Shown: one piece after another, positions 1 through 64,000 of the stretch | How positions within the stretch are numbered: the first letter of the stretch is position 1 | Layout of the letters: every line of letters begins with the position of its first letter | DNA from: Microbotryomycetes sp. JL201 | Lineage: Eukaryota > Basidiomycota > Microbotryomycetes | DNA: 64,000 nucleotides | NCBI GenBank assembly: GCA_033819885.1 | Contig: JAQYUZ010000006.1 | Location: forward strand, 372,001 to 436,000 | Direction: 5' to 3' | Position numbers and translations under genes: made by a program | Notes under the pieces: generated by a model | The model's input: the letters and a program-made list of their open reading frames with translations, nothing else | Database searches by the model: none | Told to the model about the DNA's origin: nothing

Positions 1-1725
1 GGACCGAGTGGAGCGCCGGGCCCGGAGCTGCTCGGCATCGTGTCGTCTGCTTTCACAGCTGCGAATCTGTACTTCGGCACTACGGGCACGTATTTTCGTC
101 AGTAACCCTTCGCCTGGATACCGAAAGCCGCACTTACTTCGCTCTTTCAATCCGCGGCCGAAATTACTCATGCACAGGCCAGTCATGATAAAGGTAGCGA
201 CTAGGAACACGAGAGAGACAACCGAGAACAGAGTCAAAGTCTTACGGGCCGCAAGATACCTGTAACTCGAGTCGGCGTCCCAGATACGCACGAGCTGCGA
301 AGCACACTTTTTCAGCCACAGGCGACAATATTTGGTGCAATAGTGACATACCTTGTACAGAAAGTATGCCATTCCGGCCAGCTGGAAAGCCATAAATAAG
401 AGTGTGCCCCATCTGATTTCTCTGCGAACAAAAATCTATCGGCCGTGGGTCAGCGGCAGGCGCTTTGAATTTCTCGCCTTACTTACAGCACCAAGGGCAA
501 GCACAACCAATAGGACTGGAAGGGCAGCTATTGTGATGGCAAATTCGGCCGTGGGTGTACCCGTCACTAGAACCAGGAATTGTACACAAAACGCGACGAA
601 CACGAAGGAATCAAACTGCGGAGGTCAACATGAGCTGTCTTGCGTTGTATCGCGGTCGCCGAGCTCACCTTGAGCAAGCACACGAAACCTTGATAGTACG
701 CGTACATCCGCTTGATGCGCAAATCCGCTCCCAGGCTCTTGTACAAATTCCAGCCGAACTCGCCGTAAAGACGCCAGATCATGTACATCATGACCAGGGT
801 AAATGCCGCAATGACGGCGGGAATAACGGTCGAGAATGTCTTGGCGTGTTCGCGCACATCTGGGACATCCGCATTCGAGCCTTGCACGGCCGTGACGAGC
901 TGGGACGGCAGCAAAGACGAGTAGACAACCATCGCGAGCTGCATGAACAGCAGGAGGACCAGGGTCAAGATGTTCTTCTCTTGAAGTGCATCGAGAGCGA
1001 TCAACAACTCGAATATGCTGCCCAGTACGAAATCGGTCAGAAATCACGTGAGCAAAAATTGCACACAGAGAAGTGCACTTACACAGCCAGGATGAACAGG
1101 GACATGTACGTTGCTACTGACTCGAGCTTCGGAGCTTGATTGAATGTGTCTGAGAACGACAAGTCGCCAATACCCTGGAAAGAAGCCGACGAGTCAGATC
1201 CGGGAAGGCTGTGTGGGTCAAAGCCTGATTTTCATGGTAGCCAGACGCACGTCGTTGATCGTCTTGTAGATCATGCCGACCATGACGAGGACGACAACGC
1301 TCTGCGCGACGATCAAGCTGAGAAATACGAGCTGGAGGCGGCGTCAGCCGAGTACGGATGGGATGCGTCTCGGGGGGAAAAGCTCAGCTCACTTGATTGA
1401 TTGTTTTGTATGCCCTGAAGAACTGTCTGATCCGGCCAGGGTGTGGTCGCTGCTGATGGGCACCTGTCGCTGTTTCGGACGTCGGCGATGGCTGCTGTTT
1501 CTCGTCAATGACGGCCGACTTTGACGGGTGCGACGGCGTAGAAGCCGAGTTGTATGTCGAGTAGCCATACTCGTCGTCTGCGTGCATGCTCCCTGTCGGT
1601 GTCGCTCCAAGGGGCATGGGTGCGAAACCGGTGGCCTGTGCATGCTCAAATGGCTCGGACGACGCAAAATACCGGTCTGCTCGGGCATGGCCAACCTCTG
1701 GGTAAGGCGCCGACATCGGCTGCAT
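1..1725 (-). CDS. UPF0658-family Golgi membrane protein, 3' end cut by window edge
   Basis: Multi-pass membrane protein of the fungal UPF0658 family, annotated at the Golgi in fission yeast; molecular role unknown. Exons: 1393-1725, 1251-1331, 1083-1174, 669-1017, 487-615, 352-421, 138-294 and <1-79. Every junction is GT-AG and phases close. The spliced product has a disordered N terminus of about 110 residues, then family signatures: YKTINQ, the GIGDLSF segment, LDALQEKN, RIKRMYAYYQGFVCLLK joined to FDSF, and NFGRGLK. Five or more hydrophobic segments follow one another. About 430 residues are visible and the C terminus lies beyond base 1. The start is the first ATG of the first exon; a possible acceptor near 1752 (CTTTCAG) could add an upstream exon. 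The donor before 1250 (GTGCGT) is weak. It shares a 265-bp head-to-head promoter with the next gene. Confidence 0.85.
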
Positions 1726-1990
1726 AGCCGGCGCGGCTCGCTGGCTCGTTGCTGAAAGGAGCTTGGGCTCGAAGTGATGATTTCATTTCGTTCGGGACCC
1801 TCGGCGGTGCAGACTCAGGAGCAGCACTCGAGAAATTCAAGATATACTGGCAGTGGGTGCTTCAAATTTCATTGGTGATTCTACATACGTATCTTAGGCC
1901 CTCAGAGACTCCGACCGGACGGCCCCCTTTTTCGCTCGTCGGTCGGCAGACGCTGCCCCCCACACATTGTTCAGCGTTCCAGGTGCCACC

Positions 1991-3381
1991 ATGGACGCCA
2001 TCGCGGCGCGGGTGAATGCGCGGACGCCAAAGTCGCGAGGCGACATGAAGGTGCGCTAGCCGTGCCACGCGGTCATTTGCGCACGCGCACGCGCGGTTGA
2101 TCGTCCGAGCTCTGTGCTGACCCAACAAGTCTCAACAGCCCAAGACGCACCATTTCTTCTACGGTCTTATTGTCGTCTGGTCAGTTTTGTGACCTGAGCT
2201 GCTCTACTGCGGCCACCGAGCTGACTCGCATCGTCCACAGCGGTTGGCTCGCTCCCCCGCTCGCGATCGCAATCCGCTTCGGCATTGGCAAAGACTTTTT
2301 CATAAACCTCATTTTGACCATTGCCGGTTACTTTCCAGGCCATTTCCACAAGTGCGTACCGCCCCCACCCGGACGATATCCGGCATACTATTGCGAACTG
2401 ACTGTTCAACTGTTTGCAGCTTCGTATATTGTTCTTTCAAGCTTAGGCGTGCAAGAGATCTCCGAGAGCTGATTTGAATCCCCTGCAGTACTGCCAAAAC
2501 ATCCGCAACAATACTCGCCGCGGCCGTACGCCAAAGTGGGCAGTTAAACTCGGTCTCGTCAAGGTCAAGGGCGCACGCGAGGGCAAGCACCAGTGGGCTG
2601 GTCGATACGACGGTTCGTCAGATCGCGTCGAAGATCTGCTTCCGGTACTTTACTGACGCGTGTGCCGACGCTGTCCGCAGAGCGTCTACCCGATTCGGCA
2701 AGATACGCATACGACGACGCCTCGTCTATCCGCTCGGGCAGCAACGGAGACTGGGACGGACGTGGGCCAGAACCTGCACGGCGCAACGGGCATTCGCACG
2801 GCATTGGAAGCGGAGGCAGCGGATTGGCGCCTTGGGGTCGAGTTGTGGACGCGAGCGAAGTCGAGGGAAATGGATACAGCCGCTCGGGTCGCGTCACGGA
2901 CAACTCAGAAAGGAATGGCACATATGACCCGCTTACGAACGAGCAGTTCTTCTCAACGTCATCGCAAACGGACGACCCGCTTGGCCTTAGGCGTCCAGCA
3001 AGTCTGAAGAACAAGTCGTCAAAGAAGGGCATCAAAGACATTATGCGCCACCGCTCAAGATACGAGAGTCAGGGCGACAGTGATCTCGGCAACAGGCACG
3101 ACCGCATGGCGGCCGCGCGTAACGGCTCTGCCCGCGACGAATTTCAGGACGACTTTGAGCGAGAAATCAACAGGGGATCGACAGCAAACGCTGGATATGA
3201 CGCATTAGAAGACGGTCCGGAAGACGCATGGGCATCGTCGCGACCGTCAAACGGACAGCGCCAGAATGGGGCTGCCGAAAGCCGACCAACAAAGCAAGAT
3301 GATTGTGAGTGTCAATAGCCTTGTGTTGGCCAATGGTCTAGTACTGACTGAACCTGCACAGTCTTGAACCATACTTTCTGA
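1991..3381 (+). CDS. Pmp3/Sna3-like small membrane protein with long hydrophilic tail
   Basis: Member of the Pmp3 (proteolipid) superfamily, membrane proteins linked to ion and stress tolerance; Sna3-type members with long tails are endosome/vacuole cargo. Exons: 1991-2050, 2139-2179, 2241-2351, 2420-2423, 2489-2612, 2681-3304, 3362-3381, giving 327 residues. Two hydrophobic segments are visible: WLAPPLAIAIRFGIG and the INLILTIAGYFPG hairpin, followed by HNFYCQNIRNN and TPKWAV, which match the long-tailed subfamily. The remaining 220 residues are Ser/Arg/Asp-rich and disordered, ending DDFLNHTF. The HNFYCQ join needs a 4-nt exon (C+TTC); see findings. The exon 2 donor is GTCAGT, a type seen repeatedly in this window. 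The family match is firm; the tail's function is unknown. Confidence 0.82.
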
Positions 3382-4250
3382 CTGCATGAGTGGCGTAGCT
3401 TTCTTTGTATTACTGGCTGTTTGCAGCAGAGATTTCTTGTATTCACGATTTGCGTGACGGTTACATGTCCGACAAGGTACTTTGACGTCCATCTAGAGCG
3501 TCTCATTGGATGCAGCTCACATGAAACTTTCAAGTCGCCGGTCGCATAAATAATATCAATTCAAACCCCACAGATGACACTGTCATCAGTATGTGTGATT
3601 GTTGCCAGAATCAAATGTACAAGAGAAATATTTGCGTGACTTGAAGGTATGTCGCTACGGGTCCTTTGGATAGATCAAGGCTTGGAGGCCCACGTGTTGG
3701 GCCACTGAATAGTGGCAGCCGCAGCAGCCTGCATGATCCTCGGCCTGAAGACCTGAGGCGAGCCTGTACAAAAATGCGCCGGTTTGCGCGCACGCTGTTT
3801 GTGTTGAGTGCACCACATTTTTCCGAGTCGCTTGGAAAATGGTCGGATGACGCTAAGGCCTCTAGACTGGCTGATCATCACACAAGACCACTCAATGCAA
3901 AGATCAAGTGTTCGGAGACCTATGCAATCAGGTTGAGCACTCTAGTAATTATCTGTGCATAGTCCGAGGGCCCTTATGTGCGCTTGCCTGATCCGAGAAC
4001 GTGCGCTGGCTTGGCTTGGACGATCGGATTGAGCACGCGTGCGAAAAAGGGGATTTTGTGTGCGCCGGCTTCCCAGCCGGCCGCTAAGCAAAAGTTGAAG
4101 CCGTGTTTTGAAAATGACCTGCCAGATGTGAAGCTTGTTTCAGAAGCGGGCGAGGACCGCAAGCAAGAGAACGTGCGAGCGCCACCAGGCCAGAAACGAT
4201 AGCTCATTGCCAGACTTACTCTCCTTCGTACATTTCCCAGCACGATCGAA
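3382..4250. other. Intergenic region, 869 bp
   Basis: Between the Pmp3-like gene and the alkaline phosphatase, which run in the same direction. Open frames here (for example 3666-3962 plus) show no family motif and no splice-consistent neighbours. I see no tRNA, repeat or mobile element. It probably holds the phosphatase promoter. Confidence 0.45.
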
Positions 4251-6445
4251 ATGCACAAGTGTGCCACTTTGCTGTCATTGGCAGCGCTCGCCGCCACTGC
4301 GAGTGCACAGACCTTCAAGCGCACGGGCGCCTGGTGAGCTCGCCGCCAACGAGTTCGCGAGCACGTGACCTGACCAAGTCTGCTCCCCAGCCCAAACCTC
4401 GGCTGCGTGTGGCCGCCGGACCAAACAGAGTTCATTGCTGGTCAGGTCTTTGACATTCGTGTCGAAGTACAAGCACCGCAGAATGGCTCGATGCCGTTCA
4501 ACAACGGCGTGCCCTCGCCCGACTTCAGCTTGTCGATTGGCATGTCCGAGTCTGACCTCAAGCCCGCCACCGACTTCTTTGGACTGCCAGAGTCCGAGAC
4601 TGAAGACTACTCATTCAAATACTTTGAAGACTTGTTCGCCCGCGACGCCGGCAACGCCACTGTGGTCAACGCCTTGTCGCGCTCGTATCGCTACATCGCT
4701 CTGTACCAGCCTGGTGATTACTATGTCAAGCTGTCGTACAATGGGGGCATGGAAACTGTCGCCAAGTGGTCCGTCAAGCCGCTCGCAGAAAGCCGCAAGG
4801 CAAAGAATGTTGTTCTGTTCATTGGTGACGGCATGACAACCTCGATGATCACGGCTGCACGTCTTCTCGGTCACAAGTCTATCAACGTGAATTTCATGCC
4901 CAGTTTTCGATCCTGGAACAAACGCTGACGATGACACGATATTTGCGCTGTCCAGGGCAAGTACCAATCGCAACTCACGATGGACGGCGCCGAGGGTTAC
5001 GGCTCGCAGATGTCGCACTCAATCGATTCGTACATCACCGATTCTGCCAATTCTGCCACCGCCCTCTACAGTGGAAAAAAGGCCACCGTCAACGGTCTCA
5101 ACATTTATACTGATTCTGACCGCAACGCCTTCTCCGGACCCAAGTTTGAAACCATCTTTGAAATGGGTCGTCGCGTCCACGGCTCCAAGATTGGCATCGT
5201 TACGACCGCCACCGTCTCTGATGCTACGCCTGCTGCCGTCTGCGCCCATACCACTCAGCGCTCGCAGTCGGACGCCATCGTTGACCAATTCTTGAACGGT
5301 GTCACTTCCAACTACTCGTGGACCAAATGGGACGGCCCCGAAGTTTGTGAGTTCAACCTGCTACCTGATCTCTAATCATCGGATACGTCAGCTTAACCCT
5401 GGCATTTGTAGTGTTCGGCGGAGGAGCCATCGATTTCTTGCCTCGCGAGTCCAACAGCAATGTCTCCAAGATTGACAAGTTTGCAGCTGCTGGCTACCAG
5501 GTCGTGCACGACAAGACCTCGCTTCAAAAGCTTGACGTCACGCAGCGTGCACTCGGACTCTTCACCTCTGGCAACATGGCTACTTGGCTCGATCGCAACG
5601 TTTTCAAGAAAAATCTCGACACGTACAAAGCCTGGGATGGCTCAGCGGGCACCCCCGATCAACCCGGCTTGAAGGACATGACACTCAAGGCCATCGAAAT
5701 CCTGTCAACTCGCGCCAAGAACTGGGGCGTCAACTGGATGCTCATGTCAGAGGCCGCCTCGATCGACAAGCAGATGCACGCGCTTGACTATGATCGCGCT
5801 CTTGGCGAATTGCTCGAGTTTGACGCGACCATTCGTGCCACGCTCGACTACCTCAAGGAGATTGGTCAAGATCAGGAGACTCTCGTCGTTGTCACTGCTG
5901 ACCATGGCCATGGATTCGATGTGTTCGGCTCCACCGACGTCGAGTACCTGCGCGCTCAAGCGACCAACGCCACAAAGCGCGGCGCCATTGGCATCTACGC
6001 CGAATCTGGCTTGTCAGCATACCAAGTGGCCGCCGGAAGTCTCCCCTCCAACAATACAGTTGTTGTCGGCCCGCAAGGTCCTGGCTTCCCAGTGCAGTGG
6101 GATCCTCGCTATCCCGCTGCCATGGGCACAGTCGCCGACGTTGACCGCTACGAAGACTATGGCGTCCGCGAGTCCCCTCGCAAGGCCGCTGTTGAGACTG
6201 AGGAAGATTCTGGCGAGTACATGGCCAACCCTGAAGACTCTGTTGGTGGTTTCTTCGTGTCTGGCAATTTGCCCATCGAAGAGGCTCAAGGCGTTCATTC
6301 ATTGACCGACGTGCCTGTCTACGCTTGGGGACCTGGTCACGAGTTGTTTGCCAAGCCTGGCATGAACTCGCCCGACATTGCCTTCAAGATCGCCCAAGCT
6401 CTTGATATCGGCAAGTCGTCGAACGTCTCCTACTGGGGATGGTAG
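4251..6445 (+). CDS. Secreted or vacuolar alkaline phosphatase
   Basis: Metal-dependent phosphomonoesterase of the alkaline phosphatase superfamily (PF00245). Exons: 4251-4333, 4391-4886, 4956-5346, 5412-6445, about 667 residues. The N terminus (MHKCATLLSLAALAATASA) is a typical signal peptide, so the enzyme enters the secretory pathway. An Ig-like or accessory region of about 130 residues precedes the core. Core motifs: FIGDGM (metal-binding Asp, about residue 165), TDSANSATA (nucleophile Ser, about 221), LFGGGA, and ADHGHGFDV (metal ligands, about 486). The product ends without a hydrophobic GPI tail. The exon 2 donor is AAC|GTGAAT. Its stop lies 158 bp from the convergent methyltransferase gene. 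The choice among secreted, wall-bound and vacuolar cannot be made from sequence. Confidence 0.93.
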
Positions 6446-6606
6446 AAGAAAATTCAAAAATCTTCTGTGAATAGAACACTTAGAGAATCGATCCGGATTA
6501 GAATGCAAAATTTCCCGATGTGCCTTGGATTGACGATGCAATGCACAAATCGCCATTGCAGCACACTTTTGCACAGCTTCCAACGTCGATCTCCCTGCTA
6601 GACATG

Positions 6607-7697
6607 TCACCTCAGCACATACGACATGACCTGGAACAACTCTGCAACCGAGCCATCAGTGAAACAGTTCGCGACGGATTTGCGCCACCTACTCACCTTT
6701 CGGGAAACCCATTTGCAATTCCCTCCTTACCAGAGACAGGCCCGCTTGCTCAAATATCCTTTTGAACACTTTATCAGATCTGCGCGAAAAGTGAGCAAGA
6801 GCTACCGGTGGAAAGCGTGAGCGAAACTTGCCTCGTGACCGAACTGTCGTCGTCATCGAAAATGATGCCTGCTCCGTTGGATTCTTCGTCCTTACAAATA
6901 TTCTCCTTCAATATGATGTACCCCTGACACTCGTCTTGATCCTGCCTGAGCGCTCTTCGACTCCGCTTAAGAAAATCGACTAGCTGTTCGTCGGACAAAT
7001 GACCAATGCACCATTGAATCATGATGAGGTCGTACCCGTCCTCTCCGACATTGAGGGCTGTGGCCGGATCCGGCCACGCAAGCGAGGTCGAACCAACAGC
7101 CGCAAACAATTGACTTTTGCCACCAGCAACAGGCAAGGCAGGCTGCAGAGGATCAAAGTACTGCAGACCAGCGAGCCACAGCCTGGCCGACTTGTCGCCT
7201 TGCTTGACACCTTTCCATCCGTCCGATCCTATTTCGGCATTGAGCTTTGCCTGTTGCAAGAATTTTGACACTGGCTCGACCAAGTCGACTTGGTCAAAGA
7301 GTGGCAGCAAAACTGTGGCAGATACGCGCCCGATGCCTGCACCGCAGTCGAGCGCTTTGTACTTGCGCTGTCGCGTTCTGAGAGTGTCGGTCGAGCCCTT
7401 GTGTGGCGGCGTGACGGTAGAAAGTTCAGGCAAGACTGAGAGGATGAGCAAGCGCGACGATGTAGCGTCCAAGCGGGGCACAGGCGTGCCACTGATGTCG
7501 ATTGACAAATTGAAACATATCGAGTGCGTCAGCTATTGCAATGTCGCGCGTGTTTGGCCGGCAGGCGAAAGAAGGACGAGGATCGCTCACTGGCCGTAAC
7601 CGCCGAGCACGCCGTCAACGCTCGCTGCAGTGTTTGTCCAATATTCGACGCCAGCCTCGAAATCGGGCAGTTTACTGCTCGAACCAGCGGGAGCCAT
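6607..7697 (-). CDS. Alpha-N-terminal protein methyltransferase (NTMT1/Tae1 type)
   Basis: SAM-dependent enzyme that methylates the exposed alpha-amino group of proteins after Met removal (X-Pro-Lys type; ribosomal proteins in yeast). Exons: 7591-7697, 6832-7491, 6697-6779, 6607-6641; 294 residues. Family landmarks are VEYWTNTAASVDGVLGGYG at the N terminus, motif I LDCGAGIGRVS, IMIQWCIGHL, ILKENIC, DSSVTRSD, FKRIFEQAGL and the terminal GFPKELFQVMSYVLR. The last two exons are missed if the large ORF is read through to its stop. The second intron (6780-6831) is GC-AG with donor AG|GCAAGT; only this splice restores the conserved C-terminal third. The start codon is 70 bp from that of the divergent Mic12 gene, so they must share promoter DNA. 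Confidence 0.93.
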
Positions 7698-7767
7698 TGC
7701 GGTCAGTGCTCAAAGGGAAACCACGTGACCTGCTCTCTCTTCTCTACTCACTCGGCTCGGCGCCTCC
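7698..7767. promoter_or_regulatory. 70-bp bidirectional promoter, methyltransferase / Mic12
   Basis: Only 70 bp separate the two divergent start codons, so both 5' UTRs and both core promoters must fit here or inside the genes. It contains the motif CCACGTGACC, with a palindromic CACGTG E-box at its centre. Confidence 0.5.
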
Positions 7768-8311
7768 ATGTCATTCTTCGCCAAGCTCGTCACGGGCGGT
7801 GCAGTGACTGCAGGAGTGAGCTCAAGCACTCGCCCCAGCGCAGCGGACCGTTCGAGTGCTCTCCAATCTATGCTGACCAGCTCATCTTGACAACCACTGC
7901 GCCCAGGTCGTATACTATTACAAAATTGACATCAACAAAACGACAGAGAGGTTATCGTCAGACCTGCGCGCACTTAGTGACAACTTGGTGCAGGCCAAGC
8001 ACACTGCGACGGACCGACCGGTCGCTGCAGGCGAGTTTCCTGCGCCGATACCGGCACGGTCAGGTGTCAAGGAAGGCGTCAAGCAACGGGTGAGTGCACT
8101 GAGCCTGGACAGAGTGGCACTGAGCCGCGCTGATGGGCGATAAACCTCGGTACGGCAGTGGAACGAGACGTTGATCGGCGCTGTCGAGTCGCTGAGGACA
8201 ACACAGTGGTCAGCCGTAGCAACTTCAACATACAACTCTATCAAATCGACATTGTCATCAGCTCAGAGCCCGTCACAGTCCCCGGCAGAGCCTCAAGGCA
8301 GACAAGTGTAG
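7768..8311 (+). CDS. Mic12-like MICOS complex subunit
   Basis: Small protein resembling Mic12/Aim5, a subunit of the mitochondrial contact site and cristae organising system in the inner membrane. Exons: 7768-7815, 7907-8089, 8159-8311; 127 residues. The N terminus (MSFFAKLVTGGAVTAG) joins VVYYYKID to form one hydrophobic, glycine-bearing membrane segment, the layout of Mic12. A soluble helix and a conserved Trp-Asn (WNETLIGAVESLR) follow. The three exons close in phase 0. Its size fits the family (about 100-140 residues). The match rests on layout plus short motifs, so it is less certain than the enzymes around it. It faces the 1494-residue gene tail-to-tail with 135 bp between stops. Confidence 0.7.
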
Positions 8312-8446
8312 TACGCCATTGCAATCTGAACACACGCACGCAGTCAATTCATAAGGAGAAACAAAGACGTGAATGATTTGAATAGCTTTGACCAGCAACA
8401 CTACCAAATCGTCTACTCCGGTCGCTCACACCAGTGACGCCAACCT

Positions 8447-11400
8447 TCATCTCCGCTCGTTCCTTTGAAAGTCATAGTCTTCCACTGACACCGACGTGTC
8501 CGGGCTAGCGACATCCGTCTCATCGTCTCTCAGGACAGGTCTGACGAAAAACTTGCCCTTCTCTCCATCTGCGATTCCACCTTCTCGCTCCAGGTCGAGC
8601 AAACGCTGCTCGTCGCGAATGTACAAGCTTGGAAATCGCGTATTGTTTGACGGAATAGAAGGAATGGACGACGAGACGGAGGACCTGTTGCGCTTGTGAT
8701 GTCGAAGCAATTGAGTCAACGGGTCGATTGCGGCGGCCCTTTCCGGGTCCGGATTCGAGACAATCGACGTCGGCCTCGACCCGATATCCAGACTGTTACC
8801 AGACTTGACAGACGAGTGCACAGACTGTCTGCCCGAGTCGTGAACGGTAGCCGACCACAGTTGGGAGCCGTCTCGTTCCGAAGCCGGCGTGCGCTCTTCG
8901 TACTTTTTGCCAGCCAACACGACCTCGCCGTCATCCTCGTATATGTCGCTGTGTCTGTCGTTGACGTCCGAAGCCTCAGAGCCATACAAGTCAAGGACGG
9001 AGTTGGCATAGTAGCTGCTCCTCAATGATGCGTCACTGGGCGAGACCGGACCTTGCAGTCCACTGCTCGCTCGACTCAAGCGCTTGTCGTTCACAATCTG
9101 CAGACTTGGCAATTTGCGGGCTACGCGCATCGGAGGCGCCCCGTCATAAGACGGCTGCTTACGATGAGCCGAGCCTGAAGAAGACGACACACGTTGGCTA
9201 GAGACGTCGCTGTAGCCTCTCGCGTGCTGAGTCGAGGTAGATCCCGTTCGAGATGATGATGAGCCTTGACGATGTCGATCCGAACCAGACTCGGATTTGC
9301 CCGCGACCGTCGAGCCTGTACTGCCGCCGTGAGCCGTCTCAGACGTAGGCGAGTGATTGTACGACAGGTTGACGAGCTCCTCGACCTTGTCGCGAGGCAA
9401 ACCGAGCTCTTCAGCTGCCTCACGGAGTCGTTGCATCGAGTCTACAGAGACTTCCGAGTCAGTCTGGCGGTGGCGACCACCTCTGAAAGTGTCTTCGATG
9501 GGAGGAGCCGACATAGTCCGACTGCTGTTGACGCTCGCGTGCTTGGCGTCTAGACCTATTGGCTCGGTCGAAACGCGCCGAGGCTGTAATGGGGCAGTGT
9601 GCGAGGCGAGCTCTTCGCGGGTGTCTGCGGCCAATGGCGATGAAGCGTTCGATTCCGGCTCGACGGAGAATCCGAGCCCCATCCGGTCTTGATTCGTTAA
9701 GCTGTGAAGGCCGGCATCGTTTCCCCGGCTCGACATTCGTGACAACGCAGCATCATCATTCAACGACTCGACATCGGTCCCTTCGCGCGTTTCACGCCCT
9801 AGCACGGTGCTCTCGGAAGCACGTTTCGGGCGTTCTGACCCGCGTTTGAGCTTTGAGACAAACCTCGACAATCCATTTTCTCTACTCTGATTCGAACCGA
9901 TAGAGCCAGGAGCTGGCGAGCCGTGCTCCGACGCCTCTTCAACACGCGCGAGTGTAGTCGGCGTCGACGTTACCGGTGCAGCATTTGCCTGCGGCGTATC
10001 CACCGTCTCTGGCGTGCTCACATCATTGTCGAATCGACTCGAGAACTGATTCGGGGGCGTATAAGGAGGAGATCGCTCAGGAGAAGCGTCGGCGCTGACG
10101 TCGAAAGGTGTGACTTCGTCTCCATTGAGGTTGCCAAGCCTGTCCCGACTTTGCTTCTTCAACAGCTTGCGGAAGCGAGAGCCAATGCCTTTTCCTTTTG
10201 ACGCTTGGTCGGCTTCCGACTCTTTGCGCGTGAGAGCCGGGCTCGGCAGCAAATTCATAGGCGGCGATTTGATCTCTGGGTTGGCGATAGGCACTGCCGC
10301 AATATCGCTTGTACCAGAGACCAGCTGCGGCGCAGAGATGACGGCTTTGCTGACCGATTGCGATCGGTTAATGCGCTTCTTCTGATGCGCGCTCGATTTT
10401 GGACCTTGCTTCCTGAGCGCAAACGTGGCGAGCGTCGCTTGGTTCCGCACCTCGCGAACGAGCATTGTCTGAGTTGCTGCGGGATTTCGCGGCGGTAACG
10501 GGCCCCTCGGGACTCGAACGTCCTCTCCGACAGCAGGAACCACTTGCGGTTGCATACCGCCTATATCAGAGCCGTCGCTTCCTTCGGCCCTGTCACGGCT
10601 AGACAGCTCTGGCAGGAATATGGCGGCAGCGTGAGGCGTGGCCATCTCGGACTGGTCAGAGATCGTCTTGTCATTGTCTATTGGCCTCATACCCGATCGG
10701 CCATCCTCGACCGGCGCTTCTCGACGCTGCAGCTGATCTCTAGCTTCTTCGTACGAGCTTGGCACAGCTGCGATGCTCGCATGTCAATACGACGTGATAC
10801 GAATGAAGAATGAGTCTTACGAGAGGTGACCAGACTGCTGAACTCGAACACGTCTGACTGATTTGTCGATGGCGTGGCTCCACTGGCCGACAACGGCGAA
10901 GACCCGGTGACTGAGGTAGTCCCCGTGACTTGACTGAATCTGTATGGCGAGCCACTTTCACCGACATCAACATTCAGGTTGCCTTTGACGCGGGATTCTC
11001 CGTCGCTCGCTCCCGCTTTGCCGTAATCCTCACTGTCTCTCCGCCGGCTACTCGGCATTGAGCTCCTCGAGCCAGATGCATGTCGATCCATGGTCGAGCT
11101 CGCTCGCTTCTTTTTACTCGCGGCGCGACTGCTCGCAGACCTAACGAGCCTCTCCTGAATGAGCATCAAGTCTCGTAGCGCCAAGTCGGCTTCGCCGTAA
11201 GATGGCCTTGCTTCATTGATTGTGCGTAACAACTCGTCTGACGGTCGACGAGACATGGGTCCGCTCTCGACGCGCAGCAAGCTGTCATCTGTAGCAGTGA
11301 CCGCGTCGCTGGTAGAGTCCGCTCGATCGAGACCGACATGCTTCATGTCCAGCCCTTGAATTTGCAGACCGGCCAAAGACGCCCTCGCGCGCATCACGTC

Positions 11401-13134
11401 GCTGTCAGAATCGTCCGGATGATAGCTTGAACCAGTTGAACGAGGAGACTCGGGCACGATGTGCTCTTCGTCAATGTTGTCGTCCCTGAGCGTTTCAGAA
11501 GCTTGCGCGTCGTTGTGGTCGAATGCCGACGCACGTCGCCGCTCTCCCAACGAGCCGTAGCTCAGATCGAAAGGACCATCGTGGTCAGATGTAGAAAGCT
11601 CTGCGTCGCTGCGGGATCCTCCCGTGACAAAGCTCGCCGCGGCAGGGGATTCAGGTGCAGCGGACGATGACGGGCTTGGAGCCATGCGGCTAGGAGTGAG
11701 CCCCTGAGCCGAGCCAAATTGGCGAGAGCGCGAGGTCAAAGTCGGTGAGAGAGGCGATTTGTCGTACGTCGGCCTCGGTGGGCGTTTCGGTGATTCGTTC
11801 TTGAAGGCACCGGGCAACGTCGCCGTTTCTGTTAACGGCGCCTTTGGCGAATCTTGCGACGGCGACCAACGAGGTTTTGGCGGAGACAGCGGCACAGCAC
11901 TTGTCCGGATTTTCCCTGTCAGATCGGGGCTCGGCGGCAGGTCGCTCGGCGCCTGACGCGAGGATTTGACAGCGATCAGAGGCGAATTGTCTGGCTTCGT
12001 CGGCGTGGGCACATCCTTGTCGTCACCATCGAATTCGAGATGCAGCTGCTTTTCGATCTCATCCAACGCGCGAGATATTCGCCTTTCTTGCTTGGTGCCA
12101 AGTCCTTTCCGAGAGATCTGGTCTGCCGATACCGGTGCCGGTGAAGTGGTTGCGCCTGCGTTCGTCTTTGACCTCGTCAAACTCTTTTTGCTAGAACCTG
12201 ATCGTTTGCTCGCGGTCGAGTGAAGACTGCCGGACGACTTGCTCCTTTGAAGCTCCGTTTTGGTCGCCACTCGGCCGCCAAACATGGCGTTGCCGCTGCT
12301 GCCTCCGCGCACGAGCGGCGAAGAGGGTGGAATTGACCATCCAGACGTGCTCATCATTGGTGAGTGGAAAGAAGCGGACGAAGACGATGCCATGCTCGGC
12401 GAGCGTCCGGCTTCGATGATGGATGAGACGTTTGACCGGTCACCTGCGCCAGTCGAATTTGTCGCTGACAAGAATGGAGAAGCTAGCAGCGTCTCTGTTG
12501 TCGGCAAAGTCGCGGTCTGAACAGGTTGTTGAGAGGGTGACGCGGATGAACGGACGCCACTCCCGGCGTCGTGATCATTGTCGAGCTGACGCCAGTCGTG
12601 GCGAAATGGTTTCGCTTTAGAAATGGGATTTTTATGACGATCGACCATGTCTAATTGCTCCAGCACGTTCTCGGCTTCTCGGTCTGTGAGCGAGCCTGCC
12701 TGGCGGTGAATCCTGAGGACATGATTCTGGCCCTGTCAGCTGTCGAGCCCCAACGAGAAACATAGTGTGGAAGGTAAACTTGCTCAATCTGCTCTTGCAA
12801 CGCGTCGTAGCTGATCGCCTGTCCATCGCTGTCTTTGAGCAGCGAGAAGCGCTGCGTCAACTCGGGCTGAGCAGACCCCGCGCCACCAGACAGTCCCGTC
12901 AGCGCACTTGTCCAGTCAGCTAGGAGCCGTCCGAAGTGTACTGACGAGGATCAAGCTCGTCCTGAACGTGTCCATGTCCGGCAAGTCTGGAATGGCCGGC
13001 GCAGGTCGTTCAGCCTCCCGCCCGTTTGGTCGTCCAGCGCCACTGTCGCCGTTGACAGGCGGCGGCGGCTTTCTTTTTGGCGAATGAGCCGTCTTGACGT
13101 CGCCGCTCGTCGACTTGCGACGGAATCGGTTCAT
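8447..13134 (-). CDS. Conserved fungal protein of unknown function, mostly disordered
   Basis: I do not recognise a named function. Exons: 12946-13134, 12784-12866, 10821-12712, 8447-10767; 1494 residues. Only the first 120 residues look folded. They include MDTFRTSLIL joined to PELTQRFSLLK, then a helical stretch (SLTDREAENVLEQL). This N-terminal module resembles one found in uncharacterised filamentous-ascomycete proteins. The rest is Ser/Pro/Arg-rich low-complexity sequence with many basic phospho-site contexts and one predicted helix (LREAAEELGLPRDKVEEL) at roughly plus-strand 9400. Intron 1 uses donor GTCAGT; intron 2 (12713-12783) is best read as GC-AG (GA|GCAAGT), because only that keeps frame and places a CTGAC branch site about 25 nt upstream. 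An in-frame ATG at 13176 is an alternative start. Confidence 0.8.
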
Positions 13135-13450
13135 CGTAGAGTGTAGTCGGCCGAGGCGCTGCGCCTTCGAGAACAATGGCGCCGCGACCAGGTACCCAGG
13201 ACCCAGTCACCTGAGCTGCAAGAGCTGGGCTCCTTGAAGAGCTGCTGGCACCAAGCGATTACGATCGGGCGGCGGCGTGCGTCAGCAACAAGCGAAACGG
13301 CCGAGGCCTGTGCGCGAGCGCGACGCACGGGCCTCACAGTCACGTGTGACCTCACAGGAGGTTGCGAAAACATTGACAACATGGCACTACCACTGCACTC
13401 GCATACAAAGTACATAATTCCATCCCTCTCGTACGACAAGCGAAACAAGC
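13135..13450. other. Intergenic spacer, 316 bp
   Basis: Upstream region of the 1494-residue gene and 3' flank of the ITFG1-like gene, both transcribed leftward. I see no convincing exon, RNA gene or repeat. An in-frame upstream ATG at 13176 lies here and could extend the downstream gene by 14 residues. Confidence 0.5.
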
Positions 13451-15971
13451 TCAGCCCATGGCTCGCACATTGAGCGACAACAGCCTCGCCCTACGTTCCA
13501 TTTCGTCCGCCCGCTAATGGCAAAACATGTGCGCAAGTTCAGCATGGTACACACACGAGATCAGTCAAAACGGCCCAAAGCTCACCTTCTCGTTGATGTG
13601 CAGAACGAGGACGACGACGCCTAGGACGGCAATAGCCGCGCCCAGAGCTACCGTGACCCATGGAATCCAATCGCCTGGATGCAGGTACAGTTCTTTGCGC
13701 CAGCTGCCTGGGTCACGTCGATCCTCAGGCTGCCATGGGATGATGACAACCTGCGAATTGGGAATGAGGCCCTCGACGTTGATGAAATGGTCTGTTTGGT
13801 GGCGAGTCGAGCCAACAAACAAATTTTCGACATAATTGTTCGTTCGTCCGAGGCCAAAATACGAGTAAGGCGTCCCTAAAGACAAGTACGACGTTTGAGG
13901 GAGTTGCCCATCTGGAACACATCAAACTTGTCAGCGAGGGGCGCTTGCAACAGTCAGCTCGGTCCGAAAAAACTCACATTGTGTCGAACGGCGCGCACCA
14001 GCGGGATCCAAAACAGTGAACTTGTACGAAGCGCCAGAATAACTGACGCCATATGGCTGCGGAATGGGCAGGTTATCAACGAAGACTTGACGCCAAGGTC
14101 ACGTGACGCAGCGCTTACCTGATATCTCTCGCTCTCTTCCGGTTCGCACCAGCCCTGACATGCGCCATTCAAGACTGCATTGGTAATCTGTCAGCACAAT
14201 GGTAGACGAGCGCCGTTGACTTCGAAGAAAAGCTCACCGAGAGCCTTCAGAAAGAACGCGTCATGAAAGTAGTTGTTTTTGATGAACACGGCTCGACGAG
14301 CAGCACCAGTGTTTCCACTGCGCTGTATCAAAATATCCAACGACCCATCATCGTCGATGTCGATCCAATGGGCGCTCTCGACGTCTTGCAGCTTGAAAAG
14401 CGCTTCGGCGCCGTCTTTGACAACTCGGAAAGCTCTCCGTTTGAGCGCCACCTCGGCTTTTGTACAAGACGAGGAATCGCACGGGCGTGACTGTAGTAAT
14501 TGTGCTTCTCTACGCGTATTGGATGACGTCACTAGCAACAGATCAGGGTATCCATCGATGTTGTAATCGCCGATCGACGGAGGAGTCGGAAAATGTCCCC
14601 TGAAAGCTGTCGTCTCAGTGGCGAGCGAGCTGCCCGGCAGCAATTGTGAGATTGGGATATTTGTGAAAGCCTTTGTCACCACCGTCAGCGCCATGCCGCA
14701 TCTGGAAACTTATGGAAACCTTACGGAATTGTCCTCGTCCAGGCTGAAGTTGAACGTAAAGTCCGGGTCGGGGACGCACAGTGACTCTGGATCTCTGCAC
14801 TTGACACCATCAGCTGTGCTCGATGTGCACAGCGGCATTTGTTGATTGTACGCGATCGACAAGGCGCAATGTCCCGTCCGTGAGCAGGACGTGATGACCA
14901 TGTCGATGGTGCCGTCGCGATCTGGATCGGTTGTTCGGACGATTCAGCATTTGTCAGCAGCGGGAATCCGAGGCGCAGACTGACCCATGTCGGCAAAGCT
15001 GACGCTCTTTGTACCATCAGGCAGTTTGCCTTTGCGCGCGAGCTTGAACTGGCCTTCCTTGTCATTGAGCCAGATCTGATACGACAGGTGATCTTCGTTG
15101 TTGCCGTCCTGACACGTAAGAAACAGATCTGCCAAGCAATCGCCGTCAAGGTCGACGAAAGCATTGAAGTGCGGATCTGGAATCTTGCAGTCAAATGCGC
15201 TCATCTCGAAGGGCGGCGCCGACCTGCAGGGCAAGTGTCACTCTGTGCAGCGAGCGAATGTGCTTGTCATGAAACGCACGCATTGAACAGATATTCGCCA
15301 CGTGACTCGGCCCACATATTCTTGAGCAAGACCGGTCTGTGCTCTTTGTTGGGCGACATCGCAAGCAGATCAGTCCGCATGTCGCCTTGTGCGTCAAAGG
15401 GTGTAGGCTGTGCCATACTTGTCGATGGCACCGGCTTGGGATCGGCTGCAAAAGTTTGCGAACATGTAAATTGCCAAGCCTGAGTTGCGCTCGGAAGGGG
15501 CAAGCTCTTACACCAGGAGCCATTCTCTCGCTGGAGCAGTACTTGCATGTCCAAGGTCTCGTCTGATCCCCACCAACCGCCCGGATTCTTGCTGCCCATT
15601 AACAAAACGTCCAAGCGCCCGTCATAATCGTAATCGCCAGGGACCACATTTACGATCACAAAGTCGCTCTTTGTCCTGACGCGAGCCGACTCGTGCTCTC
15701 TGTACATGTACTTGACGCGATCCCACGTATACACAGACAATGTGCGTTGGTCCGAGGACAAGTAGAAGACGTCCAACAGCTGGTCGCCATTCAAGTCGCC
15801 GAACGCGGCCACAACCCCGTCATTCGGCAGACCGAGCGAGCCTGCGTCGATCAAGCGCTCTTCCACGAATCTGCGGCGCTCGCCTAGGTACCATGCGACC
15901 GTCGGCTGAGGCGCGAGCGCCACGAAGGTCAGGGCCAAGGCCCCGGCGGCGGCGACAGCGGCCTTGAGCAT
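13451..15971 (-). CDS. ITFG1/TIP-family FG-GAP repeat membrane protein
   Basis: Homologue of T-cell immunomodulatory protein (ITFG1; LNKN-1 in worms), a type I membrane protein with an extracellular or lumenal FG-GAP beta-propeller; its fungal role is unclear. Exons: 15280-15971, 14985-15223, 14725-14921, 14238-14670, 14119-14174, 13978-14056, 13586-13911, 13451-13513; 694 residues. A signal peptide begins at MLKAAVAAAGAL. FG-GAP calcium-loop motifs recur: FGDLNGDQLLDVFY, PGDYDYDGRLDVLL, FVDLDGDCLADLF, IGDYNIDGYPDLL and IDIDDDGSLDILI. The family-specific tail follows (YFGLGRTNNYVENLFVG, IPNSQVVIIP), then one transmembrane helix and a short basic cytosolic end. One intron uses donor GTCAGT (14984) and one an AAG acceptor (14671). 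An upstream in-frame ATG at 16082 would bury the signal peptide, so 15971 is preferred. Confidence 0.92.
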
Positions 15972-16179
15972 GCCCAGCGGCGTCACTCTGCACGCCCAGC
16001 CGCCTCCTTTGATCCGCACAATCGTTCTGGTCGGTCGCAGGAGCCCTTCGGGTGAGTGGTGCTTGGGCAGAGCTGAAACCAACTCGTCAATTGCTGCCGT
16101 TGCTTTGTCGCTTCAACTGTTCATTCCCCCTTACCCTCGACATTGCCCTCGCCGCCGCCTTGACCATTAAGAGGCGACA

Positions 16180-17763
16180 ATGTCTGCATGCATGGCCTCG
16201 AACGCGAGGCTCGTCAGCAAATTCACGTCACGGCCTGCGACGATCGCTCAGGCTCGGCGGACGCTCTTTGGCCTCGGCAAGCGCAACACAGAGACGAAGC
16301 ACAAAGACACGTTCGAAAAACGACCGCTGTTGTCCCAAGACGAGCTGTTCCATCCGCTATCGCAGAGCCCTTTCCCCGAAATGCGTGCAAAGGGCGAGCG
16401 CATCAAGAAGCTCGCTTACTGCCCCGTCTCGCTTGACAAGTACGGCGAAAAGGTGCACGTGTCATTTGAATGCAAACACTGCGGCTATCCAACTCACGCC
16501 ACCGAAGAACGCTGGGCCGAAGACCAGGAAAAGGCAAAGTACTGGCCCCGCCTGCGTGAAGCCAACGAAGATGAGCACGACCTCAGGAGCGGTAGAGAGA
16601 TGACAGAGTTCAGATTACCTGGTACCTTGATACGCACACAGTACAAAGCCGTTCTGTCTGTCCTGACCCTTACACTTGCAGGCGAGCAGCCTTACGAAGA
16701 GGCAGTCTCCATGGGCAACTGGGACGTGTTCCTGTACACGCGAGGGTTCCCATCAATCGATACGGAGAGGTCACGGCGTCACGTATCCAAACTGCTCACG
16801 TACCCGATGTCAATTGGGTCTGTCTTGCATGAGAACAGCCCGTACACGTTGCGAAATCAGCGATTGCTGCCCGAGGGCCTACGATCGTTATTTGGTAAGC
16901 CAGCATTGCAGCCAGCGCCGGCCAACTTTCGCTCATTCATTGTATCACCAGCCCTCCGGCAATCCCTGCACCCGCCAGCCAGCACGCGCGAAGCTCGGTC
17001 GTCATTGCCACCGACCCCGGTACGCATCTTTATCCTTGGAGCGCGAGCAGAGTCATCTTTGCCGGCCCACGTCCTTTCTCAACTCTCACACCTGTTCCCA
17101 CAAGTACCGCTTCACTTGTTCTTTGTCGGTCCAGAGGCTTACATCCCGCCACAGCCCAAGCTGAGCCGAACAGAGTCTGACCAATCAAAAGTGTGGGGCG
17201 TACCTTCGTACACTCGGATCGACTCTGAGCATTTGACAATCACCAACCTCAAAGCGTCATACTCTGATGTACATGACGTGCTTGGACCGTTCGACCCGTA
17301 CCTCGACGTGTTTTTCTCATTCTCGCCAGGGTTCGGCTTCCCGGACGAGCAAGACGTGTCAAAAGTCCAACTGGAAACGAACTGGCACTCTGCTATTCTG
17401 TCAATTCTTGAAACGAAATGCGCACTGTTTTGCACGGGCTTCTCACCGGCAGACATTGAACGAGACGTGGTCGCACTGGACAAGGTCGAAGGCGTCAAGG
17501 GAGAATTCGATTGGTTGTTGACGCCAGGAGAGAACGTTTTTTGCAGTGAAAAGTGGGAGGTGGCAGAGTTTGATCCTCGAGTGGCTGTCAAGACAAATTG
17601 GGGCATCTGGGGCATCCGGTGCGTTGCAGGCTCTCCTGTTTCAAGTGTCTCTTTCGACGATTTTGAACATTTGGCTGACCCGTCCGTCGGGACATTCGCA
17701 GAGGCAAGCGGTACGAAGTTCGCGGTGGCGAGGCAGGAGAAGTGTAGATTAATGAGTTGCTAG
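16180..17763 (+). CDS. MSS51: Mss51-type mitochondrial translational activator of COX1
   Basis: Mitochondrial matrix protein that, in yeast, activates COX1 mRNA translation and binds newly made Cox1. It opens with a mitochondrial-type basic N terminus (RLVSKFTSRP), then LAYCPVS, a paired-cysteine FECKHCGYPTH motif, LREANEDEHDLRSGREM, NWDVFLYTR, RRHVSKLLTYP and VRIFILGARAE, all in family order. The reading frame is open throughout, but two stop-free, in-frame introns sit inside it: 16622-16681 (60 nt) and 16895-16951 (57 nt). Removing them gives LPGEQPYEEA and RSLFALRQSLHPP, the continuous family sequence, and a 488-residue protein. The stop is only 42 bp from that of the convergent Dsc3 gene. 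Confidence 0.93.
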   Translation: MSACMASNARLVSKFTSRPATIAQARRTLFGLGKRNTETKHKDTFEKRPLLSQDELFHPLSQSPFPEMRAKGERIKKLAYCPVSLDKYGEKVHVSFECKHCGYPTHATEERWAEDQEKAKYWPRLREANEDEHDLRSGREMTEFRLPGTLIRTQYKAVLSVLTLTLAGEQPYEEAVSMGNWDVFLYTRGFPSIDTERSRRHVSKLLTYPMSIGSVLHENSPYTLRNQRLLPEGLRSLFGKPALQPAPANFRSFIVSPALRQSLHPPASTREARSSLPPTPVRIFILGARAESSLPAHVLSQLSHLFPQVPLHLFFVGPEAYIPPQPKLSRTESDQSKVWGVPSYTRIDSEHLTITNLKASYSDVHDVLGPFDPYLDVFFSFSPGFGFPDEQDVSKVQLETNWHSAILSILETKCALFCTGFSPADIERDVVALDKVEGVKGEFDWLLTPGENVFCSEKWEVAEFDPRVAVKTNWGIWGIRCVAGSPVSSVSFDDFEHLADPSVGTFAEASGTKFAVARQEKCRLMSC

Positions 17764-17805
17764 AATGTTACAACAAAAGAAAATTCTTTTCCTCAAACTC
17801 TGGAC

Positions 17806-19302
17806 CTAGTTGAACATCCTGAGCAATCCGAAAGTCACGTTGATGAACGTTCCGAGCACGATGGCGATGCTCATGCTGAATCTCGTGCGCGTCAGTCCGA
17901 GTCACGCTCGATCGCAGCGTTGCACTCACGCCCTGCTGAATGCTTGCGAACGGAAAAAGAAGAACGGCAGGAACGGCACAAAGAATCCTATGCACACGCC
18001 TTGCAGCAGAGTCGTCCAGTAGCGATCTTGGACTGATTTCGTTCGCGACGGGATGATCAGTGAAAATTACCGGAGCATACTTCAGCTGAACACTCACGTC
18101 CATCAGCCGATGCTGCTGCCTCGTTCTGGCCCGTCAAACCCTCCATCCATTGGTCTTCGAGCGCTCGCGCGTGCTCATCGTCATCTGGCCAGCCTCGCGT
18201 CAAGAATCGGCAAGGATAGAACAGTCTTGGGCTCACCTCCTTCGATGTTCACGCCCTGATTCCGTCGAAACTCGGCACGCATGGACGTGATGTCTTCCTC
18301 CGAAAAGCCTGCGTCCCGCAGGCGGTCAAACCCTTGCAGAGGCGTGATCTGCGCAGCCTGGAACGCCAATGTTACTGTTCAGCCACATCCAAACTCTTTT
18401 GCGGCAACACTTGGTCACTGACTTGGGCTTTCTCTTGTTCGCCGGACGCTAACATCTCTTCGTCGTCCATAGGTTCGCCGACAGAGCACTGCAGCCACAC
18501 GCGCTCGTCTTCCTGAACTTCGGTGCCGTCAAATTCGGTCCGTCGTTCTTTGCCTTTACCTTTGGCGTCGTCTGCATCTTTGGTTTTGTCGGTCGAATTG
18601 CCGGTGGCGATTGCGGAAGGTGCTCGGACATTGACCCCAATCTCTCGCCCGACCGCCTCAAGACCCTCTAATAATGCCTGAGAGTTTGGCTTGGTGGCCT
18701 TCTGAACGAGCTTTGCTCGCTTTGACAACAGCTGGACGGTGTAAGGCACGAGGAACGTTCCATCCGTGAGCAAGCGACCGAGCTGGATCAGCCGCAAGCG
18801 CCGAGGCCGGCCGTCAACGACCAGAGACGGCCTCAACAAACGAATCTGTACGCGCGTCAAAGTGCAGTCAGTTGTGAGGAAGCGCGCTCCGTGTGGGGTG
18901 GTCGCTCGGACTGACTCGTCGCTTGACCTGCCCGACGCTCTCACGTTCGCCGACCCAGATGTCCAGCAAGTCTTCTGAACCGTCTGTGAATCTGACGCAG
19001 AAGCTCATGCCAGCCGGCCCATTCGGAGCAGCCGCTTCGATGCCGCCATCGACGTCGACTTGCGGTGAAGCTGTGCTTGTCCGTACGTTGCGCGACGCGT
19101 ACCCGTTGCTATAACGTCTGGGCGCTTTGCCCTTTGACATGTTGCCAGCGCTTGCAGAGCGCGCCGAATGAACCGACGCGGCTGAGAACGGATTCGTCAC
19201 CGGCAGCAGCGGTGTCGCCTGCGTAGTCGGCATGCCGTCGTCGTCATCGTCACCGAGCTCGTCAGTCGACCGCCTTCGGTCGAAAGAGCCGGGCACGGGC
19301 AT
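17806..19302 (-). CDS. Dsc3-like subunit of the Golgi Dsc E3 ubiquitin ligase
   Basis: Dsc3 is a ubiquitin-like membrane subunit (DUF2407 domains) of the Golgi/endosome Dsc ligase, which in fission yeast cleaves SREBP under low sterol or oxygen. Exons: 18916-19302, 18423-18845, 18237-18357, 18098-18184, 17930-18032, 17806-17875; 396 residues. The N-terminal ubiquitin-like part contains VRFTDGSEDLLDIWVG and IQLGRLLTDGTFL. The C-terminal domain has GFDRLRDAGFSEEDI, MRAEFR, and EDQWMEG, followed by two transmembrane helices (CIGFFVPFLPFFFFR and a final VLGTFINVTFGLL). Two introns use GTCAGT donors (18915, 18422). The first 90 residues are low-complexity. Family order and spacing are complete, so the assignment is firm; regulation is not visible. 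Confidence 0.92.
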
Positions 19303-19620
19303 CGTCCTCGACGTGTGCGACGGAAACAGAACTCCGGTGGCGCTCGGGCCCCTACTGGTCTGCTAGGCATGACATTTCGGCACAGCAGATCGTCTCTTGC
19401 ATTGCTGTTGAGAAAAATAGATGAGGAGCATCACGACGGCATTCCGACTTTATACATTGACTCTCTGCCGCAGTCGACCGAACCGGGGTGAGGGCTTGCA
19501 CCTTGACACTCGACGTCGTAGACTCAAACGACCCTTCCATTCCTTAATTCACCTCGTCGGACAGCTCTGCGTGGCGCATCTACTTTTTCGTCGGTGTTCG
19601 TGCACACTCACGTGACGACA
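19303..19620. promoter_or_regulatory. Shared divergent promoter region
   Basis: 318 bp between the start codons of the Dsc3 gene (leftward) and the KRE9-like gene (rightward). No exon is supported. A TATAC-like AT-rich patch (ttatacattga, near 19450) is the only weak core-promoter candidate. Confidence 0.4.
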
Positions 19621-20680
19621 ATGAACTTGCCGGCTTTGCTGCTGCTCGTCGCCCCGGCTGTGCAGGCGATCTACTTTACATATCCGAGACCGGACACTGT
19701 ATGGGACACTCCTACCGGCAAGACAATCAGTGAGCTATACAGGCTGTGCATGCATACACTGGGCTTGGCCCACACGCAAACGAAAGAAAACCAATTCGCA
19801 CGAGCTGACAGTGATGGTGCAGCATGGAAATTCCAGCCGGGTGACCCAAGAGTAGGCAACATCATCCTTCAGTCGACCTCGGACGAGTCCAAGTGAGCTG
19901 TGACTGCCGCCCTCCGACCGGACGGTTGCCTCATCGGATGCCATTCTCTTCTCCAGATTCAGCCTCAACACGACGGTCGCATCGTCAGTCGCGCTGAATA
20001 ACGAGCAATTGCAATGGCCCAGCAACTTGGACCTCTCTCGCTATTCAGCCAATAGTTATGTACGTCAATGTGAGCTTGCGATCAGCCACTCGGAGTATTA
20101 ACCGTATTGGACTGTCTACCAGTTCCTGCGCATCGTCAACAGCCGTAATCCGCAAGATGTGTACACGTCTGTTGGTCCTTTCACCATCGAGGATATTGAC
20201 GGTACGGAATCGATCCGACCGACATTGGCGTAAGTTCTAAAGCCGGCCACACCAGTGCGGGCAGGTGGACTGATTCAAACGGCGAGCAGTCCACTTCCTT
20301 CGACCACGAGCTCATCAAGTACATCCCGTTCAATGTCGTCCAGCGCGCCTGCGACAACGTCGCCATCGAGCTCCTCGACAAGCAGCAGCTCTAGCACCAC
20401 GTCTACGTCTACCGAACCCGTCACGACGACAGTCATGTCAACGGCATCGACGCTGACCGTTACTTCGGGCGGAGCATCATTCGAGTCTATCATCACCACA
20501 CGTATCACTCGCACGGCCAGTGCCAGCAACTCTCAACCTACAATTCCACAGAGTCAATCACAAAACCCATCTAGTGGCGCTGGCGCCAACGTTGGTCAAC
20601 TACCCACTTTCATGTCCTCGTTCACGGGCGCAGCCAGTTGGGTTTGCTTGGTCGCTTGCTTCGTGATCTTGTTCGGGTGA
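19621..20680 (+). CDS. KRE9/KNH-like GPI-anchored surface protein
   Basis: Secreted fungal wall protein with an N-terminal Kre9/Knh1 Ig-like domain (PF10342) and a Ser/Thr stalk. Exons: 19621-19729, 19823-19892, 19957-20059, 20123-20229, 20290-20680; 259 residues. A signal peptide (MNLPALLLLVAPAVQA) is followed by the domain landmarks KTITWKFQPGDPRVG, ILQSTSDESKFSL and SVGPFTIEDID. About 110 Ser/Thr-rich residues follow, then a C-terminal hydrophobic stretch (WVCLVACFVILFG), the layout of a GPI-anchor signal. For the fourth intron I chose the consensus donor GTAAGT (20230) with acceptor 20289; an alternative pair (20202/20264) also keeps frame. The likely role is cell-wall beta-glucan structure or surface display, inferred from family only. 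Confidence 0.83.
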
Positions 20681-20841
20681 AACCACCTTCGACTCTCTAC
20701 TTCTTTGATGGGAACGAAAACAGACACTATTGGAGTGGCCCTTGACGGAACCACCCTCACTATCTTTTCATGTAGCCTTTAGAGAAGCTTCCTTTCCACC
20801 TCCTGTTGCACATTACAACTACAATTATCAAACATTTGCCG

Positions 20842-23244
20842 CTACGTATGCTGTGGCGTAGCACTGCGTCCTTGGATACCCGTCGAAGGCAGATATTGCT
20901 GTCTGGCTGCCAAGCCAAGCAAAATCTTGTTGATGGCAGCTCTCTTGAGAAACTGTTCTCGGGCGAGACCACGAACTCGCTGTTTTCAAGCCCGGAGCAA
21001 AAGCCGGTCATCAGCTGACCGGCAACGTGACCGCTAACCGAGGCAAGGGCCACAAACGTACCTTCAGAAACTTGTCCAGATCAATGTTGGCTGTGTCCGT
21101 GTTGAGACCACGACCAAGTTGGTATATCGTATCCTCCAAGGCGGCGTCCTCTGAGACGAGGTCAAGCAGTCTGCGAGAAGGAATACAGAGCATCGTCAAC
21201 AAAAATTGCCCGTTCAAAGCGTGTTGAGAGCTACAGACTCACTGATTGTACACAACTGTGCTCGAGCAAACAATCTCGTCCGGTTCAGGACCGTCTCCTC
21301 GTGTCTCGTACTCCCTCAACCTTTCTTCACCTTCTCGTACGATGGCTTTGTACCTGTCTCTAACGTTCTCACACACTCCCCTGACGATTTGCAACCTTTG
21401 CATCTCGTCCAAGATGGCAGGTTCCCCTTCGAGTAGATCAGCTTCGTACATGTCCATCTGGTGCAGGTTGGCTTGAGTTTCATTCGCCAAGCCGGTGAGC
21501 GCACCCGTCATCTTTGAATGAAGTCGGGTTCTGAGAGCGAGCAAAGCCGGATTTGGAGGAATCGGAGGCGGCGAAATGACGGTAGTGCTGGGCGACATTG
21601 GTGACGCTTCTGATGAAGCTGAGTCGTCAGCATCGCTGTCTAGAATGTTGACGATTGGTCGCGGTGCGCGTGCACCCGTCGTTCTGGCACGCTGAGGCAT
21701 TGCATGCACAGATGACACGCCTGATGACACAGTTGGGGACGGTGGCAGCGTCTTTACAGACCTCGGCACGTCGAAATGGACAGTCGACGACATCGAATGA
21801 GAAGGCATCTGTTGCGGCAGGGAGACTGTTTGAGCCGGTATTGCTGGCTGAAACGGAACTGCGCTAACAGAAGCCGAAGGCGAGACTGAGCGCTCGCTCT
21901 GCGCGAGCGACGAAGGCGCATACTGGTGAGGCAAATGCGGCTCGAATTGACGAAGATCTGGTTGAGGCTGCGACTCGTAACCATCGGATAACGTACTGCC
22001 TGCCTGAGCGGGATAGATCGGAGGTAGTGGCGGTCGTCCGGCTGCATGAGCGGGCACACGCCGGAACTGACTTTCAACTGGCGGCTGAGGGGTGTCTGAC
22101 AGTCGGCTACGCTGTACAGAGCCAAGAGATTGTCTCAATTGTGCAGAGTCAGATCTCTGGTGATTCGCCGAGTGCCACGGAGACCCGTTCGGATGCGTCC
22201 CGTGACCAGGAGGAATGACGCGCTGAATAGAAGGAGGCGGAGATTGATGTGTACTGTGAGTGTGCTGCAAACTGTTTGCCGTCGATGGAGGTGGCGACAT
22301 GCTCAGCGGAGTCGGCACTGCCGGAGGCAAGGGCGGTGCTGGGCGACCATGGGTAGTCAAGGAGCTCGACCTAGAATGGCTCACAGGCGAGTCATATCTT
22401 AATGGAGTTTGATGAGGTAGCGGTGGCGGTGGCGTTGCTGGTGCTTGGTCTGCGGGCGAACCATAGCCTGGCGGCGGTGGCGGTCGCGGAGGCGAACTAG
22501 TTCGGCCGTTGCTGGGAGAGGCGGCAGCACTCCTGGACCCATCGTCCACTCTGTGGCGAGACACACTTTGGTATGCACTTGAACCGGCCATGCGTGGCGG
22601 CCTGGGGGGCGAGCCAGATCTTGGTGGCGGTGGCTGCTGAGGGGATTGTTGCGTCCGAGCGACCACAGGGTACCGCACAGAGAACATGTGGATGAGCTCA
22701 TCCACCAGCGCAAGTAGGGAGCATCCCTGTAAATCCGACTGTGGTCAACAAGCAGCGGACAGGAGCACGAACTTGTCCGCGAGACGGACCTCTGGTTTCC
22801 TCTGCCAGTTGTCGAGGTATGGCGCTGACAGTCTTCCGCTCGGATCCAAGCCTGGACCTGGCTTGATGGCCAAGGTTGATGATGGCACAACGAAGACCAT
22901 TGGTGGTTTTGCGGGGAAGTCGAGCGGCAGCCACAGCGCGACCGGGCAGTGATATGTGTTTGGGCCAATCGGGACAGGCAGCACGCCGGTCAAGTGTACG
23001 AGCAGCTCGACCCGTCCGTCATCGTACGCTATCGGCCGCATGCAAACATATCAGGGTGGAGGACATAAGATGGCCTGGGTTGGACTGACTGAATTCGCTC
23101 GCCTCATGATACAGGTTGCCGATGAACTTGTCCAGCACGGCGGCGATTTGAGATACTGCACTATCTCTGTGAGCGTACTGTGGGCGGATGATGTGTCAGC
23201 TTGAGTGACGTGCCCACGACGCGGCTGCTCGCGCCAACTGACAT
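20842..23244 (-). CDS. VPS23: ESCRT-I subunit Vps23/TSG101
   Basis: Binds ubiquitinated cargo and recruits ESCRT machinery at endosomes. Exons: about 23218-23244 (uncertain), 23090-23177, 22790-23028, 21243-22726, 21062-21170, 20842-20979; about 694 residues. The UEV domain includes VLDKFIGNLYHEASEF joined to TYDDGRVELLVHLTG, then YHCPVALWLPLDFPAKPP and PYLDNWQ. A long Pro/Gln/Ser-rich linker with repeated PP runs follows (plus-strand 21600-22680), then a coiled-coil stalk (MDMYEADLLEGEPAILDEM) and the C-terminal steadiness box (LDKFLKRVRGLAREQFLKR). The UEV join uses donor GTCAGT (23089). The first exon is the weak point: the usual N-terminal Trp is absent in my model, so the true start may lie elsewhere between 23218 and 23440. 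Confidence 0.9.
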
Positions 23245-23443
23245 GACGGCATGCTGCGCGAACACCCGCTTGCATTACGCAGCGGCCCCGGCCCTTTGAC
23301 TCGGAGCAGCACCTGCACTAGATCGTCGAACTGTGCCGGTTGGTGAGAGCACCAGTGGGCTTTGCGTGGGGACTTGTTGGAAGGAGTCAACCAACGCACA
23401 CGGGCTCGCGATTGTACAACATGGATCGACACACAACCGCACA

Positions 23444-24292
23444 CTACACAAGCTGCTTCGGAGAGTCACTGAAATTGGGATCAACCCAAACACCCTGCGC
23501 ATGCCCCACTCGTTGTCAGTCGATGTCTGGGTCAGGCGCTCGAGCCCCTCTGCAGACTGACCAAGTGCTTGTCCTTGTCGTCGTCAGATTCTACGTTCGC
23601 TGGCAATGGTATCCGGCTGATGCTCGGGGTGTTGACATGCTGTGCCAGTGCTTCGACAACCTGGTTCGCGTTACGCAACTCAGCATGTGCATAAGCGAGG
23701 TGTGGCTAACCGAGGATTCTTACGTCGTAGTCGACGCCGTACTCTTTGCAAAGCTCTTTGATTGCCTGAGGCGACTTCTTTGCCTTACGCTCGTCGAGCA
23801 AATTGGCGAGCAAGCCGGCGCTCATGTGTATCGTTGAAGGAGTGACTGCCTCGGCGAGCTCATCCTCAGTCTTCCGTCGCCGCTGGAGAATGTTGACCAT
23901 TTCGTTGTCCTGAGGTAGAGGACACTCAGCCGAAGGCAGCGTTGCAGCAAGCTGTGGCTTTTACTAACCTTTTTGGGTGCAAACTGAGAGCGTGGTACTT
24001 GCACTTGGCCGAGCTTGTTCAAGTTGGCCATGAAACTTGGGTCGTGACCGTCACGCTCTATGTCTGCCGAGAGGAGAGGGACCCCGAGTCAGGCAGGATC
24101 CTTGCAAGGGTTACATAGTACGCGCGCGTGCTTGCCTCTGTTCTTTGTGTCGCTGACGTCGTGACGTCGTTGAGCGGGCGCTGGCATCGCTGGAGCAGAC
24201 TGGCGTGCTGCTGCCGTCGCCGCTGCCGAGCTTACTTTGTTTGCTGCCGTTTTCGTGGCTTGCGCCGCCGTTTTCGATGCCGAGTTGCCCAT
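23444..24292 (-). CDS. Small conserved protein, N-myristoylation-like start; NDUFAF4-like layout
   Basis: Not confidently named. Exons: 24136-24292, 23969-24063, 23724-23909, 23562-23660, 23444-23494; 195 residues, all phases closing. It begins MGNSASK, a good N-myristoylation context (Gly2, Ser6), then an Ala/Lys-rich stretch. The body has FMANLNKLGQVQVPRSQF, SAGLLANLLDERKAKKSP, ELCKEYGVDYDVVEALAQHV and NTPSI, ending GVWVDPNFSDSPKQLV. The helix pair before NTPSI recalls the C-terminal part of complex I assembly factor NDUFAF4, which also starts with an N-myristoylated Gly; this is a tentative inference. Intron 1 is GC-AG (AG|GCAAGC) and the last intron uses GTCAGT. The start codon is 87 bp from the proposed start of ORC3. 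Confidence 0.72.
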
Positions 24293-24379
24293 CTTTTGAA
24301 CGAAAGAGGGCAAGGCGAAAGTGCTCGGCCACTCTGATTGCCTCAGCTTGTCACCTGAACGTCGACCTTGCTCGTAATC

Positions 24380-27293
24380 ATGAACGGGCATGCACCACTT
24401 GATGAAGCACCTTTCGCATCGTCGAGCAGAGTGCGTCTCAGCATCAATGCATCACGTGCATTCGGCCGACGCGTCTCGACGCGCGGCGCTCGCTGACGGG
24501 CCCTGCGCTTGCTCGACAGGCAGTCTACACGCTCAAGTACAGCCCAGCCGCAGCTCAAGCACAACAGGACGAGGATCGGTTCAGCAAAGGTCAGCACATC
24601 TCGGCCCCCGCAGCTTGGCATGGCACAGTCTACTCAGCCCCCAACTTCTGCTGCAGATGAACTTTGGCACGAGCTGTACACGCAGGCTTGGCAATCTGCA
24701 AACGAACGCATCAGTGTAAGCAAACCGACGAATCACTCTCCTGCGATCAAGCTGACAACTCGGCCATCGCCACAGGCCACCTTGAACAATCTACACGACG
24801 CGGCTCTCGATGAGATTGTCGACTTTGTGCACGCATCAGACCACACCTCTTCGTCTTTACTATCAGCGCTCAGAGGCCGCGTCTTGTTGCCTACCGGTCT
24901 CGTCGTCGGTATGTCTGCACAGCCACGCTCGGTTCCATTTGCTTGACACGCTCTGCTCTAGGCGCGAGTCCAAGCTCGGCCAGCCTGCTCTTCACCGCAT
25001 TGTGTCGTCAATTGTCTGGTGCTCTCTCGGTGCCGATCTCAAAGCGCGCCGGCAAGCAGCCCGAGGCCCCCACCTGCTTGGTCTCGCGATTGTCTTCTCG
25101 CCACTGTCCTAACATCAAGACCGCCCTGCGTATGCTCAACGCAGGATTCATCAACCGGTCGACCCTGGAAGCATTTGATGACGACGATTCGTCCAATGTA
25201 GAGTCCCTTTTTGCGTTGTCAGAGAGTGTGCGTTGACATCGTTCATCGTGGCAGATCGCTGCATCTGCACTCAAGTCGGCCACCCTGCCAGCGGAAGACT
25301 TGGAAAACCTGCTCGCATGGTATACGTACCGATTCAGGAGCAATGGTGAGCTTGTCGCTCTTGACAAGCTCTTTGGCCCTGCTAAACCCGCTCAACAGCG
25401 TCCGCAGGCTCAAAATCAGCAGGGCCACGGTTGGTCGTTTTGCTTGAGGATTTGGAGGGAATGCAAGGGCATGTACTCAGCGCCCTCGTTGAAGCACTCG
25501 CGTGAGTCATGGCACAAGCCTCTCGTCTTGCGGTCGCGCGCTAAGTCGTCTGCTACTGCTCAGCGCATACGCTGGCAAACTGCCCCTTGCCTTCCTCATC
25601 GGCGTAGCCACATCCGCAGACGCCATCAATCAAGTCGTCTGGCGCGGAATCACGAGCTTGATGAACATCTCGACGTTCTTTGTCGAACCCGGCATAGCAG
25701 CGTTCAACGCTGTCATGCGAGATGTATGTTCGTTCTGACCGAGCGGCGGCGATTGTGCTGACGTGATCCTCAATGCGAAGCTATTTATCGAGTCCTACCT
25801 ACCGCTTTCTGTAGATGCGAGAACGTTTCACGGTCTCTTGCAGGATTTTCAGGTGGCCCATCTCTCAGTAGATGCTACGATATCAGCCGTACAGGTCAGT
25901 CTTTATGCCGATAGGAAGCTATAAGTCTGAAATTTGTGCTCTCAGTACCTATACATGTTTCACTATGCGAGTCAGCTTGTCGCGACTGTCACCCCCGAAA
26001 CGGCACTCGATCGACTAGATGACGAAATGGCAGACTCGCTCCTAAAATTGAATTCCGTTGCATCTCTCGCCCGAGACGAAGAGATTGTGATTCATCTCGA
26101 GAACAAGAGCCTCAGCAATTTGCATTCCGCCATGTCAATCGCTTACGAAGCTCGTCAAGCTTGGCATCGGAAACGACGTGTCGGCTTTACAGTCTTGGTG
26201 GCATTACAACGGTTCTGGGACAAAGAACAACCTCTGGAGAAGATGTTGATGTCGTTGCACGACGGCACGGCAATCAAGCATGTCGAGGAAGTCTGCAAGA
26301 TGACGCTGTGAGCTCTGATGCGTTTAGCCTGCCAAATGTCTTGCTCACAATACGCCGGATCGTCTACAGACAAGCGGCCTCAACTAAATTGCCGATGCTT
26401 GTAGCAGAGGTGATACAGGAGCTGGAGGGACTAGCAGCGCAAAAGGCGATCGACGATGACGACGACATGACAAAGCTTTTTGGAGATGCTGCAGAACAGC
26501 TCGAACGCATTGCCTCCATGCGAAAACCTTCGCAACGACAAAATCTGATCAACCGTAATGTTGTCGGACATGACATGATAACCGCTGGCCTCAAACTAGA
26601 CACCGTCGACGTTGAATTCAGCGACCTCGTCAAGCGGTTCGCAAGCGAACTCGGACAGAATCTAAAGCGAGTCCATCCCTGAAAATTTCCAGGGGCGTGA
26701 GCTGACTAGCAAGCATGCTATCCAGGTCCTCGTTCAGGCTGGCGACGAGCTTGCCCATGCACGAGTGCTGGCTGATTCAAGACGCAAATCTGGTTCAAAA
26801 AGTGAATCGAAAAGCGCTTGAACGATTGCATGCGTCATTCCGAAAAAGGGACTGAAAAATTTTCGTTTGCTTTGCACAGTCATTCCACCCTGCCCTGCTT
26901 ACAAACGTCCAATCGTCGTTATCATCTCTCATTCCGTCTGCTTCCCGTTCTTCCAAAAGCGAAGCTGCCCTACTTGATCCCGCTTTGGACGTGGTCATCG
27001 CTTACAAGATGTATTGCGAGACGGGTAGAACCGTCAATTTGGCAGATTGGTACACGGCGTGGGAAGGTTCGGTCTGGGACGAAATGTCGACGAAGAAACG
27101 AAAAAGGAAAGTCGACGGCAAGGACAATCAAGACTTGGCGAATGCAGCCGATGAAAACCAAGAATATGATTCTGCCGCCGTAAGACAACGCAAGCAAGCC
27201 CGCTTCATCAGGGCGATTGGCGATCTTGGATTTCTCGGATTCCTGCAGCCGACAGCGCGAAAGGCCGAGCACGTTACCAAAACCGTCTTCTGA
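24380..27293 (+). CDS. ORC3: Origin recognition complex subunit 3
   Basis: ORC3 scaffolds the DNA-bound origin recognition complex that loads MCM helicase. Exons: 24380-24430, 24520-24589, 24657-24715, 24776-24908, 24962-25197, 25255-25345, 25399-25501, 25564-25723, 25781-25894, 25946-26307, 26370-26666, 26726-about 26831, 26880-27293; about 731 residues. ORC3 landmarks in order: ELWHELYTQAW, the LPTGLVVGASPSSASLLF strand-loop, CLVSRLSSRHCPNIKTAL, LVVLLEDLEGM, LAFLIGVATSADAINQV, YLYMFHYASQL and the winged-helix end YKMYCETGRTVNLADWYTAW. Intron 11 (26667-26725) reads best as GC-AG (AA|GCGAGT). The junction after 26831 is unresolved (see findings). The first two exons are inferred from phase and motif; a start at 24620 is the alternative. 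Confidence 0.88.
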
Positions 27294-27363
27294 TCCCGCT
27301 AGTGCGCCCAGCAATCTTGCAATAAACAGAAAGTTCCGCACATTGCTCGTCGGCGTCCTAATC

Positions 27364-28862
27364 CTATGCCGGATTCAAAGGCGCTGAACCACCTCTGCCG
27401 CGTCCTCTTCCTCCACCGCGCCCTCTGGCCCCGCCTCGACCCCGACTCGGCTCTGCGCCCACAGTAAGAGCTTGCGTCTGAGGTTGGCTGCCGTCTGTTG
27501 GCATGTCTGAGCCGCCTTGGCCTCTACCACTGCTCGTTGAACCCCTACCTCTGCCACGCCCGCGCGAATTTGACTCGTTCAAGGCCGCACCAAGGGCGGC
27601 GCCAAGCTGTCTCCGCTGGGCTGCGACGTCTTTCGCGGGTTTTTGGGCGACAGCAGGAGCGGCAGTCGGCTGAGGGGCCGAACCTGAAGGCTTGCTGGCC
27701 GAAGACGTTGTCGATGCCGGAGGTCGGTCGGGGTTTCGTAGCAGAATTTTCGGCGGTTCTGCTACCTGAGGCTTGAGAACTCGAGGTTGAGCGACTTTGC
27801 GCACAACGTCTCCTTGTTGCCGCTTCTGTTGGCCGTTTCCGGCGTCTTGTACGCCCAACGATGTAGAACTGGACGTCGCAGACAGCGAACTTTTTGTCGA
27901 TTCTTGCACAAGTTTCTTTGCTCCTCGACTTTTGCCTCGCGGCGGCTTGCTTTGCCCGTCTGCCGCAGAAGCGGCACTCGTTGTAGAGGTCAACTCTTTG
28001 TTACCGCGTTTGTCCACCTTACCGGCACGCACTTTCTTGCCCGCCTTCTTGTCGTCGCCGAGTGTATCCTGCTTGATCGCCTTCTTTTTCGCCTTTTTGG
28101 CCGCCTTGTCTGCCGCCCGCTGCGCTCGCAAATGTTCGAGCAGCGGCGTAGATTTCGGATCAAGCGGAATTACGGCTTCCGTCTGGACTTGGTCAGCAGC
28201 GTTCGGCGCGTCTAGCGCTTCTTTGAAAGCTAAAAAGTCTGAGTCTGCAGCGAAGGCGGGATCAGCGACCGTACGCAGCGGCGCGAGCACCAGACTGACC
28301 TTGTTCAATCGTGCCCTGTCTCGGGTCTTGCTTGACAGCGTTGATTGGTGCGCGCTGGTACGGTGCAAATTCCACAAGAGCTTGACTCGTGCGTCCTGTA
28401 GAGATCAATATGTCAGGGACATCATCCTAGTGTACGTACAGTGCAAGCACAGACCTGTCTTGTCTCGAAAAGTCCAGCCATCGTAAGATCTGTGGAAAGC
28501 CACTAGCGCGTCTGGCGTCTTGAATGTAATGTATGCCCTTGACGCAACATCGTCCTTGTCTTGATTACTGTCGTCGATGCAATTGCGTCAGCTGCTCGCT
28601 CGAGGTTTGAGCTGCTCGAGTCAGATGGTACTCACTGCTTGCGCACTTTGCCTGGCTTGTAAAGCGACCATACAACGGTCTCTGCAGACTGGGCGACTTG
28701 TTGCTGCGGCGTGGTGTCGCGTGTGACCCATGGTGCGACGGACTGCCAGAAGACGGCCTCTGGCAAGTCTGCTGGTAGCCGGCGCACGATGACCTTGAGC
28801 CGCTGCTGCTGCTGAGCTTGAGTTTGTGAGCCTGACTTGCTCGTGCTTTTCGCCGGCGCCAT
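27364..28862 (-). CDS. UPF3: Nonsense-mediated decay factor UPF3
   Basis: UPF3 carries an RNP-like domain that binds UPF2 and links exon-junction or terminating ribosomes to NMD. Exons: 28636-28862, 28455-28567, 28300-28395, 27364-28244; 438 residues. The Smg4/UPF3 domain reads KVIVRRLPADLPEAVFWQSV, then SRAYITFKTPDALVAF, YDGWTFRDKTG, ALVEFAPYQR and DPRQGTIEQ, in exact family order. After it come KAAKKAKKK-type basic runs and a C-terminal RG/RGG tail (GRGRGRG repeats, plus-strand 27364-27580), a likely RNA-binding extension. Intron 3 uses donor GTCAGT (28299). The stop faces that of ORC3 across 70 bp, so 3' UTRs probably overlap. Confidence 0.92.
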
Positions 28863-29074
28863 GGAGTAGTAGCCGTCCGCAGCCGGCCAAAGGTCAGTGC
28901 GGAACCGTTGACCTTTCTGTTTCCTGATCACGTCAACGAGACTGTCAGCAGATTCCATCACCAATTTCCGGTCTACCTCGTCACGTTCCACCGTCGGACG
29001 TACACACATAGACTCACTTTCATCTACAAGATCGAGACCATCCAGCTCGGCCGAACAATCAAACACTCGGCGCT

Positions 29075-30733
29075 ATGGCGCTCGATTCGGCCGTCATGTG
29101 GACCAATCTCATCCAGTGGTTGGAGCAGCATGGTTGCAAAGATCCGGACAAATACATCAAGCTCGTCGAGACCTCAGGCAAGTCGCGTTTCAGCAGACTC
29201 GAGCACGGACTTTGACAGACATTTGTGATACCTTCCTGCAGCCGGCCGAGGTCTCGTCGCAAAAGGAGCGATTAAAGTGCGCATTGAGATGTCGAGGTGC
29301 AGCTCTTCCCGAAATTCTTGGCTAAGTCGTAATCAAACCCCGCAGCCGGCCACAAAGCTCATCTCAATTCCGAGTTCGGCGTTGCTCAACGTCAAGTCAC
29401 TGGGGTCGCTGTACCCGTCCAATTTCGAGAAACTTCTCAACTCTTATCAATGGGTGTCGCTACACATTGCACTGCAGTACGCGAGGAACAGGCAGAGACG
29501 GGTAACTTCGCCACGTGACCGGTTCAAACCTTTTATCGCTTCAATCCCGCAAGACTTTCCCACGTTACCCCTGACGTGGTCACTCGGGTCAAGAACGAAG
29601 CAGGAACTGATATGGAATTTCGACCTGGACGCCCAAGACGAGACTTTGTCGTCGCACAATGAGGGCCAGCGTCGCTTGTTTGCAGACTTGCTGTCTTGCA
29701 TGCCTCCTGCTGTCAAAAACAGGGCAGCTTCGGTAGAGAAAAGATTTCGTCAGGATTGGAAGCGAACACGGCAGGTCTGGGCCGAGCTTCGCGCAAGTAA
29801 CTCGGAAGAAACGGACGAGCTATGTTTCTTCGACTTTGCTCTGGCATGGAAGAACGGTGCGTACACGAATATGGCTGTGTCGTGATCATTCGTACTGATT
29901 TGGATGCGCTAGTCAACACCCGTTGTGTGTATTTTGACCTCGGTTTGAGCAAGGACGATAATTTCACGCTTGCGCCGGTCATAGACATGATCAATCACGC
30001 CGACAGACGCGAGGCGAGTCGAGACCACCTCGTGCTTCAATCCTCCACAGCTGACAGAAGACACAAGACTAAACCTCTTCAGAGCATGTCGAAAGGTCTC
30101 GAGTTCTCCAGTCCGTCAACGCGCTCGATAGACCCGCCGCTGCGCGACGGCGAGGAATTGAGCTTTTCGTACGGAGCACACGAAGACGCGATGCTGCTGA
30201 CAGAATACGGCTTTACTCTCGGTGCCGGTAACCCGTTCAACAATCTCGATTGCACTCCCGTTGTTGAGCAATTGTTCAATGAGCAAGGCGAGGAAGGTGC
30301 GCTCAAGCGTGGCGTGCTGCAAGACGCCGGATACTGGGGCGAGATGACAATGCAGGGATCGGAACACGACGCTTCGGCGAGCTGGCGAGTACTTATCGCG
30401 TTGAGGCTGCTACACTTGCGAATATCCACTTCCGGAGCAAGTCTGACGGCGTCGACAATCGAGCCGTTCTACGCTGTCGTGGCCGGCGATGCAGACATCA
30501 TCTCTGACAGCAACGAGAAACAGGTCAAGGCTAGCTTAAGGACTATCTGCCAGGTCATCAAGCTGCAAGCGGACGAGGCTCTGCCACGATGTGACCGACT
30601 GTTGACCAAGTGGACGGCCAACAAGGACGAAAGCGTTTCGGCAGACTTTGTGCAGAGCTTGAGCATGCTCAAAGGTGTTTGGCAGGAGGATTTACGGATA
30701 GCTAGAGCTGTGTTGGTCAACCTTGAGCCTTGA
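29075..30733 (+). CDS. SET-domain protein lysine methyltransferase (RKM/SETD type)
   Basis: Non-histone lysine methyltransferase of the split-SET class (Rkm1/Rkm4, SETD3/SETD4-like), which usually modifies ribosomal proteins or actin-like substrates. Exons: 29075-29177, 29242-29276, 29346-29856, 29913-30733; 489 residues. Landmarks: AGRGLVAKGAIK (N-SET GRG), LISIPSSALLNV, an inserted i-SET helical region, FTLAPVIDMINHAD (SET NH motif), ELSFSYGAHEDAMLLTEYGF (catalytic Tyr region), then a C-terminal Rubisco-LSMT-like helical domain. Intron 1 (29178-29241) is GC-AG with donor AG|GCAAGT; without it the GRG motif is lost. Substrate cannot be read from sequence. Confidence 0.9.
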
Positions 30734-30833
30734 TTCCGTGTTGACAAGTTGCAAGCGCCACACGTGACTCGCGCTTGCCTGCGCAGCATTGACGCGACTG
30801 GTTTTTGCGCCGAGTACCCTCTGCCCCGAATCG

Positions 30834-33258
30834 ATGCCCGCAATTGGTCGTGCAGGCACGGCATTCGACAGGCGAGAGCAGCAAGAACTCGAAAAAGTCT
30901 TGGCATTATCTGCAGCACACGTTTGCGACAGTCAGCCGCCGCCGGCTTTGTTTGTGCGACCGCTTGGCGCCAGCTCGCTCCACGGGACTCTGCCTCCAAC
31001 AGACGACTCGTGCAGCCGCGGTCAGCACACTCTGGAAGTCTTTCTCTCGGCTGCTTCCGACGGCACAAACTCTGCAAGTGCTGCGCGGCGCACATCGTCA
31101 GCGAGATCGCTCAACAACACGAGCTCCAGCGCGCACGTGCCCGCTCAGCAAAGCGCATCGTCAGCCAGCGCATCCAACATTCTGGTACACAATTCGCTGT
31201 CCACCACTACTGCTGGCTCTGACGTGGTCTCTGCTCAGCACGCTGACGAGCCGCCGGCGACAACGCAAGCTCTCGTGCCCGTCCTCGCCTCAAACACGGG
31301 CCTGACATTGTCAGACATTGGATCGTTCAGCAGCCCGTTACTCGTCAAGGCCAAACAAGACGCGATCGGCCCCACGGACATGTCCACGATTGAAGACTCT
31401 GGCACGATCGCTGTGGACGAAGTACACATTGGCGACAGCGAGGACGAGCGTTCTGGTGAGCACGTAGTGTTATTCTCTCTGGTATGCAGCTGATTGCACA
31501 TATACTTGTTCTCGAGCAGGCGGCGGATCGATGCCGTTCGACCCGTTCCTCAACGGCGACGATCAAGCCGATTCGCCACCAAGCGCTGCCGCCGCCTCTG
31601 CTATTGCGGCTCAACTTTTGCACGCGTCGCCGCGCGAGGCGCCACAGACAATAGCTCAGGGTTCGTCTCAGAAACGTCAAACTGCCAAAGAAGCTGGAAG
31701 GACGGCGTCTCGCGCTTTTGTCGAGGTCAAAGTCCCAGCCTTTGCTTCCAGGCAATCGTCTATATCGAAATCCAGATCGACATCCTTCAGAACTGATATG
31801 CAAGAACGTTCTGATGATGACGACGATGGAGGGTTCCAGTTGAGGCCAGACGCCGAGCACAAATCCAACGGATCAGGCTTAGTAAACGGCCAAACGGACC
31901 AAGAAGCCGAGACGAGCACGCAAGACAGGCGCGTAAGGAAACGAGCCAAACGTCAGGCGTCCCAAGAGTGCACGCTGGGACGAGATCTGGCAGGCCCCGC
32001 CGCGTCTCTGTCCAAGCTTCCCGAATCGACGGTATCGCACGACCTTTTCTCGTCTGTCGAGCCGGCGGCAGTCACGACAGCTCCAGGTGCAGATATTGGA
32101 CAAGGCCTAGAAAGACAAGCGAACTCACTTACCAAGGACTCGGATGGTAAAAAGGCGAAAAGGAAGAAGAGCCATACACTTGACAAAGATGGCAAAAAAG
32201 CAAAGTTGGACAGCAAGCGGAAGCCCGGTCACGGAGCGGAAGACACTGAAGAGCCCGCCTTCGATGACTTGGCGGCTGTCGCTACTGCTGTTCAAGATGC
32301 GAGCTCGGGTCCGAGGTCGAGTTCCCGCAAAAACAAAGGCAAAGGTCGACCCTTTGCTGACGAGGACTTGGGCGTCGCTGCAAAAGTGCGGACGCAAGAG
32401 TCGGCACACGAGATTCTCAGCTCACCCGTTAAAGTCGTGCGCAAGAGAAAGGGAGCGCAAGCCGCTGCTCCTATTGTCGCTGAGGAGGAGAACGAAGCGG
32501 AGCACGTGATGCCGACAGCTGTAATTTCAGCTGCCGCAGAATTTGCAGCTGAAAACGTAACGATGATTCCAGAAGACAAGAGCAGACTGACTAAACGAAG
32601 TAAAGCAACGGAAGAAGAGGACGCATTCGCGGACGACGAGCCATCCTCAGAAGAGGAAGACGACAAGGTGATCATCACTTGCCTTTGTTCGTGCAAACTG
32701 AGCTGACGCGCTTGGCAGGAGGGTGAATTGGAGAAAACAGTCTTGACGAGCAAGGATGCCAACGTCAATCCGCAGCGCGTTCCATCATTTGACAATCGCG
32801 AGGGCACTCCAGTCACGAACGGCAAGAAGAAGAGCTGTGATTCAGATAAAGCCGTGCACGCGCTATTCCGGTCCATGCTGACCTCTTGTGTCGCAGCCCT
32901 CGTCAATGTTCTTGCTCGAACCGGATGCTATGGTGCACGACCCACCGGCCTCTTTTTACGTGCCAAGATTCCGCGCTTGCATGCCAACCTCAAACCTCCG
33001 CCGCCACCCAAACCTGCCATGCCAAAGGACAAGGTACGAAAGAAGAAGGGTCATGAAAGCTATTCCGACGAGGAAAAGGCGAGTCTATCCGACTGGTCTT
33101 TGGTTTCACTCTGGAAACAGGCTAATAAAAGCGAGTCGATTACACAGAAATGGTACGAAGTCAAGCCTGCCGAGGAATGGGACTCTGACGACCACCGCAA
33201 GTGGCAACGTCACGTTCGACGTCAAGAGATGGGCTTGGCGTCTGATGATTCAGATTGA
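30834..33258 (+). CDS. Unknown charged, Lys/Glu-rich protein, probably nuclear
   Basis: I do not recognise a family. Exons: 30834-31455, 31520-32667, 32719-33258, with a probable stop-free intron of 60 nt inside the last (about 32836-32895, GTGATTC...GTCGCAG, branch CTGAC); about 749 residues. The N-terminal third is Ser/Ala-rich. The middle holds acidic runs (RSDDDDDGGF, EEEDAFADDEPSSEEEDD) and NLS-like basic runs (KKAKRKKSH, KVVRKRKGA). A short, more ordered C-terminal module reads YSDEEKASLSDWSLVSLW, then KWYEVKPAEEWDSDD and ends LASDDSD. The reading frame around 32890-33030 is uncertain because a second frame is also open there (containing PDAMVHDPPASFYVPRF). It follows the SET gene by only 100 bp on the same strand. 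Confidence 0.68.
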
Positions 33259-33422
33259 TTTGATTCTTCCTTCAAAACTGTTTACTTTCTCACCATTCGC
33301 CGAGATCACCGTGTTTCACGTTTCATTGATTGTTGCTTTGATTTGCATGCGCTTTCTGAAATGCTTCAATCGTCGTTTCAAATTTGTCACAAAGTCGTGC
33401 TAAACCTCTGACCTCAATCCAT

Positions 33423-35424
33423 TCAATTGATCCATTTGAGCGTTTCACCGTTCTCGACTCTACACCGCCTAGCCAAAACTTCTTTGACCTTGACTTGGGC
33501 GCCAACCTTGCCGTTCCATCTCTTTACGATTTGCTTGACGACTTCCTTTTCTGTCAATGCGTACTTTCCACTTCCTTTCGCTTCACCCGTCACCACGTCC
33601 TTGATGTCTTTTTCAGTTGGCAAAGAGTAGATCGCGTGAGGGTAATCCTTGTAAGCTCGTACGCCCGCCGGTCGCTTATGTACAAACGCTAGCTTTTTTA
33701 GAGGGGGATTCGTGAACGGCGGAGGGTTCGAAAAGAACGTCTTCGTAATGTATCCATCAGATACTTCCTCCAGCGTTGACGGTGACCAAGCCGGACGACT
33801 GTCTCGCTTCTTTTGAATCAGGTTGTGCGTGACGCCCGTTCTAAAGTCTGGCGCAGCTTCGGGATTCTGTTCAAAAGCAAACGCGCGCGCAAGCACACGC
33901 ACACGAGAGTGTGTGTCAGATGAAGGTCCGTCAAAGTGGAGAGCAACAAGACCAACTTACACAGCAGGCAGTGGCGATTCGGTGATCCATCATGAACACC
34001 TCGTCAATATCGAGCTTCCTTCCTTCCCGGATCGCCTTGATCGTCAACTTGATGCTCGTCGGACTGCGATGCTCAAACACCTTCAATGTGTCGCTAGCCC
34101 ACTTTTGCAACTGTGACACGTCCGTCGTTTCGCCTTCCCTGACGATCTTGGACATGTCGAGAGAACCATCTTGGAGAGCCTTCAGATCTGCAACCATCTC
34201 TTCTGCCGTCTTTTTGCCGAAGATAAAGTCGATCGCCCGCCTTTTTGCACCGACGAGGTCGTATGCGGGCTCGGCAGTTGCTAGTTCCTGTTCGTCGGCG
34301 ACAAACTCTTCAATGGCAGCGTTGACAACGTCTTTGGAAGCTCCCTGCTCCAATTCTGACAAGCGAGCTTCAAGCGCGCCGAGTCGTTCCGAAGGCACAT
34401 AGTGGCTCGCGAACCCAGCAAACAACGCCGCTTTGCCTTTGAGATTCTGTCCGGTGACGCCAAGGTATTCGCCTAGGTGACCGTCCAATCGACCGAGGAA
34501 AAAGTTGGCTCCGACGTCGGGAAACAAGCCAATGTTGGTCTAGACATCCCTGCCGTCAGTGGCTGATTCAAGTCTGCGGTGATGGCTGTCCGGTTCACTG
34601 ACCTCGGGCATGCCCAGCAGGGTACGTTCGGTAGCAATGCGGAAGGGAGCATGCATTGAGAGGCCAACGCCTCCACCAACTGTGTGTCACAAGTTAAATC
34701 GTGCGGCCATTTCCAACCCAAAAGGTTCCTGACGCACGCGTAATGCCGTGCATGACCGAGATGACGGGCGTCTTCATGTTTGCAATGAATCCGTCTGTAA
34801 CGTATTCCTTTGCGAAAAAGTCTGCCGACTTGTGCCAAGTCTTTTCGTCGTTCAGCTGGTTGACGAGGGCTGCGAAAGCAGAGGCGAGAATGAGCATTCT
34901 CTGTCAAAGTCAAGTCGAACGCGAGCGGCAGGGAAAGAATCGAAACTTGCTGACAACGTCTCCTCCTGCGCAGAATGCTTTGTCGCCTGTGCCAGTGAGC
35001 ATGACGACGTTCGCGAGGTCCGACTGTTCGTATTTCTAAGAGCGGCGCCAGTGAGCCCGACGAGGCCAGCCAAGCCGAGTGCTAGCTGTCTCACTTACCT
35101 CTAATGCGGGTTGGATGGCGTCCACCATCTCGAGGTTGAGCGCGTTGAGTGCTTTCGGGCGGTTGAGCCTGATCTTGCGCAGCGAGTGCACCGCTTCAAA
35201 CACGACGGCGTCCTGTGTCAGCCGAGCACGACCAGATGCATGTGTGTCAGAAGTCATGCACTGCCTGTCGTCGTCGCGCACGGATCTCTCACAGTGGCTG
35301 AAGCGGGCTCTTGGCCACTCGACGTTGCCAAGTGTTGCTGCACCATCCCGAGCCTTTGCGCCGGTCTGGGGGCCATCAGACCAGCACTTTGAACGAGTCT
35401 GCCTGCGCGTGACAACAGCGACAT
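33423..35424 (-). CDS. 3-hydroxyisobutyryl-CoA hydrolase / mitoribosomal mS47-like
   Basis: Crotonase-fold enzyme of valine catabolism; in fungi the orthologue (Ehd3) is also found as mitoribosomal protein mS47. Exons: 35293-35424, 35099-35212, 34955-35035, 34738-34900, 34603-34679, 33961-34539, 33423-33866; 529 residues. The N terminus ([15 protein letters not shown]) is a mitochondrial presequence. Landmarks: [27 protein letters not shown] (oxyanion hole), [32 protein letters not shown] (catalytic Glu), and [14 protein letters not shown]. The C terminus carries a 110-residue basic extension (from about [12 protein letters not shown]) beyond the hydrolase core, which is what a ribosome-bound form would need. 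Exon 5 uses donor GTCAGT. An in-frame ATG at 35538 is an unlikely alternative start. Confidence 0.92.
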
Positions 35425-35795
35425 CCAACCTGGCAGCACGAGAGGGTCGGGCACGACACGAGAGAGATCAACGTCAGCCAGGCGAGATCCGACGGCAAGC
35501 GCGGCACGAAACAGCTCCTCACGTGAGCAATCCCACACTCAAACTTGATACACCAGCAAGATGCAAACTGTGCCGGCAGATGTACAAAGTGGTGTGACAA
35601 GCACAACTCGAGCAAAGCCCTTCATCGCGCTGAACGAGCGGGGCAACGGCAAACTCTTTCCGACGTAGCCGAGTGAACTGAAACTATTGCACCACACAAG
35701 CAAACACAAATATCCAAGAAAAGACAGCAAACCGAGAAAGCGATGCACGCACGCGCGAGAAACAGAATGCCAGACGAGCACAACCAAGCGCGGTG
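35425..35795. other. Intergenic spacer, 371 bp
   Basis: Promoter region of HIBCH/mS47 and 3' flank of the copper transporter. Contains a purine/CA-rich stretch (near 35695-35760) with several TATCCAAG-like and CACGCACG runs; no exon or RNA gene could be supported. Confidence 0.45.
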
Positions 35796-36713
35796 TCACA
35801 CGCAGCACTCGCCACGAGACATTGGAGTGTCTTCGTCGCTGACAGTGTCTCGCTGCATAGTTCCAGACATAAAAGACAGTCAGCAAACAGCGAGAATGGC
35901 TCAGCGAGAAATGCCCTCGATCGGTTCGCAGCGAGATTCGGGCAAGCGTAAACATGAGCAGGCAGTCACTCACAGCAAAAAGCATGTAGCCCACACCACC
36001 CCCGAGGCTGAGAAAGCAGAACGGCAGACCTTGTTAGTCAGTCGAGGTGCGAGCGCACTGGAAATGCAAGACAGCAACACTGACAAGATGGCAAAGACTG
36101 CAAAGAAAAGAAGAAGCGCAAAGATCAGCACCGTGGACAGGCGAGTGTCGGTGAGCTGTGACTCACGCAGAGGAATGTTGAAGTACATGCCGAGCAGCAC
36201 TGCCCCAAGTCAAGTAAACAAAGTCAGTAAGGCACAAGTGCTCATCTCACGACACGCCTCGACGCACTGAGTAGGAAGCTCGTCGAGTAATTGACAAAGT
36301 ACAACGCAGATCTAACAAAGTGCTGAGCCGTTGTCGGCCTGAACGGCAACACAATGCCCGGCTCGCCCTTGTCCATCAATTGCTGCGCGACCAATTTTTC
36401 TTGCGCATAGTATGTGCGCTTGATGGCGCGGTCGTAATTCCGACCGATGCGACGGACGGCCTCGAGAACGACGACCATGAAAAAGACACCGAGCAAGCTG
36501 CCGACAAAATCTCCGACAGAGCGAACGTGCCATTGCTCGGTCAAGAAGCAGGCGTCGATCGTGTACCAGTTAAAGAGCATGCTATATAAGATTGTGTTCT
36601 CAGTCTGAACGTGTCCTCATTGATCGGTTGGCAAACACTCACGAGATCTTGCAAGCGGCCACGCCCGAGCTGCCACCGCCCATGTCCATACCGCCGTGCA
36701 TGCTGTGATCCAT
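35796..36713 (-). CDS. Ctr-family copper transporter
   Basis: High-affinity Cu(I) transporter that works as a trimer. Exons: 36643-36713, 36268-36581, 36167-36199, 36085-36097, 35974-36007, 35796-35852; 173 residues. The N terminus is Met/Gly-rich (MDHSMHGGMDMGGG), a Cu-binding motif. TM1 begins MLFNWYT; TM2 carries the MxxxM selectivity motif (FLLMLLGMYFN); TM3 ends IFLGGGVGYMLFA with the GxxxG packing motif. The tail RDTVSDEDTPMSRGECCV has the Cys-Cys pair typical of fungal Ctr proteins. TM3 can only be assembled through a 13-nt exon (36085-36097) flanked by a GTGAGT and a GTCAGT intron; the product then has canonical spacing. Confidence 0.9.
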
Positions 36714-37703
36714 CGTGAGCGCTGTCGAAAGAGATTGATCTAAAGGCAGTCATATCAGGTGGTAGGTGGTAAGCGTGTGTCAAGCACTTTGGTTGAAAAC
36801 TTTTCCTGGCTGCTTCCGACGTGTCCCGGCGGCAGGTACTCGCAGAGAGCGCGTGCAGGCGACAAAGGCACAGATATGACGGTCAAGGGGTCTGAACGCA
36901 TAATATAGTAGGCTCAAGCGGTTCTTTCGGCATTCAGGGCTTACATCGAGGACTGGCAGGGGCGGCGGACGGGGGGCGCTAGGCAGGAAGACAACCCGCA
37001 AACAGCGAGCGCGCCCGAGGGACATTCACCGAACCTACAGGGGTCTCTCAGGGGCCATACTGTGTGGTGCAGAGCCGACACTTGATGTCCGAGCTTGTTC
37101 CGCGTGCAAAACAAGCGAAGATCGGCAGTTTACGAAATCCTTCAAGCTTGCACGCTCTCGTACAGCGCAGAAAGCGCGCATCTGCGCGGGAAGAATTCCT
37201 GACTTGTGTGTGGCCCTGTAACGACTGGTGCAAGTCTTCTCATGACAATTCGAGACCTGCGCGTGTGGCGAAGTGGCGCACGAACACGGCAGATGCGAGC
37301 GCGCGGGTGGAAACCAAATTCGCTGCGCTGCGCTCCCCGAGCGGGACAGGGGGTGCGCTCTTTGTGCGAGGCCAACGTGCGTCGAAATCAGACCTCGATG
37401 CATTTCGGCAAATGTCGACAAGACTTTTGCAAGTCCATGTAACCGTTTAGTAGCCCAGTGGAACAGGTGGAGTTCGACGCTGACGCGGAAACATCAGGCG
37501 TGGTGCAATCGATACTATTACAACGGATCGCGACAAGCAGCGCAAGTACAGACAAAAGGTGAATCCTGATCAAGGAGGACACGAAACGAACGAAATGATA
37601 TCATGTGTGCCGCGAGCATAGGTGCGTGCGTCGAAAAACAAGGTGAGGCGTGGCAGCCGGGCCGGCACAGATTATGGACAAGGACATTTGCGACAGGTTG
37701 GGA
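36714..37703. other. Long intergenic region, 990 bp
   Basis: Upstream of the copper transporter and downstream of WC-2. Open frames here (for example 36780-37025 minus) lack splice-consistent extension or recognisable composition, so I call no gene. No tRNA, repeat or transposon end was seen. Its size suggests a regulated promoter for the Ctr gene. Confidence 0.4.
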
Positions 37704-39428
37704 TTACTTCTTCTCGCGTTCGGCTTTTGCCGCCTTCGCTGCTTTTGAAGTGAGCTTTGCATAGCGCAAACCTGCGAGTCACGAGGTCAAACTGGTGCGA
37801 GCGAAACCAAGCCCAATCACGAAAGGGCCTACCACAAGCGTTGCAAAGAGACTTGGGTCCCTCGGGTCCCTGTGTGTCAAAGTCAGCATAGCGATGATGG
37901 ACGGGAACGAGCGCGCAAACTCGCCTTTCGCCACTCGGGCGAGTCGACCGTTCCACAGTCCCTGCATACAAATTCGCCTTCTTCCACTCGCGGTTTCTGG
38001 ACAATAAACCGATCAGTTGATTCTGCGGATGGTACGAGTCGAGCAAGCTCCGCGCTTGCCTTCTTCTTCTTCTCTGATCCCTCCTGCTTTGAGGGGGTAT
38101 TTGTACTGATACCGATACCAAGCGCACCGTACGTATTTGATGATGATGGTAGTAATCCGTTGGCCTGTACCAATCCAGTCACTGGATCGATGACGCTTTC
38201 GCTCCTCTCGCTTAGATTCTTCAGCAAGTCTGTCAGTGAAAAACAGTGCTCAGTTTGTCGAACATCCGCAATCATAGACATGAGGCGTACCATCACCACC
38301 CGAACTTTCAATGTCTTTGTACAGCGTCTGCAACTCTTGCCGTAGCCTCTCATTTTCGAACTTTAGTTCTAGGAATGAGTCGAGCATTGCTTGGTTTTTG
38401 GACGGGTATGGCCTGCCCATGCCAAAAAAGCATTTGCAGCTCTGCTGTCCTGTGACGTCGGTGTAATAAGGGTGTCCAGTCATTTCATAAAGGACATAGC
38501 CATTGTCCTTCGTCCTGAACCGGCAGTACAGTGTCAAGTCTTTGCCGTCCTGCAAGCTTTGTTGAAAGTCGCTCCTGTAGCCTTCGACGTCGTCCTTGTG
38601 CACAAAATCAGAGATTGACCGTCCGACGAGCTCGTCCGGCGTCCATCCGGCCATGTCTTGAATCGACGGCGTGACAAAGATAAAGTCGCCAGACGGTGAC
38701 AAGACGTGCATGAAATCCTGCCGACGATGAAAGACGAGCGTTCGCGTTAGTCAGCACGCCTACGCCCGATCGACCGAGCGTAGTCGGCGCAAGGCCGAGC
38801 GGGTGGCGTACCTGGATCTCGTCAATGATGTGCTGTGACCAGTTTTTACGTTTCGTGAACTCTGAGGTTGTACTGCTGGCCTTGACCGTGTGCGTCGAGG
38901 GCTGTGTGAGTGCCGGTGCAGCGATCGGCATCGGCTCGCCCGCTGTCGCTGGCCTTGGGAGCGCCGCCTGACCCGCCGACTGCCGTCGATGCTGCTGATC
39001 GCCCGACATGTGCGCTTGATGGCTGCCGGCGGCCTGCCCGAGCTGTTGCTGCTGGGCCGAGGCTGCCGTCTGTTGCTGCGCCGCCTGCATGTGCTGCTGG
39101 GCAATCGAGCCGCCCTGCCCGCCAAGCGAGTGGTTCCTCCTGTGCATCAAAGGCGCCGTGTCGGCCATCTGGGCGTCTACACGGCACACGATCACCAGAA
39201 TCCGCGAGTCAGTCGATCCCGGCTGCTGCGGAATCCATTTCACCGGTCCAAAGACTGACCTCGTCGCGATTGCTGCTGGTGCTGCTGAAGCTGCTGCTGC
39301 TGCTGTTCGTGTTGATGGCGTTGCTGATCTTGTGTGTAAGTGACGTACTGTGGGTCGTCGAATTGATCGAGGCTCGAGCCACTGCCGCCTGCCTGGTCGT
39401 AGCTTGCCTGCCAATAATTACTCGACAT
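37704..39428 (-). CDS. White Collar 2-type PAS/GATA photoreceptor partner
   Basis: Blue-light signalling transcription factor that pairs with WC-1. Exons: about 39260-39428, 38812 to about 39165, 38291-38717, 37925-38229, 37833-37869, 37704-37771. An N-terminal Gln-rich region (CAG/CAA runs) is followed by SEFTKRKNWSQHIIDEIQ and a PAS domain (FIFVTPSIQDMAGWTPDEL, GYVLYEMTGHPYY). The GATA zinc finger is split by an intron: CRDCGTVDSPEWRK joins GPEGPKSLCNACG and GLRYAKLTSK, giving CxxC-x18-CxxC. That intron (37870-37924) is GC-AG with donor AG|GCGAGT. The exon 1/2 join is unresolved because two frames compete (see findings). The protein ends in a basic tail. Confidence 0.87.
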
Positions 39429-39784
39429 GGACCGAGCCCCCTGTCTTGGCCTTCCTCCTTTCTCAAACTTCGCTTGTGCCTCGTCAAGATACGTGCACAG
39501 CCAAAGGGGTCGCACTTTTCCGTCATCGTTTTCGTCTGTTTCCGCTCCAAGACCCTTCGCCGCTCCCTTTCGCGCAATCTCGGCCCACATCGTCGATTAC
39601 ACCATGTCGTATATACTCGACGTGAAGCGCACATGTCGGCTGACATAAACACGTGACGCTGTGACCCGCCCGCGTCGCCAATATATCCCGCGTGCAGTAC
39701 AACAGCCAGAAAACCAGAATAAAGATACCTCGAACTCAGCCACCGAAAGCGATGACTGTAGCCCTTTCAGTTCACAGAATGACA
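39429..39784. promoter_or_regulatory. Upstream region of the WC-2 gene, 356 bp
   Basis: Between the WC-2 start and the kinesin stop. On the WC-2 strand it holds two TATATA-like boxes (near 39605 and 39680), the only clear TATA candidates among the nearby promoters. An open frame continues upstream from the WC-2 start to 39590 without a better start context. Confidence 0.4.
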
Positions 39785-42700
39785 CTAGAAGCAATTAACT
39801 GCAATAAGTCGTCGTCAGCATGTGCAAACACGCAATGCTTGCTGTGGCAAAGTCGACCCAGCTCGGATCGAGACTGACATTTGCTCTTGCGAGCTCGGTT
39901 GGCCTCGTCTAACCTGCGCTCAAGCTCGCGAGCCCGACTCTCTTTGCCAAACTTTTCCTCCTGCAACCTCGTTTCGGCATCGATGCTGCGCGATCATGTC
40001 GCATTCGTCAGCTCGACTTGAACCGACAAAGAAGCAAAGTGCTCAAACGTACACCGAATGCCGAACAGACTCGACCTCGACATGCGCATCTTTCACTTGC
40101 TGTCGTAGCTGTTCGTTTTGGTGCACAAACAAGTCGCGCTCTTTCGCCAACTCGTTCATTTGCGTACGCGCCTTGCGCAAATTGCGCTCAGAGTCGTTCA
40201 GCGCAGACTCTAGCGTGTTAACGAGGTCGATGTTGGCTTGCAAGTCTGATTCGCAGTGCGTCAATTGCTTCGAAAGCCGAGCAATCTGCAGCATTGCAAG
40301 ACCAGCGTCAGAGCCACGTCTTTTCTCCACCAACACCGGTCCAAACTCACCATGGCATCTTGCTCATCGAGCCGCTTCATCAAACGAGACTCGACAGAAA
40401 CAGAATCGGGCCGGCTCGTGTTGAACACGCTGTCGGATCCACCCAGCGACTGCCGATTGATGCTTGACGTGCTCGGGGATCTGACAATGCCGCGCACGGG
40501 CGTGCCGTTGGGTACAGGCGGCAGACTAGTCGGCAGCGGCGGAGGTGGCATGGACGGTGGCGGAGTCGGAGGCGGCGCCTTGCGCTGTAACGATAACCGA
40601 TTCGACTCGCTCGTTGGTGACAGAGCTCGGTCACCATCAAGGCCGATAACGCCCGGATTGAGCGAGTTGATGACCGAGGGTGCAGACCGTTGTGCAGCAG
40701 ACAGCTGCTTTGTCTGAGCTTGAATTGCATCGCGTTCAGACCGGACTTGAACCAACTCGGCTTCCACCTTTGTGAGCGAGCCGCGCAAAGTGGAAATCTC
40801 TTGCGACAAAAGCGCAGACGCCTTGTCATGCTCTGCTTCCAAGCCTTCTCGAAGCTTGACATTCGCTGCTTCGTGTGCCTGCAGACGCGCGCGAGTCAGT
40901 GTAGAACCACATTGAATAACAAAACCAGACTTGCGCGTTTCAGCTCTTCGAGAGCAGTCTGATGCCTTTCTTCTCTGCTTTGCAGCTCTTGATCGTGCTC
41001 CGCGGCCAGTTCCCGCAAAGCGGACTCGTGAGCAGCGCTCAACTCTTGCGTCCGAGCCGCCGACGACTCTTCCGCTGCTCGGAGCGCCGACTCGTGTTCC
41101 GTATGAATTGTCTCAAGCACTTCTTTGTTCTTTTGAGTGAGACTGCTGCGCAAGTCTTCGAGCTCGCTAGCGTGTCGATCTGTCGCCGCCTTCAGCTCGG
41201 ATCCTCGCGTTGCAATGATAGATTCGTGCGCCTCTTTCGCTGCAGCCAGGTCGGCCGAGTGTTCCTGGCGAAGTCGTTCGAGAGATCCCTCGTGCTCTCG
41301 TTCAAGCTGTTGAAGTGCTTGATTGTGTGCATCTCGGGCTGTCGACGACTGATCCTCAAACTCTCTTTTGAGACCCGCCATCGCCGATTCGTGATCCTCC
41401 GTTGTAGACTGAAGAGTCTGCACAGCACTCGAACTCTCCTCTTTGAGCTCCGAAACGGCCTGCTCGTGTTCCTCCCGAAGTTGGGCGAGCACCGCCGCGT
41501 GTTGCTGAGCTTGGCTCTCCATTGCTTGTTCAAGTTCGATTCTAACCTGTGCGAGCTCCTTTTGATGCCTCTCGGCCATTTCTGCCTGTTGCGACCTTGC
41601 GGTCTCATCCTTGTCACGAAGCGCAGCCTTGTGACCGCTCATGAGTGACTCGGTCTCGGCTCGAGCTTTGTCTGCCTCAGTTTTCAAAACGTTGTCGTGC
41701 TCAGATTTGAGTCCGGCGAGCGTCTCTTCGTGTTCAGCCTTGATTCGTATCAACTCGTCTTCGTATTGACTGACGAGGTTTGCCTTGTCATATTCGAGCA
41801 TTTTTTCATTCTCCGCACGAAGCTTTTCGAGGTTGGTGGCATGTTCTTCCCGCAAAGCATTGAGTTCATCGTCGTGTCGAGCCTGTACTGAATCGGCTTC
41901 ATTTTTGTAACGCGAAGCAAGCTCCTCTTTTTGCGACACGAGAACATCCTTGTGCTCGCGTACAGCCTGTTCGTGCTCAAGTCGCAATTTGTCAAGCTCC
42001 GCTTGAGTCTCCTCCTGTTGTGTTGTCGCAGCTCCAAGCTCGTCTCGAAGTTTCTGTTGAGCGGCTTTGTGCTCTTGCAGAAGCGCGTCGATCCGGTCCT
42101 CATGTTCGGCTTGGAGTCGGTCTGTTTCGGCCTTGTGAGCCTGCTCCTTATCTTCAAGTGCTCTCGAGTTTTCGCCCTGCGCGGCCTCGATGTTTCGTGC
42201 ATGCTCTTCCTTGGCGCTCGAAAGCAGAGCTTTGACGACGGCCAGCTCGGCAACATGCGAATCCCTCAGCACCGAGAAAGCCGAGTCGTAGTCGCTTCGG
42301 AGTCCGCGTACAGTCTCATTGTGACCCGCCTTGAGCGTTTCAAGCTCCTGCTGAAGCGCTGCATGCGCGTCCTTTGAAGCTGCGAGCTCAGTCTGCAGGT
42401 GTTCGAGCTCGGCCGCATGCGCTTCTCGGAGCATTCGCAGAGCATTGTCGTGCTCTTCACGCAAGCTGTGTAGGGCAGAGTCATGCTCTGTGATGACGGA
42501 ATCCATTTCGGCTTGCGTTTGAGCATGCGCTTGTTTGGTAGTCGAGAGGTCTGTCCGCAAACTTTCGAGTTCTGTTGAGTGAGTCTCATTCAGAACTTGC
42601 ACAGCTTTATCGTGCTCGTCCTTGACAGCTGCAATCTCGTCTTGAGATTGTTCGTGAGCTTTTCGGGCTGTAGTAAGCTCCGTTCGCAACGCTTCAAGCT

Positions 42701-45700
42701 CTGCAGCGTGCTTATCTTGAAGTTCTTGGACCACGGTACCGTGGTCCAACCTGGCCGCCTCAACAGCTGTTGCATGCTCGTCTTCCAGTGCAGACAAAGC
42801 TTCTTGTGCGCGACCGTGATCTTCTTTGGCGATTGCGAGGTTCGCCCGAATCGTATCGAGCTCTGCACCGTGCGATTCTTTGAGGCCTGTTAGGATGATG
42901 TCGTGTTCTAAGGCCTTCGCTCGGAGCGCCTCCTCGTGCTGGGTCTTCAGACTGGCGATATCGTGCTGTGCTTGAGCATGCAAGGCGCGGGAAGAGTCGA
43001 CCTCTGCCTGCAGAGACTTGACTTCGGCAGCGTGAGCCTCCCTCAGGGAGTCTGAGAACTTCTCGTGGTCCGCTTTGGCGGAAGCGAGCTCGGCCTGACG
43101 TTGTTCGTTGAGCTTCTGACATTCTGATTCGAGCTCTTGAGCATGCCGTTGAGACCGCTCTTGCAACTGCTTCTCAAATTCAGCAGCTTTATGAGATAGG
43201 GCTTGTTCATGCTCGTCGACTTTCTGCTGCAGAGCCTTGTCAAAGTCGGCGGCTTGCGCATCGAAAGCTACTGTATGCTCATCCAGGAGCTGCTTAAGTA
43301 AGTCTTCCTTGCCCTGCAGCGCCTTTTTAAGTGCCGAAGTGTGATCCTCCTTCATTCGGAGCATAGTGGCTGCGTTGTCTTCAGTCGCCCGTTGATGCTC
43401 TACGTATATCCAAATCAATGGTTGGACCCGGTTTGATTCGTATTTCACTCACCGCTTGCAAGTTTCGTCGTCGCGACTAGAATTTGTTCTTCCGCAGATT
43501 CCTGCGCTTCTCGCAGCTCGTGCGCTTTGGCTTCTAGCTCGTCCTTCAAACTGCTTATTTGTCGCTCGAAATTCGAAACGTCAGGCCTTTGATCAAGCTC
43601 TGAGCGGAGTTGGTCGATTTCTGTCGACATGTTGTTGACTTGGTCTCGCGAAAGGATCGTCAATTCCTCGTGCTGTCGCCGCAAGTCGCTCAGCTCAGCC
43701 TCGAGTTTGTCGACAACATCTCGGTGACCCGACTCTTTCTGTGCCATAGCTCTCATCAAATCTTCGAGCCGACCAGAGCTAAAAGGGTCGTCGATCTTGA
43801 TCGCGTCAAAGGCCGCTTTTGTCTTTGGAGACAAGATTGGCTCGCCAAACGGATCCGGAGGCGTACTCGCACTACTCTTCGTGATGCGGGACTTTGTCGG
43901 TGACCCATTGGCTGATGGCTTTTCGCCGCGCGCGCGGCGCAGACTCGAGTGCATTTCGCGCAACTCGTCTTCGCGCTCGCGCAGCGCGGCTTGGAGCTTG
44001 ATCACTTCCATCTTCATTTGATCATAGCTCCGGTCGCCCGTCGTCGAAATCAGCGTGCCGTAAATGCTCTCTCGGGTTATTGAGCTGGCTGAAGGCGATG
44101 AAAGACGAGGACTGGGTGGCGAGGAGGCTTGCGATGATACCGCCAAGGACAGCTCCTGCGAGAGCGAAGCAGAACGCACGTGAGTCTGCGTTGGCGCTCC
44201 CTGTCCTCGGCCGAGAAAAGACAGCCGATGCGAAGGTGCAAGAGGCACGCTTCGACGGGCTCTCGGCGTCCGGCGTGGCGGCGTGATATTCGTGTCTTTG
44301 GTCGGCGGCGTGTCTTCGTCAATATCATCATCAACGTCAGATCTATCTATTTTTGGCGAGGCGTCCTGCCTGACTCGGTCAAATCGGCCATCGTGGCTAT
44401 CGCTGACCATGCTGTTCAGCTCGTCGATCTCCTTGAGTGAGTCACGGTACTTGGTGTTGAGCGACTCTAGCTGCGCAAGTGTAGCTTCATGCGTCTGCTG
44501 AAGCTTGTACAGCTGATGTTCAAGAGCGGAAACGACTACGTCAGATTTGGTATCGTCTGCATTGCTGTTGTCGGTTCCATTGGGACCCGCTTTCGCACGG
44601 GCCAGTGCCTCAGATGAAGTCACCACTGATGCTCGCTCGAGGTCTTTGACGCGGTTATTGAGCTCTCGTTTCGCTTCTGCCTCGGCCGCCATGAGCTTTT
44701 CGAGCCTGCCTTTCTCTTGCTCGGCGAGGTCTGACCGCGACTTGAGCTCGTCGACAGAGCGTTCAAGATCAAGCAGCTTCTTGTCCTTCTCTTCGATTGC
44801 TTGCACCAGCATTTTGTGGTCGCCGCTCGAGTCGAGAACTGATAGTCGACTCTCAAGACCACGATATGCCTCTTCGCGACGTTGAATGTCCCGTTCAAGA
44901 ACGTCGATCTGCCGCTTGAGAGTCGCGTTGTTCTCGTCCGCCTTCGACAGCCTCGCCTCAATGTCTGCAATGTGAGCTTCGAGGCGTTCACGCTCGTCGC
45001 GGGCCTTGTTGATCTCCCTCTTCATGTCAGAAACCTCGGATCCCCGCGCGTCGTCTGTCTCTGTCTCTTTCAGCCTCTGTTCGAGATCACGGATGTACAG
45101 CTCGGTCGTCAGCTCGCGCTCGGACAATTTTGAGTTGCGCGCTTTGAGTGTGTCGATCAAAACTTCGTGCGTTTCTCTCGACTGGCGCTCCTCGTCAAAG
45201 CGTGATTCCCACTCGCGCAATTCCTCCTCAGAGTGAGCCAGAGCAGCCTTTGTGAGTGATAATTGTCCCTCGAGGGCCGACAGCGATTTTTCGTATTCTT
45301 CGACGACTGGCTCGATGGCGGCGGCGAAATCAGATCGTGACATTGACGAGGGCGAGATGCCTGACATGGACGTCTGAACTGCGGCAAGATCCGCCGTCTG
45401 CTGAGCATATCTTTGCTGCAACTCGTTGAACTGGTCGCGAAGTGATGCGCCTTCCCGCTCTTCACCTTCTTCCGAGATTCTGTTGATGACGCTTGCATCG
45501 CCATTTCTGAGGCCAGCGAGCTCGGCTCTGAGTTTGGTGACGGTTCTTTGCAAATACTCAACGTCATCCCAACCGACTTCCATCTCGTTGATCTCGGCAC
45601 GGTTCTTGATGTTACGAGCGCGATTAGCGTACTTGACCGTCGACAGAGTCTCGTTGACATTGAGTTCGGTCGCCGAGATGCAAGCAATCATCATCGTGCG

Positions 45701-47242
45701 GGCGTTGCCGCCGAGCGAGTCTTGAAGCAGACGAGTCAACTTGGAATCCCTGTACGGTACGTGTGTCGACTTTTTGGTCGGGTCGCCAAGTGCGGAGATC
45801 ACGTTGCCTAGAGCGTGTAGACCAGAGTTGATCGAAATACCCTCCTTGACACGTTCTCCCGCTGCCGCGGTACGTTTGAGCTGCACAGAAAATATCAGTA
45901 CCTGCTGTAGAAAGAAGGCAGCTTGGACTGACTCTCTCCGAGCCAGCCAAATCAACAAAGTGGAATTTCGAAGTGAGTGTCGTCCAGCGCTCAGTTCGTT
46001 CCTCTTCTGGCGACATGGGTTGACTAGCCGATCCTGGCGTGCGCAAACCGAGACCAAGTCCTATGCGGCTGCCAGGACGATCTTGCGTCGGTGTAGACGA
46101 GCGAGATCCTGGGGTTGGACTCGACACACGGGGAAGCATCGAGGCTCTTGACGGCAAGCGAGTATGCGGCGGCGAGGGCGAGGTGGGCCGAGCCGAGCCG
46201 CTTGATTTGCGTTGTTCGAGCGTCAGCGAGAAGATCGCATGCGATCGCGATGATTGGGCGTTCATGTCTGTGGCGCCAGTCTGACGTATCGACGATCCTG
46301 CCGTAAGGTGGCTGGAGAATGAGCACCACGAAATCAGTTGCTGAATCGTACGCTCAAGCTATCCTGCCTTACTTCATGACTTCAGCAGCGCTGTTGACCG
46401 TTACTTCCTTGAGTCCGCTCCATATGATATTTCCCTTGACGTCTTCGCGGATCTGCACAGTTGCTCGTGCTTCGCGCTCGCCCGCCAGCAAGTCAATCAA
46501 GTCTTCATTGTAGATTTCGACGTACGACAGCTTGACTTTGAAGGTGACTTTGCCCTTTGAATGCTTTGACATGTCGTTCATTCTTTCAAAGATCTCGTTG
46601 ATTGCCCTGGGCGTGATTCCAAGCCGGTCCTCGTTCCAATCCGGCGAGTGCAAGGCTTCAAACGTGCGATCCGTGCCCATCGTGTAACTTTTTCCTGATG
46701 AAGTTTGTCCGTACGCGAGAATTGTGACGTTGAAGCCGTCCAGGAATGCATCGACGAGCGGACCAGCCTGATCGTACACTGCGCCCTGTCCTTCTTCAGG
46801 TCCGATGACACGATCAAACGTGAACAAGGCCTTGTTGCCGACACTTGCATTCTTTGAAGGGGTCGCCTGTGTCGAAGCAATCGCGACTGGCGCTTCAATC
46901 TGGATCGTTTGCTGGTCACGTGGCTGTACGACTACTTTTTGAAAGCGTGCGCCGAGTTTGGCAGCTGCAGAGTCGGGCGGTCTGATTCGTACAACTGTGG
47001 TCCAGACACCATGCCGCGCGCATCGCCGCGAGCAAGTGAGGGCAGCCAAACCAGATCATGACAAGGTCAGTGCACCGTCATGCAGAACAGAACACGAGAC
47101 AGCGGGCGACGGGCCGGGTGCGAGACAGCATATCAAGTCGTCATGACTCACCGACTTTGACAGACGTCGTGTTGGCTGCGTGTCCCAGGACCATGCTCTC
47201 GCGCCTGGAGGCCCTGATCGGACTCGCCAGCACGCCCGACAT
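39785..47242 (-). CDS. Kinesin-4-like motor with very long coiled coil
   Basis: N-terminal plus-end microtubule motor. Exons: 47152-47242, 46373-46994, 45933-46311, 43453-45880, 40935-43399, 40351-40878, 40053-40285, 39879-39985, 39785-39798; 2288 residues. Motor motifs: [22 protein letters not shown] (P-loop, about residue 127), [11 protein letters not shown] (switch I) and DLAGSER (switch II, about 355). The neck [17 protein letters not shown] is typical of kinesin-4 (KIF4/KIF21). A Ser/Pro-rich insertion of about 65 residues separates switch I from switch II. The stalk is nearly 1700 residues of coiled coil, His/Glu/Ala-rich, with a 54-residue repeat array. The C terminus is KSKFNCF, encoded in part by a 14-nt last exon. 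One intron (40879-40934) is GC-AG; two use GTCAGT. Class assignment is from neck and layout. Confidence 0.92.
42249..43025 (-). repeat. Five-unit 54-residue coiled-coil repeat inside the kinesin stalk
   Basis: Within kinesin exon 5, successive units start [36 protein letters not shown] and ELEHLQTEL. Four are exactly 54 residues and the third is 43, short by one 11-residue hendecad. Units share His near positions 16, 30, 41 and 52 and a unit-final H-x-A motif. The first degenerate unit after the array starts ELAVVKALL. Confidence 0.75.
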
Positions 47243-47516
47243 CGCGTCCGCACGACGCTGCACTTGCTCACTCCTCTGCGTTACGAGTGAGCGGTTTGCG
47301 GCCTTAGGCGTCTCCTTCGGGGTTGCTACGAGGCGACAAAGAAACGGCCCGTCGACGATCGCAGGCGCGACGATCACCCGCAGCACTGGCTTTATATTCA
47401 ATGTATCGTCATTGGCACCATACAAAAAAGGGCGAACAAAACACAATTTCACAACTACGATATCTTGGCCGTTCGAGTACCGCGGTCGTCTTCTAAACCA
47501 GTCTCGAGAAATACAT

Positions 47517-50500
47517 TTACTGCACGCTGGCAACGATGCCCTCGGACTTGACGAGAGCGGCAACCATCTTGGCAACTTCTTTGCGACGTTGCACAACGCT
47601 GTCGCTCTCCTTGAGCACCTCGTCTGCAATAACGACAATTCCATCAGCGGCGAGCACCTCTGTTGAGAAAAAGGACGTACCCATCACGTCAGGCTTGTAC
47701 AGTTCTCCCAGCAATTCCCGCTGCAAGTCATCGCGAGCCTTGAAGACGAGGTTGAGCATGATGGCTGAGAACGGCAAAATTTCATTCAGTATGTCAGCCC
47801 TGATTCCAAACCAAGGGCCAACTGACCTTTCGGAACCATGTCGATCAACGTTCGCTTCGACAAGGAAAAGTACGAGGTGATCAACAGCTTGATAACCTCA
47901 GTCTCCATCTGCTCGCGCTCGGACAAGGTTCCTGATGCTCGCAAGACCGGCGGCGGCTGAAAGGCAGCGGCAATCTTAGCGCCTTCGACATCCGCCAGCA
48001 AAGCATCCGCCTCGCTACTTACCGCATCCATAGCAGCGGCGCCCTTCTTATTCGTGGCGACGAGCGGTTTCTTTCCGCCAGGCCAGAACGAGCCAAAGAA
48101 GCCGTCTTCCTTGCGCAAATCGGCGTCCAGGTCTCGACCGTTGTTGAGTGTGCCAGGAGCGAGTTTTCCGGTCTTGGGATCGTGTGCGGGCGGCGGCGGC
48201 TTGTTGGCTGCCATGCGCTCGGAGACGAGGGCCATGGCTTTGTGGCCGCTGATGAAGTCTGGATGTCCCGTGTTGATATACGTTGCTTCCATGCTTTGCA
48301 AGGAATGCCGTCAATTTCAAGCGCACTACTGGACAATCAGCATGAGACTCACGCCACCAAATCCTGCACGAGCTTGTTCGTTGGAAGCATCGACTTGCGA
48401 TAGAAACCTTGAACCGAGCTAAAGAAGCGATCGCGCAGGGCCGGGTATCGTTTAAAGGTAGTCTATGCGTGACACGAGTATCAAAGGATGCACAAGCGGC
48501 TTTGGCGTCAGCTGTTGCTCACATTTTTGCTCAACAACTGGTTGAGTATCCGCATAAGCTCGTCATACACCAGCTGAGCACACTTGAGAGCCGGCTCTTC
48601 AATGCGTTTGATTTGTTGCTTGATGATGACTTCGAAAGCTTGTGTACCGACAAACAAAGCAGGCGATGAACCCTAAAACGAGGTGTCAGGGCAATCAAAG
48701 GATAGAGCAACTCCTGGCTACTTACAGATGAATTGTACAATATGGTGCGGATGTCAGCATCCTTGACCTGGTCGTACGGGTCCAACGACTTGACGCCGTT
48801 TGCAAATAGCTCGTGGAAGACAAAGCTGATGCGAGCACCTCCAGAGAGCTCGTTCAAGGACAAATCACTGGATGAGCCATCGATAGCCGTGCGGAACTCT
48901 GCGCAGAATTCAGTGATGATCTGAAGAACAACGTTACTCTGCAAACGCAAACATGTCAGAAAATGGTTGAGACAAGCTTGTCCAATGCGGCTCACGTTGT
49001 TGCCCTCTCCTTGAGGGCCCCCGAGTGATGCCAACTCTGTCTCGTACTTGACCAAATTTGCAGAAATCTTTTGCTTGATGTCGGGTAGTGTCGCCTTGAT
49101 GTGATGCATCAAGATCTGCGGTAATTGGCATCATTTTTAGCTTGCGTCCGGCGTGATCTAGCAAATGCTTTCGCAGCGCACAGTATTCAGGCGGCGAGTC
49201 AGATAAGGTGTTCCGCAGTATGAAGCCTTGCTTCGATAGCTCGGGTGATTCTCGAAAAATTCGCGCTCGGCCTCGAGGGCGGCCGCGATAGGCCGCTTCT
49301 GGTCAATGTCCTTTTGACCACGGTTGACGACAGGAACGTAACCAAGTCGAAGCGGGATGATGCGTCCGGCCAAGATGTCGACGACGTCAGTTCCTTGGTC
49401 CCTGAGTCCACGGAACGAGGCTATCAGCGGCTGGGAGGTTTGCGGGCGGACCATCAACACACATCAAATCGACCTTGGTCAACACGCCAATCGTCCTTGT
49501 GCCCTCTGGATCAACCTCGCGAGCAAGTTTGAGACCGTCAGAGTTGGCCAAATCCGTGTTAGCAGCCGTGACTGCGAGGATGATCGAGTTGGGCTTCATG
49601 ATAAACTTCAAAAGCATTTCTCGAATCTGCCTCTCAATGTCGCGAGGCTGGTCACCCACGGGCACCTGAATCGTCCGTTTCGATTAGTGAAATGAGCAGA
49701 TCTGACTGCGAAGCGTCTCTTGCCTTCGTCAGACCCGGCAAATCGATGAGTGTCAACGTCAAGACGTGTGGCGAGAAGATGCGCAGGCCGATGGGCAGAG
49801 GAGAAATACCTGCGTAGAGAGCTTGCGGTCAGACCACATGCCAAAACAGTCACCAACAGCACTGACCGGCATTCTTGCCCGTCTTGAGCTCGGTGTCCGC
49901 AACAATCTCGTCTCGGATCTTGTTGAAGTCGTAGAACTTCTCTCCGGGTTTATGAAGCTGTGCCGATGCGAATCAATGGTCGTTGATTCAAACTCGCTCG
50001 ACACCGCGATGCACTCACGAACTCGCCCCATTCGTCTGGGTTGCTAGCCTTGTCCGAGGTCGGCTTCGAACCTGCTTCTCCTGCGCGTGACATCAGACTC
50101 GTCCGATTCTGTCGGCTGAAAGTGACAGGATGACGTACCATCCTTGCCAGAGCTCGTAGCAGGTCGATGGATTAGTTGAAGCACGAGAGGCCGTCGCGTG
50201 ACGATACCAGCTGTTGACGGCCTCATCAGATTGGCAAAAGGTAGGCAAATACCGTATGATACTCACTTCCTCGAGGCAAGAAGTCGCGGCCGACAATGTT
50301 CTACGGGAGCGAGACGAGACATGGGCGTCAGTGCACGCGCTCGGGTGGCCCAGTCACGAGAATACGTGTGAGGCTTACTTCGAGCACTGACGATTTGCCG
50401 CTGCGTAGTACGACGAAGGAAAGAAAGAATACGGTCTCAGCAGATCTGTATCGAGCTGCGCGCAGTGCACACGACCTGTCACGGCTTCGGCAGGCTCACG

Positions 50501-50766
50501 ATGATTGCGAACCAATGACTGCAGCGAAGCAGGGACGCGTACTGTCAGCTGGCATTGTAATTGGCATGATAAGCCTGCGCAGTCTTGGCTCACCGGCAAT
50601 CTGAGGCAGATCAATCGGGTTCGTCGAGATGGACGCCGCTGCGAACGCGTCTTGCAATTTCTGTGTACCACGAATGCGGACGAGGTTAGCAGATGATGGC
50701 TCGAAAGCATCTGAATGCGGTGCCACTTGCGTTGACGGTGGCGATCAAGCCCTCCATAGCGGCCAT
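47517..50766 (-). CDS. VPS1: Dynamin-related GTPase Vps1
   Basis: Large GTPase for vacuolar sorting, endosomal and peroxisomal fission. Seventeen exons: 50731-50757 (or 50766), 50594-50660, 50500-50518, 50379-50400, 50267-50300, 50139-50210, 50019-50080, 49867-49957, 49724-49809, 49463-49665, 49182-49401, 48996-49115, 48726-48938, 48523-48672, 48353-48462, 47827-48293, 47517-47764; about 736 residues. G1 is GSQSSGKSS, G2 [11 protein letters not shown]3 DLPG, G4 TKVD. The middle domain ([34 protein letters not shown]) and [11 protein letters not shown] match Vps1 rather than Dnm1. The GED is [20 protein letters not shown]. Two introns are GC-AG (donors at 50730 and 49723), two use GTCAGT, and one intron (48939-48995) is stop-free and in frame. 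Exons 3 and 4 are 19 and 22 nt. Confidence 0.95.
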
Positions 50767-51003
50767 GACGGGCAAGTGACGCGCGGCGGAAGTGGGCTTT
50801 GTTGTTCTCGAGTTGCGCTGGACAAAGGGGTCGACAGCACTCTTGACAGCAATCACACGTTGAAGCCGAAAGAGGCAGAAGACGCGGTTAAAGGAGGAAC
50901 AGAAGACGGTGGCTCAACCAGTCATGCTGCTGCGCGTGGTTCACGACCAATAAATTCAAACAACAGACAACACCTATCATAACTATATGCACAATCACAT
51001 TCA

Positions 51004-52304
51004 TCACACGTCGTCTGCCCATTCACTGTACGTGTCTAGCATCGCAAGCTCTCGTTTGACCGCAGCTCTCGCACACCCGTCGAGCTCCTTCGACACTAGC
51101 GTAATGATTTTCTAGTGAAAGAACCCGGAGAGCGAGAGTCAGTCACCTCGATATGCTGCTGTGCATGGGGAATCACCTTGAGACGAGCATCAATCTTGAG
51201 AACAGTCTCCGCCACCGCTGGTGAAACTCCGTTCACGCCAGGCTTGTCGCTTTGAGACAGCAACTTTGAGAAGCCTGATGTCGAACTCGCTGATGGAGGT
51301 TGTGGAAAGCTGGGAGGACGAGCCGGACCTAAGTGCGTCGAGATTTTGCGGTACGTCTCAGACAGCACCTCGCACAGCGTGATGAACGCCTGGACGTAGT
51401 CCAAATCAAATGGCTTAAGTGCATACAAAGGTTCAGCAATGGATATTGGAGGGATTTGCCCATCCGAACTGACAATGTTGGGCGCGATGAGGTAGGAAGC
51501 GTCGCCATCCGGTCCGCTCGCAGCAAAGTCTGAACCGCCGGTAGTTGACTTGCGCGCGCGCGATGCTACTCGAAACAAGCCCCGTTGCTGTGCGACGTGC
51601 CCGTCAGCTCGCTGCCGGCTTATCGCCTGCCAGCTCTGGCTCACATTCCGTCGATCAAATCGGTCATCTGGCACGGAGTCAAACTCCTGCATGAGTGCCG
51701 ACAAGGCGCGAAAGTAATCTGGCGAAGATGGTATGTCCAAAAGAGCAGACAGGGACATGCCAAGCACAAAGTATCGCGTTGTCCTGGTGGCGCAGTTTGG
51801 AATTAGCCGTGGCGAGAAAGCTATTGGATGCCTGCTTTTGTCTCACCTTGACCTGACGCGTGACGGCTCAAAAAGCTTTGCCAAGTCTGTCTCGTCTAGG
51901 TGCACCGTCTGCGCGCAGAGACTCGGTTACCGAGTCGTGCCTCCAGAGAGCTTGGGCCTACGTTCAGGACTCACATTGAACCAGAACACGCGACCCGAAT
52001 GAGCACGTTTGAGGTAATCAACCATCTGTATTCTCTTTTGGATCGTCGTCCTGACATGATCAAGTGCGATTGACAAGGTAGAGCCTGTTCGACCACCAAG
52101 CGCGCTCAAGTGAGCCTCATGCGAGCCATACAACGCCGCCAGATCTACGAGCGTACCATTGTTCGTTGAGTGAGCTGTGTTGAGCTGGCTGCCGATGCCA
52201 CCCGACCTGTTGCTGTAAACAGACACCTGCAAGGCATCGCCAGTCGGTTTGTGTGAGTATCCCGACCGGTACAGGTCGTATCATGTGCCCACCTGCTCTG
52301 ACAT
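51004..52304 (-). CDS. Conserved fungal protein of unknown function
   Basis: I do not recognise a named family. Exons: 52293-52304, 51975-52226, 51847-51908, 51645-51783, 51147-51587, 51004-51111; 337 residues with every phase closing. The first exon is only 12 nt (MSEQ). The protein looks soluble and largely helical: TLVDLAALYGSHEAHL, IQKRIQMVDYLKRAHSG, a central RTTRYFVLGMSLSALLDIP, then FRALSALMQEFDSVPDDRF, LDYVQAFITLCEVLSETY and a C-terminal helix ending SEWADDV. The intron at 51588-51644 is 57 nt, stop-free and in frame, so a plain ORF call adds 19 spurious residues. The middle 70 residues are Ser/Pro-rich linker. The ordered blocks suggest a real conserved fold. Confidence 0.8.
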
Positions 52305-52510
52305 GAGAACAGGCGGGTCTGGTCCACCTCTATCTCGAGGACTCCTGCGGACGTCGATCAACAGAGAGGCTCAAGCAGTGAACTTGCACAATGTCATCGA
52401 CGCACGGCCAAACAATAAAAGAAACCGCAAGTTTGCATTGCATTTTTCCAAGAAGTTGTCAAATACATTTCCACTGTCGAGCGTGTTTGCATAAAAGCTC
52501 GGGCCCCTGC

Positions 52511-53505
52511 TCATCCGTCGAGATCGTCGTAGTGCCTGAAGATACCGTACTCATTAAATGGAATCCTACGGCCCGACTCGATATAGGCCTGAATTCGCTT
52601 GGATTTCTTGATCGTGTCGCGCAGCTTGATCACTCTAGGGTAGTCGCCTTGAATTTTTTCCATGCATTTGGGGAACGCGTAGAACAACTATCAGGCCATC
52701 GACGTTTGACAGCTCAGTACAAGTGCAGCGACACGCTTTAGTATTGAATCTCGCCACACTCACGCCTTCGACCATGTGGAACAGCGCGAGGTCGGCAGGT
52801 GAGACTTTTGGTCCGAGGAATCCAGTGTCATGTAGAGCGATGTTCTTTTCAAAATTACCAAGGAACTTTGGAATGCGCCTCAGTCTGAAAGCTTCTGCAC
52901 GCTTCTTGGCCTCGTCTTTTTGCTCTTCGTAGTACTTTGCTACGTCGATGGGGTGGTGTGTCTCGTGAACTTCATTGTTCAAGTCCAGGATCGTCAAGAG
53001 CTGTCCCATCCAATGGAATGTGCGAATGCTCAACTGCTCGGGCTCGCCCTCCGCCACGCCCGCGCCGTCCAGATCGATTGGTGGCAATCTCGTGGCCAGG
53101 TAGAGAATGATGTTTGAAACATGTGAAATCACCAAATTTCCGTGTTTCAAGACGGGCACAGCGAACGGCAGCGGGTTCTTACCTAAGTACAGAAGCAGAG
53201 TCGGTCAGCGCCGAGGCGAGGCGAGGAGGACAAGCACCTGACAAATCAACGTCATCCATACGCACTCTTGTTCTCGAAGGTACCGTTTACGTATTGTGTA
53301 ATGTTCTGTTGACCATCGACCTGAGGCCCATCCGTGAACTGCACACCGGTCGCCTCGAACACAAGGCGGATGAACTGGCCAGACCATGCCGTCATCACCG
53401 TCAGAAAGCTCAGCACGCAGATAGGTAGAGTGAGGCACGGCAAGTTTCACATACCTCCGCGCGACCTGGAAGGCCAGCATGATAGTGTAGGGAGTAGTCG
53501 GACAT
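52511..53505 (-). CDS. Glutathione S-transferase family protein
   Basis: Cytosolic GST fold. Exons: 53455-53505, 53284-53374, 52764-53182, 52511-52687; 245 residues. The N-terminal thioredoxin-like half contains YHAGLPGRAEFIRLVFEATG, NPLPFAVPVLKHGNLVISH (cis-Pro VPV and the glutathione gamma-Glu-binding region) and IILYLATRL. The all-helical half has FLGPKVSPADLALFHMVEG and KLRDTIKKSKRIQAYIESGR, and ends with GIFRHYDDLDG. Tyr in the first strand is the likely activator. The join NGKNPLPF uses donor GTACCT. Substrate and class (sigma/alpha-like) cannot be set. Confidence 0.88.
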
Positions 53506-53741
53506 GGCTAAAGCTGATTGCGGCCCCACAGACGCAACTTCGGTCATGGCAATGCCGAGCAAGCGGAAATCGAGCAGGCTGTAATTTTACAAACTACACT
53601 TTAAGTTGACTACACACTCGTACAGATTTTTCCGGCACTCGTCGCGTTCAAGTATCTCACTGAGTCAGTCCGTACCTGCGGATTCCACATCGTAGACATC
53701 AGCGACACGAAGCAGGACAGCAGCTGCTACAACCCCTAAGC

Positions 53742-54953
53742 TCACGTGTCGTCTCCGAGTTCGAATACCGCGCCCGCACTGCTCAAATCCTCCATTAAGC
53801 CCTTCAACTCTGCGATCGACTTGTCCGGAAAAATCTCCCGCTTGACCTGGTTGATGTGCGTGCCAGTATGTTCGAATCTGTCCTTGTTAGACTTCAGGAA
53901 GATGAGCACGGTGCGTTGCTCGGCCGGGAACGTAGAGTAGTCAGTTGCTGCCTCGGCTTCGCCGCTGTCGTTGGCGGTGTAAGGATCGTTTCCAGCATAG
54001 CCAACAGCGCCCGCGACACCGTTCATGTCGATTTTGGCTCCCATCTGCGCCAGGCCAAATCAGCAAAAATTGGTCGGGCAGGTGCGCTGTGCTTACGCGA
54101 CCACCATTCCTGTAGTACATCGCCACGTACGCAACCTCGACCATGTGAAAATTGATCTCGTTCATGTCGGTCACTGGTCTTATGCAGTTGCAATTAATCG
54201 AGCGTTTGCCACCGAACGATTTGACTGTGCCGAGGATGCGGACATATGTGTTGTTTCTACGGCATCGCAAGGAGTAGAGGCAAGTGAGAACAAGCTCGCA
54301 CACAGGAACAGACAAAGCGTACTCGATATTTCCAAATTGAGTCTCGCTGTCCTCTGCCGCGTTAGTCCATTGACGCGCGTCAATTTGTCCTGTTGGACAA
54401 ACGCAGACCGCTGAGCGGCCGCAGAAGATGTGCACTGGATGTTATGTCGACACTCACCTGTGCCATCTTCGACCAGGTATGCAATGTTGGTCGTGCTGGC
54501 GGCCTTGTTGCGAACGCATGCGACGAAGGTGATCTGCAGTCGTGTCGGTGCATCAGTACGTATTGCGGTGGCGCGCACATAGCCTTTGTGCGGGCAGTGC
54601 TGCCTCAAAGGTGTGCGGCAGACGCATCGCGACGCGTCGTTGCTCTGCCGCAGCGAGTTGCACGACGGCAGAGGCTTGAGAGACGCACGTCTTTGACCTC
54701 GGCGCCATCAATTGTAAAGTCGGCCTCTGGGTGGACCTGCTCGGCGTTCTGAATCTGGTAGATCGTGACCGGACGCAGCGACTGAGGACCCCGAGCCTGC
54801 CAACACGAGTCGGGAGCGCACACGTTTTGTCAGTCACAGGCATGGCAGAGTGCCAGAAAGTCGCATCTGACGGACCTTGCCGGCGCCCGGACTGTCCTGC
54901 GAGTTTGCCATGAAACCGCCTGCTGCTCCGTAACCTGTTCGTCGCCATCCCAT
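53742..54953 (-). CDS. RFA2: Replication protein A 32-kDa subunit
   Basis: Middle subunit of the single-strand DNA-binding RPA heterotrimer in replication, repair and checkpoint signalling. Exons: 54876-54953, 54689-54796, 54458-54533, 54323-54389, 54097-54256, 53742-54044; 263 residues. An N-terminal Gly/Ser segment (GYGAAGGFMANSQDSPGAG) carries SQ/SP phospho-site candidates. The OB fold includes LRPVTIYQIQNAEQVHPEAD, ITFVACVRN, DARQWTN, VRILGTVKSFGGKRS and VTDMNEINFHMVEVAY. The C-terminal winged helix contains DRFEHTGTHINQVKREIF and ends FELGDDT. The start MGWRRTGYG is chosen because no splice-consistent upstream exon was found. An ACGCGT box lies 120 bp upstream. Confidence 0.94.
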
Positions 54954-55593
54954 GTTTGCGATGGTCAGCATGAAGTCGAGAGGGGTGCACCACCTCTGAT
55001 ATTGTGCCAGGTGACATGGCTACTCACTCATGTCTGAGATGTAGGGTCTAGTACGAGAAACCAGTCGCGAGGACGCGTACTCGGGCAGTGCGCTTTCATC
55101 CAGTTAGGAGGTTCCCATGTGCGTCCCTGTCGATGTGTATCCAATTGTAAAATTGCCGAATTAGCTGAAGCATCTACGACTTCGCAAGCACGGTCGCATG
55201 TGACTCGGACTCGTTAGTCACTGACGATGACAAAGCCGTTTTGCGTCGGTGGTTCGGTCGAGTCGCTGTGGCGCTGCGATCTCGTTTGACTGCAGGCTCG
55301 TGTCGACTCTCATCGATCGGCGTTCAAACGACTTTCTCCTCGGATCTTGGAAACATCTCGACACGTTGGGATCGCCAGTTTTTGACGGACAACAAGTAAA
55401 CAACCGTCGTCGGTCTCGCGCGCCCGTCTCCTCGGCTTCGACGTAGCCTCCGTCGCCTGTCCAGGCTTGCCTGCATCTCTGTCGAGAGACCTAGCCGATC
55501 CAAGGAGGTCATTGTCGCCGTTTGTGCGGCCTGCGTGGCTGCATAGCGTCTTTGCGCGAGCGTTCGAGTGGCTCCTAAGGCGAGGCGAGCCCG
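54954..55593. promoter_or_regulatory. Divergent promoter region RPA32 / P4-ATPase, 640 bp
   Basis: Head-to-head interval with no supported exon, RNA gene or repeat. It holds an ACGCGT (MluI cell-cycle box) at 55073-55078 and an adjacent TCGCGA, 115-125 bp upstream of the RPA32 start. Confidence 0.5.
55073..55078. promoter_or_regulatory. ACGCGT MluI cell-cycle box upstream of RPA32
   Basis: Exact MCB hexamer, the site of the MBF (Swi6/Mbp1-type) G1/S activator in fungi; RPA genes are known MBF targets in yeasts. By chance the hexamer is expected several times per window, so position and gene context are the only support. Confidence 0.4.
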
Positions 55594-58500
55594 ATGCCGT
55601 CTTCAACCGAGGTCAAGCCGATACCGCAGCGCGGGGCGACAAGCGGACTAGCTCGTGTATGGGCTCGTGCGACAAGCTTTGACCTGCTCGCGCTGTTTAA
55701 TCCGAAACGCGGCCCGGGCGTGCCGAGGACCGTCTTGGTCAATGTCGACCCGCCGCCGGAAGCGACGACAAACGTGCCAAAGGTGCCGATTCCGGGCTGG
55801 AGCAAGAAGCAGACGCTCGAACTACCTAACGGGCAAATGACTGAGCGCAAGGTGTCACGCGGGTTCGGCGCGAAACACGGTCCAGCGCCAGGCTGGACGC
55901 ACGAGAGCAATCAAGTGCTCACGAGCAAGTACAACATCATCACATTCCTGCCTCGCAATCTCATTGAACAGTTCCGTCGCGTCGCCAACGTCTTCTTCTT
56001 GGGCAAGTTGACCAGTCCGCCGCACAGCTCTGGCGTCATTGCCCTTTTGGGCCACGAGCGGCAGCCAGCAAACAAACAGCGCGCTGACTTTCAAGTTGTC
56101 TCATTCTGCAGCACTCGTTATCCTCCAATTCTTCCCGCGCTTTACGACTGTCAGTCCAGGCTTGTCGGCGTTGCCACTGCTCGTCGTTCTCTTTATCACG
56201 GCCGTCAAAGATGGCTACGAAGATCTCAAGCGACATCAAAGCGACAGAGCCATTAATAATATTAACGTGGGTCATTCGAACTCGTGGACAGGCGCGCGAT
56301 GGACTCACGCGCGCTACATGGCAGGTCTTCGCGCTCAAAGGCAGATTCCACAACCCAAACTTGACGAGATCGAAACAGCGGACTTTTGGCGTGCCAGCGT
56401 TCCTTACCAATCTGTTCATGCGTAACAAGCTCGTCCAAGAGTCGGAAGAAGCCGAGGAGGAGCGACAGGCGCAACGCAAAAAAGGTTTCTGGGGAAAACG
56501 CAAAGTGAAGCGGCCGAAAAACGCTCAGATCAGTTCAGAACCTGCCGAGGTTCCTCGCGACGCTCCTGGTGGAGGTTCAGTGCAAGGCGCGCAGGCGAGC
56601 AAGAACGTGAACGGCAACGGCAATGTCAACGGTCACATGGTCGTTGCGCCCAAGATGCAAGATAGACTGCCCGGAGATCACTTTGACGACGAACCCGACA
56701 AGGAAGGAGAGCACCACGGTGGACTGCACCTTGGTGGCCATCACGCACACCGTGCCGTTTGGGCGAAAGAGTGTTGGGAAGATCTTCGCGTTGGAGATTT
56801 TGTCAGACTGCGTGGCGATGAGAGCGTTCCTGCAGGTGAGATGTTTTGAAGTAGAAACATGCAAACAGCCTGTGCTGACCAGAAGTCCATAGATCTGCTG
56901 ATCGTGTCAACGTCTGAAGAGGAAAATGTCTGCTACGTCGAGACGAAGAATCTTGACGGCGAGACCAATCTCAAATCCCGCCATGCTGTTCCAGAATTGA
57001 CGGACTTGCGCACATCGAGCGATATTGAGCAGAATGCCAAGTTTACAGTTGAAGCTGAAGCACCCTCGGTCAACATGTTCAACTTTGACGCTGCTGTCGT
57101 TTTCCATGACGGCCGGCTCGGCAAGGACGGAAAACCTCTCAGGGCACCCGTCACGCTCAACACGATGTTGCTCCGAGGTACCGTCGTTCGTAACACAGAT
57201 TGGGTCATCGGCCTAGTCGTCATGAGCGGTCGTGACACTAAAATCGTCATGAACTCTGGCGGCACCCCTTCAAAGCGATCCAAAGTCGAACGTCAGATGA
57301 ACCCGATGGTGTTTCTCAATTTGTTCCTGCTTGGCCTGATGTGCGCCATGTGTGCATTGGCAAGTTGCTGTGTTGGTCAGGACGAACCGCTTCCGATATT
57401 CTGACATTCGTATGCAGGGCGACCACTTTTTGCAAGTCGACCAATCAGGCGAAGGCGCGTACTGGCTGTACGGCAACGATACCCGCGGCGACAACCCGAA
57501 CGTGAACGGCATCATCACGTTCGCCAATGCTCTAAGTCAGTTCATTGATGTTGTACATTCTGGGTAGTTGCTGACGAATACTTTCAGTCGCATTTCAAAA
57601 CATTGTGCCCATCTCGCTTTACATTTCGATCGAATTTGTGCGCCTTGTGCAAGCGTTCTTCATCTGGGCAGACGACGAAATTTATTACAAAAACAATGGC
57701 ACCAAGAGACGTACGACGGCACGCAGCTGGAACCTGTCAGACGACCTCGGCCAGATTGAGTACATATTCAGTGACAAGACCGGCACTTTGACGCAAAATG
57801 CCATGGTGTTCCGGCAATGTTCGGTTGCCGGCAAAACCTATATTGGCGACGACGAAATACCTGAAACGACAGTGCTTGACGAAAAGTCTGGCGGCAAGCT
57901 GCAAAGCGTGGCATCGTCTGAAAACGCATCCAAGTTGCCTTCTGGTAGCGAGACTGACGTCGAAAAAGGCGAGACTGGCACTGATGACGGAGACGAGAAG
58001 CGCAAGACGAAATTGGCAGAACAGGTTCTGACGCCTTTCCATGACGCCGAAGTTGACCGTGATCTGGCCGACCGCAACTCGCCTCAGGCAAAGCATCTGT
58101 ACAATTTCTTTTCAAATCTGGCCTTGTGCCACACTGTCTTGGCACAAGACGAAGGCGGTTTGATCGCGTACAAGGCTCAGAGTCCCGACGAGGCCGCGCT
58201 CGTTCAGGCAGCCGCAGACGTCGGCTTTGTTTTCATCGGTCGAGACAAGAATATTCTCAAAATACAAACGCCTCACGACAATGAGACCGTCGAATACGAG
58301 CTGTTGAATGTGCTGGAATTCTCGAGTGCGAGAAAGCGCATGTCTGTCGTCGTCCGGCGGTTGAGCAAGGGCTCGGAACAAGGCAAGCTTGTCTTGCTCA
58401 CGAAGGGCGCCGACAACATTATTTTTGAACGTCTCGGACCTGGCAACGAAGAGGTCAAGAAGGTCACCGATGGGCATTTGGAAGACTTTGCCAACGAGGG

Positions 58501-60884
58501 TGAGTTGTGCCGAGCGCGTGTGCACCTGCACTCGCTCAACCGTTCGCTCTACTGCAGGTTTGCGCACACTTTGCCTCGCGTACAAGCCTCTCGAGGAAAA
58601 AGAGTACGATATTTGGGAGCGCGAGTTCCATGAAGCCACCACCTTGATTGAAGGTCGTGAGGCTGCGATCGAGCGTGTCTCTGAGAAGCTAGAGACGAAC
58701 TTGATTCTGCTCGGCGCGACTGCGATTGAAGATAGGCTTCAGGATGGCGTACCCGAATCAATTGCGGCGCTCAAGCGCGCCGGTTTGAAGATTTGGGTCG
58801 CAACAGGTGACAAGCTCGAGACAGCCATTGCCATTGGCAAGACCTGCAACCTGTTGTCTCGCGACATGAACATTATCATCATCAAAGGAGGAGAGTACTC
58901 GCAGCCAAACTCTGCTTACGCACAGCTCAAAAATGCCCTTGAAAAGTTCTTTGACGTGGGCGATTTGGTCAGCCAGATGTATCACCAGCCGCCAGACTCA
59001 AGCTTGGAGCCGACACCAAGTCGCGTTTCGGAAAGCGGTCGACGGCGGCCTCCTTTGGACCGCAAGAACACCGGTGTTTCTGGCATTACTGAGATCGTCG
59101 GACACGACAATGGTCAACGACCCGGCGGTTATGGACTCGTCATCGACGGAGGCTCGCTACGTCACGCCTTTGAAGAACCGTACACGAAGGATCTGCTGCT
59201 CGAGCTCGGCACACGGTGCAAGACAGTCGTCTGCTGTCGTACGTCACCGCTTCAGAAAGCTCTGATTGTGCGCCTCGTTAAGGATGGCCTGGGCGCCATG
59301 TGCCTCGCTATCGGTGATGGCGCCAACGACGTCTCGATGATCCAAGCTGCCGACATTGGTGTTGGTGTCGCCGGTGAAGAAGGATTGCAAGCCGTCAATT
59401 CTTCCGACTATGCCATCGGGCAGTTCAGATACTTGCAAAGGCTGCTGCTTGTCCACGGCCACTGGTCTTACATGCGCAACGCCAGCATGATTGTCAACTT
59501 CTTCTACAAAGAGATCATCGGTGGGTGCAGAACTCGATCAAACCGTCACATGCTTCTGACCAAAACGTTTTGCAGGCATTGCCATCTTGTGGCTGTTCAT
59601 GTTCTACTGCGGCTTTTCGGCGACAATCGTCTACGAATACATCTACCTCTTGCTCTACAACGTCGTCTGGACTATCCTGCCTGTGCTCGCCATCGGCATC
59701 TTTGATCGCAACATTAGCGACCGCGTGCTCTACTCGGTCCCCGAGCTGTATAAGCTCAGTCGCTCGGGTCGGATGTTCAACATGTTGCGCTTCTGCATTT
59801 ACATGATTGACGGCGTCTACCAAGGCGCAGTCATTTATTTCTTTACGCTGTACGCATACGACAACACAACGCCCCGGTCAGACGGCTACTCGAACACGTT
59901 GTACGAAATGTCGACCGTCATGATGCTCGGCTGTATCGTCATCGCCAACGCGTATCATGCGCTCAACTTCCGGTGCTGGAACTGGTGGGTGTTGGGCAGT
60001 GTCCTCGTCGGACCTGTTCTCATCTACGTTTGGACTGCCGTGTACGCCGCGCTGCCGTATCGACTGCTCACGTCCGACATCTACGGCTTTAACCATTACC
60101 TGTGGGAGGCCGCGTACTTCTGGCTATGCCAGCTACTTGCGTTCTTCCTTGCCTTGATGCCGAGATACCTGTACCGGTACTATATGGAGCTGTACTATGC
60201 GTCCGACATTGACATCTTGCGATACGTCGACAAGCACGAGCCAAACACGTGTGTTGATGCCTCGGATTAAAAGACGAGCGCGCGGAGCGCTGACGATTAA
60301 TTTTTGCCAGCGACTGGAATCATGATCCTCGTGTGCCAAAACCAGTCACGGCAGATGCACCCCAAGAAGCGCCTTCGCAACGAGTTGCTTCTCCCGTTCC
60401 GTCTGGCCGCCGGAGTAGATCGTTCCAGATTGAGCGCGTGCGAAGCATGACGCACGACATGTCCACTGGTGTGTCGTCGCAAGGCGCCGGTCGCGGCTAC
60501 GGCTACGACGAGGCGCCTGCAGCGCCATTGTCGATCGCGCGATACACGTCGCGAGGTTCGGATCACTCATCTGTACAGCATAGGAGACGGCGTGCTGGCA
60601 GTGTCAAGGTGGCCGGTGTAGAGTTGAATCGTGCGTTTTGTGCTTTCTCGCCCGGATGATCTCGGACTGACTCTGTGCGATTCGTGATAGCCTTTGTGCG
60701 CACCCCTGGAAGGGATCGTGGCAACTCGCTCCTCAAGCCCCGCATCTTCAGCTCTGGCCGCAAATCGATCATTCGCGAGGCTGACGAGAGCGCTGTGCCT
60801 ACCCCAAGACCGCAAGACTCGACGGCGCCTTCGACTTCTGCCGGCAGTGGCGGTCCCTTGCACGGTGGTCACGACATGCGGTAG
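55594..60884 (+). CDS. P4-ATPase phospholipid flippase (Dnf1/2-like)
   Basis: Moves phospholipids to the cytosolic leaflet of plasma, Golgi or endosomal membranes, usually with a Cdc50-type partner. Exons: 55594-56002, 56112-56266, 56325-56835, 56893-57359, 57418-57535, 57588-58499, 58558-59520, 59576-60248, 60311-60630, 60691-60884; 1573 residues. Landmarks: NIITFLPRNLIEQFRRVANV (P4 N-terminal signature), DGETNLK (actuator, about 380), NIVPISLYISIEFV (PISL in TM4), DKTGTLTQN (phosphorylated Asp, about 616) and GDGANDVSMIQAADIGVGV (about 1110), followed by six C-terminal TM helices. A His/Gly-rich insert lies before VWAKECWEDLRVGDFVRL. Two introns are GC-AG (56003-56111, 57360-57417) and one uses GTCAGT. 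The last two exons add a disordered basic tail. Confidence 0.95.
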
Positions 60885-61845
60885 CTGTTGACGTGGCTGC
60901 GCCATTCAAGCTGATGCCAATCGAAAGCGAACGTGCTGTAATACTTTTTTGAGCAGTATTCTTTCCCGTTCTTTTTCTGTTTTTCCTTTTCTGCTTCTGA
61001 ATTAGATAATTACACTATTTCCAAGTGGCGGCGCGCATGAAGTTGACGTATTGTACTCTGATTCTGACAGCAACTTGCGAAGATCGCATAAAGATATTGT
61101 TCATCGCTAGCAATTCACAAGAAAAAGGCGCAGGCCTCCTGTTTAGCGTGGAGTTGGAATGCGTGACGAATAATCATTGTGTGATGCGAAAAGTCCATTC
61201 GCCTCGTGCGCTTCGGCCAGCACGCGTGACTTTGCGGCAGAGTGATTGTCAGAGGCCGGCCGTTCTGGGCGACACTTCTTCTTCGTACCTGTCCGCCGCC
61301 GTGACGCCAACTCTCGTATCAACAGTCTTGCTCCCTCTCCTTGTTGCAATCGACGCAGCCTGAACTGCAGCTGCCACCAACATTGTCGCAAGTCCTGTCC
61401 ATCATACCCGGCACTTTTCCTCTCCCCGTCTCGCCAAAGCAACCATCTATTCCCATCGCAGCCCTATATAGACAGTCTCCGGATCCCTCTACATCTTCAA
61501 CGGATCAACGGAGGATCGTGGGTTTTCTGCTAGACAAACCTGGAGGAAAAAGAAGTGGCAGCGTACGCCTTGCATTTTAGGGGGCGCCTGACGCTCTCGC
61601 TGTCAGATTCTCCGCACATTCTATTTCAGCGTAGCTAGCTTTGTTGTCAGTTGTTGGCATTGCAACGGGATTGCACCGTCTCAGTCCCGGCTGAGCGACT
61701 GAAACAAGGCGCGTCGGATTGAATCTCAAGCTCAGCTGCGCACACTCGGACCTGGTCGTTTGCGCTCCGCCTGTGTGCTCGGCCCATCCAGGCGCTCAGC
61801 GCACGCGTCGTTCGCGTCATTTGTGTGCATGCCTCCGTACAAGCC
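60885..61845. promoter_or_regulatory. Intergenic region, 961 bp, upstream of the SQ/TQ gene
   Basis: No supported exon or RNA gene. A TATA-like CCTATATAGA lies near 61462, and ACGCGT hexamers lie at 61222-61227 and 61803-61808, the latter about 40 bp before the next start codon. A pyrimidine-rich stretch follows the P4-ATPase stop (60955-61000), plausibly part of its 3' end. Confidence 0.4.
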
Positions 61846-64000
61846 ATGAGTCACAGCTTCCTGGTGCCAAACACGCCATCGCAGTCGACCGCGCGAGACG
61901 CAGGAGACGACCATGACGACTCGTACGGCGACTCGTACCTGCAGGACATGCTTGGAGGTCCAGAGAGTATACATAGTCCCTCGCGCAAAGCACAGCACGG
62001 ACGACAAGACGCAGTAGGAGCCTCCGCGCTCGCAACTAATCACGCTGCAGTTCAAGTGATGGACAGGTCTGAAAGCGACGACACCTCTCGGATTGACAGC
62101 GAGGGCCCTGGATCTGACGCTGTGCCCATAACCGTAGACGACCGGTTTCTCGATGGCAGCGTCGGCCACACTCAGTTCGCGCATGCAACAGCCACACATC
62201 CTACGACCCGTCCATCACAGCCCGCGAATCCGAAATCTGTCGCGAGCGGCGAAATCAGAGCTCAGGATCATGCGGCTACGATTCCTGACCCTTCAACGTA
62301 CAAGGATCCGTCGGCGCCACAAGCGAACCCTGCGCCGGGCACGTCCGACCCTCAGCCAATTGTGGAAGCTGGAGAAGCGCAGAAAGAGAATTCGCCGCCG
62401 GACGTCGTACCTGGAATGCCCTCTGCCCCGCTCTCGTCTCTCGTGTCACAATACCACTCCGAGGACGTCTCGTCCTCGCCAACAGTTGCTCGGAATCTGC
62501 TAGGGCGCGATCACTTGCCAGGGACAGATGTCGACTCGGCGCCGTTGGAGGGTGAAAAGCTGCCGGAAGCTATGCAAGGGCCTCTGAGCGACCCGGTGCC
62601 TTCCATAGGTATGAACCGCCACGCGAATCGGTTAGGGCCGCAAGTGAGCAGATCGAATGACGCACGTCGGCGTGCCTCATTTCACTGACGAATCTTCTAG
62701 ATGTCTACACCGGCTTTCACGGCGAAGCATCTGCCGCCCATCCAGCCAGCTCTCACCATTCAACAGCTGATGCGAAGCGAGCAGGCGCGACAATCCGCAA
62801 CGGACAAAGGAGCAGCCGTGTCGCCAACAAAGCGCAAAGCAACGTACCAAAGCTCTGACGTTATGGTTCATCCTGCTGCAAAGCCCAAAAGAAAGCGTCG
62901 GAACTCATGGGGAACATCGTCTACGCCAGACAACGATAGCCAGAACATTGAAAACAATGCCTCGAACGAACAAGAACGCGAGCATCAAGGGCTGGCTGAT
63001 GAGTCTGGTGAGGCTGGCGAAACACAGGCGACCCAAAGAACAGAAGAGGAGGAAAGTCAGCCTTTGATGGTCGATCGCATGCCAGAGCCTCTGCGACTGG
63101 AAGATGTCGCGAATGGGCCAGCTGAGAAGATTCCAGAGCCGTCGATTCCGCCTACGGAAGTAGTCCCTACTTCGGACGCCGTTACAGAGATATCGCTGCC
63201 AAGCGACAGCGCCGACCCAATGCGTCCGACTGGTTCGAGTGTTCGTATGACGCAGACGCAGCCAAGTCAGGATGGTGACAGCAATATTCGACTGAATCTA
63301 ACGGACATTGGCATGATGGACAGCAGTCAGGCGTACGCGTCTCAGTTTGAGATGGATCCGACGCAAATTGTGCACGATGTCGAACGTGTGTTGCCAGGAA
63401 GTGTGAACGCAGGTGAGAATATGGGCCAGCAGGAGTGTAATTTTGCGCTGAACGTGTGGTCTCTCTTCAGAGCGCGACCTGCCAGAATTTCAATACGAAA
63501 CGGCCGCATCGACTTCTGGGCTATCTAGGAAGATATTTCTAGGACCTGCGCCCTCTCACACTGCATTCAACTCGCCTCAAAGAGGCACAAGGTTGAAGGA
63601 ACCTCTGTCGACCGTACTCGAGTCGCAGCCGCAATCAGTTCGTTTTGAGACGATGAACCGTCTCGAAGCTATCGACGAGGGTGCCTCATCTGGTCCATCT
63701 ACAAGTCTAGGAGCAGGCTCAGGCGGGTTCGTTCCCGACAGTCAAGCTTCGCCACGCTTCCCACGAAGAAATCTTCCAGCTTCGTCCTCCTTGCCGCAAA
63801 CGGAGGCGTTGATGGCGGGTGTTTCCTCTTCAGCGGCGCTATTCGCAACGACAGCGGTGGCGCAGCCGAATCCTAGGAGAACAAACCCAAAGATTGACGT
63901 CAAAGGCAAAGAAAAGGTTCAGTCCATTGCTGAATCCGAATCTGTCGACGAACTCGATCTGATTGGTGGCGCCAGTCGGCGAAATGATGCTCGTACAGCG
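61846..64000 (+). CDS. SQ/TQ-rich nuclear-type protein, 3' end cut by window edge
   Basis: Candidate DNA-damage-checkpoint adaptor (Rad9/Crb2/53BP1-like), inferred from composition and not from a domain. Exons: 61846-62643, 62701-63412, 63471 onward (open to the edge); about 680 residues visible. Nothing in it looks folded. It is Ser/Pro/Glu-rich, with an NLS-like KPKRKRRNS and at least ten SQ/TQ pairs in exon 2, six of them in 40 residues at 63247-63366. An acidic patch with Ser follows near the edge (ESESVDELDLIGG). BRCT or Tudor domains, the decisive test, would lie beyond base 64000. Alternatives include any other ATM/ATR substrate scaffold. For intron 1 the donor CAA|GTGAGC is chosen because it keeps frame into MSTPAFTAKHL. 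Confidence 0.7.

Follow-up and report, generated by a model that had tools for sequence, protein, structure and literature searches.

Introduction

According to the available excerpts of the papers cited here, GC-AG introns have a mean share of 1.009% in fungi (PMC7072748, Table 1), and in Fusarium graminearum they account for 0.77% of 2604 introns from 842 manually inspected genes (PMC3577648). In the algae Aureococcus anophagefferens and Micromonas pusilla, with genomes of 66–70% G+C, the share reaches 22–40%, an excess whose origin was termed an enigma by the authors (PMC3033335). For basidiomycetes, GC-AG introns recur in reports on single gene families. They constitute one of 18 bglA introns in Hamamotoa singularis and one of 21 in Rhodotorula minuta, with none among 16 in Sirobasidium magnum or six in Sterigmatomyces elviae (PMC9142197), and the MYB genes contain five in Ganoderma lucidum, six in G. 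sinense and none in three other Ganoderma species (PMC7407476). The excerpts of these two papers give no genome-wide share for basidiomycetes; that of PMC5100859 likewise gives no GC-AG share and that of PMC10581693 (eLife) does not mention GC-AG. No paper joining GC-AG introns with Pucciniomycotina or with Rhodosporidium was found, and the literature matches listed, as excerpted, include no fungus with a validated share near 8%. A review divides 5' splice sites into U5-leaning and U6-leaning classes, with the ACAGA box of U6 reading the intron from +4 onward and with A or G usual at +3 (PMC11732430, in part).

The window analysed here (a 64-kb stretch of fungal DNA, taken as a whole) contains eleven introns with GC...AG ends and, as in the excerpt on F. 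graminearum, with AAGT frequent behind the GC donor. Unlike in that fungus, their share is about tenfold higher and the AG ahead of the donor is less regular (G at −1 in 7/11). The window resembles the two algae in a share well over 1%, but combines about 8% GC-AG introns with 55% G+C; at a window value of 55.2% it lies outside the GC-AG-rich class of 66–70% G+C. GC-AG introns are a known kind; it is the frequency near 8% at this base composition that is unusual.

Results

Census of GC-AG introns

A first-pass annotation had listed eleven introns with a GC donor, and all eleven intervals begin with GC and end with AG on the coding strand (Table 1). They are distributed over nine gene models on both strands, and each is frame-forced, retention giving a frameshift or, for 24064–24135, an in-frame stop. 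The donors are mostly GCAAGT (seven) or GCGAGT (two), as had been noted, with one GCAAGC and one GCAAGA.

A total of 156 introns were placed in the window, among which 126 GT and 12 GC introns are frame-forced. The twelfth GC intron, a doubtful call at 22112–22168 (support +0.6 nats), was rejected as belonging to a badly split Vps23 gene, the UEV and core domains of which are predicted in separate gene models. The remaining 11/137 frame-forced introns correspond to a GC-AG share of 8.0% (95% CI 4.1–13.9%) for the 64-kb window. The original list of 136 introns, of which eleven had been counted as GC-AG, was not reproduced, but the assertion of a share several-fold above 1% is borne out, with P = 1.8 × 10−7 against an expectation of 1.0%. 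If homology-supported junctions alone are counted (7/137), P is 5 × 10−4 under 1%. The share in this 64-kb sample is several-fold above the fungal mean, and we infer a similar share for the rest of the genome.

Table 1. GC-AG introns, further GC-AG candidates and homology-anchored +3C introns in the window (exon|intron; support from the gene finder)
Intron	Strand	Class	Gene	Donor	Support (nats)	Remark
6780–6831	−	GC-AG	NTMT1-like N-terminal methyltransferase	GAG|GCAAGT	+7.1	
12713–12783	−	GC-AG	model of 1494-aa protein	TGA|GCAAGT	+4.6	
24064–24135	−	GC-AG	model of 221-aa protein	GAG|GCAAGC	+1.4	
26667–26725	+	GC-AG	ORC3	AAA|GCGAGT	+6.4	support is for 26737 form
29178–29241	+	GC-AG	SETD6-like	CAG|GCAAGT	+8.2	
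37870–37924	−	GC-AG	PAS+GATA	AAG|GCGAGT		inside GATA finger
40879–40934	−	GC-AG	presumably kinesin-like	CGC|GCAAGT	+4.5	coiled-coil-like tail
49666–49723	−	GC-AG	Vps1/dynamin	AAG|GCAAGA	+1.4	
50661–50730	−	GC-AG	Vps1/dynamin	AAC|GCAAGT	+3.2	
56003–56111	+	GC-AG	P4-ATPase	TGG|GCAAGT	−2.7	
57360–57417	+	GC-AG	P4-ATPase	TTG|GCAAGT	+1.8	
30014–30082	+	probable further GC-AG	SETD6-like	GAG|GCGAGT	+3.4	branch GCTGACA
33079–33147	+	possible further GC-AG		AAG|GCGAGT	+0.7	
37997–38059	−	possible further GC-AG	PAS+GATA	AAG|GCAAGC	+2.7	
34540–34602	−	+3C	3-hydroxyisobutyryl-CoA hydrolase-like	GTCAGT		gapless versus 6yw5
49810–49866	−	+3C	Vps1	GTCAGT		gapless over junction
57536–57587	+	+3C	P4-ATPase	GTCAGT		FANAL|IAFQNIVP gapless

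Agreement of the junctions with homologs

Comparison with the solved structures of relatives or with Pfam profiles agrees with 7/11 junctions (two in Vps1, two in the P4-ATPase and one each in NTMT1, the GATA finger and, weakly, the SETD6-like gene), in line with the earlier remark that splicing mostly restores a conserved motif. The alignments are gapless at SSVT[R]SDKVF against the NTMT1 chains 7d8d and 2ex4 (6780–6831), at DLPGLTK|VPVGDQP and TVN|KLQDAF against 6di7/6def (49666–49723 and 50661–50730), at RVANVFFL[A]LVILQFFP against 9dzv, 6lcp and 7drx (56003–56111) and at MCAMCAL|GDHFLQV against 9dzv (57360–57417). The junction VETS[A]GRGLVA (29178–29241) is also gapless, against a weak SETD6 match (3qxy; E = 1.6 × 10−4 for the whole and 0.24 for the stretch). 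A Pfam GATA match of 33 residues (profile positions 1–33 of 36) bridges the 37870–37924 junction. The gene finder alone disfavours the intron at 56003–56111, and its placement is decided by homology.

In ORC3 the similarity restarts only just past the junction, so that the comparison covers the acceptor side alone; the acceptor may be at 26737 instead of 26725, both of which keep the frame. No Pfam match was obtained for the 221-residue protein, for the 216 residues scanned of the 1494-residue protein or, above the cut-off, for the scanned tail of the protein that we take to be kinesin-like.

Three further GC-AG introns are candidates. Their lengths are multiples of three without stops and the frame therefore cannot decide them. 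Retention of 30014–30082 would add 23 residues at a position where a weak SETD6 alignment (E = 9.8 for the stretch) has a three-residue gap.

Alternative placements and added donor dinucleotides

Each GC donor was blocked in turn (that at 56003 had not been chosen) and the replacement intron proposed by the gene finder was inspected. An in-frame replacement with a GT donor was found for 9/11 introns, and the earlier wording that these introns can only be placed with a GC donor is thus too strong. The two exceptions are 12713–12783, for which another GC donor (GCAAGA) was taken, and 49666–49723, which gave way to a different intron nearby. Donor scores are −7.7 to +0.3 for the nine GT alternatives and 2.4–5.3 for the eleven GC donors, compared with a 5th percentile of 0.0 and a median of 2.7 for the reference GT donors; eight of the nine alternatives fall under this 5th percentile and the ninth is slightly over it. 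The alternative to 24064–24135, for example, is GTAACC with a score of −1.5. Where homologs are informative, the GT alternatives would lose the first half of the GATA finger (37870–37924), delete VN from Vps1 (50661–50730), or insert four residues (donor 56015 in place of 56003) or delete 17 residues (57360–57417) in the P4-ATPase.

The gene finder was also given 15 extra donor dinucleotides (GC and 14 others), singly and at three settings. Addition of GC gave gains of 20.5, 32.8 and 48.7 nats, compared with at most 2.7, 9.2 and 13.4 nats for the best of the 14 others, and the first two settings recovered five and then eight of the eleven introns exactly. The 14 control dinucleotides produced 57 false calls, about four each, and some GC calls without homology could consequently be false. 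The GC calls as a group carry AGT in 10/14 cases with 4.29 other U1 matches, versus 12/57 and 3.02 for the false control calls. In a further run with the base restricted to GTA and GTG donors, GTC gained 155.5, GCA 101.3 and GCG 35.7 nats against a null median of 32.8 and a maximum of 68.9; GTC and GCA are supported, whereas GCG does not stand out. In our opinion the nulls are inflated in this run because true GTC introns are missing from its base.

Donor compensation and a +3C class

The GC donors are enriched for A at +3 (9/11 versus 30/141 GT donors; p = 8 × 10−5) and all have RAG at +3 to +5 (11/11 versus 68/141; p = 7 × 10−4). Their description as otherwise perfect U1 sites thus holds for these intron positions, but less well for the exon side with its irregular −1. 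A YTVAY branch-like motif is present in the 3' zone of 11/11 GC introns (as CTGAY in seven, including CTGAC at −23 in 12713–12783 and at −17 in 40879–40934) and of 112/141 GT introns. Two simple U12 patterns, an [AG]TATCC donor and CCTTAAC, were absent from the 156 introns. These features support the view that the eleven look like real U2-type GC-AG introns, which are predicted to be spliced in the cell.

C is found at +3 in 26/141 GT donors, and GTCAGT accounts for 18 of these 26, in contrast to the usual A or G of the two-class review. AGT at +4 to +6 is shared by 9/11 GC and 18/26 GTC donors versus 32/111 GTA/GTG donors (p = 4 × 10−6 combined). Predicted U1 duplexes have mean energies of −2.55 (GC), −2.18 (GTC) and about −3.6 kcal/mol (GTA/GTG), and medians of −4.00 (GC), −1.30 (GTC), −3.25 (GTA) and −3.60 kcal/mol (GTG), indicating that the median GC donor is fully compensated, whereas GTC donors are not. 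Given the frequency of +3C and its similar compensation, the GC introns may represent one facet of a looser check at +2 and +3. The GTA/GTG donors show a weak negative correlation between exon-side and intron-side match (rho −0.24, p 0.01), as in the two-class model.

Discussion

The reading that we consider probable is that these are genuine U2-type GC-AG introns, handled by a major spliceosome with a looser check at +2 and +3, which have risen to about 8% through near-neutral T-to-C changes. The ordinary major spliceosome would remove them, the C at +2 presenting a single mismatch to U1 snRNA that could be tolerated because +3 is A or G, AGT at +4 to +6 is near consensus and the introns have an ordinary branch point; the bases at +3 to +6 would be read by U1 and U6 alike. 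With a check looser than in most fungi, C might be accepted either at +2 (the GC introns) or at +3 (the GTCAGT introns), mostly with AGT behind it, and T-to-C changes at +2 of strong donors would be close to neutral. From the features of the window we infer that the introns are spliced in the cell, that the share is similar throughout the genome, that the looser check is the cause and that the drift was near neutral.

A bolder form, which we put forward tentatively and regard as rather doubtful, is that the U1 check at +2/+3 is weakened and donor choice leans more heavily on the ACAGA box of U6 at +4 to +6, so that GCAAGT and GTCAGT classes coexist. In the published U6 register, as excerpted, +3 faces U6 G44 (PMC11732430), and a C at +3 could then form a Watson–Crick pair; GTCAGT would be a near ideal U6 partner. 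If true, the two classes would make up a new fungal donor `dialect', underlain by a definable alteration of the U1 snRNP, U6 or a transfer factor.

Base composition alone appears an unlikely cause; the idea, put forward for algae of high G+C, is that a G+C-rich genome turns GT donors into GC. Iwata and Gotoh reported GC-AG shares of 39.6%, 22.2% and 7.7% for Aureococcus, Micromonas pusilla and Chlorella, the three species highest in G+C of 61 (PMC3033335, excerpt), and third codon positions in the window do reach 62% G+C. However, the G+C content is moderate in the GT introns (54.8%) as in the window, the correlation is rather weak outside those three algae (same excerpt), and in fungi genomic and splice-site G+C correlate with r of about 0.24 (PMC7072748, excerpt).

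Less probable again is a changed U1, in which a G opposite +2 or +3 of the snRNA, or an altered U1 protein, would read GC and GTC directly. Tolerance of C at two adjoining positions fits this idea, and a U1 variant has been proposed for the GA-AG introns of Eurytemora (PMC7072748, excerpt), but in the GC-AG-rich algae U1 has putative 5' ends of the normal kind (PMC3033335, excerpt), and the compensation at +3 to +6 suggests that U1 does mismatch the C at +2. A search of the 64-kb window gave no Rfam family at the gathering score and no tRNA, so that neither U1 nor U6 can be read from it.

We attach the same low probability to a chance cluster in an ordinary fungus with 1–2% GC-AG introns. For the seven homology-supported junctions P is 0.02 under a 2% share, but with all eleven counted it falls to 1 × 10−4 (and further under 1%, as given above), and the introns are scattered over both strands and nine gene models. 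It is very improbable that misplaced GT introns, stretches kept in the message or sequence errors have been taken for GC introns: in-frame GT alternatives do exist for nine, but their donors are poor, retention breaks all eleven, homology contradicts the alternatives at Vps1, the P4-ATPase, NTMT1 and GATA, and other dinucleotides bring no comparable gene-finder gain.

The frequency of GC donors points to a splicing machinery that, judged from the DNA, seems less exacting about the first bases of introns than that of most fungi. If the share holds genome-wide, roughly every twelfth intron would depart from the GT rule in a fungus whose G+C content is moderate. What sets the tolerance for GC donors could then be tested by comparing the U1, U6 and transfer factors of this fungus with their counterparts in relatives that have a share of 1%, and the linked GTCAGT class would provide a second readout.

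Gene models

A two-strand gene finder combining codon usage, donor, branch and acceptor profiles and intron length under Viterbi decoding was trained on the window itself (55.2% G+C). Run with both GT and GC as permitted donors, it returned 28 gene models containing 156 introns. A Pfam scan of 18 of the 28 models, seven of them trimmed, gave matches above the curated cut-off in 12, including NTMT1-type methyltransferase, ORC3, GATA, PAS, dynamin, P4-ATPase N-terminal, alkaline phosphatase, UEV, Vps23 core, UPF3, Ctr and Dsc3 domains. No tRNA was found in the 64-kb window and no Rfam family reached its gathering score. The genes present, the branch points and the shortness of the introns suggest a fungus as the source, probably a basidiomycete.

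PAS and GATA domains occur in one gene (37704-39590, minus strand), which we take to resemble the white-collar 2 blue-light regulator. A single model (52511-55031, minus strand) holds a presumably RPA2-like OB-fold and a GST C-terminal domain and is probably two genes fused in error. Conversely, the UEV and Vps23 core domains lie in two neighbouring models (20842-23252, minus strand), probably a single Vps23 gene split in error; the GC call at 22112-22168 is therefore unreliable.

GC-AG introns

The eleven GC-AG introns proposed by the first-pass annotation, named here by first coordinate, all have 5' GC and 3' AG ends on the coding strand, and none can be retained without a frameshift or an added stop, in agreement with that proposal. 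Their donors are GCAAGT (seven), GCGAGT (two), GCAAGC and GCAAGA (one each). A branch-like YTVAY motif lies near the 3' end in all eleven (CTGAY in seven) and in 112/141 GT introns, with CTGAY inside the branch zone of 81/141. GCTGAC is the most frequent form in the branch profile trained on introns throughout the window. Among three additional candidates, 30014-30082 is the most likely to be genuine.

Introns discussed in the text
Class	Coordinates	Strand	Gene or observation
GC-AG	6780-6831
GC-AG	12713-12783		frame and signals only
GC-AG	24064-24135		frame and signals only
GC-AG	26667-26725		ORC3
GC-AG	29178-29241
GC-AG	37870-37924
GC-AG	40879-40934		frame and signals only
GC-AG	49666-49723
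GC-AG	50661-50730
GC-AG	56003-56111
GC-AG	57360-57417
Further GC candidate	30014-30082	+	good signals; removal shortens insertion relative to SETD6; multiple of three, stop-free
Further GC candidate	37997-38059	-	multiple of three, stop-free
Further GC candidate	33079-33147	+	multiple of three, stop-free
GTCAGT	49810-49866		Vps1, gapless homology
GTCAGT	57536-57587		P4-ATPase, gapless homology
GTCAGT	34540-34602		hydrolase, gapless homology
+3C donor example	47765-47826
+3C donor example	45881-45932

The further claim that splicing restores conserved motifs is borne out for Vps1, P4-ATPase, NTMT1 and GATA, and weakly for a SETD6-like protein. With junctions marked by a slash, gapless alignments pair TVN/KLQDAF and GLTK/VPVGDQP with the Vps1 chains 6di7 and 6def, P4-ATPase VFFL[A]LVILQ and MCAL/GDHF with 9dzv, and NTMT1 SSVT[R]SDKVF with 7d8d and 2ex4. 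At the first P4-ATPase junction, the GT alternative would place four additional residues in a stretch that is gapless in 9dzv, 6lcp and 7drx. The Pfam match to the GATA finger sets 33 residues on 33 profile positions across WRK/GPEG. SETD6-like ETS[A]GRGLVA is gapless against 3qxy, a weak match (E = 1.6e-4 overall, 0.24 for this stretch). In ORC3, similarity restarts just past the junction and thus covers no donor-side sequence.

The introns had also been described as placeable only with a GC donor. Retention does fail in all eleven, but an in-frame GT alternative exists for nine, although a low-scoring one. Blocking the GC donors one by one gave such a replacement for eight; the ninth is 56003, where the gene finder preferred the GT donor at 56015 unprompted. 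Blocking 12713 led to another GC donor and blocking 49666 to a different intron nearby. The nine GT alternatives score -7.7 to +0.3, the eleven GC donors 2.4 to 5.3 and GT donors in general a median of 2.7 (5th percentile 0.0). Support for the GC form is +1.4 to +8.2 nats in ten introns (26667 with acceptor 26737) and -2.7 nats in 56003-56111, where the gene finder disfavours that form.

When one additional donor dinucleotide was admitted per run, GC gained 20.5 nats at a prior of 0.02 and 32.8 at 0.07, against 2.7 and 9.2 for the best of 14 others; five and eight of the eleven introns, respectively, were recovered exactly, 26667 being called with another acceptor at both priors. After retraining with GC allowed, the gain was 48.7 nats versus 13.4 for the best other dinucleotide. 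The 14 controls then produced 57 false calls, about four each, so a few of the GC calls lacking homology could be false. The 14 GC calls nevertheless differ from the control false calls in mean number of other U1 matches (4.29 versus 3.02, p = 7e-4) and in AGT at +4 to +6 (10/14 versus 12/57).

Share of GC-AG introns

Introns whose retention shifts the frame or adds a stop number 126 GT and 12 GC among the 156, the 12 including the doubtful 22112-22168. The eleven introns represent 11/137, or 8.0% (CI 4.1-13.9%; P = 1.8e-7 if the true share were the fungal mean, 1e-4 if it were 2%), so within this 64-kb window the share is, as suggested earlier, several-fold above 1%. Homology-supported introns only give 7/137, or 5.1% (CI 2.1-10.2%; P = 5e-4 under 1%, 0.02 under 2%). 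PMC7072748 gives a mean of 1.009% across 130 fungal genomes.

Donor compensation

Window-wide, 26/141 GT donors carry C at +3, 18 of them as GTCAGT, and GTAAGT is rare (7/141). Training began from a donor profile with 3% C at +3, so this excess came from the data. With only GTA and GTG in the base model, GTC adds 155.5 nats and ranks first among 62 triplets, followed by GCA (101.3); the highest besides these reaches 68.9 and the median is 32.8, with GCG (35.7) not outstanding. With GTC included in the base, GCA leads (59.3), followed by GTT (37.6) and TCA (29.7); GCG adds 20.1.

AGT at +4 to +6 is present in 18/26 GTC (p = 2e-4) and 9/11 GC donors (p = 9e-4) versus 32/111 GTA/GTG donors (combined p = 4e-6), an excess that persists in frame-forced introns (27/36 versus 31/97, p = 1e-5). 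Exon-side compensation is weaker (-1G in 20/37 versus 36/111, p = 0.03). The U1-pairing +3A occurs in 9/11 GC versus 30/141 GT donors (p = 8e-5). Predicted U1 duplex energies average -2.55 (GC), -2.18 (GTC) and about -3.6 kcal/mol (GTA and GTG), with medians of -4.00, -1.30, -3.25 (GTA) and -3.60 (GTG), indicating that GTC donors are still weaker for U1 despite compensation. Among GTA/GTG donors window-wide, exon-side and intron-side consensus matches are weakly anti-correlated (rho -0.24, p 0.01), as in the two-class donor model.

Interpretation

The GC introns are best read as substrates of ordinary U2 splicing in which the +2 mismatch is tolerated and compensated at +3 to +6. The check at +2/+3 may be loose in this organism, which would make GT-to-GC changes nearly neutral in strong donors. 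According to PMC11732430, U6 faces +4, and the base at +3 (usually A or G) makes a weak contact with U6 G44. We suggest that a C at +3 could pair with that G44. Base composition alone is unlikely to have produced 8% at 55% G+C, because the correlation with G+C is weak outside extreme genomes (PMC3033335, PMC7072748). A changed U1 has a low probability; in the GC-AG-rich algae the putative U1 5' end is ordinary (PMC3033335).

As a minor class, GC-AG introns are well established. Their share in Fusarium graminearum is 0.77% (PMC3577648). Of four basidiomycete yeasts, two have one such intron each in bglA (PMC9142197); P450 genes of Xanthophyllomyces contain two (PMC5516332), and MYB genes contain eleven across two of five Ganoderma species (PMC7407476). 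Among the matches listed from the open-access literature, as excerpted, no fungus had a validated share near 8%. The kind of intron is therefore known, and the share of about 8% and its link with GTCAGT donors are what would be new, if confirmed by RNA.
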